Shown piece after piece: positions 1 through 64,000 of a stretch of 64,000 nucleotides of DNA (its first letter is position 1; each line of letters opens with the position of its first letter). The notes beneath the pieces were generated by a model. The model searched no databases. It was not told where the DNA came from and worked only from the letters and a program-made list of their open reading frames with translations. The translations under genes were made by a program, and so were the position numbers. Source of the stretch: Parapedobacter tibetensis (lineage in GTDB: Bacteria; Bacteroidota; Bacteroidia; Sphingobacteriales; Sphingobacteriaceae); contig NZ_JAMXBE010000003.1 of the NCBI RefSeq assembly GCF_024704835.1, positions 124,001 through 188,000 on the forward strand, read 5' to 3'.

Positions 1-1
1 G

Positions 2-1819
2 TTGAAAAGTGGGCGGGAACAAATCATCGTGACCGAGATACCTTACCAGGTAAACAAGGCTAACATGATCGAGCGGACGGCAGATCTGGTCAACGAGAAA
101 AAGATGGAGGGCATCTCCACCATTCGCGACGAGTCAGACAGGCACGGTATGCGCATCGTGTATGAAATCAAACGCGAATCCAATGCTTCCATTGTATTAA
201 ACAATCTCTATAAGCATACGGCTTTACAGACCTCATTCAGTGTAAATAACATAGCGCTCGTGCATGGCCGCCCGATACTCCTCAACCTCAAGGATATGAT
301 CCACCATTTTGTGGAACATCGCCATGAAGTAGTCGTACGCCGGACACGGTTTGAACTGGCAGAAGCCGAGAAAAGGGCACATATACTGCAAGGTTTACTC
401 ATTGCCCTTGACCATCTCGATGAAGTCATCAAGCTTATCCGTGCATCGGAGACCCCGGAGGAAGCACGGACTGGCTTAATGGAAAAATTCGGCCTTTCCG
501 ATATACAAGCCAGGGCTATCTTGGATATGACACTGCGCCGTCTTACCGGACTGGAACGCGACAAAATCAAGGATGAGTATGCCGAACTGATGAAAACCAT
601 CGATTATTTGAAATCCATTCTTGATGATGAAGGCCTCCGGATGAAAATCATCAAGGATGAGCTTCAAGAAGTAAAGGAAAAATATGGGGATGAACGCCGC
701 TCCATCATTGTGCATTCAGCAGAAGATATGCGCATGGAAGACTTCATCGATGACGAGGAAATCGTCATCACCATATCGCATGAAAGCTATGTGAAGCGCA
801 CACCGCTGACCGAGTACCGCAGGCAAAGCCGGGGCGGCAAGGGTTCCTTGGGGACCAATACGCGTGAAGAAGACTTCACCGAACACATCATCATAGCCTC
901 GGCACACAACTACATGCTGTTTTTTACCGAGACTGGTCGTTGTTTCTGGCTACGGGCGTTTGAAATCCCCGAAGGTAGCCGTACATCACGGGGCCGTGCT
1001 ATCCAAAACATCATCAATATTCCCAAGGAAGAAAAGATTAAGGCCTATATCAAAGTGAAAAACCTCAAGGACAAGGAATACCTTGAGAACAATTTCATCA
1101 TCATGTGTACAAAAAGGGGCACAATCAAGAAAACGTCCCTCGAAGCTTACTCCCGCCCCCGCGCTAATGGCATCAACGCCATCAACATCAACGAGGGCGA
1201 CCAACTGTTGGAAGCATCCCTTACTGATGGCAACAGTGAAATTGTAATGGCCTTACGTTCAGGAAGAGCCATCCGTTTCAATGAATCCACCGTACGCCCC
1301 ATGGGACGCACCGCTACCGGTGTCCGCGGTGTCACATTAGCAGGCCCAGATGACGAAGTAGTTGGCATGATTAGTGTTAATAATCCTGAAATAACGGTGT
1401 TGGTTGTATCAGAAAAAGGATATGGCAAACGTACGGATATTGAGGATTACCGGGTAACCAACCGGGGAGGCAAGGGTGTAAAAACGCTCAATGTTACCGA
1501 AAAAACCGGTAGATTAGTATCCATAAAGAATGTGACTGATAACGATGACTTGATGATTATCAACAAGTCGGGCATCGTCATCCGAATTGCCGTTAGCGAG
1601 TTGAGGGTGATGGGCAGAGCAACACAGGGTGTACGCCTCATTAACCTAAAAGGTAAAGATGAGATTGCATCGGTCACCAAAGTGGAACATGAAGAAGCAA
1701 TAATCATTGAGGGCGAGATCGTCGAAGGCGAAGAGATCGTCGGAGGGGAAACTTCGGAAAATGATGGCGATACCGATGTAAACGATACCGATGACACCAC
1801 ACCCCAAACGGAGGAATAA
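2..1819 (+). CDS. gyrA: DNA gyrase subunit A, 3' part
   Basis: This is the C-terminal part of a type IIA topoisomerase A subunit; the 5' end lies left of the window, so the first codon shown is internal. The visible 605 residues cover the end of the breakage-reunion core (IVTEIPYQVNK), the coiled-coil tower and the C-terminal beta-pinwheel. A GyrA-box-like QSRGGKG at about nt 822-843 and further RGGKG blades (about nt 1465-1480) favour GyrA over ParC. The tail is acidic (EGEIVEGEEIVGGE), as in many Bacteroidota gyrases. It acts with GyrB to introduce negative supercoils. The assignment is firm; only the GyrA/ParC distinction rests on the box motif. Confidence 0.93.
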   Translation: MKSGREQIIVTEIPYQVNKANMIERTADLVNEKKMEGISTIRDESDRHGMRIVYEIKRESNASIVLNNLYKHTALQTSFSVNNIALVHGRPILLNLKDMIHHFVEHRHEVVVRRTRFELAEAEKRAHILQGLLIALDHLDEVIKLIRASETPEEARTGLMEKFGLSDIQARAILDMTLRRLTGLERDKIKDEYAELMKTIDYLKSILDDEGLRMKIIKDELQEVKEKYGDERRSIIVHSAEDMRMEDFIDDEEIVITISHESYVKRTPLTEYRRQSRGGKGSLGTNTREEDFTEHIIIASAHNYMLFFTETGRCFWLRAFEIPEGSRTSRGRAIQNIINIPKEEKIKAYIKVKNLKDKEYLENNFIIMCTKRGTIKKTSLEAYSRPRANGINAININEGDQLLEASLTDGNSEIVMALRSGRAIRFNESTVRPMGRTATGVRGVTLAGPDDEVVGMISVNNPEITVLVVSEKGYGKRTDIEDYRVTNRGGKGVKTLNVTEKTGRLVSIKNVTDNDDLMIINKSGIVIRIAVSELRVMGRATQGVRLINLKGKDEIASVTKVEHEEAIIIEGEIVEGEEIVGGETSENDGDTDVNDTDDTTPQTEE

Positions 1820-1924
1820 ATAATGAACCCGACATGATTAAAATAATCGTTAAACACACAGGGTAATGATTGTTTTAATTATCAAAGGCTCCATCTGGCC
1901 GTCGAAGATTAAAATTATATACAG

Positions 1925-3031
1925 ATGAAACTAACAGTTTTTATTTCTTTCTTATTAACCATCGGCGCATTGCACGTTGTTGCCCAATCCAACTTGAAGG
2001 AGGGCAACAACAATTTTGCACTGTATACCAAATCAAAGGATTTCAAACAATTGGAAGCTGCGCGCAAATTTGCCGATGAGGCTTATAAAACAAGGCGTGA
2101 TTCGGCTAATTTTAGAAATAATTTGCTGCGGGGCTTAGTCTACAGCACATTGGCGGTGGTAGACTCAAACCGGACACAGAAGTACAATGCCGATCCAACA
2201 GAAATCGCACTGGCCGCCCTGGCCCGATTGGACAACAAACAGCTGAGCTACGAACATGAACCCGAGATCAGGTATATCAGACGATCCTTGGCAAATGCGT
2301 ATCTCATCAAGGCCAATCGCGCAATAGCAAAGGCCAATTATGAGGAGGCGCTTCATCAATATCACAAAGTGGACTCCATAAGTAGCTCCACCATTGATGT
2401 AAAACACAACCTCGCTGTGTTGAGCACAAAGACCGGAGGGATAGACAACGCGATAAAACGTTACCAATCTTTCATGAGCCAACGGGAAACTTCGTCCCCG
2501 CTCTATATCCTTGAGCTCACCGAACTCTACCGGAAAAAAAACGACAAGAGATCAATGCTTAATACATTGCTTACTGGCAGAGAACAATTCCCTGAAAATA
2601 AGGATATATTGTTCGAATTGATCAACATGTACTTGGCAAATGAATCCTATTCGGCGATCGTACCGTTGGTGGACGAAGCGCTTGCACACGAACCTGAAAA
2701 TGTACATCTTAACTACGTTTCAGGTTATGCAAATGAAATGGAGGGCAACAGTGCCGTTGCCAAGAAGTATTATGAGAAAGTGGTAAAGCTGGATGCAAAT
2801 AATTTTGAAGGTAATTTTGAGTTGGGGTTGCTTTATCTAAAGGAATACGTTGCGGATCCGGAAAATGAAGAAAAGCAAAACAAAGCGCGCGAGTATTTGT
2901 TACTAGCAAATCAAATCAAACCCTCCGAGGTAAAAGCATTGAAATCCCTTGCTGTATTGTACGACCAATCCGGGGATATCATTCAACTAGAACGAGTAAA
3001 TAATATATTAAATCAACTCACAATAAACTAA
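1925..3031 (+). CDS. Secreted tetratricopeptide-repeat protein
   Basis: A 368-residue protein with an N-terminal signal peptide ending near HVVAQ, followed by helical repeats with TPR-like spacing (for example YEEALHQYHKV and GNSAVAKKYYEKVVKLD). It is probably periplasmic and a protein-interaction scaffold; no enzymatic motif is visible. The next gene starts 4 bp downstream and encodes a similar secreted TPR protein, so the two are almost certainly cotranscribed and probably paralogous or partners. The start is chosen because it directly precedes the signal peptide. Confidence 0.8.
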   Translation: MKLTVFISFLLTIGALHVVAQSNLKEGNNNFALYTKSKDFKQLEAARKFADEAYKTRRDSANFRNNLLRGLVYSTLAVVDSNRTQKYNADPTEIALAALARLDNKQLSYEHEPEIRYIRRSLANAYLIKANRAIAKANYEEALHQYHKVDSISSSTIDVKHNLAVLSTKTGGIDNAIKRYQSFMSQRETSSPLYILELTELYRKKNDKRSMLNTLLTGREQFPENKDILFELINMYLANESYSAIVPLVDEALAHEPENVHLNYVSGYANEMEGNSAVAKKYYEKVVKLDANNFEGNFELGLLYLKEYVADPENEEKQNKAREYLLLANQIKPSEVKALKSLAVLYDQSGDIIQLERVNNILNQLTIN

Positions 3032-3035
3032 GATC

Positions 3036-4208
3036 ATGAAAGTGAAATCCATTTTATTAGGTGCGCTGGTATTTACCACATCAATAGCTTTCGCACAAAC
3101 AAGCAACTTGCGGAAAGCTAAAACCAGCTATGATAAATTTAATGAAGTAAAATCCATTGGCAATGCCGTGTTGGGTGTCAGTGATTTGAACACGGCTAAG
3201 GAAGCCTTGGAAAAAGCTATTGAACATGAAAAGACTAGCGAATTGGCGGAGACATGGACATACTATGCCTTGGTAAATGCCGACCTAGCTTTATTAGACT
3301 CCACCGATGCTTCGGATGGCTATGCTAAGAAAGCCGTCGAAGCCCGTGACAAGGCCGTAAGCCTCGATACCGAAAAGGAAAATGAGCAAAACCTCAGCAT
3401 CCTTAATTCCATCTTGGCCCAGTATGAACTCAACAAAGGTGTGGCTGCATGGGATGGCCAAAATTTTGAAGCTGCATATAATGCGTTTAACAATGGGTTG
3501 AAATACCTTCCGGGTGACACCACGTTACTGTATTATTCAGGTTTGGCAGCAGTAAACACCCAAAATTATGAGAATGCATTGGCCAAATATGTAGAGCTTG
3601 TGCCCGTGGATAGCTTCTCAAACAACAAACAAATCATTTTGGATGTTTCGCGACTGTACCTTATGCAGGGCGACACCACCAATGCGATTAAATATGCAGA
3701 ATTGGGGGCAAGCAAATACCCTCAAGACGGGGAAATAGCTACACAAAACATCGAATTGAACCTCATGGCTGGTAATGAGGAGAAAGTCATCGGTACCATA
3801 AACGAACAGGTTTCCAAGGATCCCGATAACAAAAACCTGCACTACTACCTAGGAATCGCATACAGCTCCACCAACGATATGGAAAACGCCGAGGCCTCCT
3901 ATAAGAAAGCATTGGCAATTGATGCCAATTACTTGGATGCCAACATCAACCTTGGCGGGTTAATCCTGAATAAAGGGATTGATCTTTTCAATAAAACAAA
4001 CAATGCGAGCCTTCCTCAAGCGGAATATGATGTAGAGGTTAAAAAGGCTTACGATATTTTTGATTCTGCGTTCCCTTACTTGGAAAAAGCAGTAGAACTT
4101 GATGGCAAATCATTTTTGGCGTTGACTAACCTTAGAAAATATTATGAAATTAAGGAAGACAAAGTCAAAATCGATGAATTGCAGGCTCGGATAGATGCGC
4201 TGCAATAG
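3036..4208 (+). CDS. Secreted tetratricopeptide-repeat protein
   Basis: A 390-residue protein with a signal peptide (cleavage near AFAQ) and TPR motifs through most of its length, clearest around NLHYYLGIAYSS and NAEASYKKALAIDANY. It lies 4 bp behind the preceding TPR gene and is followed by a strong hairpin, so the pair forms a two-gene operon. Likely role: periplasmic scaffold or assembly factor; the partner is not evident. Lengths and layout of the two neighbours are similar enough to suggest tandem duplication. Confidence 0.8.
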   Translation: MKVKSILLGALVFTTSIAFAQTSNLRKAKTSYDKFNEVKSIGNAVLGVSDLNTAKEALEKAIEHEKTSELAETWTYYALVNADLALLDSTDASDGYAKKAVEARDKAVSLDTEKENEQNLSILNSILAQYELNKGVAAWDGQNFEAAYNAFNNGLKYLPGDTTLLYYSGLAAVNTQNYENALAKYVELVPVDSFSNNKQIILDVSRLYLMQGDTTNAIKYAELGASKYPQDGEIATQNIELNLMAGNEEKVIGTINEQVSKDPDNKNLHYYLGIAYSSTNDMENAEASYKKALAIDANYLDANINLGGLILNKGIDLFNKTNNASLPQAEYDVEVKKAYDIFDSAFPYLEKAVELDGKSFLALTNLRKYYEIKEDKVKIDELQARIDALQ

Positions 4209-4230
4209 TCTATTGCAATAATATAAGTGT

Positions 4231-4265
4231 AAGCCCTCATAGGTTTTCAAAACCTATGAGGGCTT
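4231..4265. terminator. Perfect 17-bp hairpin between convergent genes
   Basis: Two perfectly complementary 17-bp arms (4231-4247 and 4249-4265) are separated by one base. The hairpin lies between the end of the TPR operon and the end of pyrD on the opposite strand, so it can serve as a bidirectional terminator. Confidence 0.75.
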
Positions 4266-4272
4266 AAGCTAT

Positions 4273-5301
4273 TCACCCATGTGCTATTTTTCTACCAATC
4301 CGCCTCACCAACCCTGGTCCTTCATAAATAAATCCGGTATAGAGTTGTACCAAGGCCGCTCCGGCTTCGAGCTTCGCAAGGGCGTCTTCCGCACTATGGA
4401 TGCCCCCCACGCCGATAATGGGAAACCCGTGATCTGATTTTGTCGCTAGGTACCGAATCACCTCGGTGGCTCGTTTGGTTAGCGGTGCACCACTTAACCC
4501 ACCCGTTTGTGATATCAAGTGTCTACTATCCTTCAACCCTTCACGTGAAATGGTCGTATTGGTAGCGATGACACCAGCAATACCCGTTTCCTGCACGATT
4601 TCAACAATATCGTCCAATTGGCTGTTCGTAAGGTCAGGTGCTATTTTAAGTAAGATGGGCCTAGAAACACCCTGTTTGTCATTACGCAGTTGCAAGGTGT
4701 TCAGGATATGCTTCAAAGGTTCCTTTTCCTGTAGATCACGTAGCCCAGGCGTGTTGGGTGAACTTACATTGACCACGAAATAATCCACTACGTCAAATAA
4801 GGCATCGAAACAGGTGACGTAATCGTCCACTGCATCCGCATTGGGTGTAGCTTTGTTTTTTCCAATATTGCCTCCAATGATTAGACCTTGGCGGTCTTTC
4901 AGCCTGCTTAGCCGGCTAGCCGCCACATCTACCCCTTGGTTATTAAAACCCATCCGGTTAATCAATGCTTCATCTGCCCTCAATCGGAATAGACGGGGTT
5001 TGTCATTGCCCGGCTGTGGGCGTGGGGTGACCGTGCCAATCTCGATGAACCCGAATCCCAAGGCAGCCATTTCTCCCACATACTCAGCATTCTTGTCAAA
5101 GCCAGCAGCCAATCCGATGGGGTTTTTAAATTTCAAGCCAAATACTTCACGTTCCAGTTTTGGGTCGTCAAAACCGTAGATAGATTTCAGCAATCGCTTA
5201 CTTCCCCACAGTTTGCAGAACGATCTCAGTCCCCCGGCAACGGTATAGTGAGCGGACTCCGGGTCGAGCGAAAAAAGCAGCGGTTTCACCAGTTTATACA
5301 T
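4273..5301 (-). CDS. pyrD: Dihydroorotate dehydrogenase, class 2 (quinone)
   Basis: Flavoenzyme oxidising dihydroorotate to orotate in pyrimidine synthesis. The 342 residues include the N-terminal helical extension typical of the membrane-associated class 2 enzymes ([13 protein letters not shown]), [17 protein letters not shown], and [13 protein letters not shown], which contains the catalytic serine of the class. A GVGGI phosphate-binding loop near the C-terminus completes the TIM barrel. The gene stands alone, transcribed leftward toward the shared hairpin. Identification is firm. Confidence 0.95.
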
Positions 5302-5543
5302 GGGGGCAAAGGTAGGGATTGATTTTAGATTTTAGATTATCATTGCGCTCTTTGGCCGCGCGGGCCATTTTTTCCCTCGCCGGGAAGTTTTTTGCTCATT
5401 CGCCGCAAAGGGCACGGAAAGCACTGCGGGCTAAGAGCGCAAAATGCCTAATTTAATCCTTCCTTTTATATCAACAATAATCCCCCAAACAAAACTACCC
5501 TAGGATAACGATAGCCAATTGCTTACAGCCGACAGCTTTTTAC
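5302..5543. other. Intergenic region with GC-rich repeat-like stretch
   Basis: No gene seen. A GC-rich stretch at about 5347-5440 (gccgcgcgggcc ... cgctcttagcccg on one strand or the other) resembles the wording of the intergenic copies at 7477-7560 and 25017-25140, which contain 'actttgcg/cgtgaaa'. Resemblance is by eye only. Confidence 0.35.
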
Positions 5544-5551
5544 TACCTTTG
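5544..5551 (+). promoter_or_regulatory. Bacteroidota -7 box (TACCTTTG)
   Basis: TACCTTTG matches TANNTTTG and ends 8 bp before the ATG of the ABC-F gene, implying a very short leader. The -33 match (ATTG, 5518-5521) is weak and its spacing of 22 is slightly long. Confidence 0.4.
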
Positions 5552-5559
5552 CACCTGAA

Positions 5560-7476
5560 ATGATTGCAATTAATAATCTTACATTTGAAATCGGCGCCCG
5601 TGCCCTGTATGACGAGGCCAACTGGCATATTAAGCCAGGCGACAAAACTGGACTCATAGGAGCCAATGGAACAGGCAAAACTACGCTATTGAAACTGATT
5701 GTTGGGGAATATTCACCTACTTCGGGCTCCATATCGATGGCTAAGGATATCAAAATCGGTTACCTCAACCAAGATTTGCTATCCTACCAATCGGAAAAAA
5801 GCATCCTCCATGTAGCTATGGAAGCGTTTGAGCGCCAAAACCAATTGCACACGGAAATAGAACGATTGCTGGAAAAGCTGGAAACCGACTACTCAGACGA
5901 TTTGATCCAAAAGTTAAGCGACAGGCAAATTGAATTTGAGGCGTTGGATGGATATAACATTGAATACCGCTCACACGAAATACTTGCAGGCTTGGGTTTC
6001 AGCGACAGCGACCGGAAGCGGCGACTGTCCGAATTTTCCGGAGGTTGGCGAATGCGCGTGATGCTAGCGCGTATACTGCTTCAAGCTCCTGATATCCTCC
6101 TGCTCGACGAACCGACGAATCACCTTGATCTCCCATCAATCAAGTGGCTCGAAGGCTATTTGCAGGCATTTGAGGGAGCCATTGTCATCGTGTCTCACGA
6201 CCGCTATTTCCTCGATCGCGTGGTCAACATCACGGTCGAATCTCGTCGCGGCAAGCTGGATGTCTATGCAGGTAATTATAGCTTCTATCTGGAAGAAAAG
6301 ACATTGCGTGAAGAGATACAAGGCAACCAATTCAAAAACCAGCAGGCCAAGATCAAGCAGGAAGAACGGCTCATTGAGCGGTTTCGTGCCAAAGCCAGCA
6401 AAGCTAAGATGGTGCAATCGCGTATCAAAGCTTTGGAGCGCATGGAAAAAGTGGAAGATGTGGATGACTATAACCCAAGTGTCAATTTCCGTTTCAAGTT
6501 CAGCAAGCAATCCGGTAGGCACGTAGTCATGTTGGAAAACATCAGCAAATCATATCCCGGTGTTCCCATCCTCGAACAAACGGATGCCGTCATCGAAAAA
6601 GGCGACAAGATTGCCCTCATAGGTGCCAATGGCAAGGGTAAATCTACCCTGTTGCGCCTTGTGGCTAATGCCGACAAAGATTTTGAGGGAAAATGTGAAA
6701 CCGGACACAACGTGACGCAGACATTCTTCGCACAACACCAGCTGGAAGCCCTACATCTCGATAATGAAATCATTCGGGAACTGCAGATCTTTGCACCGAA
6801 GCATTCGGAAACTGAATTGCGTTCCATCCTCGGCTGTTTCCTCTTTACCGGTGACGATGCATTCAAAAAAATACGCGTGCTCTCCGGTGGTGAAAAATCT
6901 CGGGTAGCCTTGGCAAAGGCACTCACCGCAGATGCCAATTTCCTCGTATTGGACGAACCCACAAACCACTTGGATATCCAATCCGTGAACATCCTCATAC
7001 AGGCCCTCACGCAGTTTGAAGGCACGTTCATTCTCGTATCGCATGACAGGTATTTACTGGACCATGTGGCCAATAAAATCTGGTATATCGAAGACCGGAA
7101 AATTAAGGAATACCCAGGCACTTATCGAGAATACGAGGAATGGCAGTCCAAACGGACACCAAAGGCAATTGCAGAGAAATCCCAGAAGAAGTCCTCCAAA
7201 CCCGAAACAAAGCAACCCAAAGTCCCAAGAACAGACGACAGGGAATGGCAGACCAAAAAACTGCATAAGGAATTGGAGGATATCGAACACCGCATCACTG
7301 AAAAGGAAAAGGCTATCAAGGAAGCCGAATTATTGATGGCCGATGAAAACTTCTATGCGGATAATGTAAAGCCAGCCGAAGCATCCCGTCAATACGATGA
7401 CCTGAAAAGCACGTTACAAACCCTGCAAAACCAGTGGGAAAAACTGGCGGAGGAAATTATGGAATTGGATGGTTAA
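5560..7476 (+). CDS. ABC-F family ATPase (ribosome-associated type)
   Basis: A 638-residue soluble protein with two ABC ATPase domains and no membrane segments, the layout of ABC-F translation factors. The Walker A loops read GANGTGKTT and GANGKGKST, the signature loops SGGWRMRV and SGGEKSRV, and both Walker B regions end in LDEPTNHLD. Between the domains (residues about 240-300) is a charged linker of the P-site tRNA-interaction type (RFRAKASKAKMVQSRIKAL). A lysine/glutamate-rich coiled-coil tail starts near residue 535. It probably acts on stalled ribosomes; whether it is a housekeeping or an antibiotic-protection factor cannot be told. Confidence 0.9.
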   Translation: MIAINNLTFEIGARALYDEANWHIKPGDKTGLIGANGTGKTTLLKLIVGEYSPTSGSISMAKDIKIGYLNQDLLSYQSEKSILHVAMEAFERQNQLHTEIERLLEKLETDYSDDLIQKLSDRQIEFEALDGYNIEYRSHEILAGLGFSDSDRKRRLSEFSGGWRMRVMLARILLQAPDILLLDEPTNHLDLPSIKWLEGYLQAFEGAIVIVSHDRYFLDRVVNITVESRRGKLDVYAGNYSFYLEEKTLREEIQGNQFKNQQAKIKQEERLIERFRAKASKAKMVQSRIKALERMEKVEDVDDYNPSVNFRFKFSKQSGRHVVMLENISKSYPGVPILEQTDAVIEKGDKIALIGANGKGKSTLLRLVANADKDFEGKCETGHNVTQTFFAQHQLEALHLDNEIIRELQIFAPKHSETELRSILGCFLFTGDDAFKKIRVLSGGEKSRVALAKALTADANFLVLDEPTNHLDIQSVNILIQALTQFEGTFILVSHDRYLLDHVANKIWYIEDRKIKEYPGTYREYEEWQSKRTPKAIAEKSQKKSSKPETKQPKVPRTDDREWQTKKLHKELEDIEHRITEKEKAIKEAELLMADENFYADNVKPAEASRQYDDLKSTLQTLQNQWEKLAEEIMELDG

Positions 7477-7560
7477 GTCAGAAAGAAGAGCCTTCGCGTA
7501 CTTGGCGGGAGCGTAGGCGTCTTAGCGAACTTTGCGTGAAAGGAGTTGGGAAGTCCAGAA
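7477..7560. repeat. Dispersed intergenic repeat (partial copy)
   Basis: The segment reads ...gcgaactttgcgtgaaagg followed by gttgggaagtc. The same words recur at 25011-25140 (gttgggaagtcggaaag, ctttgcgtgaaaac, gcgaccttcgcgtgaaa), which suggests a non-coding element copied between genes. Confidence 0.4.
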
Positions 7561-7585
7561 GATCAAGTGAAATATTAAATTTGCC

Positions 7586-8887
7586 ATGAAGAAAATTCTT
7601 ATCCTGTGCTTACTATCTTCGATCTGTTTGGGATTGATGGCGCAGAAACAGAAAAAAAAACGCGTAGCCCGCGAACGTAGCCCACAACAGGAATTGGTAT
7701 ATGACAATATCAACTACCTCCCCGCTATTAAAACCGTCCAACTTCATCCTGCAGCCCATGAAAACACATTGCCCATCATTGAATTGCACGGCGATGGGCA
7801 GCTTACATTGGAATTCGACGATTTGCGGGGTGATGTACGCAATTATTATTTCAGTATCGAACACTATGATCCCAATTGGAAACCGAGTAGGCTTTCGCCA
7901 TTAGAATTTGCCATTGGTTTCAACGAAGACCGTATCACGACGTATAAAACGTCTGTCAATACCTTGCAGCCCTACACCCATTATCGCGTGAATTTCCCAA
8001 CCGCAAATGTAGGCCCTAAATTGGCAGGTAATTATTTACTGAAAGTCTACGAAGACGCAGACAAAAGCCGACTGATTATCAGTAGGCGTTTCTATGTATT
8101 GGCTCCCCTGATGTCGGTATCCCCACAGTTAATCCCTTCTTTCGACGTTTCCAAACGAAACAAAAACCAAAAGCTAAATCTCAAAGTCAATACCGGCGGG
8201 CTTACCGTGAATAATCCCTATGAGGACGTTAAAATCTTGGTCATGCAAAACCAGCGGCCCGACATACAACAATGGCTCACCACTCCCCTATTTGTAAACA
8301 ATCAGGAATTGACCTACAATGACAACAAAACCTTGGATTTTGGTGGGGGCAATGAGTTCCGGTATATGGACTTACGTAGCCTGCGTTTGGCTTCCGAACA
8401 CGTGGCGAACATCGCGGTGGACAGCTCGGTTAGGGTGGACCTCGTTCCCGACAAAAACTATAGCGGAGCGTCCTATGCTTCGGTATTTGATGAAAATGGC
8501 CTATTTTTTATTCGCAACCAAGATAAAGCCGATGCCACCACAGAATCCGACTACGTTTGGGTCACATTCACGCTTGAAGATGATACCATGACAGGGGGAT
8601 CAGTACATGTGGTCGGTGGATTCAACAATTATCATTGTGATGAAAGCAACAAGATGGTATACGATGCTAATCAAGGAAAGTGGCAAGCTACCATCTTACT
8701 GAAGCAGGGGCTCTATGACTATGAATACGTTTATGTAAGCCCCTCAGGCGGATCGAACCCCACCTTCTCCAGTGGGAACCATTTTGAAACGAACAATACC
8801 TATCAAATATTGGTATATAACCGTCGCCAAGGCACCACATGGGATGAATTGGTGGGATACGCGGAAATCGATACGGAAAATCGGTAG
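7586..8887 (+). CDS. DUF5103 family protein (type IX secretion plug type)
   Basis: A 433-residue secreted protein with a signal peptide (LLSSICLGLMAQ) and then a basic stretch KQKKKR. The body begins with the conserved region NINYLPAIKTVQLHP and continues with beta-rich segments (DDLRGDVRNYYFSIEHYDPNW) that I recognise as DUF5103. In the type IX secretion system of Bacteroidota this family supplies the periplasmic plug of the SprA translocon; that role is family knowledge, not visible here. It has no obvious operon partner. Its presence implies that the organism has a type IX system as well as the type II-like cluster in this window. Confidence 0.8.
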   Translation: MKKILILCLLSSICLGLMAQKQKKKRVARERSPQQELVYDNINYLPAIKTVQLHPAAHENTLPIIELHGDGQLTLEFDDLRGDVRNYYFSIEHYDPNWKPSRLSPLEFAIGFNEDRITTYKTSVNTLQPYTHYRVNFPTANVGPKLAGNYLLKVYEDADKSRLIISRRFYVLAPLMSVSPQLIPSFDVSKRNKNQKLNLKVNTGGLTVNNPYEDVKILVMQNQRPDIQQWLTTPLFVNNQELTYNDNKTLDFGGGNEFRYMDLRSLRLASEHVANIAVDSSVRVDLVPDKNYSGASYASVFDENGLFFIRNQDKADATTESDYVWVTFTLEDDTMTGGSVHVVGGFNNYHCDESNKMVYDANQGKWQATILLKQGLYDYEYVYVSPSGGSNPTFSSGNHFETNNTYQILVYNRRQGTTWDELVGYAEIDTENR

Positions 8888-8894
8888 GTGGCTA

Positions 8895-9767
8895 TCAGCT
8901 TTCCGCCTTGGCGATTGAATCCATCGGCCACTGTTGCAGCTTTTCTTGCAACATCCTTGATATGCGGTTGAAATAACGTTTCTGCTTGTAGCCCATTACC
9001 CATTGCACACCGTGGATGGCGTTGGTATGGAATATTTCATCGGCCTCGTTCATAATATCTGGACTGATTTGGGCCTCTATCACATCCAACCCGCTGTCTA
9101 ACGCGATTTCGATAACCACTTTACGCATCACACCGTCAATGCATCCTTCGCTAAGCGCTGGGGTATAAAGCTTCTTATCGTACCATATAAACACATTAGA
9201 ACTGAGTGATTCGCATAAGAATCCTTCCTGGTTCAACAACAGCACATCATCCAGTCCCTTCTTTTTGCGATACAACCCTGCCATGACAAATACCAGGGCG
9301 TTTGCCGATTTCAATTTTGATAGCTCGCTGGTAGGTTTACGGAATTCGGTATAAACATCCACAATTAAGCCGATCTTCCGGTGATTCACGTCATCGGAAT
9401 CGAGCCTGGAAACGCTCAGTACATAGGCAGCGGTGTTCTGTTGTGGACTATACAAACCTCCTCCATCTCGAAAAACCTGGAGCCGTACACGGACATGCTG
9501 GCCTTCCAAGTTATTTTTATTGATAAGTGCCGCTGTTCGGGAACGGATGAATTGTTCATCAAAAGAAGCAGGATGTTCCAATTGCAGCAAATGCATCCCC
9601 TCATGCAGCCTTGCCAAGTGATGCTGCAAAAACCGGATATCCCCATCCATCCATCGCATAGTCTCAAATAGACCATCCCCATACCTGAATGCTCGGTTAT
9701 CGGCAGTCAAAATAGTTTCTTTCTCAGGTACGAGTTTATTATTGAAATCGATGTAATGTACAGGCAT
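8895..9767 (-). CDS. Aminotransferase class IV (fold type IV PLP enzyme)
   Basis: A 290-residue fold type IV PLP enzyme of the branched-chain/D-amino-acid aminotransferase and aminodeoxychorismate lyase group. Visible hallmarks are the N-terminal RAFRYGDGLFETMR, the active-site region SELSKLKSANALV (Schiff-base lysine candidate), LLLNQEGFLCESLSSNVFIW and the closing GCIDGVMRKVV. Motifs do not separate 4-amino-4-deoxychorismate lyase (PabC) from other class IV activities. It faces the DUF5103 gene tail to tail, 7 bp away, and lies downstream of the pseudouridine synthase gene on the same strand. Confidence 0.82.
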   Translation of the reverse strand: MPVHYIDFNNKLVPEKETILTADNRAFRYGDGLFETMRWMDGDIRFLQHHLARLHEGMHLLQLEHPASFDEQFIRSRTAALINKNNLEGQHVRVRLQVFRDGGGLYSPQQNTAAYVLSVSRLDSDDVNHRKIGLIVDVYTEFRKPTSELSKLKSANALVFVMAGLYRKKKGLDDVLLLNQEGFLCESLSSNVFIWYDKKLYTPALSEGCIDGVMRKVVIEIALDSGLDVIEAQISPDIMNEADEIFHTNAIHGVQWVMGYKQKRYFNRISRMLQEKLQQWPMDSIAKAES

Positions 9768-9814
9768 TGATTATTTTTATTTGAAAATTATTGATAACGT
9801 CCTAAGATGCTCTT

Positions 9815-10852
9815 TTATTCTAACTCTTTCCACGAAGTATATGCTCGCCATTTTTCTAAACATAAACGAAAATCATCGGGCAATGGTGTACTGAATTCCA
9901 TTTTTTTCTTCGACGTAGGGTGTATGAAACCGAGGCTTTGGGCATGGAGGGCCTGACGCGGCAGCAATGCGAAGCAATTATCCACAAACTGTCTATATTT
10001 ACTAAACACGGTGCCCTTCAGAATACGGTTGCCCCCATATACGGCATCATTAAACAAGGGATGGCTGATGGATTGCAGGTGGGCACGGATTTGATGGGTA
10101 CGGCCCGTTTCCAATTGGCATTCGATCAATGTCACATAGCCAAACCGTTCCAATACGTGATAATGCGTCACGGACCATTTCCCCTTATCAGGATCATCGT
10201 ACACAGCCATGACCTTCCGGTCTTTGGCACTACGGCCGATATAACCTGTGATGCTTCCATCTTGTAAGACGTCTCCCCACACGAGCGCAATATACTTGCG
10301 GGAAATGCTATGGTCAAAAAACTGCTTGGCTAAATAGGTAAGCGCCCACTCATTCTTGCCAATGACCAATAGGCCACTGGTATCCTTATCAATCCGATGG
10401 ACCAATCCAGGCCGACCGTCGTTGCCTGGCAACTGGGGAAAGCTGGAGAAGTGATGCGCGAGCGCGTTTACCAAGGTACCCGTATAGTTGTTGTATCCCG
10501 GGTGCACCACCATGCCTGCTGATTTGTTTACAATCAACAAATCATCATCTTCATAGGGGATGTCCAACGGGATATCTTCAGGGTAAATTTCTGTGTCACG
10601 CGGTGGATGGGGCAATACCACTGAAATAACATCGGATGGTTTGACCTTGTAGCTGGCTTTTATTTGTTGCCCATTGACTAATACTGTCCCCGCAGTTATG
10701 GCATGCTGGATGCGGTTGCGGGAGGCATTTTCTATCCTATTCATCAGGAACTTATCGATACGCAACAAGGCCTGCCCGTTGTCCACTACGATACGTAAGT
10801 GTTCAAATAGATCCTGCTCGTCCGGTTCCTGCAATTCCAAATCATCTGCCAT
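9815..10852 (-). CDS. RluA-family 23S rRNA pseudouridine synthase
   Basis: A 345-residue enzyme converting uridines of large-subunit rRNA to pseudouridine. It has an N-terminal S4 RNA-binding domain (LRIDKFLMNRIENASRNRIQ) and the catalytic motif GLVHRIDKDTSGLLV, whose aspartate is the nucleophile. The closing RTHQIRAHL is also typical. Length and layout fit RluD. The start is set at the ATG at 10852 rather than an upstream in-frame alternative (10876), because a TACTTTTG box lies just upstream and the added residues are not conserved-looking. Confidence 0.9.
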   Translation of the reverse strand: MADDLELQEPDEQDLFEHLRIVVDNGQALLRIDKFLMNRIENASRNRIQHAITAGTVLVNGQQIKASYKVKPSDVISVVLPHPPRDTEIYPEDIPLDIPYEDDDLLIVNKSAGMVVHPGYNNYTGTLVNALAHHFSSFPQLPGNDGRPGLVHRIDKDTSGLLVIGKNEWALTYLAKQFFDHSISRKYIALVWGDVLQDGSITGYIGRSAKDRKVMAVYDDPDKGKWSVTHYHVLERFGYVTLIECQLETGRTHQIRAHLQSISHPLFNDAVYGGNRILKGTVFSKYRQFVDNCFALLPRQALHAQSLGFIHPTSKKKMEFSTPLPDDFRLCLEKWRAYTSWKELE

Positions 10853-10856
10853 GGCG

Positions 10857-10864
10857 CAAAAGTA
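10857..10864 (-). promoter_or_regulatory. -7 box (TACTTTTG) for the pseudouridine synthase
   Basis: On the minus strand TACTTTTG matches TANNTTTG and lies 4 bp before the chosen ATG. It is divergent from the box at 10888. Confidence 0.35.
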
Positions 10865-10887
10865 GCGTAAAACCATCGAAATTCTAC

Positions 10888-10895
10888 TATATTTG
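10888..10895 (+). promoter_or_regulatory. -7 box (TATATTTG) for the PLP desulfhydrase gene
   Basis: TATATTTG lies 10 bp before the ATG at 10906 and forms a divergent pair with the minus-strand box at 10857-10864. No clear -33 TTTG is seen. Confidence 0.4.
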
Positions 10896-10905
10896 CAAAA
10901 ACAGC

Positions 10906-11808
10906 ATGTTTCCTTCTAATTTTTATAGCCCGGTTGAAAACTTGGATTTTCCCCTATTTCAGCAGAAGGGCCTCACTGTCCATGTAAAACGTGATGATAT
11001 GATTCATCCCTTTATTTCGGGCAATAAATGGCGTAAATTGAAATATGTGCTACAGGCGGCACGCGACGGCAACAAGAACCACTTGATCACCTTTGGCGGC
11101 GCATGGTCAAACCACCTATTGGCCACTGCATGCGCAGGCGCCAAATTCGGCTTTAAGACCACGGCATTTGTACGTGGGGAAACCGTATCGAATGCCAATC
11201 TATCATTATCCAAGGTGTTTGGCATGGAATTGATCTTTACAGATCGTACCACCTACAAGGATAAGCTCGCTTTATATAATCGGTATTTTGAACAGGACAC
11301 GCAAGCTTACTTTATCGATGAAGGTGGACATGGTGTGGACGGGGCCCGTGGCTGTGGGGAAATCTTCGACGAATTGGAGCAGGTATATGACCATGTTTTC
11401 TGTGCTTGTGGCACCGGTACTACGCTGGCTGGGTTACACATGGGCAAGACACGGAAGGGACTGAATACCTTATTGCATGGTATACCGGTATTGGCCGGCG
11501 GTGATTTTATCCAACAGGCTGTTACTGAATTATACCCTGAAGCCGCATCACATGACATCATATTGCATACCGATTATCATTTTGGTGGATATGCCAAGAC
11601 TACGCCTGAATTGACTGACTTCATCAACGGGTTCTGTGCAAAAACCGGCATATTGATTGAGCCGGTATATACCGGAAAACTCTTTTACGGTGTTTTTGAT
11701 TTGACATCCAAGGATTACTTTCAACGTGGCGAGAACATCCTCATCATCCATACGGGCGGCCTTACTGGAATATTGGGTATGCATGCGCAGTTTGAAAACA
11801 AAAAATAG
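10906..11808 (+). CDS. PLP-dependent D-cysteine desulfhydrase/ACC deaminase family protein
   Basis: A 300-residue fold type II PLP enzyme. The lysine-bearing motif SGNKWRKLKY, the GGAWSNHLLATA loop and the CGTGTTLAG phosphate loop match the D-cysteine desulfhydrase/1-aminocyclopropane-1-carboxylate deaminase family. The true substrate is uncertain; many Bacteroidota members are annotated only at family level. It stands alone between a divergent promoter pair and the lysine transaminase gene 113 bp downstream, which has its own strong promoter. Confidence 0.85.
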   Translation: MFPSNFYSPVENLDFPLFQQKGLTVHVKRDDMIHPFISGNKWRKLKYVLQAARDGNKNHLITFGGAWSNHLLATACAGAKFGFKTTAFVRGETVSNANLSLSKVFGMELIFTDRTTYKDKLALYNRYFEQDTQAYFIDEGGHGVDGARGCGEIFDELEQVYDHVFCACGTGTTLAGLHMGKTRKGLNTLLHGIPVLAGGDFIQQAVTELYPEAASHDIILHTDYHFGGYAKTTPELTDFINGFCAKTGILIEPVYTGKLFYGVFDLTSKDYFQRGENILIIHTGGLTGILGMHAQFENKK

Positions 11809-11865
11809 GTTTAAACGGTTTAAACCTTGAAAAGCCGCAAAAACGTGCATTTACCCGCAAAAAAG

Positions 11866-11897
11866 TTTGTTCAACACCTGCCAAAAACATATATTTG
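11866..11897 (+). promoter_or_regulatory. Consensus Bacteroidota promoter
   Basis: TTTG (11866-11869), 20 bp spacer, TATATTTG (11890-11897): a full match to the TTTG/TANNTTTG primary sigma-factor promoter, 24 bp before the ATG of the lysine transaminase gene. Confidence 0.8.
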
Positions 11898-11921
11898 GAC
11901 ATAACCAATCCGTATTAAAAC

Positions 11922-13253
11922 ATGTATAAAATAGCCATAACACCAGATGCGGTGCATAAGACCTTGGCCAAACATATCCTTGCCGATGGATATGACATTA
12001 CCTTTGATATGGGCAATAGCCATGGCGTTACCATCTACGATTCGAAGCATCGTCGTAAGCTACTTGATTTTTTTACCTGCTTTGCCTCGGTTCCATTAGG
12101 ATATAACCACCCCAAAATGACGGGTGATGCAGGCTTCACCGATAGTCTGCTGCATGCCGCACTGATCAACCCATCCAATTCGGACATCTATACCGTGGAA
12201 TACGCGCAATTTGTAGCAACCTTCGAACGAGTGGCCATCCCCTCCTATCTTCCCCATGCTTTCTTCGTTTCAGGTGGCGCATTGGCGGTAGAAAATGCGT
12301 TGAAAGTGGCCATGGACTGGAAAGTACAGAAAAATTTCCAAAAGGGATATCGCCATGAAAAAGGCACCCAGGTACTCCACTTTGAACAAGCATTTCACGG
12401 CAGGTCGGGCTATACCATGAGCCTTACCAATACGCAGCCCGATAAGACCAAATGGTTTGCCAAATTTGATTGGCCGCGGGTAAGTAGTCCCAAATTGACC
12501 TTCCCATTGACAAAGGAAAATTTAGAGGACGCTCAACAACGTGAACAACATACCATCAGCCAGATTAAACAGGCGTTTAACGATAACAAGGATGACATCT
12601 GTGCCATCATCATCGAGCCCATTCAAGCCGAGGGGGGCGACAACCATTTCCGTCGTGAATTCATGGAACAGCTGCGCATACTCGCCGATGAAAACGAGGC
12701 CCTATTAATCTATGACGAAATACAGACCGGTGTGGGATTGACCGGTAAATTTTGGTGCCATGAGCATTTTGGGGAGCTGGCCAGGCCTGATATCATTGCC
12801 TTTGGTAAGAAAATGCAGGTTTGCGGCATCCTTGCGGGTACCCGCGTGGACGAAATAGAAACCAATGTCTTCCACGTACCTTCCCGTATCAATTCCACAT
12901 GGGGAGGTAGTTTGACAGATATGGTACGTTCAACCAAGATCCTTGAAATCATCGAGGAGGATCACCTCTTGCAGCATGCGGAAAAGACCGGAGCGTATCT
13001 CCAACAACAGCTGCATGCCCTTGTCCGCCAGTATCCCATCCTTTCCAATGTGCGTGGCATGGGCTTGTTTTGTGCCTTTGACTTCCCAAACAAACCGTTA
13101 CGCGATACGTTTCTCAAAAAAGGCATGGAATATGGCGCACTGTTTCTTGGCTGTGGCGAACGCACCATCCGGTTTAGACCAGCATTGATTGTTCAACCGG
13201 GAGATATTGATAACGGCATGGCAATCATCCAGCAAGTAATGGCCGATAGCTGA
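11922..13253 (+). CDS. lat: L-lysine 6-transaminase
   Basis: A 443-residue class III PLP aminotransferase transferring the epsilon-amino group of lysine to 2-oxoglutarate, giving aminoadipate semialdehyde (piperideine carboxylate). The aspartate motif LLIYDEIQTGVGLTGKFW and the lysine motif IIAFGKKMQVCGILAG are clear. The N-terminus, DMGNSHGVTIYDSKHRRKLL, and the segment NSTWGGSLTDMVR are those of the LAT subfamily rather than ornithine or acetylornithine transaminases. The role is lysine catabolism. It is preceded by a consensus promoter and convergent with guaB 14 bp away. Confidence 0.9.
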   Translation: MYKIAITPDAVHKTLAKHILADGYDITFDMGNSHGVTIYDSKHRRKLLDFFTCFASVPLGYNHPKMTGDAGFTDSLLHAALINPSNSDIYTVEYAQFVATFERVAIPSYLPHAFFVSGGALAVENALKVAMDWKVQKNFQKGYRHEKGTQVLHFEQAFHGRSGYTMSLTNTQPDKTKWFAKFDWPRVSSPKLTFPLTKENLEDAQQREQHTISQIKQAFNDNKDDICAIIIEPIQAEGGDNHFRREFMEQLRILADENEALLIYDEIQTGVGLTGKFWCHEHFGELARPDIIAFGKKMQVCGILAGTRVDEIETNVFHVPSRINSTWGGSLTDMVRSTKILEIIEEDHLLQHAEKTGAYLQQQLHALVRQYPILSNVRGMGLFCAFDFPNKPLRDTFLKKGMEYGALFLGCGERTIRFRPALIVQPGDIDNGMAIIQQVMADS

Positions 13254-13267
13254 TACCGTTTAAGGTA

Positions 13268-14761
<1,494 letters not shown>

Positions 14762-14900
14762 TTACTATTTGCCGGGCGAAATTACTATTTTTTTGTGTCT
14801 TTAACAAACAAAAAGCCTTAATAGGGGTTTGCTTAATGTTTAATGTCATTAACCTGACATTTATCCGACGCAAATGCCCCTACATCTAATGAAGATTCAG

Positions 14901-14950
14901 AACCCCATAGGTTTTCTACGCTTAACAGCACTCCTACCTATGGGGTTTTT
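14901..14950 (+). terminator. Hairpin with T-run
   Basis: Arms aaccccataggt (14901-14912) and acctatggggtt (14936-14947) are perfectly complementary over 12 bp and run into five Ts in the plus direction. There is no plus-strand gene immediately upstream, so it may act for the minus-strand barrel gene ending at 14954 or be a relic. Confidence 0.5.
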
Positions 14951-14953
14951 ATG

Positions 14954-15553
14954 TCAAAATGAATAACTTAACCCGATCTGGAATACCCGATTCAACGAAA
15001 TACGGTCTGGATCATCAAAAATACCCAAAAAATAATCGTTGTTGAATGCATCGAGCATCCCCGTTTTAAATCGGCCCTCAAAAGTTAGTCCAATGGGCAA
15101 GGTGTAGCCAAGACCGAGCGAAATGCCTAAATCGACCCCGCCATAATCGTCGTCATCAAAATCAATGCGGGGAAAATTCTTACCGATCTTCATATCAATC
15201 GACGGTCCGGCCAACGCATGAAATCCGTCAATAAAATAGAATTTGTTAATCACCCCCAAAGAAAGGTACTGGATGGTTACATTTTCATCCCTGCCTGCGC
15301 CATTTTCATCTTCAAACCGTACGTTGTTGGCCCCCTGTCGGGTATAGATCAGTTCAGGCTGCAGGGTATATTTCTGGGCCAAATTAAGGCTCAGGATACC
15401 TCCCACATAAAAATCAGTTTTGAAGTCGGCATTGATATTGCTAAGCGTAGCCACATTTACACCTGCTCTTATGCCCGGTGAAACCTTACGTTGCGCATGC
15501 AATTGCACGGCCGTAAATAAGACGATCGCTAAAACGAGTGTTTTTTTCTTCAT
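14954..15553 (-). CDS. Outer-membrane beta-barrel protein (porin family, PorT-like)
   Basis: A 199-residue protein with a signal peptide (LVLAIVLFTAVQLHAQ) and alternating amphipathic strands beginning at SPGIRAGVNVATLS and ending with an aromatic C-terminal residue (IGLSYSF), as expected for an outer-membrane barrel. It resembles the beta-barrel proteins common in Bacteroidota. The ATG at 15553 is chosen over the far upstream in-frame start because it immediately precedes the signal peptide. Confidence 0.78.
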   Translation of the reverse strand: MKKKTLVLAIVLFTAVQLHAQRKVSPGIRAGVNVATLSNINADFKTDFYVGGILSLNLAQKYTLQPELIYTRQGANNVRFEDENGAGRDENVTIQYLSLGVINKFYFIDGFHALAGPSIDMKIGKNFPRIDFDDDDYGGVDLGISLGLGYTLPIGLTFEGRFKTGMLDAFNNDYFLGIFDDPDRISLNRVFQIGLSYSF

Positions 15554-15660
15554 CGTTGATAGGGTTTTTTGGTGTTTTTTTTGTGGCATCATACGATGGC
15601 AATCCATTCGCCATTGTCTGCCAGTTAACAAATATATTGTTTACATTTTAAAAAACAAGT

Positions 15661-15773
15661 ATGATGAAAAAGCTATTCTCACTGCGTTATGTTGCGGATT
15701 ACTTTTATTTACCCTCCAGCAGGAAGTTAACGCACAATCTTACCGTACCGGAGCAGGTCTATTCATCGATGTG
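15661..15773 (+). pseudogene. Remnant of a secreted protein (signal peptide only)
   Basis: ATG at 15661 begins MMKKLF, but a one-base shift gives a proper signal peptide (LTALCCGLLLFTLQQEVNAQ) followed by SYRTGAGLFID, a typical start of a short outer-membrane protein, and then nothing recognisable. It looks like a truncated and frameshifted gene copy lying between the barrel gene and the MFS gene. Confidence 0.4.
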
Positions 15774-15794
15774 ATATGCGGGGTTTTTTTATTG

Positions 15795-15802
15795 TACCTT
15801 TG
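15795..15802 (+). promoter_or_regulatory. -7 box (TACCTTTG) before the MFS gene
   Basis: TACCTTTG lies 23 bp before the ATG at 15826. No convincing -33 element was seen. Confidence 0.35.
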
Positions 15803-15825
15803 CGCAGGTTTTGAAGACATACGAC

Positions 15826-16989
15826 ATGAATAATCGCCCAACGCTAAGCCACCGCACACATATCCATCGCCTAGCAATTGGGATTGCCTTTTTCAGCTAT
15901 GGACTTTGCTTTGCTTCCTGGGCTTCCCGGATTCCCGACATCAAGAACATGTTGGGTTTATCAGAAGGTCAACTCGGCATTGTATTATTCGCCTTACCCA
16001 TAGGCACCCTTATCTCGCTGCCTGTATCGGGTTGGGTCATCGGCAAGTTAGGAAGCAAGCGTATTGTGCTGGTTGCAGCGGTTTTATATGCCCTGCTTTT
16101 GATCGGTATCGGTTATTGGGAGCATATGTATAGCTTGATGGCCAACCTAGTGTTTTTTGGCATGGCGGGCAACCTGCTCAATATATCAGTAAACACACAA
16201 GCCGTGGCCTTGGGCAAGCATTATGAGAAGCCGATTATGGGGGCGTTCCATGGGATGTGGAGCATCGCCGGGTTCGTAGGGGCGGGCATTGGTGCCTTGA
16301 TGATCAACCATCATGTCATACCACTCCGCCATTTCATGGCCATATCCTCGGCCGCGATATTGAGCATCGTGTGTCTTGCTGCCTATCTTATTGCCGATGA
16401 CCAACCGCAACAGCAGAAGAAAGAGCCGTTATTTTCCATTCCGGATAAACCCTTAGCCGTGTTGGGTGCCATTGCCTTTTGTGCCATGATTGGTGAAGGA
16501 GCGCTATACGACTGGTGTGGCATCTATATGGAGGAAGTGGTAAACGTGGAAAAAAGCCTCATAGGCTATGGGTTGAGCGCTTTCCTCTTTAGCATGGCCG
16601 CCGGTCGCTTTCTTTCGGATTGGACAGTAAGGCGCCTTGGACCTAAAACCACCTTGGTAACGAGCGGGGCATTAAGTTCGGCTGGATTAATCATGTCCGT
16701 GGTTTATCCCCATTTCGGGGTTGTCATCGTTGCTTTTCTGGTTGTCGGCATTGGTTCTTCAGCAATCATCCCGTTGGTTTACAGTCTTGCCGGACGGTCC
16801 AGCAAGTTATCGCCGGGAGCCGCCTTGGCCGCGGTCACCACCATTGGTTTTTGTGGCTTTTTGGTGGGTCCACCGCTCATTGGTTTCATCGCCGAATTCA
16901 CCGGGCTCCGCGCGGCCTACGCCGTCATTGCATCCATGGGCATCCTTATCATTGTTTTGACTACAAAAATCAAGCACACAACAAGTTAA
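15826..16989 (+). CDS. Major facilitator superfamily transporter (YbjJ-like)
   Basis: A 387-residue inner-membrane protein with about 12 hydrophobic segments. The first helix is followed by ASWASRIPDIKNMLGLSEGQLG, and the conserved segment PIMGAFHGMWSIAGFVGAGIG corresponds to the fifth-helix region of YbjJ/fucose-permease-like carriers. The substrate is unknown. The ATG at 15826 is preferred to the TTG at 15811 because it follows the -7 box at a usual distance. Confidence 0.8.
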   Translation: MNNRPTLSHRTHIHRLAIGIAFFSYGLCFASWASRIPDIKNMLGLSEGQLGIVLFALPIGTLISLPVSGWVIGKLGSKRIVLVAAVLYALLLIGIGYWEHMYSLMANLVFFGMAGNLLNISVNTQAVALGKHYEKPIMGAFHGMWSIAGFVGAGIGALMINHHVIPLRHFMAISSAAILSIVCLAAYLIADDQPQQQKKEPLFSIPDKPLAVLGAIAFCAMIGEGALYDWCGIYMEEVVNVEKSLIGYGLSAFLFSMAAGRFLSDWTVRRLGPKTTLVTSGALSSAGLIMSVVYPHFGVVIVAFLVVGIGSSAIIPLVYSLAGRSSKLSPGAALAAVTTIGFCGFLVGPPLIGFIAEFTGLRAAYAVIASMGILIIVLTTKIKHTTS

Positions 16990-17050
16990 TGGTCTTAAAC
17001 CCAGAACGAATAAACTATAAAAATACCCCTTTCATTATGCAAAAATTTTA

Positions 17051-17058
17051 TACCTTTG
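17051..17058 (+). promoter_or_regulatory. -7 box (TACCTTTG) before secDF
   Basis: TACCTTTG lies 59 bp before the secDF ATG. A TTTC at 17030-17033 is a poor -33 at short spacing. Confidence 0.4.
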
Positions 17059-17117
17059 CCGTTCTTAATGAAACCATATACAAATTATAACGAACAAATA
17101 CAAGCTAACGAAAGAAA

Positions 17118-20100
17118 ATGCAAGGTAAAGGGCTGATTAATTTTTTGGTAATAATGGTCACCATAGCGTGCCTCTATTCCCTATCATTCACATTCGTAAC
17201 CCGTAAGGTGGAACGCGATGCTGAGGCTTATGCCCAAGGCGATATCGCGAAGGAGAAAGCATATTTAGATTCCATGGCCGGCGAGGTCGTGTACAATTTG
17301 GGAATTGCCCAATACACTTACCGGGAAGCCAAGGGAAACGAAATTGCGCTGGGCCTCGATTTGAAAGGTGGCATGAATGTGACCATGGAAGTATCGTTAC
17401 AGGAATTGGTTCGTAATCTAGCCAATAACCCTAAAGACGAAAATTTCAACAAGGCTTTACAAAATGCCGCAGTACGGAGTAAAACCAGTCAAAGTGGATA
17501 TGTAGATCTTTTTGTTGACGAATTCAAAAACCTTAGCCTAGGTACATCCTTGGCTAGTTTCTTCGCTACAAAAGACAATTCAGCCTATGTAAAGCCCAAT
17601 AGCACGGATGCACAAGTACATGACTTCCTGCAACAGGAAGCAACTAATGCCATAGATAATTCCTTTAAAGTATTACGTACCCGTATTGATAAGTTCGGTG
17701 TTACCTCCCCTAATATCCAGTTGCAGCAAGGCACCAACCGCATCCTTATCGAACTGCCGGGTGTAACCGACGAAGATCGCGTACGTAAGCTTCTGCAGGG
17801 TTCAGCGAAATTGGAATTCTGGGAAACTTATGACAACATGGAGATTTATCCCATGTTGGATAACGTAAACAATGCTTTGGCCAATGCGTTGAAAGACACC
17901 ACCGAGGTAGCACAGCGTACAGGAGATACCACCGAAGCTGACACGAGTGATGGGGGGCTATTGGCCTCCTTGGGGGCCGGTAAGGATTCCTTGGATACCG
18001 ATTCCTTTGATAATAATCAATTAGCTCAGGAAAACCCGCTATTCAATGTATTACGGCCGTCCACGGTCATGGCAGCCAACAATCAGATCACGTTGGCACC
18101 CGGACCCATCGTAGGATATGCCAGTTTAAGGGATACCGCCAAAGTGAATCGGCACTTCGAAAACCCGGTGGTCAAGCAGATCATTCCCGGCAATGTGAAG
18201 TTGTTGTGGGGGGTGAAGCCTAGCGCACGTAATCCTGAGCAATTAGAACTTTATGCCGTAAAACCAAGTGGTGTAGATGCCGGCCCAATATTGGGCGGCA
18301 ATGTAATTACGGATGCCAAGGATGATTTTGATCAGCAGAATAACAACCCGATGGTAACCATGTACATGAACAGCGAGGGTGCTCGGGAATGGCGAAGAAT
18401 AACGGCCGCGGCTTCTGCAGATCAAAACAACAAACAAGCCATCGCCATCGTGCTGGATGGTGTGGTATACTCCGCTCCTACCGTACAAGGTGAAATCCCC
18501 AATGGGATTTCGCAAATCACCGGTAATTTCAAGATTGAAGACACGAAAGACTTAGCCAATGTATTGAAGGCAGGCCGTCTACCCACCACGGCAAGAATTG
18601 TGGAGGATGCAGTAGTTGGACCTACCTTGGGACAGGCTGCTATCGATGCCGGCACCAATTCAGCCGTTATCGGTTTGGTCATCGTCTTGATTTTCATGAT
18701 TTTATATTATAACAGGGCCGGTTGGGTAGCCAACATCGCAGTGCTTTTCAACGTGTTCTTTATTTTGGGGGTATTGGCTTCGCTTAATGCGGTACTTACC
18801 TTACCGGGCATTGCCGGTATCGTACTGACCATGGGTACTGCTGTTGATGCCAACGTCTTGATATATGAGCGCATACGGGAAGAAATGACCTTGGGCAAGT
18901 CCATCAGACAGGCCATTGCCGATGGGTATAAACACGCGATGTCTTCCATACTCGACTCGCAGATTACCACGTTCCTTGTAGGGGCTATCCTCTTCTTCTT
19001 TGGTAGTGGCCCCATCCTTGGATTTGCCACCACACTGATGGTCGGTATCATCACGTCGTTGTTTACCTCCATCTTTATCTCGCGCGTCATTTTTGAGTGG
19101 ATGCTCGCCAGAGACTGGAAAATTTCCGTATCCTTCCCATGGAGTGCCAATACATTGAAGAATGCGAATTTTGGATTTGTGCAAAACCGCAAAAAATTCT
19201 ACTTGGCCTCCCTCGTGTTTATTGTGATTGGCCTTGGTTTTATTTTCACCAAAGGCTTTAGCTGGGGGGTTGATTTCCAAGGAGGACGCGCCTACACCGT
19301 CCGTTTCGAAAAACCAATCGATTTGGAAGAGGTGCGGAAAAACCTCAATGACGCATTCCAGTTGAATACGGAAGTGAAAATCTTTGGCTCGCAAAACCAA
19401 GTGCGGGTGACCACTGCATACCAAGTGGATGAAACCAGCGATGAAGCCAACCAAGAAGTGCTGGCTAAGCTTAATGAGGGACTTTCAAAAGTCGCCGACA
19501 ACAAGAGTGAGATACTGAGTTCATACAAGGTAAGCCCCTCCATCGCCAGCGACATGAAGACCAGGGCTATATATGCAGCCATATTCTCCATTATCGTTAT
19601 CGCACTTTATATACTGTTTCGTTTCCGGAAATGGCAGTACAGTATGGGAGCAGCTATTTCCACCCTACACGATGCATTGATCATCCTAGGCCTATTCTCC
19701 ATACTGGATGGAGTTGTGCCGTTTGCGCTGGATATCGACCAACATTTTGTCGCAGCATTGCTTACCGTGGTAGCCTATTCCGTGAATGATACAGTGGTGG
19801 TTTTTGACAGACTGCGTGAATACTTAGGGCTGTCTAAATATAAGAACCAAGATATGGGTGAAACCGTTAATCTTGCGATAAACCGCACGTTGAGCAGGAC
19901 GATTATTACGTCGCTAACGCTTGTCTTCGTATTGGCTGTACTCTTTGTTTTCGGTGGCGAAGTCATCCGAGGATTTTCTTTCGCCATCTTGGTCGGGATT
20001 ATCGTGGCTACTTATTCCTCCATTTTCCTCGCAGCTCCGTTGGTTGTAGACTTTGGAAAGAACCTTGCAGAAGACGAAAAAGAACCTGCAGGAAGTGGTA

Positions 20101-20144
20101 AAGACGTTGGCAATAATCAACCACTTAAGCCGGCAAAAGCTTAA
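17118..20144 (+). CDS. secDF: Protein translocase subunit SecDF (fused)
   Basis: A 1008-residue fusion of SecD and SecF, the usual form in Bacteroidota, which uses the proton-motive force to pull preproteins through SecYEG. The SecD half has the first membrane helix, the P1 region (EIALGLDLKGGMNVTMEVS; FRVLRTRIDKFGV-like segment) and five more helices with TAVDANVLIYERIREEM. The SecF half starts near residue 690 and has VDFQGGRAYTV and VAYSVNDTVVVFDRLRE. The periplasmic P1 domain carries an insert (nt about 17890-18050) absent from short SecDs. A strong terminator follows. Confidence 0.96.
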   Translation: MQGKGLINFLVIMVTIACLYSLSFTFVTRKVERDAEAYAQGDIAKEKAYLDSMAGEVVYNLGIAQYTYREAKGNEIALGLDLKGGMNVTMEVSLQELVRNLANNPKDENFNKALQNAAVRSKTSQSGYVDLFVDEFKNLSLGTSLASFFATKDNSAYVKPNSTDAQVHDFLQQEATNAIDNSFKVLRTRIDKFGVTSPNIQLQQGTNRILIELPGVTDEDRVRKLLQGSAKLEFWETYDNMEIYPMLDNVNNALANALKDTTEVAQRTGDTTEADTSDGGLLASLGAGKDSLDTDSFDNNQLAQENPLFNVLRPSTVMAANNQITLAPGPIVGYASLRDTAKVNRHFENPVVKQIIPGNVKLLWGVKPSARNPEQLELYAVKPSGVDAGPILGGNVITDAKDDFDQQNNNPMVTMYMNSEGAREWRRITAAASADQNNKQAIAIVLDGVVYSAPTVQGEIPNGISQITGNFKIEDTKDLANVLKAGRLPTTARIVEDAVVGPTLGQAAIDAGTNSAVIGLVIVLIFMILYYNRAGWVANIAVLFNVFFILGVLASLNAVLTLPGIAGIVLTMGTAVDANVLIYERIREEMTLGKSIRQAIADGYKHAMSSILDSQITTFLVGAILFFFGSGPILGFATTLMVGIITSLFTSIFISRVIFEWMLARDWKISVSFPWSANTLKNANFGFVQNRKKFYLASLVFIVIGLGFIFTKGFSWGVDFQGGRAYTVRFEKPIDLEEVRKNLNDAFQLNTEVKIFGSQNQVRVTTAYQVDETSDEANQEVLAKLNEGLSKVADNKSEILSSYKVSPSIASDMKTRAIYAAIFSIIVIALYILFRFRKWQYSMGAAISTLHDALIILGLFSILDGVVPFALDIDQHFVAALLTVVAYSVNDTVVVFDRLREYLGLSKYKNQDMGETVNLAINRTLSRTIITSLTLVFVLAVLFVFGGEVIRGFSFAILVGIIVATYSSIFLAAPLVVDFGKNLAEDEKEPAGSGKDVGNNQPLKPAKA

Positions 20145-20190
20145 AACAATATGTAGAAACGCAAAGGAAGTTTATCAAACTCCTATATTG

Positions 20191-20223
20191 ATGGTGCCAA
20201 ATTCCCTTTGGCACCATTTTTTT
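20191..20223 (+). terminator. Rho-independent terminator of secDF
   Basis: Arms atggtgccaaa and tttggcaccat around the loop ttccc-like core (20191-20217), followed by a run of seven or more Ts. It lies between secDF and the convergent symporter gene. Confidence 0.85.
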
Positions 20224-20225
20224 GT

Positions 20226-21521
20226 TTACATCAAATCCACGTCCTTATTTTCAGGTTCATGGAGTAAGCCCACCGATTTAGCAACAATTGCAGACACGGT
20301 AGCATCGCTTGTCACATTGACCACCGTTCTACACATGTCCAATGGTCTGTCGATGGCAAAGATCAGCGCCAGACCCGCTTCCGGGATACCTGCCTGACCC
20401 AATACAATCACCAGCATCACGATACCTGCACTGGGCACTGCTGCCGTACCTATGGAAGCCAGTACCGTCGTCAGGATAATCATCAGCTGGGTCTCGAGAC
20501 CCAACGCTTCAGGCAACATGGCCTGGGCGATGAATAATGCAGCGATGGCTTGGTAGAGCGCTGTACCATCCATGTTAATGGTCGCTCCCAGAGGCAGCAC
20601 AAAACTCGACACCTCATCATCCACCCCCAAATGCTCCGTCACCCGCTCCATCGTCACGGGCAATGTAGCCGCGCTCGAACTGGTTGAAAAGGCTAATAAC
20701 TGTGCCGGGGATATCGCTCGGAAGAATCTCGCCGGCTTTATCCTGGCAAAGAGAAACAGCAATGTAGGGTAAAAAAGAAAGACCAACAGCGCCAAGCCAA
20801 ACAACACGGAGGTTCCATAAACCCCCAATGCCGCTAACGTGGAGAAATCGGGAATCTCCACAATCAGTGCCGCCATCAGGGCAAATACACCGAAAGGCGA
20901 AAACACCATGATAATATCAATGACTTTCAGGATAACCGCGTTGAGTCCTTTGAAAAAATTCACTACAGGTTTGGATTTGCTTTCATCCACCAAGATCAAT
21001 CCGATTCCAAGTAAAATAACGAAGAAAATGACCTGTAACAAACTACCATTGTTCGTCATTGCCGCAAAGAAATTATCCGGCACAAGATCCATTAAGGGTT
21101 GCAGGGGCCCTTGTTCTTTGGTAGCCTCCGCCAATTTAATTTTTTCGGAAGCTTCTCCCGCAAAACCTTCCAGGAGACGCTGTCGTGATGCCTCATTGAT
21201 GAAAAGGCCCGGTTTGATGATGTTGGCGAGTAAAAGCCCAAGGCTTACCGCACAGGCAGTAGTAAATAAGTAAAGCAAAATGGTACGCCCTCCTAATTTG
21301 GACAACTTCGCAATGTCCTTCAGGTCAGCCAATCCCACAATAAGCGATACTGCTACCAAAGGAACAGCAATCATCTTGAGCATATTGATGAAGATGGTAC
21401 CAAATGGCTTTATCCAGTCAACCACCACACTTTGCCACGCCAATTCCCGCATTACGTAACCAAAAAAAATCCCCAGAACCATTCCAATCAAAATTTTCCA
21501 ATGCAAGGCAAGTCTTCTCAT
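20226..21521 (-). CDS. Dicarboxylate/amino acid:cation symporter (DAACS, GltP/DctA family)
   Basis: A 431-residue secondary transporter importing glutamate/aspartate or C4-dicarboxylates with sodium ions or protons. The serine-rich re-entrant loop reads AFSTSSSAATLPVT and the cation/substrate site reads ATINMDGTALYQ, both diagnostic. The second re-entrant hairpin, VPSAGIVMLVIVL, is also present. Substrate specificity cannot be told from these motifs. It is a single gene, divergent from the MarR operon. Confidence 0.92.
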   Translation of the reverse strand: MRRLALHWKILIGMVLGIFFGYVMRELAWQSVVVDWIKPFGTIFINMLKMIAVPLVAVSLIVGLADLKDIAKLSKLGGRTILLYLFTTACAVSLGLLLANIIKPGLFINEASRQRLLEGFAGEASEKIKLAEATKEQGPLQPLMDLVPDNFFAAMTNNGSLLQVIFFVILLGIGLILVDESKSKPVVNFFKGLNAVILKVIDIIMVFSPFGVFALMAALIVEIPDFSTLAALGVYGTSVLFGLALLVFLFYPTLLFLFARIKPARFFRAISPAQLLAFSTSSSAATLPVTMERVTEHLGVDDEVSSFVLPLGATINMDGTALYQAIAALFIAQAMLPEALGLETQLMIILTTVLASIGTAAVPSAGIVMLVIVLGQAGIPEAGLALIFAIDRPLDMCRTVVNVTSDATVSAIVAKSVGLLHEPENKDVDLM

Positions 21522-21782
21522 AATATGTTATTCGAAAAATAATTAGTTAACGACGACGTACTTTTTCTTGATATCAAGTCTACTTTTTACGAAGATTACG
21601 GCCAACAAGGTCAACCGATGCTCCTCAAACAGGTTAAGTGACGTCCCAAAAGTAATGGTTTTGACTTGTTATCATAGGCAATTTCGAAGATTTTTAAACC
21701 GATTATCAAAAACAACAAGATTGTGGCAAATATTAATGTGCCCCCAATGCCTGTATGTTCAGGTTATTCCATAAGCTATTCG
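21522..21782. other. Divergent intergenic region
   Basis: About 260 bp between the start of the symporter gene and the MarR operon. Apart from the -7 box at 21783-21790 no gene or strong hairpin was found. A MarR operator might be expected here but no clear palindrome stood out. Confidence 0.4.
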
Positions 21783-21790
21783 TATATTTG
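21783..21790 (+). promoter_or_regulatory. -7 box (TATATTTG) for the MarR operon
   Basis: TATATTTG lies 23 bp before the ATG at 21814; the -33 position has no TTTG. Confidence 0.45.
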
Positions 21791-21813
21791 TCACACTAAT
21801 TATTATTGTGCTA

Positions 21814-22245
21814 ATGGAACGATATAACGATTACTCTTTCCTGCTGGACCGAACGGCACGCCGGGTAAAACAATATGCCCAATACCAATTTAACTGCCAG
21901 CAATTCGGCATCACGGTAGATCAATGGGCGATATTGAAGGGCCTCAAACAATACGCTGATCTCTCGCAAAAGGAGTTGGCGGAATACTGTGGTAAGGACC
22001 AACCCACCCTAACCCGAATTGTGGATTTGTTGGTTAGCAAGAAATTGGTAGAACGTCAGGCCAATCCAACTGATAGGCGGAGCTTCGTCGTTCACCTCAC
22101 GCCAGCAGGCGAGCAGAAAATCGATGCATTATCAGATAGCATTAATAAGATACGTATGGAAGCTTGGAAGAAACTCAATGAAGACGATTTCGAGCATTTG
22201 AAAAGGATATTGGATACGATATATACAAATTTGAATATAGGATAA
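21814..22245 (+). CDS. MarR-family transcriptional regulator
   Basis: A 143-residue winged-helix regulator. The recognition region LSQKELAEYCGKDQPTLTRIVDLL and the wing with the family signature NPTDRRSFVVHLT are clear, with dimerisation helices at both ends. It is the first gene of a likely four-gene operon with a ferredoxin-NADP reductase, a ferredoxin and an NDH-2 enzyme, so it probably senses a redox-active or aromatic ligand and controls them; that is inference from position. The ATG at 21814 is used rather than the GTG at 21808. Confidence 0.88.
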   Translation: MERYNDYSFLLDRTARRVKQYAQYQFNCQQFGITVDQWAILKGLKQYADLSQKELAEYCGKDQPTLTRIVDLLVSKKLVERQANPTDRRSFVVHLTPAGEQKIDALSDSINKIRMEAWKKLNEDDFEHLKRILDTIYTNLNIG

Positions 22246-22289
22246 GGAGTGATACGCGAAGTAAGACTCATCATTATTGACGGAAAAAA

Positions 22290-23306
22290 ATGGACACAAA
22301 AAAAATAACAACAGATATTTGCATCATTGGGGCTGGGCCCGTAGGATTATTTTCAGTTTTTGAAGCCGGCTTACTAAAAATGCGGTGTCACCTCATCGAT
22401 GCATTACCGCAAATTGGCGGGCAATTGTCGGAAATTTACCCTCGCAAGCCGATTTATGACATTCCGGGCTATCCGTCTATCGATGCCCAAGACTTGGTTG
22501 ATAAACTCATGGAGCAGATTGAACCATTCGCGCCAACATTTACGTTGGGTGAACGGGTAGAGGGACTGGAAGAGCAAGCCGATGGATCTTACCACGTCAT
22601 CAGCAACGAAAACACGGTCATCCATGCCGCAGTGGTGGTTATTGCCGGCGGATTGGGTTCGTTCGAGCCCCGTAAACCCGAAATCCCCCGCCTGATTGAT
22701 TTTGAAGGCAAAGGGGTAAACTACATGGTGAAAAATCCAGAGCATTACCGCGATAAACGCGTGGTGATTGCCGGAGGGGGCGACTCCGCCTTGGACTGGA
22801 CGGTGTTCTTAAGTAATATCGCTGCTGAAGTCACCTTAGTACACCGCAGCGACAGTTTCCGGGGTGCGCCCGATTCCGCCGAAAAGGTATTCGGGTTGGC
22901 CGAAAAAGGAAAGGTACGCCTACTGCTGCATAGCAACCTCAGCAGTGTACATGGTAACGGAACGCTAAGCCATGTAGGTATCATGGATAAGGCCAAAGAA
23001 GAAACCCTATTGGAAACAGATGCGCTAATCCCGTTATTCGGCCTTAGCCCCAAACTGGGGCCGATCGCCGATTGGGGATTAACCATCGATAAATCAGCCA
23101 TTTCTGTGAATACGGTCGATTATTCCACCAGTATCGAACGGATATATGCCATCGGCGATATCAACACCTATCCAGGCAAACTAAAGCTGATCCTTTGTGG
23201 TTTTCACGAGGCAGCGCTGATGGTCCAAAGTGCCTTCAAATACGTATATCCAGCAGAAAAATTAAGTTTCAAATACACCACGGTTAATGGTGTAAACGCC
23301 TTTTAA
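22290..23306 (+). CDS. Ferredoxin--NADP(+) reductase, thioredoxin-reductase-like
   Basis: A 338-residue flavoprotein with two Rossmann dinucleotide sites: FAD site IIGAGPVGLFSVFEAG near the N-terminus and NADPH site VVIAGGGDSALDW near residue 155. The C-terminal FAD loop YAIGDINTYPGKLKLILCGFH is typical of the TrxR-like ferredoxin reductases, and the CxxC disulfide of true thioredoxin reductases is absent. The ferredoxin encoded 11 bp downstream is the obvious partner, so electrons probably flow NADPH to FAD to [2Fe-2S]. Confidence 0.9.
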   Translation: MDTKKITTDICIIGAGPVGLFSVFEAGLLKMRCHLIDALPQIGGQLSEIYPRKPIYDIPGYPSIDAQDLVDKLMEQIEPFAPTFTLGERVEGLEEQADGSYHVISNENTVIHAAVVVIAGGLGSFEPRKPEIPRLIDFEGKGVNYMVKNPEHYRDKRVVIAGGGDSALDWTVFLSNIAAEVTLVHRSDSFRGAPDSAEKVFGLAEKGKVRLLLHSNLSSVHGNGTLSHVGIMDKAKEETLLETDALIPLFGLSPKLGPIADWGLTIDKSAISVNTVDYSTSIERIYAIGDINTYPGKLKLILCGFHEAALMVQSAFKYVYPAEKLSFKYTTVNGVNAF

Positions 23307-23317
23307 TCCACACAGAT

Positions 23318-23644
23318 ATGTCACAAACGATTCATATCGCAATTGAAGACCGTCATGGCGAAATCCGTCAATTGGAGATTCCGGATGGCATCAATCTCAG
23401 TTTGATGGAGGTCCTCAAGGCTTCTGAATACGATATCCTCGCTACCTGTGGCGGGATGGCATTATGTGCCACCTGCCATATACAAGTGCTCGAAGGCATG
23501 GAAGGCCTTGACCCCCATACGGATGCTGAGCTGGATATGCTTGATACCCTCCCCGATGCAGATGACAGTAGCCGACTTTCTTGCCAAATCAGGTTGAGTC
23601 CCGCGTTGGATGGATTAAAAATCAGGGTATCTGGAAACAACTAG
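23318..23644 (+). CDS. [2Fe-2S] ferredoxin, adrenodoxin type
   Basis: A 108-residue ferredoxin with the cluster ligands ATCGGMALCATCH (Cys-X5-Cys-X2-Cys) and a fourth cysteine in LSCQIRLS. The sequence LDTLPDADDSSRLSCQ is close to the adrenodoxin/Fdx consensus. It is coupled to the reductase gene 11 bp upstream and followed by NDH-2 after 59 bp. Likely electron acceptor of the reductase and donor to an oxygenase or desaturase not encoded nearby. Confidence 0.9.
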   Translation: MSQTIHIAIEDRHGEIRQLEIPDGINLSLMEVLKASEYDILATCGGMALCATCHIQVLEGMEGLDPHTDAELDMLDTLPDADDSSRLSCQIRLSPALDGLKIRVSGNN

Positions 23645-23703
23645 CGCGATTATTTGTGGATGTTATATCCGCATTGATTACCTTCGTCATCATACATCAC
23701 ATC

Positions 23704-25011
23704 ATGGAAGCACAAAACATTGATAAAAAATTCCCAAAAGTAGTCATCATAGGTGGAGGATTCGGTGGAATTGAAGTGGCTAGGGGCCTTAAAGACAAGG
23801 AAGTAGAGGTGTTGTTGTTGGACCGGAACAATCACCACACGTTCCAGCCCCTACTCTACCAAGTAGCCACCGGTACACTGGATGCGCCGTCCATCGCCTT
23901 CCCGCTCCGTAAAATGTTCAGGAGACAGAAAAATTTTAATTTCCGCATGGCTGAAATAACCGAAATCGATGCGGCTAACAAGCAGCTCCAAACCGATATC
24001 GGTGCCATTTCCTACGACTACCTAGTCATTGCCACCGGGGCAACCACCAATTTCTTCGGCAACAGGGATATCGAATATAATTCCATGCCGATGAAAAACG
24101 TGCGCGACGCTGTGAACATCCGCAGTTTCCTACTCCAAAATATCGAGGAGTCGTTGTTACAGGAAACCGTGGAGGAGCGAAACGCGTACCTCAATTTTGT
24201 GGTGGTTGGCGGTGGCCCTACGGGTGTGGAACTTTCCGGTGCAATTGCGGAAATCCGTAAACTCATCCTTTCCAAAGATTACCCCGAGCTGAAAAAGGAA
24301 GACATGACCGTCTACCTCATCGAAGGGCAATCCAAGGTGCTCGCCACACTTTCTCCCCAAGCCTCCGAAAAGGCCGAATTATACCTGAAGGAACTGGGGG
24401 TAAATGTCCTGCTGAATGCACAGGTTACCGGGTACGATGGTGAGGAGATTACCTTTGCGGATGGCCACAGCATCAAAACCAAGACCGTTCTATGGTCGGC
24501 CGGTGTAATGGGCCAATTTCCTTCAGGCATCGACCGTGGGTCCATTGTAAGGGGCAACCGTGTCCGTACCGATGAAGAATGTCGTGTTATCGGCATGGAA
24601 GACGTTTTTGCCATCGGTGATGTGGCCGCCATGATCACGGAAGACACCCCCCGTGGACATCCCGGAGTGGCTCCTGTGGCCCAGCAACAAGGTCGGTTGC
24701 TGGCTAAAAACATCATGCGCATGCTCAGCAACCAGCCAACAGAGCAATTTAAATACTTCGATAAAGGGTCAATGGCCACCATCGGGCGCAACAAAGCCGT
24801 GGTAGACATCGGAAAAATCCGATTCCAAGGTTTCTTCGCTTGGTGGGTATGGATGTTTGTGCATCTCATGTCGCTCGTCGGTTTCCGAAACCGCATAGTC
24901 ACGTTTATCAATTGGTTGATCAACTACATCACCTATAATGCGGGCATAAGGCTTATCATCCACAAATATCAACGTCCCAAACCGGTGGAAGAGATGGATG
25001 AGGTAAAGTAG
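23704..25011 (+). CDS. ndh: Type II NADH:quinone oxidoreductase
   Basis: A 435-residue membrane-associated flavoenzyme transferring electrons from NADH to quinone without proton pumping. It has the FAD fold VVIIGGGFGGIEVARGL, the NDH-2 signature NHHTFQPLLYQVATG and the second Rossmann site VVVGGGPTGVELSGAI. The FAD-binding VFAIGDVAA is followed by a quinone-pocket motif HPGVAPVAQQQG. The C-terminus has an amphipathic/hydrophobic anchor (FFAWWVWMFVHLMSLVGF). The ATG at 23704 is chosen because the upstream extension overlaps the ferredoxin gene. Confidence 0.93.
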   Translation: MEAQNIDKKFPKVVIIGGGFGGIEVARGLKDKEVEVLLLDRNNHHTFQPLLYQVATGTLDAPSIAFPLRKMFRRQKNFNFRMAEITEIDAANKQLQTDIGAISYDYLVIATGATTNFFGNRDIEYNSMPMKNVRDAVNIRSFLLQNIEESLLQETVEERNAYLNFVVVGGGPTGVELSGAIAEIRKLILSKDYPELKKEDMTVYLIEGQSKVLATLSPQASEKAELYLKELGVNVLLNAQVTGYDGEEITFADGHSIKTKTVLWSAGVMGQFPSGIDRGSIVRGNRVRTDEECRVIGMEDVFAIGDVAAMITEDTPRGHPGVAPVAQQQGRLLAKNIMRMLSNQPTEQFKYFDKGSMATIGRNKAVVDIGKIRFQGFFAWWVWMFVHLMSLVGFRNRIVTFINWLINYITYNAGIRLIIHKYQRPKPVEEMDEVK

Positions 25012-25016
25012 TTGGG

Positions 25017-25140
25017 AAGTCGGAAAGACCGGCCCTGTGGTTAATAGCACTTTGTATCCTTTGCGTGAAAACTATCCCGACGCGGCAAGGAGTGCGGGGT
25101 TGTGGGGTGCAAAAAACTTTGCGACCTTCGCGTGAAATAG
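25017..25140. repeat. Dispersed intergenic repeat
   Basis: Contains gttgggaagtcggaaag, ctttgcgtgaaaac and gcgaccttcgcgtgaaa, related to the element at 7477-7560. It separates ndh from the PolX gene and shows no coding potential. Confidence 0.4.
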
Positions 25141-25153
25141 TTAACTTTCCCCA

Positions 25154-26842
25154 ATGGATAACAAGACGATCGTAAAGACCATTAAGCTGTATGCGCAATT
25201 GATGGAATTACACGGAGAAAACCCTTTCCGTACCAAAGCCATCGCATCCACAGCATATAAACTGGATAAACTACCATTTGCCATAGCCTCCCAATCCATT
25301 GAAGCGCTCAGCGAGGTACCCGGCATTGGCAAGAGCACGGCTCAGAAAATTGAATCGTTGCTAGCAACAAGTTCGTTCCCAGAATTGGACAAGTTATTGG
25401 AAGCTACACCGGAGGGCATCCTCGAGATGCTGACCATCAAAGGGCTAGGTCCAAAGAAAATCCAAATCATCTGGCAAACATTGGGTATTGAATCCACCGG
25501 TGAACTGTATTATGCGTGCAATGAAAACCGGTTGGTTGAAGCCAAAGGCTTTGGGCTGAAAACGCAAGAAGAAATCAAAAAGGCCATTGAGTTTTCCATC
25601 GCCAATAAGGGCTGGTTTCTATATGCCAATGTCGAGAAAATTGCAGCCCATATGATGGAACAATTACAACTTTTGTTCCCCGTGGAAAGGCGACTGGCTT
25701 ATACCGGCGATTTCCGACGCAAATGTGAGGTGCTTCAATCGGTAGACATCATCATTGAATCTTCCATAGCGGAATTGAAGCAAGCGATTACCCAAATCTA
25801 TAACCTCATTATTGAAAACGAGGAAATGGATAACATCGTGAATGCCAAAGATGAAAATGGAATTACCTTCCGGTTCATTTCAACAGACCTGCTACCGTTT
25901 TCCCAACAGCTACTCATCACCACTGGCGCTAAGCAACATGTCGATCGATTGGAAGCCCTGGCCAATGAGGGGCTTCCAAGCCTCGATTCAGAAGAAGCAA
26001 TATACCGATCCTTAGGGATGACATTTATCGAACCCGAGCTGCGCGAAGGAGGCAATGAAATCGCCCTTGCCAAGACCAATGCTTTACCCACTCTAATTAC
26101 GTATAACGACCTGAAAGGCACATTACACAACCACAGCACATATAGTGACGGGGTGAATACACTCGAAGAGATGGCAAGGTATTGCCGTGACGACTTGCGA
26201 TTGGAATACCTCGGGATATGCGACCACTCCAAAACAGCGGTTTATGCCAATGGGCTGACCATCGAACGTGTGCAGGCGCAGTGGGCCGAAATCGATGCAT
26301 TGAATGCAATACTCACACCATTCCGCATATTCAAGGGTATTGAATCCGATATCTTAAGCGACGGGTCATTGGATTACCCGGATGAAGTGCTTGCGGGTTT
26401 TGATTTCGTGGTGGCATCGGTGCATTCCAACCTAAAGATGGACGTCGAAAAAGCCACCAACAGACTCCTTAAGGCCATTGAAAATCCATATACAACTATC
26501 CTGGGTCACGCCACGGGTCGCTTGTTGCTTAGTCGGGCGGGCTACCCCATCGACCACCAGCGTATTATCGATGCCTGTGCCGTACATGGTGTGGTCATCG
26601 AAATAAACGCCAACCCGCTACGGCTCGACATGGATTGGCGGTGGCACCAGTATGCGATAGAAAAGGGAGCGCTGCTATCCATCAATCCCGATGCGCATCG
26701 CAATAGCGGCTTTCACGATATGCAATATGGCATATATGTGGCCCGCAAAGGTGGTATAACAGCCAAAGACTGCCTGAATACGCGTTCCGCTGCGGAAATA
26801 GCAAGTTATTTCGCCGAACGGAAACAGCGGGCTATTCACTAA
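25154..26842 (+). CDS. polX: PolX/PHP family protein with helix-hairpin-helix motifs
   Basis: A 562-residue protein with the DNA polymerase X layout: 8-kDa-like lyase domain, HhH motifs (EVPGIGKSTAQKIE, IKGLGPKKIQIIW), a polymerase-like middle, and a C-terminal PHP phosphoesterase domain starting at LHNHSTYSDGVNTLEEM. The PHP metal ligands (HNH, ICDHS, VASVHS, LGHATGR, NPDAHR) look intact. In the polymerase palm, the usual Gly-Asp-Ile-Asp-Ile is read QSVDII, losing one catalytic aspartate, and the nucleotide-binding GSxRR is GDFRR. It probably keeps 3'-exonuclease/AP-endonuclease-type activity and has weak or no polymerase activity. The stop overlaps the convergent MORN gene by 4 bp. Confidence 0.85.
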   Translation: MDNKTIVKTIKLYAQLMELHGENPFRTKAIASTAYKLDKLPFAIASQSIEALSEVPGIGKSTAQKIESLLATSSFPELDKLLEATPEGILEMLTIKGLGPKKIQIIWQTLGIESTGELYYACNENRLVEAKGFGLKTQEEIKKAIEFSIANKGWFLYANVEKIAAHMMEQLQLLFPVERRLAYTGDFRRKCEVLQSVDIIIESSIAELKQAITQIYNLIIENEEMDNIVNAKDENGITFRFISTDLLPFSQQLLITTGAKQHVDRLEALANEGLPSLDSEEAIYRSLGMTFIEPELREGGNEIALAKTNALPTLITYNDLKGTLHNHSTYSDGVNTLEEMARYCRDDLRLEYLGICDHSKTAVYANGLTIERVQAQWAEIDALNAILTPFRIFKGIESDILSDGSLDYPDEVLAGFDFVVASVHSNLKMDVEKATNRLLKAIENPYTTILGHATGRLLLSRAGYPIDHQRIIDACAVHGVVIEINANPLRLDMDWRWHQYAIEKGALLSINPDAHRNSGFHDMQYGIYVARKGGITAKDCLNTRSAAEIASYFAERKQRAIH

Positions 26843-27477
26843 AACAACGCCCTCACCCGGTCATACATTCGGCCAAGCCACCCCCCTTCATCCATAGCCA
26901 TTTCCTTACCCTTATGGAAGCGCCGTTTGTCGCTTTGAACCTTACTGCTATCCCCTTGGTACACCGTCTTTATAATCCCGTCAAAATTCCCGTCACGCAA
27001 GCGCCCACGCTGCTGCAATTGCCCAGCCTCATTGTATAGCGCAAATTTTCCGCTCTCCTTTCCATCCCGCCATCGCGATACCTTGCGGAGCACACCGTTA
27101 TTATCCCAATATTGCCATTTCCCCGTCCTGAGGCCATAGGCATAAGCACCTAGCACCTTGAGGCTTTTATCGGGGTACCGCTCCACATAGGCGCCATGCA
27201 ATGGATGCCCATGATATCCGCCCTGCGTATGGTAGATGCTATCGCGGTAATAAGAATGGTAGGTCGTCTGTGGGTCTGCCGTACCCCTATATTCCTTATG
27301 GGTAAACGTAACGTCAATGAAACCATCGGCGGTTTGCAGCAACGCCTCATTTCGGAAGGGAATCGCTTCTTCCAGGTACCGTTGTCCATAGGCCTGCTGA
27401 CAGGCAGAAGAACAGGCTATCAGCAATATAAATAGTCCAACATGCTGGAATAATGATAATGTATATCGTCTTTTCAT
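26839..27477 (-). CDS. Secreted MORN-variant repeat protein (YwqK-like)
   Basis: A 212-residue protein with an N-terminal hydrophobic signal (LFILLIACSSACQQ, possibly a lipobox) and at least three MORN-type units, for example GLRTGKWQYWDNNGVLRKVS and GKESGKFALYNEAGQLQQRG. This family is often labelled YwqK antitoxin; no partner toxin is adjacent. It is the last gene in the direction of the secretion cluster but separated from it by a 165-bp gap holding an inverted-repeat element, so membership in that operon is doubtful. Confidence 0.65.
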   Translation of the reverse strand: MKRRYTLSLFQHVGLFILLIACSSACQQAYGQRYLEEAIPFRNEALLQTADGFIDVTFTHKEYRGTADPQTTYHSYYRDSIYHTQGGYHGHPLHGAYVERYPDKSLKVLGAYAYGLRTGKWQYWDNNGVLRKVSRWRDGKESGKFALYNEAGQLQQRGRLRDGNFDGIIKTVYQGDSSKVQSDKRRFHKGKEMAMDEGGWLGRMYDRVRALF

Positions 27478-27516
27478 CTCATCTTCGTTGTATAATTAGA
27501 TTCTGTCCACAAAGTC

Positions 27517-27640
27517 AGTGTCTAGGCTAGTATGTTCGTCAACAAGGCCTGTGTAGTGAGAAAAAGCGCAGTTTACTAATGGTAAATGAGCATTTTTCGA
27601 GCAAGCGTAACGCAGTTGACGGACATTATAGACAGACACT
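27517..27640. repeat. 124-bp inverted-repeat element (MITE-like or REP-like)
   Basis: Imperfect terminal inverted repeats: left arm 27517-27543 begins agtgtct and ends gtcaac; right arm 27615-27640 reads the same words in reverse complement. Inside lies a second imperfect hairpin (aaaagcgcagtttac / gtaaatgagcattttt). It has no coding capacity. Confidence 0.55.
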
Positions 27641-27642
27641 AA

Positions 27643-28122
27643 TTATTGGCCTTGCATCGCGATGGTGCCCACCTGTCCTTGGTGGCTCACCATGATGGAA
27701 TTACCAGTCTTGCTCAACAGGGTATACCCATCGACGGTTTCCCCCGGTTTGAGCATGTACTCACGCCCATTGATGCTGACCAGCGCGACGGTCTTTCCAT
27801 CTTTGGTATTGTTTACCGAACCGTAATATTGCACCATCGACCAATCGATATAGGGTTCAGGTTCCACATACTCATCGGCATACAGCTCTTCATCGGCTGA
27901 GTCAATCGCATCCTCCATCATATTGCCCAAAAAAGGATCGCGATAGTTCAGCAGCAAGCTATCGTCCTCTACCTTTTCCCGCTGCGGTTCAGTTGGGGGC
28001 GCCACCTTGCTCACCGGATCAACGGGTTCGCTACCCGATAATCCCGAAAAGATTCGGTAAAAAATCAGACCCCATAGCACCAGCACCACGGCAAGCAAGG
28101 GATATGTCAATTTTTTCTTCAT
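27643..28122 (-). CDS. PilP/GspC-like periplasmic secretion protein
   Basis: A 159-residue protein with one N-terminal membrane helix (PLLAVVLVLWGLIFYRIF), a proline/acidic linker containing YRDPF, and a C-terminal beta domain (VALVSINGREYMLKPGETV, then VDGYTLLS) with the layout of the PilP/GspC homology region that contacts the secretin. The stop is followed by the repeat element, and the start lies 9 bp after the FN3 lipoprotein gene, so it is the last clear member of the type II-like operon. The PilP/GspC call rests on position, size and domain pattern. Confidence 0.6.
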   Translation of the reverse strand: MKKKLTYPLLAVVLVLWGLIFYRIFSGLSGSEPVDPVSKVAPPTEPQREKVEDDSLLLNYRDPFLGNMMEDAIDSADEELYADEYVEPEPYIDWSMVQYYGSVNNTKDGKTVALVSINGREYMLKPGETVDGYTLLSKTGNSIMVSHQGQVGTIAMQGQ

Positions 28123-28131
28123 TACCCCCTA

Positions 28132-29118
28132 TCAGTTCCTGATGATGAAGCTTCGCCATGCGCTAAAGCCACTTTCATTTCCGGCCCGGTCCGATGCCCG
28201 CACTCGCCATAGGATGCGCTCGTTCCTTGCTCCGGCATCAAAAACATGCGATGTGGCTTCCAGCCGTAGCGGGAACTGCGCATTGTACAGCGTAGAATCA
28301 GTTTTATACACATAAAGCCGATAGGAAACGGCATCCCCACTACTTCCCCATTGCAGGGTCACCGGACGATTTACCTGGGTGTCATTGCCGGGAGCACTCA
28401 ATGTGGGTGCCGGAGGAGGTGTGCGGTCGTATGTGAAATTCCGCACGGTAGACCACCTCGATTGGGCCGTGTCATTCTCGGCCCGTACCCGCCATTGATA
28501 GCGGGCCTCATCCGCCAAGCCAAAGGCAAATGTTTCGCCATCCAACACCCGTTCCAGTACCAACTCCTCTTCGTTTACAAAGCTGTTGGTATCGATCTGC
28601 AAGCGGTAGCTGGTCGCACTGAAGATGCCCTGCCAGCCGATATCCACGCTGTTTTGATTCGTGATAAAATTGTCGGCTGGTGCCGTCTGCAATACCATTT
28701 GCGTGCTTAATGAGGCTTCGTGTATGGTAAAAGACCTCGTGGTATAAGAGGTCTCGCTACTCCCATTAAGGGCCTTCACCCGCCACTGGTATTCGCCGGG
28801 TTGCAAACTGATACTAAATACCGTCTTTTCCATGGTGCTATCCGCATGGAAAAGTTTAACCGAATCAAACGAAGGCGAAGCCAGTTGCAGCCGATATCGC
28901 AAAGCATGGTCCAAAGGTTCCCACATGAAATGAATCAGGTAAACATTGGTTTGCGCATTTTCGCCGGGCGATAGCAGCACCGGTGTACTGTCCGTAATGG
29001 ACTCCTCAAAAAAATCCGAACAGGCAGCCAGGCAAAACATAGCACATAGCCCGGCGACTAACATCGCGTGTCTCATTCCTTTGGTGTTTATGTGGTAGTT
29101 TTCGGGTATTGTGTTCAT
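28132..29118 (-). CDS. Lipoprotein with three fibronectin-III-like repeats
   Basis: About 328 residues. The hydrophobic segment LVAGLCAMFCLAAC ends in a lipobox cysteine, and three FN3-like units follow, each with a W(R/E)xxA-type strand and ending in WRVRA or WRVKA (for example YQWRVKALNGSSETS, YQWRVRAENDTAQSRW, LWRVRASDRAGNESG). Such repeats bind protein or carbohydrate at the cell surface. It is embedded between PilO-like and PilP-like genes with near-zero spacing, so it should belong to the machine. No counterpart exists in classical type II systems. The ATG at 29118 or 29076 could be used; a TTG at 29127 overlaps the previous stop. Confidence 0.65.
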   Translation of the reverse strand: MNTIPENYHINTKGMRHAMLVAGLCAMFCLAACSDFFEESITDSTPVLLSPGENAQTNVYLIHFMWEPLDHALRYRLQLASPSFDSVKLFHADSTMEKTVFSISLQPGEYQWRVKALNGSSETSYTTRSFTIHEASLSTQMVLQTAPADNFITNQNSVDIGWQGIFSATSYRLQIDTNSFVNEEELVLERVLDGETFAFGLADEARYQWRVRAENDTAQSRWSTVRNFTYDRTPPPAPTLSAPGNDTQVNRPVTLQWGSSGDAVSYRLYVYKTDSTLYNAQFPLRLEATSHVFDAGARNERILWRVRASDRAGNESGFSAWRSFIIRN

Positions 29119-29123
29119 ATTCG

Positions 29124-29663
29124 TCAATTTTTATCCAACCTCACTGTACGCAACTGCAACAGCAGTTCAGGCGCACGGCTTGTCGGGTTTGGCTGTTTAA
29201 CAAAAGAAGCGCTCAACAAGTTGATGTTTTGTTGCCGTTCTACATCGTGCAATACTTGCAGTAAGCCCGTGAATGCACCTTCCAGCTGGTATTCCGTATA
29301 ATGTATACGGAGGGTCTCCGCTCCTAGCCTTTCGGGTGAAGGCAAGTTTCGAACATTCACTCCATGGTACTGTGCCATTAGGGCTATCCGCTCTGGCTCG
29401 GAGGTGGTGGTATCCCTACCGGCATCCGTTGCATCTATTACCAACCGATCACCCACCTGCCTGGCCTTTGTCCGCAATTGTTCCAACACCTGCAAATTGG
29501 CTTGCCGCGCGGCCTCACCGGCTTCTAGCGCTTTGTATTCCTCCCGCAAGCGCAGGGTTGGCTTGATAGCCAGTTGATAGCAAGCCAATAGAAACAGCAA
29601 GGCAACCCCCCAGAGCAGTCGGTTTTTGGTACGCCAATCGTATCGGTCAAAACGTTGCATCAT
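29124..29663 (-). CDS. PilO/GspM-like inner-membrane assembly protein
   Basis: A 179-residue protein with a short cytoplasmic N-terminus, one membrane helix (LLWGVALLFLLACYQLAI), a coiled coil (residues about 40-75) and a periplasmic alpha/beta domain ending YQLEGAFTGLLQVLHDVER. That topology is shared by PilO and GspM, which dimerise with PilN/GspL below the secretin. It overlaps the preceding PilM/N-like gene by 4 bp, implying translational coupling. Sequence similarity is low, as usual in this family. Confidence 0.6.
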   Translation of the reverse strand: MMQRFDRYDWRTKNRLLWGVALLFLLACYQLAIKPTLRLREEYKALEAGEAARQANLQVLEQLRTKARQVGDRLVIDATDAGRDTTTSEPERIALMAQYHGVNVRNLPSPERLGAETLRIHYTEYQLEGAFTGLLQVLHDVERQQNINLLSASFVKQPNPTSRAPELLLQLRTVRLDKN

Positions 29664-30895
29664 GGTTCCAATGTCAAATATAACGTAAATGCTCCTACTC
29701 CGCCCCGACCATCAAACCCATATTCTTCGATTTCCACCGCTTGGCAAAAAGCCAGCATCCGCACCTGCTTGATCCAGCCGTTCAACAGCGGCATATCCTT
29801 GCATGTGCCTTTGATGCGCATCGCCGAAGGTGTATGTACCGGTCGCCTTTGCCTTCGGCTCATGGCCTCATCCCTCGGATATACAGCCAGTTCATCCAGC
29901 ATAATGCCCTCGGGCAAGCTATCTGCGATACGGTCGGCCATATACGCCATGCCCCATCGAGGGGTTTCGGCATGCCATAGCCCGCCCAGCAGTTCTTCGC
30001 GGGCTGCCGTTTGCTGCCGCAAAGCATCGATTTCCCGTTGGATGGTCAAGGCATCACTTCCCGCAAAGTCCGCCACTTTTTCCGTGTAATGCATAAAGCT
30101 TAGCGCATTGCCCAGCAAAAGCAGGAGAAACAGCGCCATCAATGCGATGCCCGAACGCTTGAACGCCAGCTGTTGCCGGTAATCCACAGATTTGGCAAGT
30201 GTACGGGCAATGGGCAGTTGCGCAAAAGAGAGGTCGCTTATTGTTTGGAAAGCCGTCGCAAATGCGGGTACAAGCCGCTCATTCAGCTGTTCATTGGCGA
30301 TATCCACCCTTTTGGCCCAAGGCGTAGCTTCTTGGGGAAGGAAATCATATCCAGTGAAGACCCCTTGCTGAAGGGCAAACCGGTGACGCCCCAAGGTGAG
30401 CGACTCCATATCCGCGTTACAGAGGTAATCCTTGAATAAATCCACGGCAAATGGACCTAGACCAACACTGAGCAGCACAAGGCCTTGGGTATCGATTTGA
30501 GCAAGGATGTCATCCACCAATTTCCTTCGCGCCACCGATAGCATCTTTCCCCCTTCCAACGGTGTTTGCTGGAGGTAAAAATCATCGGGCTTGGCATTGG
30601 GCAATACGTGCCGCAGGAGGTCCGCATCGTTATCCGATGATGGTCCATTAGTCGTAGTCCGGTGAATGATGCCCTTGCCGCTGATGGTCAATGCTACAGG
30701 CACCCCATTAGGCACATGGCCCTTTATCGCGTTGAAATCCGTCAGTCCATATTCCCCATTTACGAAATGCACTTTTGCACGCACCCGCTTCACCACGACC
30801 AGGTTGGCCGTCAGCGTATGCTCGCCGGCAAGCGACAGCTCCACACCCGCTACTTGCGGGATATGCTTAAGGTATGATGCCATCGCTGCAAACAT
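29660..30895 (-). CDS. Fused PilM/PilN (GspL)-like assembly protein
   Basis: A 411-residue protein. The first 240 residues look like a degenerate actin-like (PilM/GspL cytoplasmic) domain, with VAGVELSL at the N-terminus and GLVLLSVGLGPFAVDLF in the middle. A single membrane helix follows (GIALMALFLLLLLGNALSFM), then a coiled coil and a ferredoxin-like periplasmic domain (GIMLDELAVYP ... MRIKGTCKDMPLLNGWIKQV) as in PilN. So PilM and PilN functions are joined in one chain, as in GspL. It lies 6 bp after the secretin gene. Confidence 0.62.
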   Translation of the reverse strand: MFAAMASYLKHIPQVAGVELSLAGEHTLTANLVVVKRVRAKVHFVNGEYGLTDFNAIKGHVPNGVPVALTISGKGIIHRTTTNGPSSDNDADLLRHVLPNAKPDDFYLQQTPLEGGKMLSVARRKLVDDILAQIDTQGLVLLSVGLGPFAVDLFKDYLCNADMESLTLGRHRFALQQGVFTGYDFLPQEATPWAKRVDIANEQLNERLVPAFATAFQTISDLSFAQLPIARTLAKSVDYRQQLAFKRSGIALMALFLLLLLGNALSFMHYTEKVADFAGSDALTIQREIDALRQQTAAREELLGGLWHAETPRWGMAYMADRIADSLPEGIMLDELAVYPRDEAMSRRQRRPVHTPSAMRIKGTCKDMPLLNGWIKQVRMLAFCQAVEIEEYGFDGRGGVGAFTLYLTLEP

Positions 30896-30901
30896 ATCGG
30901 G

Positions 30902-32860
30902 TCACTGATAAATGATGGTCGGTTTGATGAATACCACGGACACCACTTTGCTCCGTCCCTTATTGCGGCTACTGAATAGCCATTTCAACCCCGGTATGCG
31001 TGATAGTACTGGTACCCCGGAGGAGTTGTTGACCGTTTCAAACCGCTCGATACCTCCGAGCACCACGGTTTCTTCATTGCCCACGCGAATGATGGATTCA
31101 AATTTACTGGTGGTAGTGGGCGGAGGCTCGTCAATAGGAGTATCCTGTGTAAAGTCGGAAATATCGATCTTGATGTTGAGCGTCACTTGCTCATCGCCTG
31201 ATACCACGGGTCGGATATCGATGGTCATGTCGGCAGTCACGTCGTTATATTGTTCGGTTACTACCGTCTGTGGGCTAAGCGATCCCATCACGTTCTGCGT
31301 AGAGAGGCGGTAGTATCGCTTGCTACCAATGCTCATGGAGGCGGTATGCCCATTGAGTGTAGCCAATTTGGGTACGGAGCGCAGCTCTACATTGTTATTA
31401 TCTTCCAGTGCGCTCAATGATACATAGAAATTGGGTGTTACCCGTCCTAGGTTGAAAGATCCCGAACCGATGCGGGAAAGGAAATCATTGATAGACGCCG
31501 CGCCAAAAGTATAGTCGATCCCGGGCAAAATCGTCCCCCCTGTCCGTATGCTATCAGACACCCCTGCCGAAATACCCGTTTTGACGTTATAGCCTTTACG
31601 GATATCAAGCATGGTCACTTCAATGAGCACCATCGGTACTCGGACATCCAATTGGCGTATGATGGATGCGATGTCATTTACTTGAGGTGATGGGCCAGCA
31701 ATAAGCAGCGTATTCTGTTCGCGGAATTCCTTTATTTCCACACCTTGACGCCATTCTGCTGGGATCATGGCCTGTATGGTATCGATGGCTCTATTCTGCA
31801 ACTGTACCACCCGCACTTCCCTCAGCCCTTCCAGACGGCGTTCACCGATCAGGTAGATGCCATTTTCCTTTTTATGCGAATAAGTTGTGCCCCGTAATAA
31901 AGCCGTTAGCAGGTCATCGAAACTCACTTGCTTCAAGCGTGCGGTGGCCACGCCCTGTATGCTGCTGAAGAGAAAATAATTGGCGTTTACCTGATCGGCC
32001 GCATATTTAATCACTTCTTCAATGGGGGTATTGTTAGCCTCCACTTGGAGCAGCGGCATGATGTCCTGTTCTTCCGTGCGTTGGGCATCGATGTACAGGC
32101 TTCCAGCTTGTCCTCCTCCCATGCCGTCATCCATCGATGCGGTAATGGGCACCCTGCGGGTGGCCAATTGGGCATCGTTGTTGATGAAATTTTCCTCCCG
32201 CTGACCCAAGGGCATGAATACAAACGCCCCGTCCGCCGTTTCCGCCAGCTTCAGCTGGTTGTTGAAGGCTAGTTGCCGAAGGGCCGCCGGAAGCTCCATG
32301 TTTTGCACATACAAGGTCACCGTCTTGGTGGCCAGTTCATTGGTCACGATAACATTGACGCCACTTTTCTGCGTGATGACGCGCGCCACATTTATAAGGC
32401 TGTCGTTTTCCAAGCCCAGTGTAAGCTGTTGGAGGTTTGCGTCGTAATCGGCTGATATGATCTTGGGCACACGGTATGCATTCGGATTGAGTTGGCGAAC
32501 GGATATGATGGTTCCCACGAAACTCAAGTCAAGGCCATATTCCTGGGCAACGAATAACAAGATATTCAATGCCGTCTCCCCCTGAAAATTGTTGTAGATA
32601 CGGGTTTCGATGGCGGGATCCACATTGATGTTGAGGTCTGCCGCCTCCGCGAGTGCCCTTAGAAATTCCTGTGCAGAGGCCCCCGAAACCGACAATGTGA
32701 CCTGCTGGTTGATGCCGGGCAATTGCACGGAAAGATCCTTCAGGCGCTGTTCAAGCTGGGCAATGCGGTCGATCTGCTGGGCGATTCCCCGTCCGGGGCA
32801 TATCGCTAGCATACAGGTTATCGAAATGAAAATTAGCGATACGAGTAAATATTTTCTCAA
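30902..32860 (-). CDS. Secretin (GspD/PilQ family)
   Basis: A 652-residue outer-membrane channel subunit. After the signal peptide (LLVSLIFISITCMLAICPG) come a coiled segment, a STN/N0-type domain (AQEFLRALAEAADLNINVDP), further N-domains (TVTLYVQNMELPAALRQLA; TPIEEVIKYAADQVNANYF) and the secretin core. The core has VPMVLIEVTMLDIRKGYNVK and the hallmark ending VLSRIPGLKWLFSSRNK. It would form the outer-membrane pore of the type II/IV-pilus-like machine. Secretins of this kind occur only sporadically in Bacteroidota, as I recall. It heads the distal half of the gene cluster after a 171-bp gap. Confidence 0.9.
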   Translation of the reverse strand: MRKYLLVSLIFISITCMLAICPGRGIAQQIDRIAQLEQRLKDLSVQLPGINQQVTLSVSGASAQEFLRALAEAADLNINVDPAIETRIYNNFQGETALNILLFVAQEYGLDLSFVGTIISVRQLNPNAYRVPKIISADYDANLQQLTLGLENDSLINVARVITQKSGVNVIVTNELATKTVTLYVQNMELPAALRQLAFNNQLKLAETADGAFVFMPLGQREENFINNDAQLATRRVPITASMDDGMGGGQAGSLYIDAQRTEEQDIMPLLQVEANNTPIEEVIKYAADQVNANYFLFSSIQGVATARLKQVSFDDLLTALLRGTTYSHKKENGIYLIGERRLEGLREVRVVQLQNRAIDTIQAMIPAEWRQGVEIKEFREQNTLLIAGPSPQVNDIASIIRQLDVRVPMVLIEVTMLDIRKGYNVKTGISAGVSDSIRTGGTILPGIDYTFGAASINDFLSRIGSGSFNLGRVTPNFYVSLSALEDNNNVELRSVPKLATLNGHTASMSIGSKRYYRLSTQNVMGSLSPQTVVTEQYNDVTADMTIDIRPVVSGDEQVTLNIKIDISDFTQDTPIDEPPPTTTSKFESIIRVGNEETVVLGGIERFETVNNSSGVPVLSRIPGLKWLFSSRNKGRSKVVSVVFIKPTIIYQ

Positions 32861-32972
32861 TGTCTATGGTGTTACGTTTATGGTCAATAATTTGTTTATG
32901 GAGATTATGTAGCTAACATAAACATTTTTTTAGAAATTCAGGTCGAAAAAAAATTATTGGTCAATGAACCTA

Positions 32973-33010
32973 CCCCCCTCGCCGACACACAGGTCACCGC
33001 TCAGGGGGGA
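32973..33010. repeat. C/G-run hairpin repeat
   Basis: A CCCCCCT run (32973-32979) is complementary to AGGGGGG (33003-33009) across a 23-base loop. Related elements lie at 34975-35022 and 35056-35104 on the other side of the two tail-fibre genes. Confidence 0.5.
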
Positions 33011-33031
33011 TATGAATTTCGTCATTGGCCA

Positions 33032-33952
33032 TTAATTTCGTTCAGGAATCATACTTCCATCCCTATTACCCTCCAATACCTTCAATCTTTTATTTTGTTC
33101 GATCACAATCAATGTTAGTTCTTCCACTTTTTTCAAGAGCAGCAGGTTCATCTCTGCGAGATCGAGACCATCTCGTTGGATATCTGCTGCGGAAGGGATT
33201 TCCGGTAGGTGCTTATGTTCCTTCACGTAGGCCTCTACTTCGGACAGCGGGGTTAGCTCGTAGTCCGGTTCGAACACATAGTCCGGCACCGAGATATCTG
33301 TCTTCACCTTCACCTCCGTGGCCAGGATGTTGCCATTGACAGCCAGCTTGGCTTGGGGATTGTTGGTACCGATGCCTACGTTTCCATTCACGATAAATCG
33401 GTCTACCTCATACTGGGCTATCATGGAGGAATTGTAATCCTGTACATCACTCAGCAGGGCTTGATTCTGTGGCACCCCATTCACTTCATAGGTCACTGTT
33501 TTTAGGTTCTCCCCGCTGGAGCTCGTCCACCCCACGAAATGGTAACCTTGGGCATGTTGTCCGGCTAAATACGGTATATCTACGGCCATGTACTTCTTTC
33601 CATTGTATAGACAGGTCTTCAGCTTCCAAGCGGCGGTCATGGGGTCCGTGTTGTGGGAACTTAACGAAGCCCGAAACGCATTATAGGCCGACCCAGAATG
33701 GATCTGAGCCACGTTTAACCTCAGGTAGGCGCCGCTAGCACCCCGCTGGGCCATGATGGTGCCCACGGCATAGTTGTTTGCCAGAAGATTGGTCCCGTTG
33801 TATATCTCATGGAGCAAAATCAAGGTTTTGGAATAAGGTACATTCTGGTCGATGGTAATGGTCACCGCTTTATAAGCCCCATGGATGGTAGTTTGTGCTT
33901 GGGTTGCAGTCATAATGGCAACGAATGCCAATAAAAGGATAGTAGGTTTCAT
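33032..33952 (-). CDS. Secreted tail-fibre-like protein
   Basis: A 306-residue protein with a signal peptide (LLAFVAIMTATQAQ), a unique beta-rich N-terminal domain of about 180 residues, then NGNVGIGTNNPQAKLAVNGN. The C-terminal module (VPDYVFEPDYELTPL, AYVKEHKHLPEIPSA, DLAEMNLLLLKKVEELTL) ends in a coiled coil. The 'GNVGIGT...P' and C-terminal modules are those of Bacteroidota tail-fibre-like exported proteins; the catalytic S74 autoprotease triad is not apparent. The C-terminal third is almost identical to that of the gene at 49815-50429. It sits inside the secretion gene cluster; role unknown. Confidence 0.75.
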   Translation of the reverse strand: MKPTILLLAFVAIMTATQAQTTIHGAYKAVTITIDQNVPYSKTLILLHEIYNGTNLLANNYAVGTIMAQRGASGAYLRLNVAQIHSGSAYNAFRASLSSHNTDPMTAAWKLKTCLYNGKKYMAVDIPYLAGQHAQGYHFVGWTSSSGENLKTVTYEVNGVPQNQALLSDVQDYNSSMIAQYEVDRFIVNGNVGIGTNNPQAKLAVNGNILATEVKVKTDISVPDYVFEPDYELTPLSEVEAYVKEHKHLPEIPSAADIQRDGLDLAEMNLLLLKKVEELTLIVIEQNKRLKVLEGNRDGSMIPERN

Positions 33953-33959
33953 GTTTATA

Positions 33960-34703
33960 CTATTTATTAATTAAAAGTTTCAGGTCTGAAATTTCGGTTT
34001 TCAATGCATCCAATTGCTGTTGGAGGTCTGCCTTTTCCTTTCCATGTTTTATCAAATGCAAGGTCAGTATCTCCACCTTTTCCAGTAGCAGCCTGTTCAT
34101 TTCACCCAAATTCAGTCCATTTTCTTCTACTTCTTGCTTACTTGGAATCCCTGGTAAGTGTTTGTTTTTTTGAATGAACGCTTCAATTTCCGAGAGCGGT
34201 TGCACTACGTAGTTTTCATCGAATACATAATCCGGCCAGTTACTTGTCGTGACCTCCACTTCCTGAGCAGCAATCTTTCCTTTGACGGATAACATAGCAC
34301 CCGGTTTCAATGTCCCACCCACAGCAAGGGAATTAGTTATCTTGGCATCGCCCGTTTTGCTTAATTGCATCACGTATGCACTGCCTGTGGCCCAATAAAA
34401 ATTACCATTGGAATGGAAGCCAAACATCAACTCTGTTTCTTCGTTGGGGTTATAAACAATTGCACCGTGGCTGGGGGACTTTATCTGTATGGAATTGCGA
34501 AAATTATTAAGCCCATTGATCGGATTCGCTCCCGCTACCGAAAGCCCACCCCGCACATCCAATTTTGTTTCGGGACTTGTGGTGCCCACCCCTGCATTAC
34601 CCGTAGTTGGAAATAAGTTACCTTGTGCCACACATATCGTGGTAAGGGTCAGGGAGAGCAGCGTTATGGCTGCTGCCCTTGTTTTGGTCATCATGCTGTT
34701 CAT
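33960..34703 (-). CDS. Secreted tail-fibre-like protein
   Basis: A 247-residue protein with a signal peptide (LLSLTLTTICVAQ), then LFPTTGNAGVGTTSPETKLDV, a beta-rich middle and the conserved C-terminal module (NWPDYVFDENYVVQPL, IEAFIQKNKHLPGIPS, LGEMNRLLLEKVEILTLHL) ending in a coiled coil. It precedes the other tail-fibre-like gene by 7 bp. Its closest relatives in the window are the NWPDYVF-type genes at 50463-53233. The long upstream gap holds a sequence also found upstream of that second cluster. Confidence 0.75.
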   Translation of the reverse strand: MNSMMTKTRAAAITLLSLTLTTICVAQGNLFPTTGNAGVGTTSPETKLDVRGGLSVAGANPINGLNNFRNSIQIKSPSHGAIVYNPNEETELMFGFHSNGNFYWATGSAYVMQLSKTGDAKITNSLAVGGTLKPGAMLSVKGKIAAQEVEVTTSNWPDYVFDENYVVQPLSEIEAFIQKNKHLPGIPSKQEVEENGLNLGEMNRLLLEKVEILTLHLIKHGKEKADLQQQLDALKTEISDLKLLINK

Positions 34704-34887
34704 ATAATTTTGGTTTTTTGTTAACTTACTATTGTTTCATCCCATAGGAACGGATACAGAAATCCCACTTGATATGGACATCCATACTTTCTCCCAACAC
34801 ACGCAGCCAATGAATCGATCCGACACAACTGGCGGAGCGCTCATAAGGCCTTGGATAATAAACCAGCCATGAATAAACCTTACTTTA

Positions 34888-34943
34888 GGAATCTTACACA
34901 CAGTTTAGGCTGATATCTTAATCCACTGTAATTATAGGAATAC
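34888..34943 (-). repeat. Duplicated upstream element, copy 1
   Basis: The plus-strand words ggaatcttac, agtttaggctgat, tccactgtaattat and ggatac/ggaatac recur in the same order at 54275-54326. Copy 1 begins about 185 bp upstream of the tail-fibre gene starting at 34703. Confidence 0.7.
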
Positions 34944-34974
34944 CTTTTGGATTTTCAAAGACTTTTTTCACTGT

Positions 34975-35104
34975 CCCCCCTGCGCATCGGGCAGTGAGTT
35001 GGTGAGTGGGGATTAAGGGGGAAGTTCCGTATTCCACATTGTATCCGCGAACACTATCCCCCTGTGCATAGGCCTGTGGGCTAGCGAGGGGGGATTAAGG
35101 GGGG
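34975..35104. repeat. Two C/G-run repeats in tandem
   Basis: Copies 34975-35022 and 35056-35104 share CCCCCT ... gggctag/gggcag ... GGGGATTAAGGGGG and can each fold. Related to the element at 32973-33010 and loosely to acctaccccccct at 54181-54193. Confidence 0.5.
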
Positions 35105-35108
35105 TGCA

Positions 35109-36530
35109 TCAAAAACTAAACAGCAGCGGATAAATTTCCTCGATGGAGGTCCGCCCATCAGCAAATAACGAAAACGCATTTTCCGCTAGACTTTTGATGC
35201 CCTGCTCCCGTAGATACAACTGCACATCATGTTCGTTCTGCTTAATTTTATCCGCCAGGAATTGGTCTATGGAGATGATTTCATATACCGCCGCCCGACC
35301 ACGATATCCCGTATGGTGGCATTTGTCGCATCCCTTTGCCACGTAATGGCTATCAATAGGCCTATAAGGCACAAAATTACGGGGATACAGCGTACTGCTG
35401 AAGGTGGCTTCCTCTTTGCATTCCGGGCAAAGTAGCCTCACCAACCGTTGCGCGATGGTGGTATTGAGCGTATTGGCCAGCAGGAATGGGGGGATGCCCA
35501 TATCGATGAGCCGCGATACCGTACCCCAGGCCGAGTTGGTGTGGATGGTAGAAAGTACCAGGTGACCGGTAAGAGCCGCCCGGATGGCCATGGCCGCCGT
35601 ATCCACATCCCGTATTTCACCCACCATAATGATGTCCGGATCCTGGCGCAGGAATGTACGTAGCGCCGAGGCAAATGTGAGGCCAATGCTTTCCTTGAGC
35701 TGTACCTGGTTGATGCCCTCCAAGGTGTATTCAATAGGGTCTTCGATGGTTAGGATATTGCGCGTCTCCTTGTTCAGCAGCTTTAGCGTGGCATAAAGCG
35801 TGGTCGTTTTGCCCGATCCCGTAGGACCGCTGATCAGCACGATGCCGTTAGGGCGCTTCACCCCGTCGAGGTAATGCTGCAGGTCGGATGGCGAGAAACC
35901 AAGCGTATCCAACGAGATATTGGTGGCATCGTTATTCAGCAGGCGGAGCACCACCTTTTCACCATGTAATGTGGGGAGGATGGATACCCGGATATCAAAC
36001 TTGTGCTGATCGCTTTCAAAATTGATGCGCCCATCCTGAGGCAGCCGCTTCTCGGCAATGTCTAAGCCCGACAAGATCTTGATCTTATTGATGACCGCCG
36101 GATATTCCATTTTTTCCAGCTTATACCGCTCAATCATCTGGCCATCTATACGGATACGCACGCGGCAGCGATCTTCATACACTTCGAGGTGGATATCACT
36201 GCTCTTGAGCCGTCTTGCCTCGCCGATGAGATCCGACAAGAAATCGGCTGATCCACCCAAATATTGTCCGGCTGTCGTTGGCCGGTCCACATCTTCCCGC
36301 AGGTAGTGCTTGTTTAGGTATTTGGTAATGATGGCCTGGGGGAGCGTTTCCATGGCTACTTCCGTCCCGATGAGCATTTCCAATTCCTCTACTACCTGCT
36401 GCTGACCAGTCTCACGGTCGGTATAGCACAGCACATGACCATTCAAGCGTTGAGGTATGATGCGGTAATGCCAAGCCTGCTGGGCGTTCACCAGCTTCAA
36501 ATCAGCGAGGTCTAATTGTAGCTCTTCCAT
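35109..36530 (-). CDS. gspE: GspE/PilB-type secretion ATPase
   Basis: A 473-residue AAA-type ATPase powering pseudopilus or pilus assembly. The order of motifs is canonical: Walker A SGPTGSGKTTTLYATLK, Asp box TIEDPIEYTLEGINQVQ, Walker B DPDIIMVGEIRD, His box LTGHLVLSTIHTN, and a four-cysteine zinc element (CPEC ... CDKCHHTGYRGR). The N-terminal region is shorter than in GspE, with only a partial N1E-like domain. It lies 18 bp after the prepilin peptidase gene and begins the machine together with the pseudopilin. No platform protein gene (GspF/PilC) is next to it or elsewhere in the window. Confidence 0.93.
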   Translation of the reverse strand: MEELQLDLADLKLVNAQQAWHYRIIPQRLNGHVLCYTDRETGQQQVVEELEMLIGTEVAMETLPQAIITKYLNKHYLREDVDRPTTAGQYLGGSADFLSDLIGEARRLKSSDIHLEVYEDRCRVRIRIDGQMIERYKLEKMEYPAVINKIKILSGLDIAEKRLPQDGRINFESDQHKFDIRVSILPTLHGEKVVLRLLNNDATNISLDTLGFSPSDLQHYLDGVKRPNGIVLISGPTGSGKTTTLYATLKLLNKETRNILTIEDPIEYTLEGINQVQLKESIGLTFASALRTFLRQDPDIIMVGEIRDVDTAAMAIRAALTGHLVLSTIHTNSAWGTVSRLIDMGIPPFLLANTLNTTIAQRLVRLLCPECKEEATFSSTLYPRNFVPYRPIDSHYVAKGCDKCHHTGYRGRAAVYEIISIDQFLADKIKQNEHDVQLYLREQGIKSLAENAFSLFADGRTSIEEIYPLLFSF

Positions 36531-36548
36531 CTATAAGACCATTTTTGA

Positions 36549-37058
36549 CTATCCGTAAATTAACCACATGATTTCCATATCCACAAATAATTGCCTACCC
36601 CATTGCGTGTAGTCAGCCAGTAGCACCATGGCCAACAAGGCTGCTTGCCCCCCTGCCAAGGGAATATATTTCACTTGGTGCCCTATCGCCTTGGCGAATA
36701 GCGCACCCAACAATACGATAAGCAGGCTGATTACATAAAACAGTATAAAATTCACTGTCGAAAAACATAAGGCCAGCACGATAAAAAAGGCGATATCACC
36801 CCAGCCCATCAATTGTTCCCCCTGCATCAGCCACTTTTTCCTACGCCAATACATGATCAGGTTAAGCAGACCCAGTTGCAGGGCAATAATCGCCAAGTTA
36901 ATGGCGACTGTGGTAAACGAAAATACACCGAGCCACATGGCGTGAATGATCACCAACACAGCCAACAGCGGAAAAGCCAACGCATATACCGTCCGTTGCC
37001 GGAAATCCTGCCATACCACTACGGCGAGTACACCCAAAACCATCACCCACAGCAGCAT
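36549..37058 (-). CDS. Prepilin peptidase, minimal A24 form
   Basis: A 169-residue polytopic membrane protein with about six hydrophobic segments. The two catalytic aspartates of A24 peptidases are visible in VVVWQDFRQRTVYAL and in MGWGDIAFF (GxGD motif). The N-terminal methyltransferase domain of classical PilD/GspO with its zinc cysteines is missing, as in TadV/archaeal-type peptidases. It lies 5 bp after the pseudopilin gene, its probable substrate. Confidence 0.82.
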   Translation of the reverse strand: MLLWVMVLGVLAVVVWQDFRQRTVYALAFPLLAVLVIIHAMWLGVFSFTTVAINLAIIALQLGLLNLIMYWRRKKWLMQGEQLMGWGDIAFFIVLALCFSTVNFILFYVISLLIVLLGALFAKAIGHQVKYIPLAGGQAALLAMVLLADYTQWGRQLFVDMEIMWLIYG

Positions 37059-37063
37059 GATTG

Positions 37064-37501
37064 TCAGTCTTTGGTCACCTCTCGGAGGTTTTTATCCTGG
37101 TCGATTTCCCACACGTTGTAAGCTCCGTTTCCGTTGAAATCCACTACTGCCGTAGCACGCGCAACAAAATCGTTGGTACCAGCATGCACCATTTCGATGC
37201 GGTAATTAGCCTGTCCACCATCGCTCACCAGTTTTTCCTGTTCAAAACCGATATCAGCCAAGTCAGTGCTATAGGTGGAACGTTCATAAAACTGGTTTTT
37301 CTGCAGGGTGTACACATGTTGCAACTGGCCTTTGGCTTCTGTGCTCTTGGCTTTGGTGATCAATGGCATCAAGTTGGGCAACGCCAGCAGGATGATAATG
37401 CCGATAATCACCAGCACGACAAGTACTTCAGTCAGGGAAAATGCTTTGAGTTTACGTTGCAGGCTTTTGGTAAGCGGTCCTTTCATCGTGTTTAAGTTCA
37501 T
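37064..37501 (-). CDS. gspG: Type IV pilin-like pseudopilin (GspG type)
   Basis: A 145-residue protein (140 if the ATG at 37486 is used) with a short basic leader and the class III signal LKAFSLTEVLVVLVIIGIII. The mature N-terminus would be F-S-L-T-E, with Glu at position 5 as required. The residue before the cleavage point is Ala rather than the usual Gly. A 100-residue globular domain follows, with an acidic DFNGNGAYNVWEIDQDKN loop that resembles the calcium site of major pseudopilins. It is the first gene of the cluster, and no minor pseudopilin is present. Confidence 0.85.
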   Translation of the reverse strand: MNLNTMKGPLTKSLQRKLKAFSLTEVLVVLVIIGIIILLALPNLMPLITKAKSTEAKGQLQHVYTLQKNQFYERSTYSTDLADIGFEQEKLVSDGGQANYRIEMVHAGTNDFVARATAVVDFNGNGAYNVWEIDQDKNLREVTKD

Positions 37502-37519
37502 GTATAATAAATGATAGCG

Positions 37520-37551
37520 TAAAGTTATGGGGAAAAAACTATTTTTACAAG
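37520..37551 (-). promoter_or_regulatory. Probable promoter of the secretion cluster
   Basis: On the minus strand CTTG (37548-37551), 20-base spacer, TAACTTTA (37520-37527): one mismatch in each box of the Bacteroidota consensus, 19 bp before the ATG at 37501. Confidence 0.45.
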
Positions 37552-37789
37552 TGAATTGCAGATTGTCTGCTGGGCCATCAGTTATAAGTTCAGTTTCCTC
37601 TTGACCTCAATTAATTATTCTAACAACACGCTATGCTTAGGAATTCTCCTTCATTCTTTATAGGAATCCGCGTACAACAATGAATATTTCTCCGCCAATG
37701 GGCCCCATCTCCAATCACTGGGTTCTAGAGACTGCGCTCTGGACAGGCTCCAGACTTCCCGTTATAGTCGTAGAGCTTTCTTTTGATTC
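37552..37789. other. Region between secretion cluster and toxin array
   Basis: No intact gene. One minus-strand frame reads ...DWRWGPLAEKYSLLYADSYKE at about 37627-37715. This vaguely recalls the RHS core end (GRW...PLAEKY), so it may be a decayed end of an RHS gene. Confidence 0.3.
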
Positions 37790-38002
37790 CTACATGATAA
37801 AATAAAAATCTATCAATAATTGCTCGTCATCTCTCCATCTAAGCCATTCATTATCTGCCGTTAATAAAGAGTCACCCACCACCTTTATTATTTCAAACTC
37901 TAAAGTGCCATTCTTTAAAGAAGCCCCCAGTGGCAATTCCATTAGATATTCCTCCCATAATTTGAACTCATTAACGGGATCAACCTCTATCTCTTTATAA
38001 TT
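37790..38002 (-). pseudogene. Immunity-gene fragment without a start
   Basis: A minus-strand frame of 70 codons opens right after a stop (TAA, 38003-38005) and reads NYKEIEVDPVNEFKLWEEYL ... DNEWLRWRDDEQLLIDFYF. The composition and WEEYL/WLRWRDD pattern suggest the C-terminal part of a cytoplasmic immunity protein. It has no ATG before the middle, so it is probably a truncated relic at the end of the array. Confidence 0.4.
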
Positions 38003-38008
38003 TTAACC

Positions 38009-38296
38009 CTATATAGTTCCTCTTGGCATTATAAACATTCCAAAGGCGGTAAACAACAAAAGAACTATTGCCAACACACTTAAAAGATAGTATACCCCTC
38101 CATATCTCGATACAAAAAACAAGCTTTGAATCGAAGAAAAAAGCAAACTGACCAACATTATCCAGTTCCAAATAGTCAGGAACAATTTCGCATGTTGGAT
38201 ATTGCTTACAATGGCATAAACTGCTTCATTCCTATATGTCACGGTCAATATGAATAAAACGATAGCAAAGACAAAATTCACCTTATATAACACCAT
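38009..38296 (-). CDS. Small membrane protein, putative immunity protein
   Basis: A 95-residue protein with three or four hydrophobic helices (FVFAIVLFILTVTY, LFLTIWNWIMLVSLLF, YYLLSVLAIVLLLFTAFGMFI). Its ATG lies 1 bp after the stop of the broken RHS fragment at 38298, the usual arrangement of toxin and immunity genes in this array. A membrane immunity protein would fit a membrane-acting toxin, but no toxin class is recognised. Function inferred from position. Confidence 0.5.
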   Translation of the reverse strand: MVLYKVNFVFAIVLFILTVTYRNEAVYAIVSNIQHAKLFLTIWNWIMLVSLLFSSIQSLFFVSRYGGVYYLLSVLAIVLLLFTAFGMFIMPRGTI

Positions 38297-38297
38297 A

Positions 38298-39095
38298 TTA
38301 GTAGCCCATTAGTTTCATCCCATATTTATATCGGTCATTAGTATTAAGAAGTGATCCCTTAAACGTAGGATCAGTGCTTATTTTAGAGGCTGGTGCATTC
38401 CATTTCTTCTTTATTGAGTCTTCGAGTATACTAAGAGATTTATTACTCAACCCCTAATAAAGATCATTTATTACAATCTGTTCATTATAAAGCTGATTAC
38501 TATCCCAAGACTTTGCAGCATTCCCTTTTAAAGCAGGCCCATTATACAATGACTGCAGGCCACTCCAAACATCATCCATGATCAATTTGTTTCCTGAATT
38601 CACGAAGCCCCTTATTTCAGAATTTGAATAATCAAAAAACCCAGTAACTCCCCACAATAACATCTCTAGCTTATCAACAGTAGCGGCCGCTGCACCTGAC
38701 CATTGAGTTTCAAATCCTCTACTAGAAGTTCCATCCTGAAATCATCTGTAGAAATCTGCTCTTTGATCTAGATTCTCGTACTCCTTAAAACCGTCACCCC
38801 TTTGAATATTGGTTTCATCAGCCTTACCCCAAACCGATGTATTATTCTCCCTATCTGATGTCAGCCAATGTCCGTCGCTACCATCCAGCTTTCCATTTGG
38901 ATTTTCCGCATAATAAGCTTCATCATCATCATACTCTTTGAAATACCTCCCATCAGGATCGATAAAACGAATAGGGTTATTCGCTGCATAATTATATGGA
39001 GAATAAGAATAATAGGTATTCGCCAGCGGATCCACACTACCGAAACGTCCAATAACCGGATCATAGAACCTCGCCCCGTAGTCGTAACTATATGA
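38298..39095 (-). pseudogene. RHS C-terminal fragment and toxin end with two in-frame stops
   Basis: Directly after the stop codon of the gene above (39096), in the same frame, the sequence reads [17 protein letters not shown] ... [19 protein letters not shown], the end of an RHS core, then about 180 codons of variable tail ending in RYKYGMKLMGY. Two stops interrupt the frame: TGA at 38742-38744 and TAG at 38454-38456. There is no start codon. The core segment begins exactly at the conserved YDYGARxYDP motif, suggesting homologous recombination there. The toxin tail is not recognised. Confidence 0.65.
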
Positions 39096-39398
39096 TTATA
39101 TCAAAATATTTCTTATCAAACCGAAAATAAAATATAAAAAATGGAAAGTGATGGGGGCGATCAAAAGATAGTCAATAATTCTCCTCCTTATTTCTTTACG
39201 GTAAGTATAGGCGGTAAAAATGGCCGCAAATACGAGAACAACGAAAACTGGCATACCTAATCCGTTGTTATACATCCCGTTTGCTTTTCTAAAACATTCT
39301 ACAGATAACGAATGGGCGTCAAAATAGAATCTTTGATGCAATACATACATTACCAATATCAAAACGCTTCCAATTGTTGGTGGAGCTATTTTTTTCAT
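39096..39398 (-). CDS. Small membrane protein, putative immunity protein
   Basis: A 100-residue protein with three hydrophobic segments (IGSVLILVMYVL, GMPVFVVLVFAAIFTAYTY, IAPITFHFLYFIFGLI). It starts 4 bp after the end of the toxin-44-like fragment and is its likely immunity partner. A short charged KEIRRR lies between helices. No family was recognised; the assignment is positional. Confidence 0.5.
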   Translation of the reverse strand: MKKIAPPTIGSVLILVMYVLHQRFYFDAHSLSVECFRKANGMYNNGLGMPVFVVLVFAAIFTAYTYRKEIRRRIIDYLLIAPITFHFLYFIFGLIRNILI

Positions 39399-39402
39399 AA
39401 CA

Positions 39403-39642
39403 TTAGAACCTCATCCATTTATCCATATTTCGATAACCAGCTTTAATGGCTTTCTGATCCCCCTTAGAATCACCTCCTGTTTTCCATTCATTTAAATTAG
39501 ACCCTATTATTACTTGGGGCAACGTAAAACCATTTGCTCTCATCCAAGCGCCCCATACATATTGTCCTGCATCTGATGGATTGTAAAGAACACTTGAACC
39601 ATTCTGAAAGGCAAACCTAACTTCTGCATGTTTTCCGTTGAC
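39403..39642 (-). CDS. Orphan toxin C-terminal fragment, toxin-44-like
   Basis: The frame opens immediately after the stop of the preceding immunity gene (39643) and has no start codon. About 79 codons read GKHAEVRFAFQNGSSVLYN, then DAGQYVWGAWMRANGFTL ... WKTGGDSKGDQKAIKAGY. The pattern Tyr-Asn-x-x-Asp-Ala-Gly-x-x-x-Trp-Gly, then Asp-Gln-x-Ala-Ile-x-x-Gly, resembles the polymorphic 'bacterial toxin 44' domain as I remember it. As it stands it is a silent cassette that would need fusion to a core to be expressed. Confidence 0.5.
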   Translation of the reverse strand, partial: VNGKHAEVRFAFQNGSSVLYNPSDAGQYVWGAWMRANGFTLPQVIIGSNLNEWKTGGDSKGDQKAIKAGYRNMDKWMRF

Positions 39643-39834
39643 TTACCCTCTCAGCGGCTTTCCCCCTCTTTCGACTCCAATTTTAATGTTTTTACATAAA
39701 TACCCAACTACATATTCTTTTCTGGTAGTTAATTCTATATCTTGGTTTTGTATCAAATCATCTATAGCCTTATCAATTAACTCCCAAAGTTGGGTTTGTT
39801 CATATTCTTTGTATGGATGTTCTATTTTTTTCAT
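39643..39834 (-). CDS. Small cytoplasmic immunity-type protein
   Basis: A 63-residue charged protein (KKIEHPYKEYEQTQLWEL ... EYVVGYLCKNIKIGV). Its ATG overlaps the TGA of the upstream toxin fragment by one base (TGATG), so translation is probably coupled in a functional cassette. It ends with GGKPLRG, and the next toxin fragment begins on the following codon. The family is not recognised. Confidence 0.5.
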   Translation of the reverse strand: MKKIEHPYKEYEQTQLWELIDKAIDDLIQNQDIELTTRKEYVVGYLCKNIKIGVERGGKPLRG

Positions 39835-40085
39835 CACTTGTTTTTATTTTTGGGCCCATCTGGCCAAATTTGATTGCCGTCGAAATCTACTTCTTTAACT
39901 TTTTTCCCTGTTTTCGGGTCAGTAACATCCCAATGATCTTTGTGTTTCATATCCTTCTTCCAAATATTTCCTTGTTTATCTCTCCAACCTTGCCCACCTT
40001 TTAACTTCGTTAAGTTTCCCGGAGGTGCTTTTAAAAACTTCGCTACCCCCCTAGCGGCTTTTCTTACATCATTTGACTTTTCTGA
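39834..40085 (-). CDS. Orphan toxin C-terminal fragment with HWDV motif
   Basis: The frame opens after an in-frame stop (40086-40088), overlaps the end of the preceding immunity gene and has no usable start. It reads RKAARGVAKFLKAPPGNL, then GWRDKQGNIWKKDMKHKDHW and DVTDPKTGKKVKEVDFDGNQ, ending IWPDGPKNKNK. The Ala-Ala-Arg-Gly junction corresponds to GCCGCTAGGGGGG at 40045-40058. The lysine-rich, strand-like end with His/Asp resembles small RNase toxins of the colicin E3/toxin-37 type, but I cannot assign a family. Immunity gene: 39643-39834. Confidence 0.5.
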   Translation of the reverse strand, partial: SEKSNDVRKAARGVAKFLKAPPGNLTKLKGGQGWRDKQGNIWKKDMKHKDHWDVTDPKTGKKVKEVDFDGNQIWPDGPKNKNK

Positions 40086-40537
40086 TTAATAATATATTTC
40101 CAATCTCTTTCAGTTTGTTTCCAATAATTGCGATTCATTCTAAATTCCTCATATGATATTTCGGTTTTGTTTAAATCACCCAATAAAAAGGTATATTCAT
40201 TGAAGTCTGATTCGCTATTACCCAACTCAATTACAAAATAAAACGGGTCAGTCCATTGTTCCGTGGTATTCTCTATTCCCCAAATTATTACACCCCATAT
40301 TGACAACTTATTTTTATCCAACTCAACAACTGTTAATAAACTATCATCAAGCCATTTCTTTGAGTCCCAATCATCTCTTAACTTCAGAAGAGCACCTAAT
40401 AAACCTGCCAAGAGAAATGATGTGTCACCAAGTATCTCATTATAATGGTCTACTCCCGATTTCATGGATTTAATCTTATCCAAGCAACTCCAAAGCTCGT
40501 TAACTAACATTATCTGTATTTCCTCTACCGATTTCAT
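40064..40537 (-). CDS. Putative immunity protein (157 aa)
   Basis: A 157-residue acidic cytoplasmic protein with several aromatic strands (KLSIWGVIIWGIENTTEQW, DPFYFVIELGNSES). The ATG follows the stop of the toxin fragment at 40538 directly, with no spacer. By position it protects against that toxin. Ends QKSQMM, followed by the next cassette. Confidence 0.5.
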   Translation of the reverse strand: MKSVEEIQIMLVNELWSCLDKIKSMKSGVDHYNEILGDTSFLLAGLLGALLKLRDDWDSKKWLDDSLLTVVELDKNKLSIWGVIIWGIENTTEQWTDPFYFVIELGNSESDFNEYTFLLGDLNKTEISYEEFRMNRNYWKQTERDWKYIINQKSQMM

Positions 40538-41045
40538 TTATCTGTTTTGAAGGTGTTTTTCGATTGCCTTTATCAAATCTTGTTCTGCCCCTTGTCTTTG
40601 CCCATGAGCTCTATCTCGTCCCATTCGAGAAGTAACCTTTATCCTTTGTTGAACACTTTGTTTAAGTTCCTGATGGAGAATTTGCAATTCCTCTTTAGAA
40701 TACCTACCTAAATCTTTTATTTTAGGTAATGTACCATGGACTTTTCTTGTAGCATCTAAACTTTTTACCCGCCTTAGCGGCACCCGCTTCAATACCTACA
40801 CCCCAGTTTCTATAATCTACTAAATCCTGCTTATTTTGACAACAATTTGCTAGACCATTTTCAGTAACCTCAAAGCTTGTTTTCTTTGCAGTTTTCGTGT
40901 TAATGAAAGAATAGCTACGACACGTCTGTTCGCAGTCGATTGGATTTGCTGAAATAGGAGTTACAAATAATACAGAAAGCAATAAGGTAATAAGAATACA
41001 CAGTATTCTCGCTATCAACTTTTCTATATTAAATAATTCTTTCAT
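40538..41045 (-). pseudogene. Short secreted carrier plus toxin, broken by a homopolymer frameshift
   Basis: The ATG at 41045 overlaps the barstar stop (ATGA). The first frame gives a signal peptide or membrane helix (ILCILITLLLSVLFVTPISA), a cysteine-containing leader (CEQTCRSYS; NCCQNKQDLVDYRNW) and the junction EAGAAKAGK. At an A5 run (minus strand, 40762-40766) the frame must shift: removing one A joins AAKAGK to SLDATRKVHGTLPKIKDLGR and on to a basic, helical toxin end (GRDRAHGQRQGAEQDLIKA). The toxin family is unknown. It is either a true frameshift mutation, a phase-variable site or a sequencing error. Confidence 0.6.
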
Positions 41046-41416
41046 ATACTTACTAATGCTTTTAAAGCATCCTCTGAAGATTTTGGAAATATGACTTCTA
41101 AATAATGGTTCTCATCTGTTTGCCAATCTTGGACAGCATCATTTAGTATTTCCAAATAAATTTTCAAGTCATTTTCTTCAATATGAGGTATTACAGTATG
41201 TATCAAAACAATTCCCTTGTTCTGCATCCAATGAAAATCCCTTAAACAGTCAGATAAAGCATCCCAATTAAAGCTAAAGTAATCTGGTAGTTGCAGTTTA
41301 TTATATAGTTCATTTAACAACTCCCCCTTAGTCCTTACATTGGAATCTACCTCCGCTATGAATGATTGGATTGGCTGATAAGAATTTATATCTTCTATGA
41401 ATTTGAAGTGTACCAT
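41042..41416 (-). CDS. Barstar-family RNase inhibitor (immunity)
   Basis: A 124-residue protein. The segment TKGELLNELYNKLQLPDYF, followed by FNWDALSDCLRDF, matches the barstar signature that plugs the barnase active site. The gene begins 13 bp after the barnase-like toxin gene, the expected cognate pair. The start is placed at ATG 41416, since the upstream extension to 41485 overlaps the toxin gene. It should bind the toxin in the cytoplasm and block its RNase activity. Recognition of both partners makes this the best-supported toxin/immunity pair in the window. Confidence 0.85.
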   Translation of the reverse strand: MVHFKFIEDINSYQPIQSFIAEVDSNVRTKGELLNELYNKLQLPDYFSFNWDALSDCLRDFHWMQNKGIVLIHTVIPHIEENDLKIYLEILNDAVQDWQTDENHYLEVIFPKSSEDALKALVSI

Positions 41417-41429
41417 AATTGAAATGATT

Positions 41430-42005
41430 TTATCTGATTGGAATAAATGTTTTGTAATGGTCTGGAGTAAACCACATCTGCCCATTTTGACCTGTTACAA
41501 TTCTCATTGGTCCCGGTCCCGTAACTCCAGGAGTAGGGTGAACAAATTCTCGATAAAATCCTGAGTTCTGTTTCGGTAGTAGTCCTTCTAAATTTTTGAA
41601 AATGGAGCCATCATTGCGGTGCGGGAACTTGCCTCCTGATGCAATTCTATTTAATGTTGGTTGTAAATCTGTTAACCCTTTAGAGGTTGAAACAAAGCGT
41701 GTTGATAACTGACCTGCCCCCTTAGCGGCAACACTTACAACATCTGCTAAAACTTCACACTCTGACCCGGTCTTGTCTTTTGAAAGTATTCGACCTAACC
41801 CACCAGTAAAACCAGCTTCTGCCCAAACCGAACTTTCGATTTCATCATAGGTATAAGAATAAGAAGTAGGACTATGAGGATCAAGCCCTGAATTTGTAAA
41901 GTTTGCAAAAGCAACTACGATAGTAAATTGGAAAATGAAAATGGAGATTAGGCTGAGAAGTATTTTTATCAACCAAGGCATCCTATATTTTAGAACTTCA
42001 CTCAT
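41430..42005 (-). CDS. Barnase-like ribonuclease toxin with its own membrane leader
   Basis: A 191-residue protein. A hydrophobic N-terminal segment (LIKILLSLISIFIFQFTIVVAFA), a short linker and the junction SVAAKGAGQ precede a C-terminal barnase-type RNase domain. Visible catalytic candidates match barnase order: Glu in GFYREFVHP, Arg in GPMRIVTG and His in TPDHYKTFIPIR; the loop GGKFPHRNDGSIFKN corresponds to the guanine-site region. No RHS core is attached. The ATG at 42005 overlaps the preceding immunity gene by 8 bp. The barstar gene follows. Confidence 0.85.
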   Translation of the reverse strand: MSEVLKYRMPWLIKILLSLISIFIFQFTIVVAFANFTNSGLDPHSPTSYSYTYDEIESSVWAEAGFTGGLGRILSKDKTGSECEVLADVVSVAAKGAGQLSTRFVSTSKGLTDLQPTLNRIASGGKFPHRNDGSIFKNLEGLLPKQNSGFYREFVHPTPGVTGPGPMRIVTGQNGQMWFTPDHYKTFIPIR

Positions 42006-42225
42006 TATCTTTTTTGCCAATAGCTACTAAAACATTTTCTCCTTCCAGTTCTTTCTGCTCTACTCTGACTTTAGTACCTGGAAGAAACTCCCATTCTTCA
42101 TCATCAGGATCATAAATTTCTTCTCCCTTAAGTTGAAAGATATTTTCACCTATTTCGATAGCTGGAACAGGTCGATAAACAATCGTTCCTTCTCCTAAAA
42201 GCTGTATGTATATTGTTTTTTTCAT
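41998..42225 (-). CDS. Small immunity-type protein next to the RHS/colicin-E5-like toxin
   Basis: A 75-residue acidic protein (KKTIYIQLLGEGTIVYRPVP ... DPDDEEWEFLPGTKVRVEQ) with an all-beta look. It starts 3 bp after the RHS toxin stop, and its acidic nature suits binding of a basic RNase. I recognise it as a small protein that commonly accompanies such RHS genes, without a named family. Confidence 0.6.
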   Translation of the reverse strand: MKKTIYIQLLGEGTIVYRPVPAIEIGENIFQLKGEEIYDPDDEEWEFLPGTKVRVEQKELEGENVLVAIGKKDNE

Positions 42226-42228
42226 TAT

Positions 42229-45200
42229 TTAATACTTGAACCCCGGACCTCCTACGTGTAGAAGTTCATTCGTAACATTATCCGTTACTACTGATTGACC
42301 TGTTTTAGGATGAACATAACGAGTTGCCCCATTTGCTTTATTTACATTATTCATTGCTTTGAACTGTTTTCCTTTAGAAATCGCCTCACCTATTTGTTTT
42401 TCTGTCCATCCTCTTTTAGTAAGTTGATTAGCCCATTTCGTAGATGATTTAAAGCTACCATATGTCCACTTACTCCCCTTAGCGGCTTTGATAACCTTAC
42501 CAATTGACGCAGGATTTCCCCTGCCAATATCCATGGGATATCCCATCGTAGGAAGCGGGCCAAGGTTCCTTCCATTGATATCATATCGGTAACCACCTTC
42601 CTCACCCCCAGTCAGAATATATCTTACCAAACCCAAGGGTCCCGAATATGGCGAAATGTTTGATCCCGCCAAACTCATGGAAACGGTTTGTCTTCCCGTC
42701 ACAGATGCCGTTGGCAATAACGAAGTAGAAGTATTGGTGCCGCCCTCTCCTTCCATTACGATAATATCGCCCGGTTTTGCACCAGCCGGTATTTCGTCAC
42801 CCGGGGGCAAGTGAAAAGTCGTGTCACTTGCCGACATTCCATCCGGGTCTATATACCGTAATGGATTATTCAGTGCATAATTGTAAGGAGACACATCGTC
42901 GAAGTCCTCCGCCAGCGGATCCACCACTCCCCACCGTCCGATCACCGGGTCATACAGCCTCGCGCCGTAGTCGTAATAACCCGTTACGTCCTGCTGTTCC
43001 TTGCCATTGTAAAGGTAACGGTTTTTTGTCGCGGGGACAACATTGCCCGTGGGATGCTGCAAGCCGAACGGGTAATAGTCCGTACGCAGGTTGACCGTGG
43101 TAAGCGCATCGGAAGCAAAACCGCTCCGCGCGTTGCCAAGATGGTCCTTCAGCACGTAATCGTATTTACCGGTCGGGAGGATCCGTCCTTCCTCCGTGTG
43201 GATAAGGCTCAGCGTGGTGCCCTCCCACTCGACCCCATTGATATAGTCCGTGGTGATGCTCCCGGTCACCGAACGCAGTTTCCTGCCCGTGGCATCGTAC
43301 GTATAGGTGGCAGGATTCGTACCGCTGACCGTTTTCGGCAGGTTCAGCTCATTGTAGGCAATCGTGCGGTTCAACCGTCCATCCCGTGTCATGTTGCCGT
43401 TGCCGTCATACGTGTACGCCGTACCCACTCCTGTGATCCGGTTCAGGCGGCTGCTGCCCAACGGAAGGTACTCGTAATCCATGGCCGAGCCATCCCGGGT
43501 GAGCCGCTGGATGTTACCCATTGGATCGTATTCCGGATTTTCACTCCGGCTGCCGCTGCCGGAACCTGTCGCCAGGCGGTTCAGCTTATCATAGGTGTAG
43601 TTATAGTACTGTGTACCCTGTCCGAGATGCTGCCACTCCTGCCGGCTGATGTTGCCGTTGAACTGCCGCACCACGCCGGTGATGCTTTCATTGTACTTCA
43701 GGTATTGCCTGAACTTCGTGGAAACACTTTCGCTGAGCCAACCCCGGGGATTGTAGGCATAGGTCACCGTTTCGCCGAACGATGTCCCGTCCGTACTGTG
43801 CAGGCTTTTCGTGCGCAGCTGCCCGATGTCATTGTAACCGTTGCGGGCGATGAGCGTGCGCGTACCCGTGTTCAGAGTCTTCCATGTATCCAGCGGACGG
43901 CCCCGGTGGTCATGGGTGTGTTCCGTTCTTACCGTAGCCGATAGGCTGCCGGAAGCGTAGTGCCGCCGCGTACTGGTCAATACCTGCCCTGTGAAGCTGT
44001 ACTCCGTGGCAAGGTCATCATAGTTATTGGCAGTGTAACCGGAGCTCCCGCCTTTGTAGTGCTGGCCGATCTCCCGTACCATGTTTCCGCGATCATCGTA
44101 GTACACCGCGGTCCAAAGGTATTGGCCGGTGCCCAACACGTTCACCCGGGAGACCGTGGGAAGGCCTTTTGTCAGTTTGCTGTATTCCCCGGACTTATCG
44201 TAGCTCCCGGGCAGCCCTGCCACGTCATAATCATCGAAGAACTGTTCGGTCAGTACCGTGACTCCACCGGTGGGCCACGACCGATCCGTGTAGGTATTTC
44301 CTGGCCGCTCCTCCCACGCATTGCTACCCGTCTGCGCATCCACCTGGGTCTGTACCGTACCTCGGTAATCCTGGCCCGCAGTGGCGCCGTGGTTCCAAAA
44401 TCCAGTACGTACCACCCGTCCATGGGCGTCATACTTGGTCACCACCCACTGCTGGGGTGATTTCATCCGCTGCGCGCTATCCTGCGTGGCAACTATTTGG
44501 TCCAGCTTGTTGTAAACAAAAAACTCCCTGCCCTTGCCGGGAACCCGCTTCTCCACCGGACGGCCGCGCCCGTCGTACCTGTAGTGGTATACATGGTTGG
44601 CCAGCCACGTATTGCGGGTTGTTCCTACAGCGGGCAGGGTACCCCGGTCGGGTGCCGCACCGGGCGTGAGCACGAACGCCAGGCGGCCGAAGTCGTCGTA
44701 GACATAGTAGGTGCTCAGTACGGCGCCTGCATCATAGGTCCGTTTCAATACCACCCTTCCCTGCTTATCGATGTACTCCTCCACCGTGCCGTTACGGCCG
44801 TCACCGATCAGCCAATTCTCATCCCTGGTGATGGTCACGTAGAGTTCCCCGGCGCTGTAGATGGCATTGGACGCGAGTGCCAGCGTGGGCGTGCCCTGTG
44901 CGCTGAGGCTGACCCCGTAAAGTGCCACGCGCCTGCCGGAAATGCCGAAGCTGCCCGCGTCATTGGTGCCGTATTCCACCATCACTGTGCGGCCACCCGT
45001 GGATGTACGGGCACCCAGTTGCCAGGCATCGCCCGGGAAACCCTGCTCCTGCACGCGGTCCAGTGGGGACGGTTCGTATTTGCGCGGGGCAAACGAGGGG
45101 GTGAGGGTTGTCCCTGATATCGGGTCGATTTTAACCACCCCCGTAGGTGGACCATTGTAGTAGGTGGCCTGCTGCGTCACAGCCCCGGCCTTGAATGCAC

Positions 45201-45675
45201 CTCCCGCACCCGTGCCCGTGCCATAGGGGAGGTAGTCCTTGTCCCGGCGGCCGAAGGCGTCATAGGCTATCGGGGCGACCACATCGCGGTAGCCCGTGCC
45301 GCCGGACGCCTTCACCCCTACTTCCTGCATCTCCCGGCCGAGGCCATCGTAGTACGTGATGTCACGCATCGCATCGGCCACCGTGAGCGTGGACGGCGGC
45401 GTATCCCCGAAGCCGCGCAGATAGACCGTCTTCTGGATGTAGTTCTGGTTGTTGCTGGCCGCATTGCCCAGTCCCGTAGCTGCCGGGGCGATAAAGGCGT
45501 GGAAATTGCCCGTGCTCGTAAAGCCCGGACTGAGTGTCACCGTCGTAGGCGCCGAGTACTGACCCGTGGCGCCGGGTTTATTCAGCACCAGCTGCCCGCT
45601 GGCCGTTATTGAAAGGCATACAAAAAGCAGTGCGATTATCGGGTATCTCATAGTTTTCATATCTTGAATATTCAT
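42229..45675 (-). CDS. RHS (DUF6443) polymorphic toxin with colicin-E5-like C-terminus
   Basis: A 1148-residue exported protein: signal peptide (YPIIALLFVCLSITASGQ), a DUF6443-type N-domain (residues about 80-200; RDITYYDGLGREMQEVG), many YD/RHS repeats, the core end [16 protein letters not shown] ... NPLRYIDPDGM near residue 900-940, a linker, then at about residue 1063 the junction KAAKGSKW. The tail GWTEKQIGEAISKGKQF, GATRYVHPKTGQSVVTDNV and LLHVGGPGFKY matches the colicin E5-type tRNase domain as I remember it. The RHS shell would encapsulate the toxin. The core is GC-rich and the tail AT-rich. Last gene of the operon starting at 54144. Confidence 0.85.
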   Translation of the reverse strand: MNIQDMKTMRYPIIALLFVCLSITASGQLVLNKPGATGQYSAPTTVTLSPGFTSTGNFHAFIAPAATGLGNAASNNQNYIQKTVYLRGFGDTPPSTLTVADAMRDITYYDGLGREMQEVGVKASGGTGYRDVVAPIAYDAFGRRDKDYLPYGTGTGAGGAFKAGAVTQQATYYNGPPTGVVKIDPISGTTLTPSFAPRKYEPSPLDRVQEQGFPGDAWQLGARTSTGGRTVMVEYGTNDAGSFGISGRRVALYGVSLSAQGTPTLALASNAIYSAGELYVTITRDENWLIGDGRNGTVEEYIDKQGRVVLKRTYDAGAVLSTYYVYDDFGRLAFVLTPGAAPDRGTLPAVGTTRNTWLANHVYHYRYDGRGRPVEKRVPGKGREFFVYNKLDQIVATQDSAQRMKSPQQWVVTKYDAHGRVVRTGFWNHGATAGQDYRGTVQTQVDAQTGSNAWEERPGNTYTDRSWPTGGVTVLTEQFFDDYDVAGLPGSYDKSGEYSKLTKGLPTVSRVNVLGTGQYLWTAVYYDDRGNMVREIGQHYKGGSSGYTANNYDDLATEYSFTGQVLTSTRRHYASGSLSATVRTEHTHDHRGRPLDTWKTLNTGTRTLIARNGYNDIGQLRTKSLHSTDGTSFGETVTYAYNPRGWLSESVSTKFRQYLKYNESITGVVRQFNGNISRQEWQHLGQGTQYYNYTYDKLNRLATGSGSGSRSENPEYDPMGNIQRLTRDGSAMDYEYLPLGSSRLNRITGVGTAYTYDGNGNMTRDGRLNRTIAYNELNLPKTVSGTNPATYTYDATGRKLRSVTGSITTDYINGVEWEGTTLSLIHTEEGRILPTGKYDYVLKDHLGNARSGFASDALTTVNLRTDYYPFGLQHPTGNVVPATKNRYLYNGKEQQDVTGYYDYGARLYDPVIGRWGVVDPLAEDFDDVSPYNYALNNPLRYIDPDGMSASDTTFHLPPGDEIPAGAKPGDIIVMEGEGGTNTSTSLLPTASVTGRQTVSMSLAGSNISPYSGPLGLVRYILTGGEEGGYRYDINGRNLGPLPTMGYPMDIGRGNPASIGKVIKAAKGSKWTYGSFKSSTKWANQLTKRGWTEKQIGEAISKGKQFKAMNNVNKANGATRYVHPKTGQSVVTDNVTNELLHVGGPGFKY

Positions 45676-45687
45676 GGCTGTCGGTTT

Positions 45688-48600
45688 CTATGGACGGTAA
45701 TTGTACTTATATTCTTCCACTATATGGCCGTTCAGGTTCTTGGCAGTCTTGAATCGTCCGAAACCGTCGTATTCGAAATGACTGCTTTTCCATGAAGCAA
45801 CCATCAAATGTCCACTTGGATCATCTTCCAATACTAGAATTTCTTCCTCCACGGGATCGGGTACACTCAATGGCCCAGACCCCGAAGCGCAAAGCACATA
45901 GCCAAGGACCTCCCCTCCCGCGCCGACTTCATACATGCGCTGCATGCCCCCGTCCTGTAAACTGCTGTATAAATTACTATACCATCCGGGAAGTACCCGC
46001 TGATCTCCTGTTACGTCCGCATATAATATGACGCCTTGATTGCCGCTCATGGCCAAGAGCGGCACTTTATCGTCAGCAATCCAAACCAACAGCGATATCC
46101 CAGGAAAGCTGCCGCATGGCTCAACAGTTCGACGTTCAGAATTGTAAATGCTACGTGGAGAAGTGCTTACACAAGTTCCGTTCTGATTGGCAAAAGCCTG
46201 TCCGGCTGAATTGATCTCGTCCTGGGCCAGTTGATTGGCAGCAGCTTGCGATATGGTCGACGAATATTTGCCGGCATGCACCGTATAGGCAACCTGGCTG
46301 CCTTGGTACCCTGTTACGCAATCATTTTTAGCAAAAGCCTGGGTCCGCTCAGCATTTATGAAAATGGTACCGCCACAATCCACTCCGCCACTCCTATAAT
46401 TGTAGCCGAATGCCTGTATCACATTGCCAACATAGTCTTTTGCAAACCGAAGCCGATTGAACTCGTCATAATCATAATATGTGGTGGCACCACGGCTGTC
46501 CGTGGAAGCTGTCAGCGAACCCAATTGATTATAGGTATAACTTTCCATAAGAGACCCCAACGGATATAAACGGAGATCATCGATATATCCAGTAGGGGTA
46601 ATTTCCAAGTTTCCGGAAACATTCCGGCACCGGATTTCCCGTTGTTGCCATGCACCTTTTGTCAGCAAAATCGTATTGCTCACTACAACGGCCCCGCTGT
46701 TTCGGATACTCACGCCCCCCCCTTTCTCCCAAAATGTGAGCACGTAGGTTTTTCCGGCTGACAATTGCTTATCATAAGTGGTAATATACCCAGACGTACC
46801 GGCATTGTTTGTACAAAAGGATCCTACGGGTGCATCTTGATCGCTGTATCGGAGGGGTATCTGGCCTCCTCCCCCTCGCCAGTCACCATCATTCGAATTC
46901 GTCTCGAAACTTGAATACGCGCATTCTAGGAAATGGGCTCCCGATACCTGCGCAATGGGATATTTCATGAATTGGCCATAGATGGTTGAATTTGCTTTGC
47001 CGGACGCGTCGATTATTCCAACTAGTTTAGTAGTATTATAGGTCCTTGATGGGGCAAATTCGTATTCTAGCACTTTTAATAAATCCGTATCCATGTTATG
47101 TACTTCTGTGCTTCCCGTTCGGGTCACCGAAAATGGAGAATAACTGGATGTAGCGACTGGCAGTAAAACATCCAATTCATGGGCTGTGTGAGGTACCGTT
47201 CGCCAATGAAACGAGGGATACTCATATAACTTCTCTCCTTTATGCGTTACTGTCGAAACATTCGTAATCCGCTCCGTTCCACCTTCAACCAATGTTTGGA
47301 CCACTTCGACAGGTGTAGCGATATTATGGTTGCGGATCAAGTATGAATAAGGATAGAACTGTGCATCACTGTACATGTTGTTGTAATTGGTATGCACATC
47401 AAAAACATACCGGTAGTTCACCTGCGTTGTCCGCCCTCGGCTATCCGTAGTGGTTTCCTGTTTCAACAGCCGATGGGTGTTATCATAGGTATAGTTTTTG
47501 GTGACTATCGTGGCATTGGCACTGTTTTGTTCATAATCATACAACGTTTCGCTCGATGGCAAGAATGCATACGTATAGTGCACATATGCTGAACCCTCCG
47601 CGCTATTGATTGGGAAGCTGGCACAGATTCTTTTGACATTTATCTTTAACGACCGAATCTGTTCATTTACTTCGTTCAAGGCAATGTATGAAACCGTCCT
47701 TCTCTTTAAAAGCTTATCCAATGTACTATAATGTCTCTCATCAATCAACTTGCCCCGATGGCTTGTCCGCGATCGATAGGGGGAATAAGGTGTATATGAA
47801 GCATGCAGTACATTCAAAGGGGATTGGTCCTGATAGCCTGAACTGTCAAAATTACTGAAATCGTATATGGAATACGATCCATCACCAAGCCGCTCAACGA
47901 CGTGCGAATATCCAATATGTGTGCCATGGCTATTCAGGCTTGCCGGTAGCGCAGATTGAACTGAAAACACCCTCTTCGAATAAGTACTTCCCCCATCGGC
48001 TGATTTTACCTGATAATCCAAAAAATAGTATTGGCTCTCTCCTCCCAATATACCACTTGAAGGTAACAGGTGTATATTGGCCGTATTCGTATAGTTTCTC
48101 ACATAAAAGTATTCTTTCTCCACTTTTTCGTTCGGCTTTTGTGGATCATAGCTGATAATCTTCCGTATACGTAGCCCCCCCGCTAAAGTGTTAGACGACA
48201 ACTGAATCAATGACTGCCATCGTATTGCAGGAACTTTTGAACGATAATAGTGTGGCTCGAAGACGAAGTCCGTCACTCCACCAGTAGGATAAGCAATCCG
48301 TCGAAGCGAGCCAGCCCTGAGGTATGTCGCGGTGGGTTGTCTGGAATCGTGATAAGTCGCAGCATTTGCTATATTACCAAGTCTTCCACTGTAAAAGCCC
48401 CAATGATCATTTCTATGAGCTAAATACTGAGGTAACGGCACGGATGTATCGTAGCAAAACGCATAGGGTGGCTGTGAACCGTTGTCTCCGCCCATTTCCT
48501 GAATTGACAATAAGGTGAGACGCTGGGAAGAATTAGAACTGTACGTGAAGTCAAACGCCTTTTTAAATTGTCCATCCACTTCTATGCGTATTTGATCCAG

Positions 48601-49812
48601 TTGCTTCCACTGAAGCCTCGTTAAACTGGCCGGATAGGGATCGATTTCATCTGGAAGCTCAAGGAAGGGAAGAAACCGCAAGTAGTTTCCTTCGTTAAAA
48701 AATCGTGCGTGATGATAATCGAATATAGCCGTGGAATACCGCAGTTCGGAGGTCGTCGAACGTACAAAACGGATGACCTCGTTCTTGCAGGTGATTGAAG
48801 AAAGATAGACAGGTGAAACAAGCGTGCCCTCGGCATTCAATATCGTATTATGGGCGTCCTCGTTGCAATAGTTAGTAGTTTGGTTAACCACTAATGTGAC
48901 AGACTCAACATACTCCAGAGAAATAGACATCTGATTTATAAAATCGTCGCGTTCATAAACAAAGGAAACCTCTTCACCTAATGGATATATGATTTTGGTG
49001 AGATACCAAGTATCAGCGGTCCACTGTCCATCGTTCTGATTAAAGAACCCGATGCTATACTCGATTGCATCGGTAGTACCCCCGAATATGTAGCGCACCC
49101 CATGTTCATCCGTGATGGTAAAACCCGAAAACGACTTTATATAACCGCCTAGATTTATCCATGCTGAACCCATGGGTGGACTGAAAGGCACCGGAAGAAA
49201 AACCCCGTCAAATTCTACTTTAAGCGGGCGTTCGCTTCTCACCTTCCATTGCCCGTCATGCCCCATGTAGAAGGCCCCCTGCATTCCAGCGACAGAAAAG
49301 GAGAACTCATCGGGCTCGGTATCCTTATGGAACGGAGAGTTTGCTTGCCCGCCATTTAGAATGGTATTCATATATGTCAAAGAGCTCCAATTTGACACAT
49401 TGAGCACAGCGTGGTTAAAATAAAACCCGGCATTTATCCCCATGTGTGTGTGAGTGTGGTTATATTCGTCAACCAAGTCATGTGGTTTCCTTGTTATCGC
49501 CCCGCCAGCAAAAAGATTCCACCCCAGACCCACCCATCCCGGATGTAAGTCTGGCCGGACCCCCGACGCATGGTAATCAAGTGAAATGGGCAGGGAGACA
49601 TCACCAGATGAGAGAACATGGAGCGGGATATTTATGGTCGGCACTCCTGTAAAGTATGACACTGGGTATTCCCCATATAATCCCAATGAGGCCGCATTTG
49701 GACTGGGGGCACTAAGGGGTTTAGTCGGGATTTGGCTGTAAAGCACTTGCGTCGTGATCATATACAGCATCACCATGATCCAATTTATTGTCCAATTTTT
49801 CATGAATATCAT
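45688..49812 (-). CDS. RHS-like protein with DUF5977 region
   Basis: A 1374-residue exported protein. After the signal (IMVMLYMITTQVLYSQ) the N-terminus has the SpvB-like beta motif of Bacteroidota RHS proteins (YTGVPTINIPLHVLSS-type; ISLDYHASGVRPDLHPGWVG). YD-type repeats fill the middle. Residues about 1157-1205 read AFAKNDCVTGYQGSQVAYTV ... AANQLAQDEINSAGQAFANQ, a DUF5977 unit. It ends inside YD repeats (YDGFGRFKTAKNLNGHIVEE) with no toxin tail. It lies 12 bp before the toxin-bearing RHS gene, so the two may assemble together or one may chaperone or surface-anchor the other; inference. Confidence 0.8.
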   Translation of the reverse strand: MIFMKNWTINWIMVMLYMITTQVLYSQIPTKPLSAPSPNAASLGLYGEYPVSYFTGVPTINIPLHVLSSGDVSLPISLDYHASGVRPDLHPGWVGLGWNLFAGGAITRKPHDLVDEYNHTHTHMGINAGFYFNHAVLNVSNWSSLTYMNTILNGGQANSPFHKDTEPDEFSFSVAGMQGAFYMGHDGQWKVRSERPLKVEFDGVFLPVPFSPPMGSAWINLGGYIKSFSGFTITDEHGVRYIFGGTTDAIEYSIGFFNQNDGQWTADTWYLTKIIYPLGEEVSFVYERDDFINQMSISLEYVESVTLVVNQTTNYCNEDAHNTILNAEGTLVSPVYLSSITCKNEVIRFVRSTTSELRYSTAIFDYHHARFFNEGNYLRFLPFLELPDEIDPYPASLTRLQWKQLDQIRIEVDGQFKKAFDFTYSSNSSQRLTLLSIQEMGGDNGSQPPYAFCYDTSVPLPQYLAHRNDHWGFYSGRLGNIANAATYHDSRQPTATYLRAGSLRRIAYPTGGVTDFVFEPHYYRSKVPAIRWQSLIQLSSNTLAGGLRIRKIISYDPQKPNEKVEKEYFYVRNYTNTANIHLLPSSGILGGESQYYFLDYQVKSADGGSTYSKRVFSVQSALPASLNSHGTHIGYSHVVERLGDGSYSIYDFSNFDSSGYQDQSPLNVLHASYTPYSPYRSRTSHRGKLIDERHYSTLDKLLKRRTVSYIALNEVNEQIRSLKINVKRICASFPINSAEGSAYVHYTYAFLPSSETLYDYEQNSANATIVTKNYTYDNTHRLLKQETTTDSRGRTTQVNYRYVFDVHTNYNNMYSDAQFYPYSYLIRNHNIATPVEVVQTLVEGGTERITNVSTVTHKGEKLYEYPSFHWRTVPHTAHELDVLLPVATSSYSPFSVTRTGSTEVHNMDTDLLKVLEYEFAPSRTYNTTKLVGIIDASGKANSTIYGQFMKYPIAQVSGAHFLECAYSSFETNSNDGDWRGGGGQIPLRYSDQDAPVGSFCTNNAGTSGYITTYDKQLSAGKTYVLTFWEKGGGVSIRNSGAVVVSNTILLTKGAWQQREIRCRNVSGNLEITPTGYIDDLRLYPLGSLMESYTYNQLGSLTASTDSRGATTYYDYDEFNRLRFAKDYVGNVIQAFGYNYRSGGVDCGGTIFINAERTQAFAKNDCVTGYQGSQVAYTVHAGKYSSTISQAAANQLAQDEINSAGQAFANQNGTCVSTSPRSIYNSERRTVEPCGSFPGISLLVWIADDKVPLLAMSGNQGVILYADVTGDQRVLPGWYSNLYSSLQDGGMQRMYEVGAGGEVLGYVLCASGSGPLSVPDPVEEEILVLEDDPSGHLMVASWKSSHFEYDGFGRFKTAKNLNGHIVEEYKYNYRP

Positions 49813-49814
49813 AC

Positions 49815-50429
49815 TTATTTGCCTTTATCTTCCAATACCTTAATGCGCTTGTTTTGCTCGATGATCACCAACATCATCTCCTCAACCTTCTTTAAGAGCA
49901 ACAGGTTCATCTCTGCAAGGTTAAGCCCATCACGTTGGATATCCGCCGCCGAGGGGATTTCCGGCAGGTGCTTGTGTTCTTTCACATAGGCTTCCACTTC
50001 GGCTAGTGAGGGTAGCAAGTAGTCAGGCTCGAACACGTAGTCCGGCACGCTGATGTCCGTCTTTACCTTTACCTCCTTGGCCAGGATGTTGCCATTGACG
50101 GCGAGTTTGGCCTGGGGGGTGATGGTTCCGATGCCTACGTTGCCATTGTTCTCCACCGTAAACCGCACATTTACATTGGCCTGTGCGGTTCCGCTGGATA
50201 GCCGAAATATCGGATGGTTAGTGGCACTGGATTCTTGGTTGATATATACCGTCGCGCCAGCCCCGTTCCTGTTGAATTGGTGGTAAGTGGTGTTACCACT
50301 TGTGGTGCGGAACAATCCCGTGTAGGTCTGGGCATTTATGGCCGTTGTTGCCAAGGTGACTACCACGACTGCCGATAGTGACTTCAGTACAAATGTCATT
50401 TTAATAATTTTTTGAATGGCTATATTCAT
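49815..50429 (-). CDS. Secreted tail-fibre-like protein
   Basis: A 204-residue protein with a signal peptide (LSAVVVVTLATTAINAQ), a short beta-rich N-domain, GNVGIGTITPQAKLAVNGN, and the C-terminal module VPDYVFEPDYLLPSL, KEHKHLPEIPSAADIQ and LAEMNLLLLKKVEEMML. The module is nearly the same as in the gene at 33032, which lies in the secretion cluster. It sits 2 bp before the RHS/DUF5977 gene and is presumably cotranscribed with it. Confidence 0.75.
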   Translation of the reverse strand: MNIAIQKIIKMTFVLKSLSAVVVVTLATTAINAQTYTGLFRTTSGNTTYHQFNRNGAGATVYINQESSATNHPIFRLSSGTAQANVNVRFTVENNGNVGIGTITPQAKLAVNGNILAKEVKVKTDISVPDYVFEPDYLLPSLAEVEAYVKEHKHLPEIPSAADIQRDGLNLAEMNLLLLKKVEEMMLVIIEQNKRIKVLEDKGK

Positions 50430-50462
50430 TGGTTTCGAATTGTTCACTGCGTTTATTTTTAT

Positions 50463-51203
50463 TTATTGGCTGCTTTCCGGCAGTAAGCCGCGGACTAGCT
50501 TTTCCAGTTGTTCTATCCGATGGTTTTGCTCCCGCTCCCGTTCATCATTGGCTTTCAGTTGTTTTTCCTGTGCTAGCAGATAAAGCGTCAACTGTTCCAC
50601 CTTCTCCAGGAGCTTACGGTTCATCTCTCCCAAATCGATGCCTTCGGTTTCCGCTTCCTGTGCGCTCGGAATTCCAGGCAGGCGGCTGTGTCGCTTGATG
50701 TAGGCTTCCAGCTCGGGCAAAGGCTGCAATGCATAATCCCAACGGAATACATAATCCGGCCAGTTGGCCATTTCCACCTTGACCTCCCTGGCGCGGATGC
50801 GGCCGTTTACGGAGAGTTTGTCCACCGGAGTTATGGTGCCGATGCCCACATTGCCATTCTCGTTTTCTATCAGCAATTTTTGCCATGCTCCCCATGATAC
50901 ATCATCCGGATGGCCATTTCGATAAAATACGCCCCCCTCATTGAAATTCAGCTGGTAGTGTTTACCTCCACTATTGTCTGCCCACGGCGCGATCGTTAGC
51001 TGTCCAGAATAATTGCCTGCACCCGGCACACCGACCGTAGTCCTTCGTTTGAAATCAATCCGAACCGTCCTATCAAAGTTCACAGGGGAATCGATTATAT
51101 CCCTTGTATCATACGGTTTCAATGCATTAGCTGTGGTTTGAGCCGCCCCGCAAACTGGAAAAGCTGCTATGACGATCAACATTGCTTTGTTTAGGTAATT
51201 CAT
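50463..51203 (-). CDS. Secreted tail-fibre-like protein
   Basis: A 246-residue protein with a signal peptide (AMLIVIAAFPVCGAAQ), an N-domain of about 120 residues, GNVGIGTITPVDKLSVNGRI and the module NWPDYVFRWDYALQPLPELE, IKRHSRLPGIPSAQ, LGEMNRKLLEKVEQLTLYL, plus a long coiled coil. Its C-terminal third is close in DNA to 52109 and 53233. The N-domain (FKRRTTVGVPGAGNYSGQLT) is unlike its neighbours, so N-domains vary on a constant C-module. Confidence 0.75.
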   Translation of the reverse strand: MNYLNKAMLIVIAAFPVCGAAQTTANALKPYDTRDIIDSPVNFDRTVRIDFKRRTTVGVPGAGNYSGQLTIAPWADNSGGKHYQLNFNEGGVFYRNGHPDDVSWGAWQKLLIENENGNVGIGTITPVDKLSVNGRIRAREVKVEMANWPDYVFRWDYALQPLPELEAYIKRHSRLPGIPSAQEAETEGIDLGEMNRKLLEKVEQLTLYLLAQEKQLKANDEREREQNHRIEQLEKLVRGLLPESSQ

Positions 51204-51212
51204 GGTATTTTA

Positions 51213-52112
51213 TTAGTTTCTGTCTTGTAAAATATTCGCCTCCAAAAGCTGCAATCGGGACTCCATCGCTTTCATCCGGTCCACTTCTTTACGGATTGCT
51301 TCCATTTCCCGGTCCTTCTCAATCAAGTGAAGTGTCAATTCCTCAACTTTCTCCAGGAGCTTCCGGTTCATCTCAGCTAGGGCCACACCCTCAGCTTTCA
51401 CTTCACTGGCTTTGGGGATACCCGGCAAGTGCCCGTTTGCGTTGATATAGGCCTCCAGTTCGGCGAGCGAAGTCAGCCGGTAATCCGGCTGAAACACATA
51501 ATCCGGCCAATTTGCCACTTCCACCTTGATTTCCTTTGCTCGTATATTACCATTCACCGAAAGCCGCTCGGTGGGCGTAGCCGTGCCGATACCCACGCGG
51601 TCTTGCATTATAGACTTGTATTGACGGGTTTTGGTGTGTGCAACAGTCATCGGTGTGGTTACGGCCAATTGGCTTTGGATTTGGTTGGCTGCCGCAGCGG
51701 TCTGCATCTGTCCATCTATTTTTATGGAAATGGTGTTTCCCGTGCTGACTAGGTGATAGATGGGAATGGTATTATTTTGGGCATCATAGTCGCCTATATG
51801 CCATTGAGTGGCCAAGGGTCCGCTGGCATCCAAAATTTCGGTGTATTCATTGAAATAACCGGAAGAGCCTTTCACCACACATATCCGCTTTTTCAGCACG
51901 CCCATATTCAGTTGGTGGTTATAGCCGCCGGTTATGGTCACGGTAAGCAGCCCGATAATGTTTTGATCGACCGGCAGCTGAATATAGTTCACCTGGTTGG
52001 CCGCACCGTGTGGGAAGGCTACGGCAAACGATTTCTCAAAATGAAAGGTCGCTTGACCATAAACATTGCAGGCCAGCATAGTGGCGATGCAGAGGAGTAA
52101 TCCGTACTTCAT
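51213..52112 (-). CDS. Secreted tail-fibre-like protein
   Basis: A 299-residue protein with a signal peptide (LLCIATMLACNVYGQ), an N-terminal beta domain with strands such as NIIGLLTVTITGGYNHQ, then VGIGTATPTERLSVNGNI and the conserved C-module (NWPDYVFQPDYRLTSLAELE, NANGHLPGIPKASEV, LAEMNRKLLEKVEELTLHL) with a coiled-coil tail. Its N-domain layout recalls that of the gene at 33032. The start overlaps the upstream gene by 4 bp, so translation is coupled. Confidence 0.75.
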   Translation of the reverse strand: MKYGLLLCIATMLACNVYGQATFHFEKSFAVAFPHGAANQVNYIQLPVDQNIIGLLTVTITGGYNHQLNMGVLKKRICVVKGSSGYFNEYTEILDASGPLATQWHIGDYDAQNNTIPIYHLVSTGNTISIKIDGQMQTAAAANQIQSQLAVTTPMTVAHTKTRQYKSIMQDRVGIGTATPTERLSVNGNIRAKEIKVEVANWPDYVFQPDYRLTSLAELEAYINANGHLPGIPKASEVKAEGVALAEMNRKLLEKVEELTLHLIEKDREMEAIRKEVDRMKAMESRLQLLEANILQDRN

Positions 52113-52951
52113 GGTTGTTTGTGTTGGTTTTTGTTTGCCTCCCTTTTTGGTCCGCTGCCTTGTTCAAGCAACTCAATCCGATTTTCCAGGCGTTTCAACG
52201 TTTGTATTTCCTTCTCCTTCTCAATCAAATGCAACGTTAACTGTTCCACCTTCTCTAGCAGCTTCCGGTTCATTTCACCCAGGTCGATGCCCTCGGCTTC
52301 CACTTCCTGCGCACTCGGAATTCCAGGCAGGCGGCCGTGTCGCTTGATGTAGGCTTCCAGCTCGGGCAAAGGCTGCAATGCGTAATCCCCATGGAACACG
52401 TAATCCGGCCAGTTGGCCGTTTCCACCTTCACCTCCTTGGCGCGCACCCGGCCATTGACTTCGATGCCACCATGGTTAAATACCGCCTGGATGCCATTGG
52501 ACGCATATCCACGAATCAGCCAACTCACCGTGGTGCCATTGTTCGAATATTGCCGCATGAACGGTCCGGACGCGTTGGAGGCCACCTCCGTATAACTGGA
52601 TTCGTTTCCGCTCCATTTTGCGGAGCCGTCTGAGTTGACACGGTAGAGCTCCTTATATTCCGAATTGCGCCACTGGAAATACATGTTGGCGCTCTGCAGA
52701 TCGAACAGCAATCTATCGTTGCTATTAAAAATCCGGGCAGCGCCGGATCCATCGGATGTCCGGAACCGGATATAACCGCCATTGGAAGTCGATTTCCCAA
52801 CGATATCCAGTACGCTGTAGGAGCCGATCGAATAAGGGCTGGTGGTCCCGATGCCGGCATTCCCTGAATTGGGAAACCAATTACTTTGTGCCACGCTTGT
52901 GGAGGCAATCAGCAATAATGCTGAAGAGATGGTAGACGTTTTGATTATCAT
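52109..52951 (-). CDS. Secreted tail-fibre-like protein
   Basis: A 280-residue protein with a signal peptide (SALLLIASTSVAQ), SGNAGIGTTSPYSIGSYSVL, a beta-rich middle and the C-module NWPDYVFHGDYALQPLPELE, IKRHGRLPGIPSAQE, LGEMNRKLLEKVEQLTLHL, ending in a basic, lysine- and glutamine-rich tail. It is followed by the next gene with a 4-bp overlap. It is second in the presumed operon, after a 281-bp gap. Confidence 0.75.
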   Translation of the reverse strand: MIIKTSTISSALLLIASTSVAQSNWFPNSGNAGIGTTSPYSIGSYSVLDIVGKSTSNGGYIRFRTSDGSGAARIFNSNDRLLFDLQSANMYFQWRNSEYKELYRVNSDGSAKWSGNESSYTEVASNASGPFMRQYSNNGTTVSWLIRGYASNGIQAVFNHGGIEVNGRVRAKEVKVETANWPDYVFHGDYALQPLPELEAYIKRHGRLPGIPSAQEVEAEGIDLGEMNRKLLEKVEQLTLHLIEKEKEIQTLKRLENRIELLEQGSGPKREANKNQHKQP

Positions 52952-53232
52952 GGTGTTTATCTATTTGCTTTAAAGTCCTGATATAGCTTTTTTATGAGCT
53001 ATGCGCTGCGCATTAACAGAACAGAATATCTTATTTACCTATCAAGTATTTTCTGTTTAATTTTTTGCTTTTAGTTGCCAGTACCTATCCCGTCTTCATG
53101 GGATGGAACCTTTGATGATTAATCCGCCAGCTGGCGGATCCCTGTGGGTTTAACTGCGAAGCATTCATGAACGCCTTTGAAAGCACGTAAACTTGTGAAT
53201 AATGATTATTCTAATCATGTCTGTTTCATATT
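52952..53232. other. 281-bp gap with an 18-bp perfect palindrome
   Basis: No gene seen. A perfect palindrome, atccgccagctggcggat, lies at 53122-53139 (9-bp arms) and could be an operator or a transcription stop between the first and second tail-fibre genes. Confidence 0.45.
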
Positions 53233-54144
53233 TTACTTGGTTTTCAATGAATTAATCTCCCGTTGCAATGCTTCAATCACTCCCCACATTTTTTGTTCAT
53301 TTTTTTCCCGTTCAATCAGATGCAGTGTCAACTGTTCCACATTCTCCAGCAGCTTCCGGTTCATTTCGCCCAAGTCGATGCCTTCGGCCTCCGCTTCCTT
53401 TGCCGTGGGCATGCCCGGCAGGTGGCCGTATTGCTTGATGTAGGCTTCCAGCTCGGGCAAAGGCTGCAATGCGTAATCCTCGTGGAACACGTAATCCGGC
53501 CAGTTCGCCGTCTCTACCTTCACCTCCTTTGCGCGGATGCGGCCGTTTACGGAGAGTTTGTCAACCGGAGTTATGGTGCCGATGCCTACGTTGCCATTTT
53601 GGATATAGTGGTCGCCGGAGCCGGTCATTCTCAGTTTCCCGGAAGATGCCACATCACTCCTTGAGTCCAATATTGTCCTCCAATCATGGAATGCCCCGGT
53701 GACCCCATTTTCATTGGTGCCACCTGACCATGCACTGGTCCGGAAATACATCTTTTTGGTATTTGCTCCGATGTAAATATTAGATTCCCAATGATTATTA
53801 TATCCATACATGGCCAGAAGGGTGCCGTAACTGTTATTATCAGGGCTGCCAACATCCCCCGGTCGCCTTGTAACATAATCATCAAACAATTTGATGCTCA
53901 TGTTTCCAAGCTGGGTACGTGGTGCGGCCGAAAAATTATAATTGACCTGGGGGAAAGAAAATTGATTAGATCTTGTGGTACCTATGACATCCAGCTCCTT
54001 GGATGGTGTTGTGGTTCCTATCCCCACATTCCCCGATTCTGAAATCTTATTGGTCTGTGCCAGGCAGACCGAGGTGAGGGCCAGCGGAAGCAGCATCGAT
54101 AACATGTATTTTACTTGCATATGTTTTTTTTGGTTTAACGTCAA
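53233..54144 (-). CDS. Secreted tail-fibre-like protein, first of the RHS operon
   Basis: A 303-residue protein with a signal peptide (LSMLLPLALTSVCLAQ), SGNVGIGTTTPSKELDVIGT, a middle with segments such as SKELDVIGTTRSNQF and YNNHWESNIYIGANTKKMYF, then a second GNVGIGTITPVDKL and the C-module NWPDYVFHEDYALQPLPELE, IKQYGHLPGMPTAKEA, LGEMNRKLLENVEQLTLHL. It heads the operon leading to the two RHS genes. The duplicated upstream element lies about 130 bp before its start. Confidence 0.75.
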   Translation of the reverse strand: MTLNQKKHMQVKYMLSMLLPLALTSVCLAQTNKISESGNVGIGTTTPSKELDVIGTTRSNQFSFPQVNYNFSAAPRTQLGNMSIKLFDDYVTRRPGDVGSPDNNSYGTLLAMYGYNNHWESNIYIGANTKKMYFRTSAWSGGTNENGVTGAFHDWRTILDSRSDVASSGKLRMTGSGDHYIQNGNVGIGTITPVDKLSVNGRIRAKEVKVETANWPDYVFHEDYALQPLPELEAYIKQYGHLPGMPTAKEAEAEGIDLGEMNRKLLENVEQLTLHLIEREKNEQKMWGVIEALQREINSLKTK

Positions 54145-54274
54145 TTATCAAGGTTTCGTTGTTCAAACGGTCATCGTACAACCTACCCCCCCTATAGGCA
54201 CAGGCCAAGCCAATGCCAACAAGTGGTTTGCACGCTCCCTTCTTCACTGACAGGCCTAGAAATACGTTATCTTC

Positions 54275-54326
54275 GGAATCTTACAAGTTTAGGCTGATGT
54301 CTTATCCACTGTAATTATCGGGATAC
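54275..54326 (-). repeat. Duplicated upstream element, copy 2
   Basis: Shares ggaatcttaca, agtttaggctgat, tccactgtaattat and gggatac in order with 34888-34943. A C-run (acctaccccccct, 54181-54193) lies between it and the gene, as near copy 1. Confidence 0.7.
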
Positions 54327-54350
54327 ATTTCCACAATTCCAAATTAAGTT

Positions 54351-54611
54351 TTAACTTTTTTTGTGGTGTCCTGTTCCATAATTCATTATTGCCTCGGTGT
54401 ATGTATTAATGCTATAATTATCAACTTTGAATGTTTTTCCGGCTTCAACTCCGGCAATATACTCTAGATAGTTTTTTGCGAACGCGGCAATGCCATACTT
54501 TCCATCGGGGTCGCCAAGAGGCCCGCACGCAAAAACAAGATGCAGGCCATACTCAGTAAACGTAAAAAGCCCAGCTCGAAAAGAGCATAGCGTCATTGTA
54601 AAAACAAACAA
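54351..54611 (-). CDS. Unrecognised 86-aa protein
   Basis: The C-terminal half, DPDGKYGIAAFAKNYLEYI ... DNYSINTYTEAIMNYGTGH, looks like a globular domain; the N-terminus (VFTMTLCSFRAGLFTF) may be spurious. It sits at the low-coordinate end of the second cassette array and may be a toxin end or a fragment of another gene. No family recognised. Confidence 0.35.
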   Translation of the reverse strand: MFVFTMTLCSFRAGLFTFTEYGLHLVFACGPLGDPDGKYGIAAFAKNYLEYIAGVEAGKTFKVDNYSINTYTEAIMNYGTGHHKKS

Positions 54612-54654
54612 ACCCCACTATTTTTTCTGCTGGGGATTGTTGTTGTTTCCTGTT

Positions 54655-55131
54655 TTAGGATGTTTCCACAATACCTTTAAAGTATTCCCTAATAGGCTGA
54701 TAATCTATATAATATTTATCAAACTCTTTTTCAATGGAAGACTTTATAATCATTAATTCCTCTTTAGGAAGATCTATACTTCCCCTAAGGGCCCATTTAA
54801 ACAAAAGATTATCCCGATGATGTTTATAAGCCAATTTTAGATACTTCTCGCCATCACCATTTTCGTTTTCATCGAAAAACCAAGGGCTTATCTGTAACAT
54901 CAATCCTCGTAAGAACAATAAATTGGGCTCATTTGGATAATGTTTATTTATAATACTTATATTTCTATTTAGTATTGATTGAAGCTTATGTTCATCTAAA
55001 CTATCATTCCCTTCAACCAATAGATACCAAACAACAAACGTCTGCTTAATCAGAATTATATATGAGGGTGTTTCATTGCCAGAAATCTCCTTTTCAAGAA
55101 GTTGAATTTGATTTACATAATCTGTTTCCAT
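54655..55131 (-). CDS. Putative immunity protein (158 aa)
   Basis: An all-helical, acidic protein (QIQLLEKEISGNETPSYIIL; DEHKLQSILNRNISIINKHY; EFDKYYIDYQPIREYFKGIV). Just upstream a frame ends VGINACAVTETIWKQIM (55128-55180), overlapping its start in the way toxin ends do in this array. That would be the last residue of a lost toxin cassette. The ATG at 55131 is preferred over 55185, whose extra residues derive from that remnant. Confidence 0.45.
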   Translation of the reverse strand: METDYVNQIQLLEKEISGNETPSYIILIKQTFVVWYLLVEGNDSLDEHKLQSILNRNISIINKHYPNEPNLLFLRGLMLQISPWFFDENENGDGEKYLKLAYKHHRDNLLFKWALRGSIDLPKEELMIIKSSIEKEFDKYYIDYQPIREYFKGIVETS

Positions 55132-55250
55132 ATTGTTTCTGTTACCGCACATGCGTTGATTCCAACACCTGCCCCACGCTGACACCGATAGAGAGACTCT
55201 TGTCCATTATGAGGGTTTTTTCTGAACTTCATAAATAGATACATTAAAAT

Positions 55251-55540
55251 TCAAAATACGAAAAAAGTAAGTGATTGAATTAGTAAGATTATAGAAAAAG
55301 ACCCCTGTTCCATATAAAGTACTCCAAAACCAACAATATTAACCGGCAGCATTACCAATACCCTTCCGCGAGAATGTCTTGTTCTACCCGCCGCAGTACC
55401 CGCGATAAAATAAGTTTCCGGATAAACCGCGGTAAGCTCGTCGGTTTGCATCGGCATTTGCTTTATCCAATGCCCCGGCCCTATCCGTTGCCTCTCGTCG
55501 AAATTATAGACTGTGAACGATGCATGATCGTAATTTAGAA
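55251..55540 (-). pseudogene. Degraded fragment of unknown origin
   Basis: A frame without a start reads VEYVLNYDHASFTVYNFDER ... TDELTAVYPETYFIAGTAAG and then runs into hydrophobic sequence. It opens right at the stop of the broken immunity gene. It has no recognisable family and could be a recombined piece of a toxin cassette. Confidence 0.35.
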
Positions 55541-55546
55541 CATACT

Positions 55547-55888
55547 CTACTCCATTTCAATAACATCTGAATATCCTGTCCAACCAACGTGTGAAAAAAC
55601 GGATTCAATTGTACCTATATTAGAAAATACATCAAGAAACAAGCCATCTTTTAATAAATTTTTGATAGCCATCTTAATACTAAAACGGGATAAATCCTTT
55701 AAAATAAGCATATCAATAGACCAGAAATATCTATCCTCACTAGCTACCATCAATTTATTAATATTAGCCAAAGTAAATAATGTCCCAAAATAGACGTTTC
55801 CATTGTCTAGGATAATATTTATATCAAGATTATCGTCATATATATCTAATACCTAATAAGAAGTTGGAAACAATATCTTGAAATCCAT
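55547..55888 (-). pseudogene. Immunity gene interrupted by a TAG codon
   Basis: From ATG 55888 the frame reads MDFKILFPTSY, then TAG at codon 12, and continues in frame through VLDIYDDNLDINIILDNGNV ... FWSIDMLILKDLSRFSIKMA to SHVGWTGYSDVIEME. With the stop removed it would be a 113-residue cytoplasmic protein. It directly follows the RelE-like toxin fragment (4 bp) and should have been its immunity partner. The DILDN...GTLFTLANI pattern suggests a small immunity fold. Confidence 0.55.
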
Positions 55889-55891
55889 ATT

Positions 55892-56128
55892 TTATTTTTT
55901 TAAACTCTTATTTACTTCTATTAATCGATTAATTACCGCTTGTTGATTAGACTTATTAGAATACCCTACTATCTCTATAACACCATTACTTGTATTTTTA
56001 AAATAGACGCGTGCTCCCCCTCGGAATCTCGCTTCGAAAATACCATCACCAATGGATTTACTACCAATTCCGGGATTCATATTTCCGTTGTTTAACTGAG
56101 AAATGAGGCTATTAGCTTCGTGTCTCAA
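55892..56128 (-). CDS. RelE-like toxin C-terminal fragment
   Basis: About 78 residues: LRHEANSLISQLNNGNMNPG, FEARFRGGARVYFKNTSNGV and IEIVGYSNKSNQQAVINRLI. The strand pattern with GARVYFK followed by Gly-Tyr-Ser-(N/D)-Lys is that of RelE/ParE/Gp49-type mRNA interferases. The only start is a TTG. Upstream an RHS core segment runs into it one base out of frame, so it is probably not expressed as an RHS fusion. The disrupted immunity gene follows. Confidence 0.55.
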   Translation of the reverse strand: MRHEANSLISQLNNGNMNPGIGSKSIGDGIFEARFRGGARVYFKNTSNGVIEIVGYSNKSNQQAVINRLIEVNKSLKK

Positions 56129-56424
56129 TTGCTTTATAATAGTCCGCCGTGAAGTTGGGTGTGGTCACATTGGTGCCCTGGGTGAAACCTACCCGGCTAT
56201 TACCCAGGTGATCCCTCAGGTAATATTCATAGGCATAGGTACTGCCGCTCTTGAGTATCCGGCCTTCCTCCCTGTGGATAAACTCGATGGCACCGGCTAC
56301 ATACTCGATGCCGTCCACATAGTCACGCGTCTTCGTGCTTCGGAGCTTGCGGCCAGCATCAACCCTCGGGGAATCATCCCGTAAAACGGAGGTCGCTGAG
56401 CCAAACTTTGTAAAGTCGTCGTTG
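56112..56424 (-). pseudogene. RHS core fragment, out of frame with its toxin
   Basis: The frame reads RKLRSTKTRDYVDGIEYVAG, REEGRILKSGSTYAYEYYLR and DHLGNSRVGFTQG ... PNFTADYY, which is the last third of an RHS core. It lacks both the start and the YDYGAR...DPDG core end. It breaks off at DYY and joins the RelE-like fragment with a one-base shift. The upstream end overlaps the region holding the VapBC promoter. Confidence 0.7.
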
Positions 56425-56437
56425 ATGATTATCTTTG
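56407..56437 (+). promoter_or_regulatory. Consensus promoter of the VapBC pair
   Basis: TTTG (56407-56410), 19-base spacer, TATCTTTG (56430-56437): full consensus, 7 bp before the antitoxin ATG. Confidence 0.8.
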
Positions 56438-56444
56438 TATCAGC

Positions 56445-56675
56445 ATGGAATTGATTTTAAAATCAAATAGTAAGTCTAAATTGGACAAGGTTTTGGCGTT
56501 GGCGAGAGAACTGGGAATTCGCGTGGAACAAAAAGAAGAACCAGTAACGAAGACGGCTGTGGTTCCCAAAGGTAAGGCAGTTCCTGCGAGTACGTTATTG
56601 GAGAGCTTTGGCAAGGGCTCCGATTTCCCCAGTACTGACGAGGTGCGCTCGAAAGCCTGGCCTTCTTCATGGTAA
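56445..56675 (+). CDS. Antitoxin of a VapBC-type pair
   Basis: A 76-residue protein with a charged N-terminal helix (KSNSKSKLDKVLALARELGI) and a flexible tail containing LLESFGKGSDFPSTDEVRSK, typical of short VapB-like antitoxins whose tail wraps the PIN toxin. It overlaps the PIN gene by 7 bp. It lies on the plus strand inside the minus-strand cassette array. Confidence 0.75.
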   Translation: MELILKSNSKSKLDKVLALARELGIRVEQKEEPVTKTAVVPKGKAVPASTLLESFGKGSDFPSTDEVRSKAWPSSW

Positions 56676-57037
56676 TTTTTGACACCAATATCCTCATTGA
56701 GCTTTACCGTGGAAACGAACGGACACGGGAAGCTGTCCTGACCTTAGCTACTGCTAATTTCTACATTAGTGCCATCACCGTGGCCGAATTTTTAGTCGGG
56801 GCCAGGAATAAACAGGAGATGCGTGCCATCCGCAAGCAACTTACTCCTTACACGATGCTTCCGATTACGGAGGAAATATCAGCCGTTTTTATCAACCTGT
56901 TTCAGGATTACAGCTTAAGTCACAAACCCAGTATTCCCGACACGTTCATTGCTGCGACCGCATTATACTATGACTTACCTGTGCTCACGTTGAACAAAAA
57001 GGACTTTCAATACTTTCCGAACATCAAATTGCTTTAA
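56669..57037 (+). CDS. vapC: PIN-domain ribonuclease toxin (VapC family)
   Basis: A 122-residue PIN domain, a metal-dependent RNase. The acidic residues are in place: IFDTNILIEL at the N-terminus, VAEFLVGA in the middle and IPDTFIAATALYYDLPVLTL near the end. Length fits VapC. It is cotranscribed with the upstream antitoxin from a consensus promoter. Its opposite orientation and self-contained promoter suggest independent insertion; it may stabilise the array. Confidence 0.88.
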   Translation: MVIFDTNILIELYRGNERTREAVLTLATANFYISAITVAEFLVGARNKQEMRAIRKQLTPYTMLPITEEISAVFINLFQDYSLSHKPSIPDTFIAATALYYDLPVLTLNKKDFQYFPNIKLL

Positions 57038-57044
57038 ATTTACC

Positions 57045-57275
57045 TCTCTCTGCCCTCCCGACCCCATCTGGATATTGCGGCACAAGCTGGTCCTCCTTTC
57101 CTGTCTCTATAATCTACTAAATCCTGTCCATTTTGACAACATTTGCCAAATCATTTTCAATGACCTTCCCAACTGTTTTTGCTATTTCTGTATGGAGTGA
57201 AGAATATGCTGTTGCCTTAACATTAGTAACAAGTGAAACAAAAAGAAATAGCAATATTTTAATAAACAACCTCAT
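57045..57275 (-). pseudogene. Decayed short secreted carrier (second copy)
   Basis: ATG 57275 starts a signal peptide (RLFIKILLFLFVSLVTNVKA), then EIAKTVGKVIENDLAN and a stop at 57117. Shifting one base restores CCQNGQDLVDYRDRKGG, clearly the same leader as NCCQNKQDLVDYRNW in the carrier at 40538-41045. The toxin that should follow is missing. It is a relic of a non-RHS toxin carrier. Confidence 0.6.
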
Positions 57276-57299
57276 TTTGTATTTCCTTATCTTAAAGTG

Positions 57300-57770
57300 T
57301 TACTCAGAACTTTTATCTTTTTCAAACAATTCATTATACTTTTTCACTTGAGGTGAAGTCCTAATAATGCTCTGCACTTGTTCATAATTCCACGGAACAA
57401 TGTTTAGACCTTCATCTAAAATGACTAATCCGTTAAGACCGCAAAACTCAATTATGTGACTTAGTATCAATTCATAGTTACTCGTAAAATCTATTCTAAA
57501 AGAAACAGAAAGAACATTACCTTCATTATCAGAAAGAACCTCAAAGCAATTTGATTCCTGATTGCCGTATAAATCAATATCGTTGCTCCAAGATTTAGTT
57601 TTTTTGAGTGTTGAATTGATTTTGTTAAAAAAGCCTTTTTTAAGAGGGTACTTCTTCCAAAATAACTCATCATCAAATCCTTCATCAGTACGATTAAAGA
57701 AAGAATCACTGGCTAAAGTACTTACACTTTCCTTAGGTAACACTTGAAATATATATTGCCAAATTGCCAT
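57300..57770 (-). CDS. Putative immunity protein of the ParB-like toxin
   Basis: A 156-residue cytoplasmic protein (DEGFDDELFWKKYPLKKGFF; DIDLYGNQESNCFEVLSDNE; VKKYNELFEKDKSSE). Its ATG overlaps the toxin stop by one base (TAATG), so it is coupled to the ParB-like fragment. The family is not recognised; the acidic, aromatic composition is typical of immunity proteins here. Confidence 0.55.
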   Translation of the reverse strand: MAIWQYIFQVLPKESVSTLASDSFFNRTDEGFDDELFWKKYPLKKGFFNKINSTLKKTKSWSNDIDLYGNQESNCFEVLSDNEGNVLSVSFRIDFTSNYELILSHIIEFCGLNGLVILDEGLNIVPWNYEQVQSIIRTSPQVKKYNELFEKDKSSE

Positions 57771-58066
57771 TAGTAACGAGAATAAATTAGGTCATCAACT
57801 GATTTATAGCCAGCATAAGGTAATTTGACCTGTTGTACCGGAACATTTTGAATACCTAACTCTTTTGCTGTTCTTAGGCGATGATGACCATCTACAACAA
57901 ATCTTTTACCGTTATGCTCTACAAACTTTATTGGTTCTTGAACGCCATTTAACTTTATGTCAGCTTTAAGTTTTGCAAAAGCATTTTTGGACTTGGTAAG
58001 TCCGTGAATTATCTGTAATTCATAAGGACTTAATTTAGTTACCGTCTTAGCAGCAACTCTACCAGT
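57770..58066 (-). CDS. Orphan toxin fragment with ParB-like domain
   Basis: Ninety-eight codons with no start, opening after an in-frame stop that overlaps the previous immunity gene. It reads GRVAAKTVTKLSPYELQIIH, then VQEPIKFVEHNGKRFVVDGH and HRLRTAKELGIQNVPVQQV. The Gly-His-His-Arg box with the flanking hydrophobic strands is the ParB/sulfiredoxin-type core. ParB-like domains occur as nuclease toxins in polymorphic systems. The junction AAKT corresponds to GCTGCTAAGACG at 58043-58055 and is the most divergent of the set. Confidence 0.7.
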   Translation of the reverse strand, partial: TGRVAAKTVTKLSPYELQIIHGLTKSKNAFAKLKADIKLNGVQEPIKFVEHNGKRFVVDGHHRLRTAKELGIQNVPVQQVKLPYAGYKSVDDLIYSRY

Positions 58067-58445
58067 TTACATCCATATTTTTTTCAGCATACTTAATTGG
58101 TTCAATATATTCTTCGTCTAATTTATTTAGCAACTGTCTTGATAAAAGAGAACTTTTGTTCAATACATTACTTTCATTAGCCAGTGCCTTATACCACTGT
58201 CCAGAATAAAGTTCAGATACTGTACCTTGTAATTCAACAAGGTTTGATATAATATCATCGTCTATCTTAGAATTAATCAGCTTTAACTCCTTCAAAAATT
58301 CTGGCTTTGATAGAATATCCAGTCTATGGATTGCTTCTGCAAAACTTTTTAAATCTTCTTCTGAATATGCTCTTAAACTCGTAGCCAAAATCATCAACAC
58401 ATATACTATTTCTTCATAATGAAATTTCAATATTTCTCTTTTCAT
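58059..58445 (-). CDS. Putative immunity protein (128 aa)
   Basis: A helical cytoplasmic protein (REILKFHYEEIVYVLMILAT; HRLDILSKPEFLKELKLINS; LLNKLDEEYIEPIKYAEKNM) starting 1 bp after the toxin fragment at 58447. Immunity to that fragment is inferred from position. Confidence 0.5.
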   Translation of the reverse strand: MKREILKFHYEEIVYVLMILATSLRAYSEEDLKSFAEAIHRLDILSKPEFLKELKLINSKIDDDIISNLVELQGTVSELYSGQWYKALANESNVLNKSSLLSRQLLNKLDEEYIEPIKYAEKNMDVNW

Positions 58446-58446
58446 A

Positions 58447-58767
58447 TCAAGGTCTAAAGTTTGGTGAAGGTGAAACCCGAATAGTATTTTTTGACGTTGC
58501 GTTTATCTTACCATAAGTCAGTTTCCAATAACTTACGGGTTTACTAGTAGTTGAATGCACTGCATTTGTTTCCCATTGAGCATAAAACCTTTTATTCCCT
58601 ATCTGTTTTTCGAACACGGTTCGAGTTCCCCAGTTACCCTCTAATTTTTTCCATCCGCTATTAACCAGATCATCCGATACATTAGTTAAGCTCTTATTTT
58701 TAAACATTTGACCAAAATCATCTAAGCTGTTGAATGATTTAAAACCCCCCTTAGCAGCAGTACTACT
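58447..58767 (-). CDS. Orphan toxin C-terminal fragment
   Basis: In the frame of, and directly after, the stop of the preceding immunity gene (58768), with no start until an internal ATG at 58707. It reads TAAKGGFKSFNSLDDFGQMF, then GWKKLEGNWGTRTVFEKQIG and RFYAQWETNAVHSTTSKPVS, ending RVSPSPNFRP. The junction AAKGG is exact (GCTGCTAAGGGGGG). The C-terminal half looks like a compact beta toxin domain seen on other Bacteroidota RHS proteins, but I cannot name it. Immunity gene: 58059-58445. Confidence 0.55.
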   Translation of the reverse strand, partial: SSTAAKGGFKSFNSLDDFGQMFKNKSLTNVSDDLVNSGWKKLEGNWGTRTVFEKQIGNKRFYAQWETNAVHSTTSKPVSYWKLTYGKINATSKNTIRVSPSPNFRP

Positions 58768-59031
58768 TTAATCCTTCATTTCATCTTTATTAGGTGGTCG
58801 TACCTGATTTATAAATCCTTTTTCTATCGCACCAAATTTTTCAAAATTCCTTTTGGCTTCATTTAAACTTACTCGATTAGCCCCCCCTTCATAGTCAGAG
58901 TCATTAAGCTGCACGCCATCATCCTCCCAATAACAAACAGGACAAATTTGAAAGGTGTTATCAGGCCTCTGATCTAAGGTATAGTATCCACAACATGGAC
59001 ACTTATACTTGTTAATAATATTAGTATCCAT
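58768..59031 (-). CDS. CPCC-type cysteine-rich immunity protein
   Basis: An 87-residue protein with CPCCGYYTL and ICPVCYWEDDGVQLND, then YEGGANRVSLNEAKRNFEKF, which is the cysteine-rich CPCC family often found next to polymorphic toxins. The cysteines could bind zinc. The ATG at 59031 overlaps the end of the toxin fragment by 11 bp; the longer frame from 59067 would extend into the toxin. Confidence 0.75.
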   Translation of the reverse strand: MDTNIINKYKCPCCGYYTLDQRPDNTFQICPVCYWEDDGVQLNDSDYEGGANRVSLNEAKRNFEKFGAIEKGFINQVRPPNKDEMKD

Positions 59032-59347
59032 ACAGTTGTACTTGCTTGAGATAATAATCCATTCCATTAGTTGGACGGAAAAATGTTTCTATATGCCCTT
59101 TAGGATGAGTTGTTAAAAACTCGCCAGTCTTCGAGTTAAATCTAAAATTCCAGCCTTGCTTTGACGTAAACTCACGAACATGCCCTCCAACAGGGCTATC
59201 CGCTAACTTAACCGCTCGATTATAAAAAGCTTTTTGTGATATAGATCCCCATTGAGACCATTCATCTGCATGTTTACTAAACTTCTTCGCAAGGTTAGGG
59301 AATCTTCCAGCAGTCAAAAGTTGTTGTCCCCCCTTAACGGCAACTGT
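59021..59347 (-). CDS. Orphan toxin fragment, BECR-like fold suspected
   Basis: Opens after a TAG (59348-59350) and lacks an ATG; only a TTG at 59317. It reads TVAVKGGQQLLTAGRFPNLA, HADEWSQWGSISQKAFYNRA and EFLTTHPKGHIETFFRPTNG, ending in MDYYLKQVQLYGY. The order His-x-x-Glu-Trp helix, beta strands, and FRP-x-x-G-x-x-Y-(Y/W) recalls barnase/EndoU/ColD/RelE-type nuclease toxins; tentative. The junction is a variant, AVKGG (GCCGTTAAGGGGGG). Immunity: the CPCC protein. Confidence 0.5.
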   Translation of the reverse strand, partial: TVAVKGGQQLLTAGRFPNLAKKFSKHADEWSQWGSISQKAFYNRAVKLADSPVGGHVREFTSKQGWNFRFNSKTGEFLTTHPKGHIETFFRPTNGMDYYLKQVQLYGY

Positions 59348-59350
59348 CTA

Positions 59351-59800
59351 TCAAGTCTTATTATAGAACTCAGGATGTTTATTTTTCCAATACTTTTCAA
59401 ATTCAGCCATCTTTAATTCATAATTGTTACCACTAAAAAAATCATTTATCAAATCGTAATTTTCATAAATTACAGATGAGGTATGACTTAATTGTTTCCT
59501 AAAACATTCTTGAATGTCTTTTTCCTTTCGAAAATATTCAGATTTAGGAATATTGGCATCACCTTGTTTCAAGTATTCCAACAAATTAAATAGGTTTATC
59601 TCATCGTCAGGTCTATTTGTTTTATAAAGTGATGTATAGAATTCTCGAAAGTACTTTTCTATTTTAATTACAAAATTATTTGAACTATACTCAATCATAT
59701 AGGATTGTCCTTCGTTCAAATCTTTTTTTTTCTGAAAGCCATATAATTCAACAAGCCTTTTAAAAAACTCATAGATATATTTTATAAAACCCTGTTTCAT
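59351..59800 (-). CDS. Putative immunity protein (149 aa)
   Basis: A mostly helical, charged protein (KQGFIKYIYEFFKRLVELYG; YFREFYTSLYKTNRPDDEIN; ELKMAEFEKYWKNKHPEFYN) beginning 9 bp after the toxin end at 59810. By position it protects against that toxin. Unrecognised family. Confidence 0.5.
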   Translation of the reverse strand: MKQGFIKYIYEFFKRLVELYGFQKKKDLNEGQSYMIEYSSNNFVIKIEKYFREFYTSLYKTNRPDDEINLFNLLEYLKQGDANIPKSEYFRKEKDIQECFRKQLSHTSSVIYENYDLINDFFSGNNYELKMAEFEKYWKNKHPEFYNKT

Positions 59801-59809
59801 ATCTCAATC

Positions 59810-60130
59810 CTATTTTTTAATCATTCTAGAAAAATCATCAGTCCAAGAATAGCCGTGTCTTTGCAAATACCTAATCTCTTGTGCAAGGACAGAGTTAGGG
59901 TCAAGTCTTGCAGGATTATATTTTCCTGAGAATATTACATCATCGCCTCTTTTAACTACTCCTTGTAAAAACTTTACATTCTTACGCATTGTCCATGCTT
60001 CATCAGTTACATCAAGGAAGTTGGCCCCGATTTTTTTCGCAGTTTCTCTATAAGTTGCCCTAGGTCCAATTACACTTACCCCCTTAGTGGCAAAACGCCC
60101 AGTCAAATAACTGCCTAACTTCGGAAGCAT
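59810..60130 (-). CDS. RHS toxin C-terminus separated from its core by a G-run frameshift
   Basis: A 106-residue frame starting MLPKLGSYLTGRFATKGVSV, continuing VIGPRATYRETAKKIGANFL, KRGDDVIFSGKYNPARLDPN and ending YSWTDDFSRMIKK. The junction is the variant ATKG (GCCACTAAGGGGG at 60078-60092). Upstream, the RHS core frame reaches a run of seven Gs (minus strand, 60146-60152); with six Gs the core would read straight into this toxin. The toxin family is unknown, though the DDFSRMIKK ending looks familiar from other RHS proteins. Confidence 0.6.
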   Translation of the reverse strand: MLPKLGSYLTGRFATKGVSVIGPRATYRETAKKIGANFLDVTDEAWTMRKNVKFLQGVVKRGDDVIFSGKYNPARLDPNSVLAQEIRYLQRHGYSWTDDFSRMIKK

Positions 60131-60131
60131 C

Positions 60132-60905
60132 TTAGATAGCAGCGCCCCCCCTATAGTACGAAGCGGTCTCTAACCCAGCCTCTATCGTACCACCTAAAAG
60201 GTATGCTGTCCCCATCGCGATATTGACCTCTCTGAACTCCTGACCAGCAAGTCCTCCCATTCTGCTGCCGGGAACCAGGTCAACTAAACCATCTACAACT
60301 GAAGTGGTATTCTCTGCCTGCATTTTCTTCTTTGGAGGATCATCTTCATCATCCTCTCCACCCATCGCCGCACTCATCCTCGCCCATGCCAACAACCCGG
60401 CTATTGCATTCGGGTCACTTGTCTGCATCCCATCCGGATCGATGAACCGGATCGGATTGTCCAAGGCATAGTTATAGGGGCTCCATCTCCGCGTCTGTTC
60501 CGCCAGTGGATCCACCGTGCCCCACCGCCCTGTCACAGGGTCATACAGCCTCGCGCCGTAGTCGTAAAGCTGCAGGCCATCCTGCAGTTCTTTACCGTTA
60601 TAAAGGTAATTATTTTCCGTTAACGTGTTTGCTTTTCAGCGGCAACGGAGCTATCCCAGCAAAAGCCGGGATGGTTTTGGATTGCCTGGCCGTTTATATT
60701 GCTGGTGCTGCAGCCCAAAGGGGTAATAGTCCGCCGTGAAGTTGGGTATGGTCACGTTCGTGCCCTGGTTGAAACCTATCCGGCTATTGCCCTGGTGATC
60801 CCTGAGGTAGTATTCGTAGGTATAGGTAATGGCCGGTGTGCCGACCACGGAAACTGGCAGATTCAGGTGGTTGCCTCTCAGCTCATAAAATGAATAAGAC
60901 TTCAT
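60132..60905 (-). pseudogene. RHS core remnant with deletion and frameshifts
   Basis: Two pieces of an RHS core. The upstream piece reads NHLNLPVSVVGTPAITYTY and jumps, by an internal deletion, to EYYLRDHQGNSRIGFNQGT ... DYYPFGLQH, then loses frame near 60650. The downstream piece resumes [11 protein letters not shown] ... [19 protein letters not shown] ... [13 protein letters not shown] and a linker to YYRGGAAI. There is no start; the 5' side is fused to the relic of an immunity gene. It compares closely with the intact core at 61718-64000. Confidence 0.75.
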
Positions 60906-61335
60906 TTCAAGTTTACTATATGGATGACTTGTATTGTTTCTTCTCCAGGCAATCCAAATATATACTTCAAATACACCTTAAATTTTAAGGCAAAACTCCC
61001 ATATCCTAGATTGTATTACGCTCTTGTGGAATAACATTTACGCTTTCCTTATCTGCGTAAAAAGCAATAAATAATTCATAATCGTTTGATGATATTGTAG
61101 GTGATGGCGAACCATAGTCCATCTCAAAAAGACCTTCTATTTCTATTAATTCAATGTAATACTATGTGTTTTGATGGTATTAGTTCCGATAACCAAATAC
61201 ATTTTCTTCTTTATAAAATTGCATATTATTTAAAGATCGTTCCTTAACTTTCACTTCTAGTACAATTAGGTTTTCATTTCTTCGGCTTTCTGCTGTTGTT
61301 TATCTAATGATAATTGAACAATAAACCTCTCTTTT
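60906..61335 (-). pseudogene. Immunity-gene relic with several frameshifts
   Basis: Overlapping frames spell a protein-like order: ERFIVQLSLDKQQQKAEEMK, ENLIVLEVKVKERSLNNMQF, IEIEGLFEMDYGSPSPTISS, NDYELFIAFYADKESVNVIP and FKVYLKYIFGLPGEETIQ, ending in HPYSKLEMKSYSFYEL. Shifts and stops break it at least three times. The end FGLPGEET...HPYSK...SYSFYEL looks like the C-terminus of an immunity protein that has been fused to the RHS core piece at 60905. Confidence 0.5.
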
Positions 61336-61707
61336 CTACTTTAATTTTCTTACGAGCGGTGTTATTAGAAATAGATTGTCTTCTTCGACTTCATTATTCA
61401 ACGACCAATAATTTATCAAATCAGCAAAAATCGCTCTTTCAGATTCTAGTATTGATTTGATTTCGTTCCATCTGTCACCGATTTCCAAATCATTATTTTC
61501 ATGCAGAAAATCTTCATAAGAAGCAAGTATAATGGACATTACAGCATTTTTTTTATCTTCTGACAAATCATTCTGCTGATAAAACTTAAGAAAATCATCA
61601 ATTCTATTGGAGTTTGCCATTTCGATACTCCAATCCTGTTCTATACCTGTGAAAGGTAATGATAACTCCTTACTAAGCTGTTCGACTATTTCTTTTTTTA
61701 GTATCAT
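61336..61707 (-). CDS. Putative immunity protein of the right-edge RHS toxin
   Basis: A 123-residue acidic cytoplasmic protein (EIVEQLSKELSLPFTGIEQD; MSIILASYEDFLHENNDLEI; NYWSLNNEVEEDNLFLITPL). It starts 10 bp after the RHS toxin stop. The gene order and acidic composition support an immunity role. Family not recognised. Confidence 0.6.
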   Translation of the reverse strand: MILKKEIVEQLSKELSLPFTGIEQDWSIEMANSNRIDDFLKFYQQNDLSEDKKNAVMSIILASYEDFLHENNDLEIGDRWNEIKSILESERAIFADLINYWSLNNEVEEDNLFLITPLVRKLK

Positions 61708-61717
61708 AAAATGGAAG

Positions 61718-64000: not shown

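What the first reader, a model, noticed from the sequence alone, without database searches (positions are those of the whole stretch)
38043..60092. A shared junction sequence marks where toxin tails are joined
Eight toxin tails of unrelated sequence begin with the same short peptide, Ala-Ala-Lys-Gly or a close variant. In the minus strand the DNA is GCCGCTAAGGGGG or nearly so. Sites (plus coordinates): 42471-42485 (AAKG, RHS/colicin-E5-like), 41716-41730 (AAKG, barnase), 40767-40782 (AAKAG), 40045-40059 (AARG), 58043-58055 (AAKT, ParB-like), 58745-58760 (AAKGG), 59328-59342 (AVKGG), 60078-60092 (ATKG). Conservation at DNA level across unrelated downstream sequences, and upstream of both RHS and non-RHS leaders, suggests a recombination or exchange point as well as a peptide boundary. 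This is similar in principle to VENN in CdiA, but different in sequence.
Basis: partly seen in the sequence, partly recalled or inferred. Interest (0 to 1): 0.88.

Follow-up and report, generated by a model that had tools for sequence, protein, structure and literature searches.

The report
Shared DNA box joins toxin cassettes
Some bacteria of one large group carry rows of spare toxin-and-antidote genes, each starting with the same short DNA sequence, and comparison of species shows that cassettes have been exchanged at that sequence, like interchangeable warheads with a common screw thread.

Summary
In detail: all eight sites exist on the minus strand, and the genome's only three exact matches to GCYRCTAAGGGGG lie in this locus.

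Relatives support an exchange point. Between species, identity switches on at one box and off at the next:
- an EndoU cassette, 694 of 707 bases identical, starts at box base 1 and ends 2 nt past the next box, between different RHS leaders and different toxins;
- the 60079 cassette occurs in three genomes, bounded by boxes at both ends.

Among 50 sites, 6 pairs share the toxin only (one weak), 8 the upstream side only, none both. Codons are fixed beyond protein need (with selection bias). Boxes stand on RHS genes, short leaders and leaderless orphans in several Bacteroidota families.

Limits: 89 RHS tails sampled without regard to the box hold no clear copy. The enzyme is unknown: no tyrosine or serine recombinase match lies on this contig, and the consensus has no dyad.

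It works like VENN in CdiA: a new variant of a known kind. The leading model is short-homology recombination at the box.

The parts
42474..42486 (-). Junction box GCCGCTAAGGGGA (AAKG) inside the intact RHS gene 42229-45675
42229..42486 (-). Toxin tail, Colicin_E5 RNase domain; 59 residues identical over 79 to a tail in a Weeksellaceae genome carried there by a short leader (L190)
42487..45675 (-). RHS delivery leader of array A
41717..41729 (-). Junction box GCCGCTAAGGGGG (AAKG) after a short leader with a hydrophobic N-terminal stretch
41730..42020 (-). Short non-RHS leader
41430..41729 (-). Barnase-type ribonuclease tail
41042..41485 (-). Barstar-type immunity gene (start codon uncertain; the ORF overlaps the toxin)
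40769..40781 (-). Junction box GCCGCTAAGGCGG after a second short leader; the toxin lies in another frame
40782..41045 (-). Short leader ending ..CCQNKQDLVDYRNWGVGIEAG; similar leader ends seen in L190 and L193
40538..40780 (-). Toxin tail read in its own frame, homologous to a tail in G045 (L058) that lacks the box
40064..40537 (-). Probable immunity gene; its stop codon lies 5 nt before the next box
40046..40058 (-). Junction box GCCGCTAGGGGGG (AARG) of an orphan tail
39834..40058 (-). Orphan toxin tail without leader
60132..60536 (-). RHS core fragment (displaced, frameshifted) upstream of array B
60079..60091 (-). Junction box GCCACTAAGGGGG (ATKG)
59810..60091 (-). Toxin tail shared with G025 (L050) and Cognataquiflexum (L188); homology starts at the box
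59351..59800 (-). Immunity gene shared with the same two genomes
59329..59341 (-). Junction box GCCGTTAAGGGGG (AVKG); the shared cassette ends here
59021..59341 (-). Orphan toxin tail
58768..59067 (-). Probable immunity gene
58746..58758 (-). Junction box GCTGCTAAGGGGG (AAKG)
58447..58758 (-). Orphan toxin tail
58059..58445 (-). Probable immunity gene; its stop codon lies 4 nt before the next box
58042..58054 (-). Junction box, AAKT variant GCTGCTAAGACGG
57770..58054 (-). Orphan ParB-like toxin tail (resemblance below cut-off)
57300..57770 (-). Probable immunity gene
38742..39035 (-). RHS core fragment (DPDG type, no box) at the end of array A
61718..63967 (-). Intact RHS gene upstream of array B whose tail lacks the box (NVAGAGIQL at the corresponding place)

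Best explanation
The sequence is a short DNA junction box, core GCCGCTAAGGGGG, often extended to (GTAG)TTGCCGCTAAGGGGG(G/T)A, that bounds exchangeable toxin-immunity cassettes. A cassette is box, toxin tail, stop, immunity gene, stop, next box. Recombination between two copies of the box loads a new cassette in frame behind a delivery leader (an RHS protein or a short, presumably secreted leader). The older cassette is pushed downstream as a leaderless orphan that can be used again. SHOWN by sequence comparison: both edges of shared cassettes fall at the box, boxes repeat along arrays, and the DNA is more fixed than the peptide needs. INFERRED: the repeated events used the box itself as the homologous stretch. 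LEAST CERTAIN: the enzyme. I favour the cell's general recombination acting on very short homology, probably helped now and then by longer homology in a shared leader or immunity gene, and not a dedicated recombinase.
For: (1) EndoU cassette, L202 (G665) against L162 (G314): 694 of 707 aligned bases identical, beginning at base 1 of one box and ending 2 nt after the next, with different RHS leaders before and different toxins after. (2) Window 60079 cassette, G025 and Cognataquiflexum: homology runs from box to next box in all three pairs. (3) G019 against G314: 462 of 468 bases identical up to 3 nt past a box, then unrelated toxins. (4) 50 sites: 6 pairs share the toxin (5 strong, starting 1-4 residues after the tetrapeptide; 1 weak, starting later), 8 share the upstream side (7 ending within 20 nt of the box in both sequences), 0 share both at the thresholds used; three pairs of each list come from the one cassette in (2). 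(5) Around 18 seed boxes (168,896 bp) the extra boxes on the same strand number 10 exact, 4 with one mismatch, 9 with two; the opposite strand has 0, 0, 2 and the reversed pattern 0, 0, 5. (6) Codons at 49 sites: Lys AAG 47 of 47 (32% in the tails), Gly GGG 40 of 42 (18%), second Ala GCT 43 of 43 (36%). (7) At 25 of 50 sites frame 0 is closed 6-27 nt before the box, so these tails have no leader.
Against: Most sampled RHS genes do not use the box: 0 clear and 2 weak matches in 89 tails from loci fetched for an RHS core and not for the box. Toxin homologues of 24-77% identity sit on RHS genes without it (L073, L116, L110, L086, L058), and an EndoU relative (L174, 68%) has no box with up to 2 mismatches in its 3.2 kb locus. 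In G019 a leader 95% identical to a box-bearing one carries another tail with no recognisable box, so swaps happen without it. Sites were mostly found by DNA similarity (up to 2 mismatches), which inflates. No insertion or excision between sister strains was seen. 13-18 bp is short for RecA-type recombination (general knowledge).
Confidence: 0.8

Rival explanations
1. Scar only: the box is a relic of an ancestral pre-toxin segment. Exchanges use longer homology in leaders or immunity genes, and the box merely marks the inner edge of the conserved leader.
For: Diverged relatives of the segment exist on box-less RHS genes (NAANGGIQL in L060, NVAGAGIQL in the window gene 61718-63967). Some pairs share an immunity gene or leader next to the box. 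The G019 paralogue swap has no box.
Against: In toxin-sharing pairs the last 60 nt before the box are no more alike than chance (0.20-0.38), and most leaders compared show no similarity next to the box, yet the box stays at DNA level. The EndoU and 60079 cassettes share both edges with no homology seen outside the boxes.
Confidence: 0.15
2. Dedicated site-specific system: a recombinase recognises the box and inserts circular cassettes, as integrons do.
For: One box per cassette, with 23 of 25 measured spacings between 583 and 948 bp, precise edges, use across unrelated leaders.
Against: No tyrosine or serine recombinase match on this contig (transposase and HUH families were not searched). The 22-base consensus has no self-complementary word longer than 3 bases.
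Confidence: 0.12
3. Peptide constraint only: AAKG(G) is needed as a linker or cleavage site and the DNA follows.
For: The box is in frame 0 in the intact fusions seen, and variants keep a similar peptide (AVKG, ATKG, AARG, AAKT).
Against: Fixed synonymous positions. 23 AAKG peptides in sampled ORFs: 14 at toxin junctions, all box-coded; 9 others, none box-coded, of which one (L112) may be a junction with other codons (many loci were picked by the box). Boxes are kept on leaderless orphans and short remnants. Only 2 of 87 RHS tails found by a core pattern hold AAKG or one of four variants.
Confidence: 0.06
4. The G-rich run is a ribosome binding site for orphan toxins.
For: AAGGGGG or AAGGAGG resembles a Shine-Dalgarno sequence (general knowledge).
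Against: Only 3 of 50 sites have ATG within 14 nt (GTG and TTG were not counted).
Confidence: 0.01

Closest known systems
VENN-bounded cdiA-CT/cdiI orphan modules (CDI; PMC3150448, passages read)
   Same: Tandem orphan toxin-immunity pairs without starts behind a large toxin gene; homology begins at the motif-coding DNA and extends precisely to the next copy, then diverges.
   Different: Other motif (AAKG), other carrier (RHS and short leaders, not CdiA/DUF638), mainly another phylum (Bacteroidota), and a box with little conserved sequence around it.
Rhs orphan modules of Salmonella (PMC3967940, passages read)
   Same: Displaced rhs-CT/rhsI pairs downstream of a main rhs gene, re-joined by recombination.
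   Different: There the shared stretch is 522 bp at 95% identity and the tip begins at DPxGL; here about 13-18 bp, 117 residues after DPDG in the window gene.
Neisseria maf cassettes (PMC4287609) and Vibrio T6SS effector-immunity arrays (PMC5361080), passages read
   Same: Silent C-terminal cassettes (maf) and displaced immunity arrays (T6SS).
   Different: The passages read report no short fixed DNA box; a maf figure legend names a DWVKN peptide motif that I did not follow up; the Vibrio paper finds recombination without specific integration sites.
Integron cassette arrays
   Same: One recombination box per cassette, stacking order.
   Different: No attC-like dyad in the consensus and no linked integrase found.

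Membership tests
Polymorphic toxin orphan cassette arrays (CDI/Rhs kind) | Leaderless toxin tails each followed by an immunity-sized ORF, downstream of a main toxin gene | tested here: met
Polymorphic toxin orphan cassette arrays (CDI/Rhs kind) | Diverse known toxin domains behind the same junction | tested here: met
   Colicin_E5, Ribonuclease, EndoU, WHH/Colicin-DNase, Tox-REase-9, Tox-ART-HYD1, DUF4258; GIY-YIG below cut-off; seven tails without a Pfam match
Polymorphic toxin orphan cassette arrays (CDI/Rhs kind) | Toxin and immunity activity | not testable with these tools
   needs experiment; Barstar next to Ribonuclease is indirect support
VENN-type CDI modules | VENN peptide in a conserved pre-toxin domain | tested here: not met
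   junction peptide is AAKG or a variant; Pfam reports DUF6443, RHS_repeat and Colicin_E5 only in 42232-45675
VENN-type CDI modules | Homology from one motif exactly to the next motif | tested here: met
Rhs tips delimited by DPxG(L) | Variable tip begins directly after DPxG | tested here: not met
   in the window gene AAKG lies 117 residues after DPDG; core-anchored fragments also exist at 38742-39035 and 60132-60536
Integron | attC-like dyad at each cassette | tested here: not met
   longest self-complementary word of the consensus is 3 bases; longer flanks of single sites were not folded
Integron | Linked tyrosine recombinase | tested here: not met
   8 PF00589 matches in the genome, none on this contig of a draft assembly

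The most novel reading that the evidence does not exclude
The box is the attachment site of a true toxin-cassette exchange system of Bacteroidota: a short, asymmetric sequence recognised by an unidentified recombination activity, shared between unrelated delivery vehicles and across families, so that any box-bearing cassette fits any box-bearing leader.
Probability: 0.13. Interest if true: 0.85.

Novelty: new variant of a known kind. Interest (0 to 1): 0.64.

Why it matters
It suggests that modular toxin exchange need not be tied to a conserved protein domain. A DNA box of some 13-18 bp, with unrelated sequence on both sides, marks cassette edges across several families and across different delivery vehicles. 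That gives a search handle for toxin-immunity pairs that no domain model finds (seven of the tails tested have no Pfam match), and it makes the old question of how toxin tips are swapped directly testable: two boxes and nothing else.

Tried and rejected
Up-to-3-mismatch counting in the window gave no enrichment; only strict matches are informative. An all-against-all comparison of ORFs for swapped tails was swamped by other repeats and antisense frames, and its output was cut; it was abandoned for site-anchored comparison. A protein search with the EndoU tail in 251 genomes found one partial match, so single-toxin searches were too sparse. Viral contigs: 6 stretches, none of which I read as a toxin cassette. 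Considered and rejected: ribosome binding site (3 of 50 sites have a near ATG) and integron attC. Which pattern matches are toxin cassettes was judged by eye from ORF context: 8 of 16, 8 of 15, 14 of 21 (L180 and L183 unclear, five not). Literature: searches for AAKG with toxin and Rhs, and for GCCGCTAAGGGG anywhere, returned 0 papers in the held library; two broader searches gave no listing that I recognised as this box. Most papers of subscription journals are not held.
Full report
WHAT WAS CHECKED. The eight sites are all there, on the minus strand, each at the head of a predicted toxin tail. With up to three mismatches the window is not enriched (44 matches against 38.7 +/- 5.4 in shuffles), and with up to one mismatch the genome as a whole is not (25 matches, reversed pattern 26). 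The clustering is extreme: the 5.98 Mb genome holds three exact matches to GCYRCTAAGGGGG, all three in this locus, and 7 of the 25 matches with at most one mismatch are these sites. The tails are of different families: Colicin_E5 at 42474 and Ribonuclease with a Barstar neighbour at 41717. The tails at 40769, 58746, 59329 and 60079 have no Pfam match. The tails at 40046 and 58042 were tried only against NCBIfam: no match, and a ParB-like one below cut-off.

ANATOMY. Two arrays. Array A: RHS gene 42229-45675 with a box at 42474, then two short leaders with hydrophobic N-termini and boxes at 41717 and 40769, then an orphan at 40046, then an RHS core fragment at 38742-39035. Array B: an intact RHS gene without a box (61718-63967), a displaced RHS core fragment (60132-60536, frameshifted), then boxes at 60079, 59329, 58746 and 58042, each heading a tail followed by a small ORF. 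In the orphans the preceding ORF stops a few nt before the box. Over the 50 sites collected later, frame 0 is closed 6-27 nt upstream at 25. Successive boxes are 583-948 bp apart in the window.

RELATIVES. Exact GCYGCTAAGGGGG in 201 family genomes: 16 matches in 14 genomes. By ORF context I read 8 of the 16 as toxin junctions (two in the window's genome) and 8 as unrelated; the reversed control pattern sums to 5. GTTGCYGCTAAGGGG in 400 genomes drawn by order (all listed as the same family, and overlapping the 201): 15 matches in 13 genomes, 8 of them toxin junctions (one in the window's genome) and 7 not; control 1. AGTTGCCGCTAAGGGGG in the named genome collection: 21 stretches, of which 14 are clear cassette contexts (Arachidicoccus twice, two Pedobacter, bacterium A37T11, a Flavobacterium MAG, a Chitinophagaceae strain, Belliella twice, Cognataquiflexum, Gynurincola, a Weeksellaceae strain, a Saprospiraceae MAG and a Kapaibacterium MAG), two are unclear and five are not. 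Contig lengths identify G314 as Pedobacter sp. ASV28, G187 as P. nototheniae and G019 as A37T11. The window's genome is placed in the same family as these, so Sphingobacteriaceae is likely (inference).

ARRAYS. In 18 loci found by one seed box (168,896 bp), further boxes on the same strand number 10 exact, 4 with one mismatch and 9 with two (at least two of the nine look like chance). The opposite strand gives 0, 0, 2 and the reversed pattern 0, 0, 5. Some of these loci (G314, G019, G187) were already known to hold several. G314 carries an RHS gene with a box and four further boxes behind it. A variant, GC[CT]GCTAAGACGG (AAKT), recurs in G314, L184, L189, L190, L202, at window 58042, and, heading a 20-residue remnant, downstream of another RHS gene of the window's own genome (C45:441369); GTTGCCGCTAAGACGG was found in 2 of 395 phylum genomes, that one and G665.

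THE SWAP TEST. EndoU cassette, G665 (L202) against Pedobacter ASV28 (L162): 694 of 707 aligned bases identical, starting at base 1 of one box and ending 2 nt past the next; the leaders before it, both RHS, and the toxins after it differ. The window's 60079 cassette against G025 (L050) and Cognataquiflexum (L188): local homology covers the stretch from box to box and stops, in all three pairs. G019 against G314: 462 of 468 bases identical, ending 3 nt after a box. Over 50 sites, six pairs have homologous tails: five strong ones begin 1-4 residues after the tetrapeptide with unrelated upstream DNA, and one weak one (22 identical over 80) begins later. Eight pairs have homologous upstream DNA and unrelated tails, seven of them with homology ending within 20 nt of the box in both sequences (the eighth 3 and 152 nt). 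No pair has both. Three pairs in each list come from the one 60079 cassette, so the pairs are not all independent. The window's Colicin_E5 tail sits on an RHS protein, whereas its relative in a Weeksellaceae genome sits on a short leader.

DNA OR PEPTIDE. At 49 sites Lys is AAG in 47 of 47, against 32% in the same tails; Gly is GGG in 40 of 42 against 18%; the second Ala is GCT in 43 of 43 against 36%. The site at 40769 was left out of this count because its frame is broken. The sites were mainly found by DNA similarity with up to two mismatches, so these figures are inflated, but an AAA codon alone would cost one mismatch and was not seen among the 49. AAKG in any codons: of 23 copies in sampled ORFs, 14 are at toxin junctions and all use the box codons; 9 are elsewhere and none does (many of the loci were chosen by the box). 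One of the nine, in L112, may be an RHS-tail junction with other codons. Information content falls sharply outside about -3 to +16, with a lesser peak at +19.

RESULTS AGAINST. In 93 loci fetched for an RHS core rather than for the box, 89 tails gave no clear box and two weak ones. Downstream of those cores (414,588 bp) the same strand holds 1 match with one mismatch and 7 with two, the opposite strand 4 with two. The one-mismatch match, in G071 (L137), heads a 72-residue tail and looks like a genuine box; one of the seven is the AAKT remnant in the own genome. So the box is used by a minority of RHS genes. Homologues of three window toxins, 24-77% identical, sit on RHS genes without it (L073, L116, L110, L086, L058), and an EndoU relative, L174, has none. 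In G019 a leader 95% identical over 147 residues to a box-bearing one joins another tail without a box. Box-like relatives (NAANGGIQL, NVAGAGIQL) hint that the box grew out of an ordinary pre-toxin segment.

MECHANISM. No Phage_integrase or Resolvase match lies on this contig of 516,722 bases (other recombinase families not searched, draft assembly), and the consensus has no self-complementary word longer than 3 bases. The most economical model is general recombination over very short homology, sometimes helped by longer homology in a leader or immunity gene. Loading by box-to-box recombination explains in-frame fusion, leaderless orphans and stacking. The enzyme and the rate are not shown.

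KNOWN OR NEW. PMC3150448 (Poole et al. 2011; passages) reports the same geometry for VENN in CDI, and proposes as one model recombination between the VENN-encoding sequences. PMC3967940 (Koskiniemi et al. 2014; passages) shows rhs recombination over 522 bp. PMC4287609 (passages), PMC5361080 (passages) and PMC3482391 (passages) describe cassette or immunity arrays. First-author names are recalled, not taken from the calls. No held paper contains AAKG together with toxin and Rhs, or the 12-base core. I file this as a new variant of a known kind.

Noticed in passing
window 30905-37501 (minus): A type II secretion or type IV pilus-like set (secretin, T2SSE ATPase, A24-like peptidase below cut-off, N-methyl pseudopilin) lies next to array A. 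Of 24 box loci tested, homologues of all four lie in the 20 kb locus of G314 (L162) and a pseudopilin homologue on the array contig of G019 (L047); the other loci, mostly short, had none. A possible secretion route for these toxins.
   Followed up: partly
window 40782-41045, 41730-42020, about 57100-57280; L190, L193, L165: Short leaders of roughly 65-100 residues with a hydrophobic N-terminus carry the same box and toxin tails; one kind ends in a recurring ..YRNW.. segment, with a truncated copy near 57100 without a box. The fragments tested have no Pfam match.
   Followed up: partly
window 60079-60536: Frameshift near a run of seven G between RHS core fragment and tail; could be decay, assembly error or a slippage site.
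   Followed up: no
window 49815-54144 and 33960-34703: Several paralogues of a protein with a conserved C-terminal half and variable N-terminal half (repeat families D1, D4, D5), the mirror image of the toxin genes.
   Followed up: no
window 56669-57037 (plus): PIN-domain (VapC-like) gene on the opposite strand at the end of array B.
   Followed up: no
L049 10054-10500 and L162 11017-11463: The last codons and stop of this immunity-sized ORF (..SSCR*) are read inside the box in another frame, so the box can also close the upstream gene.
   Followed up: no
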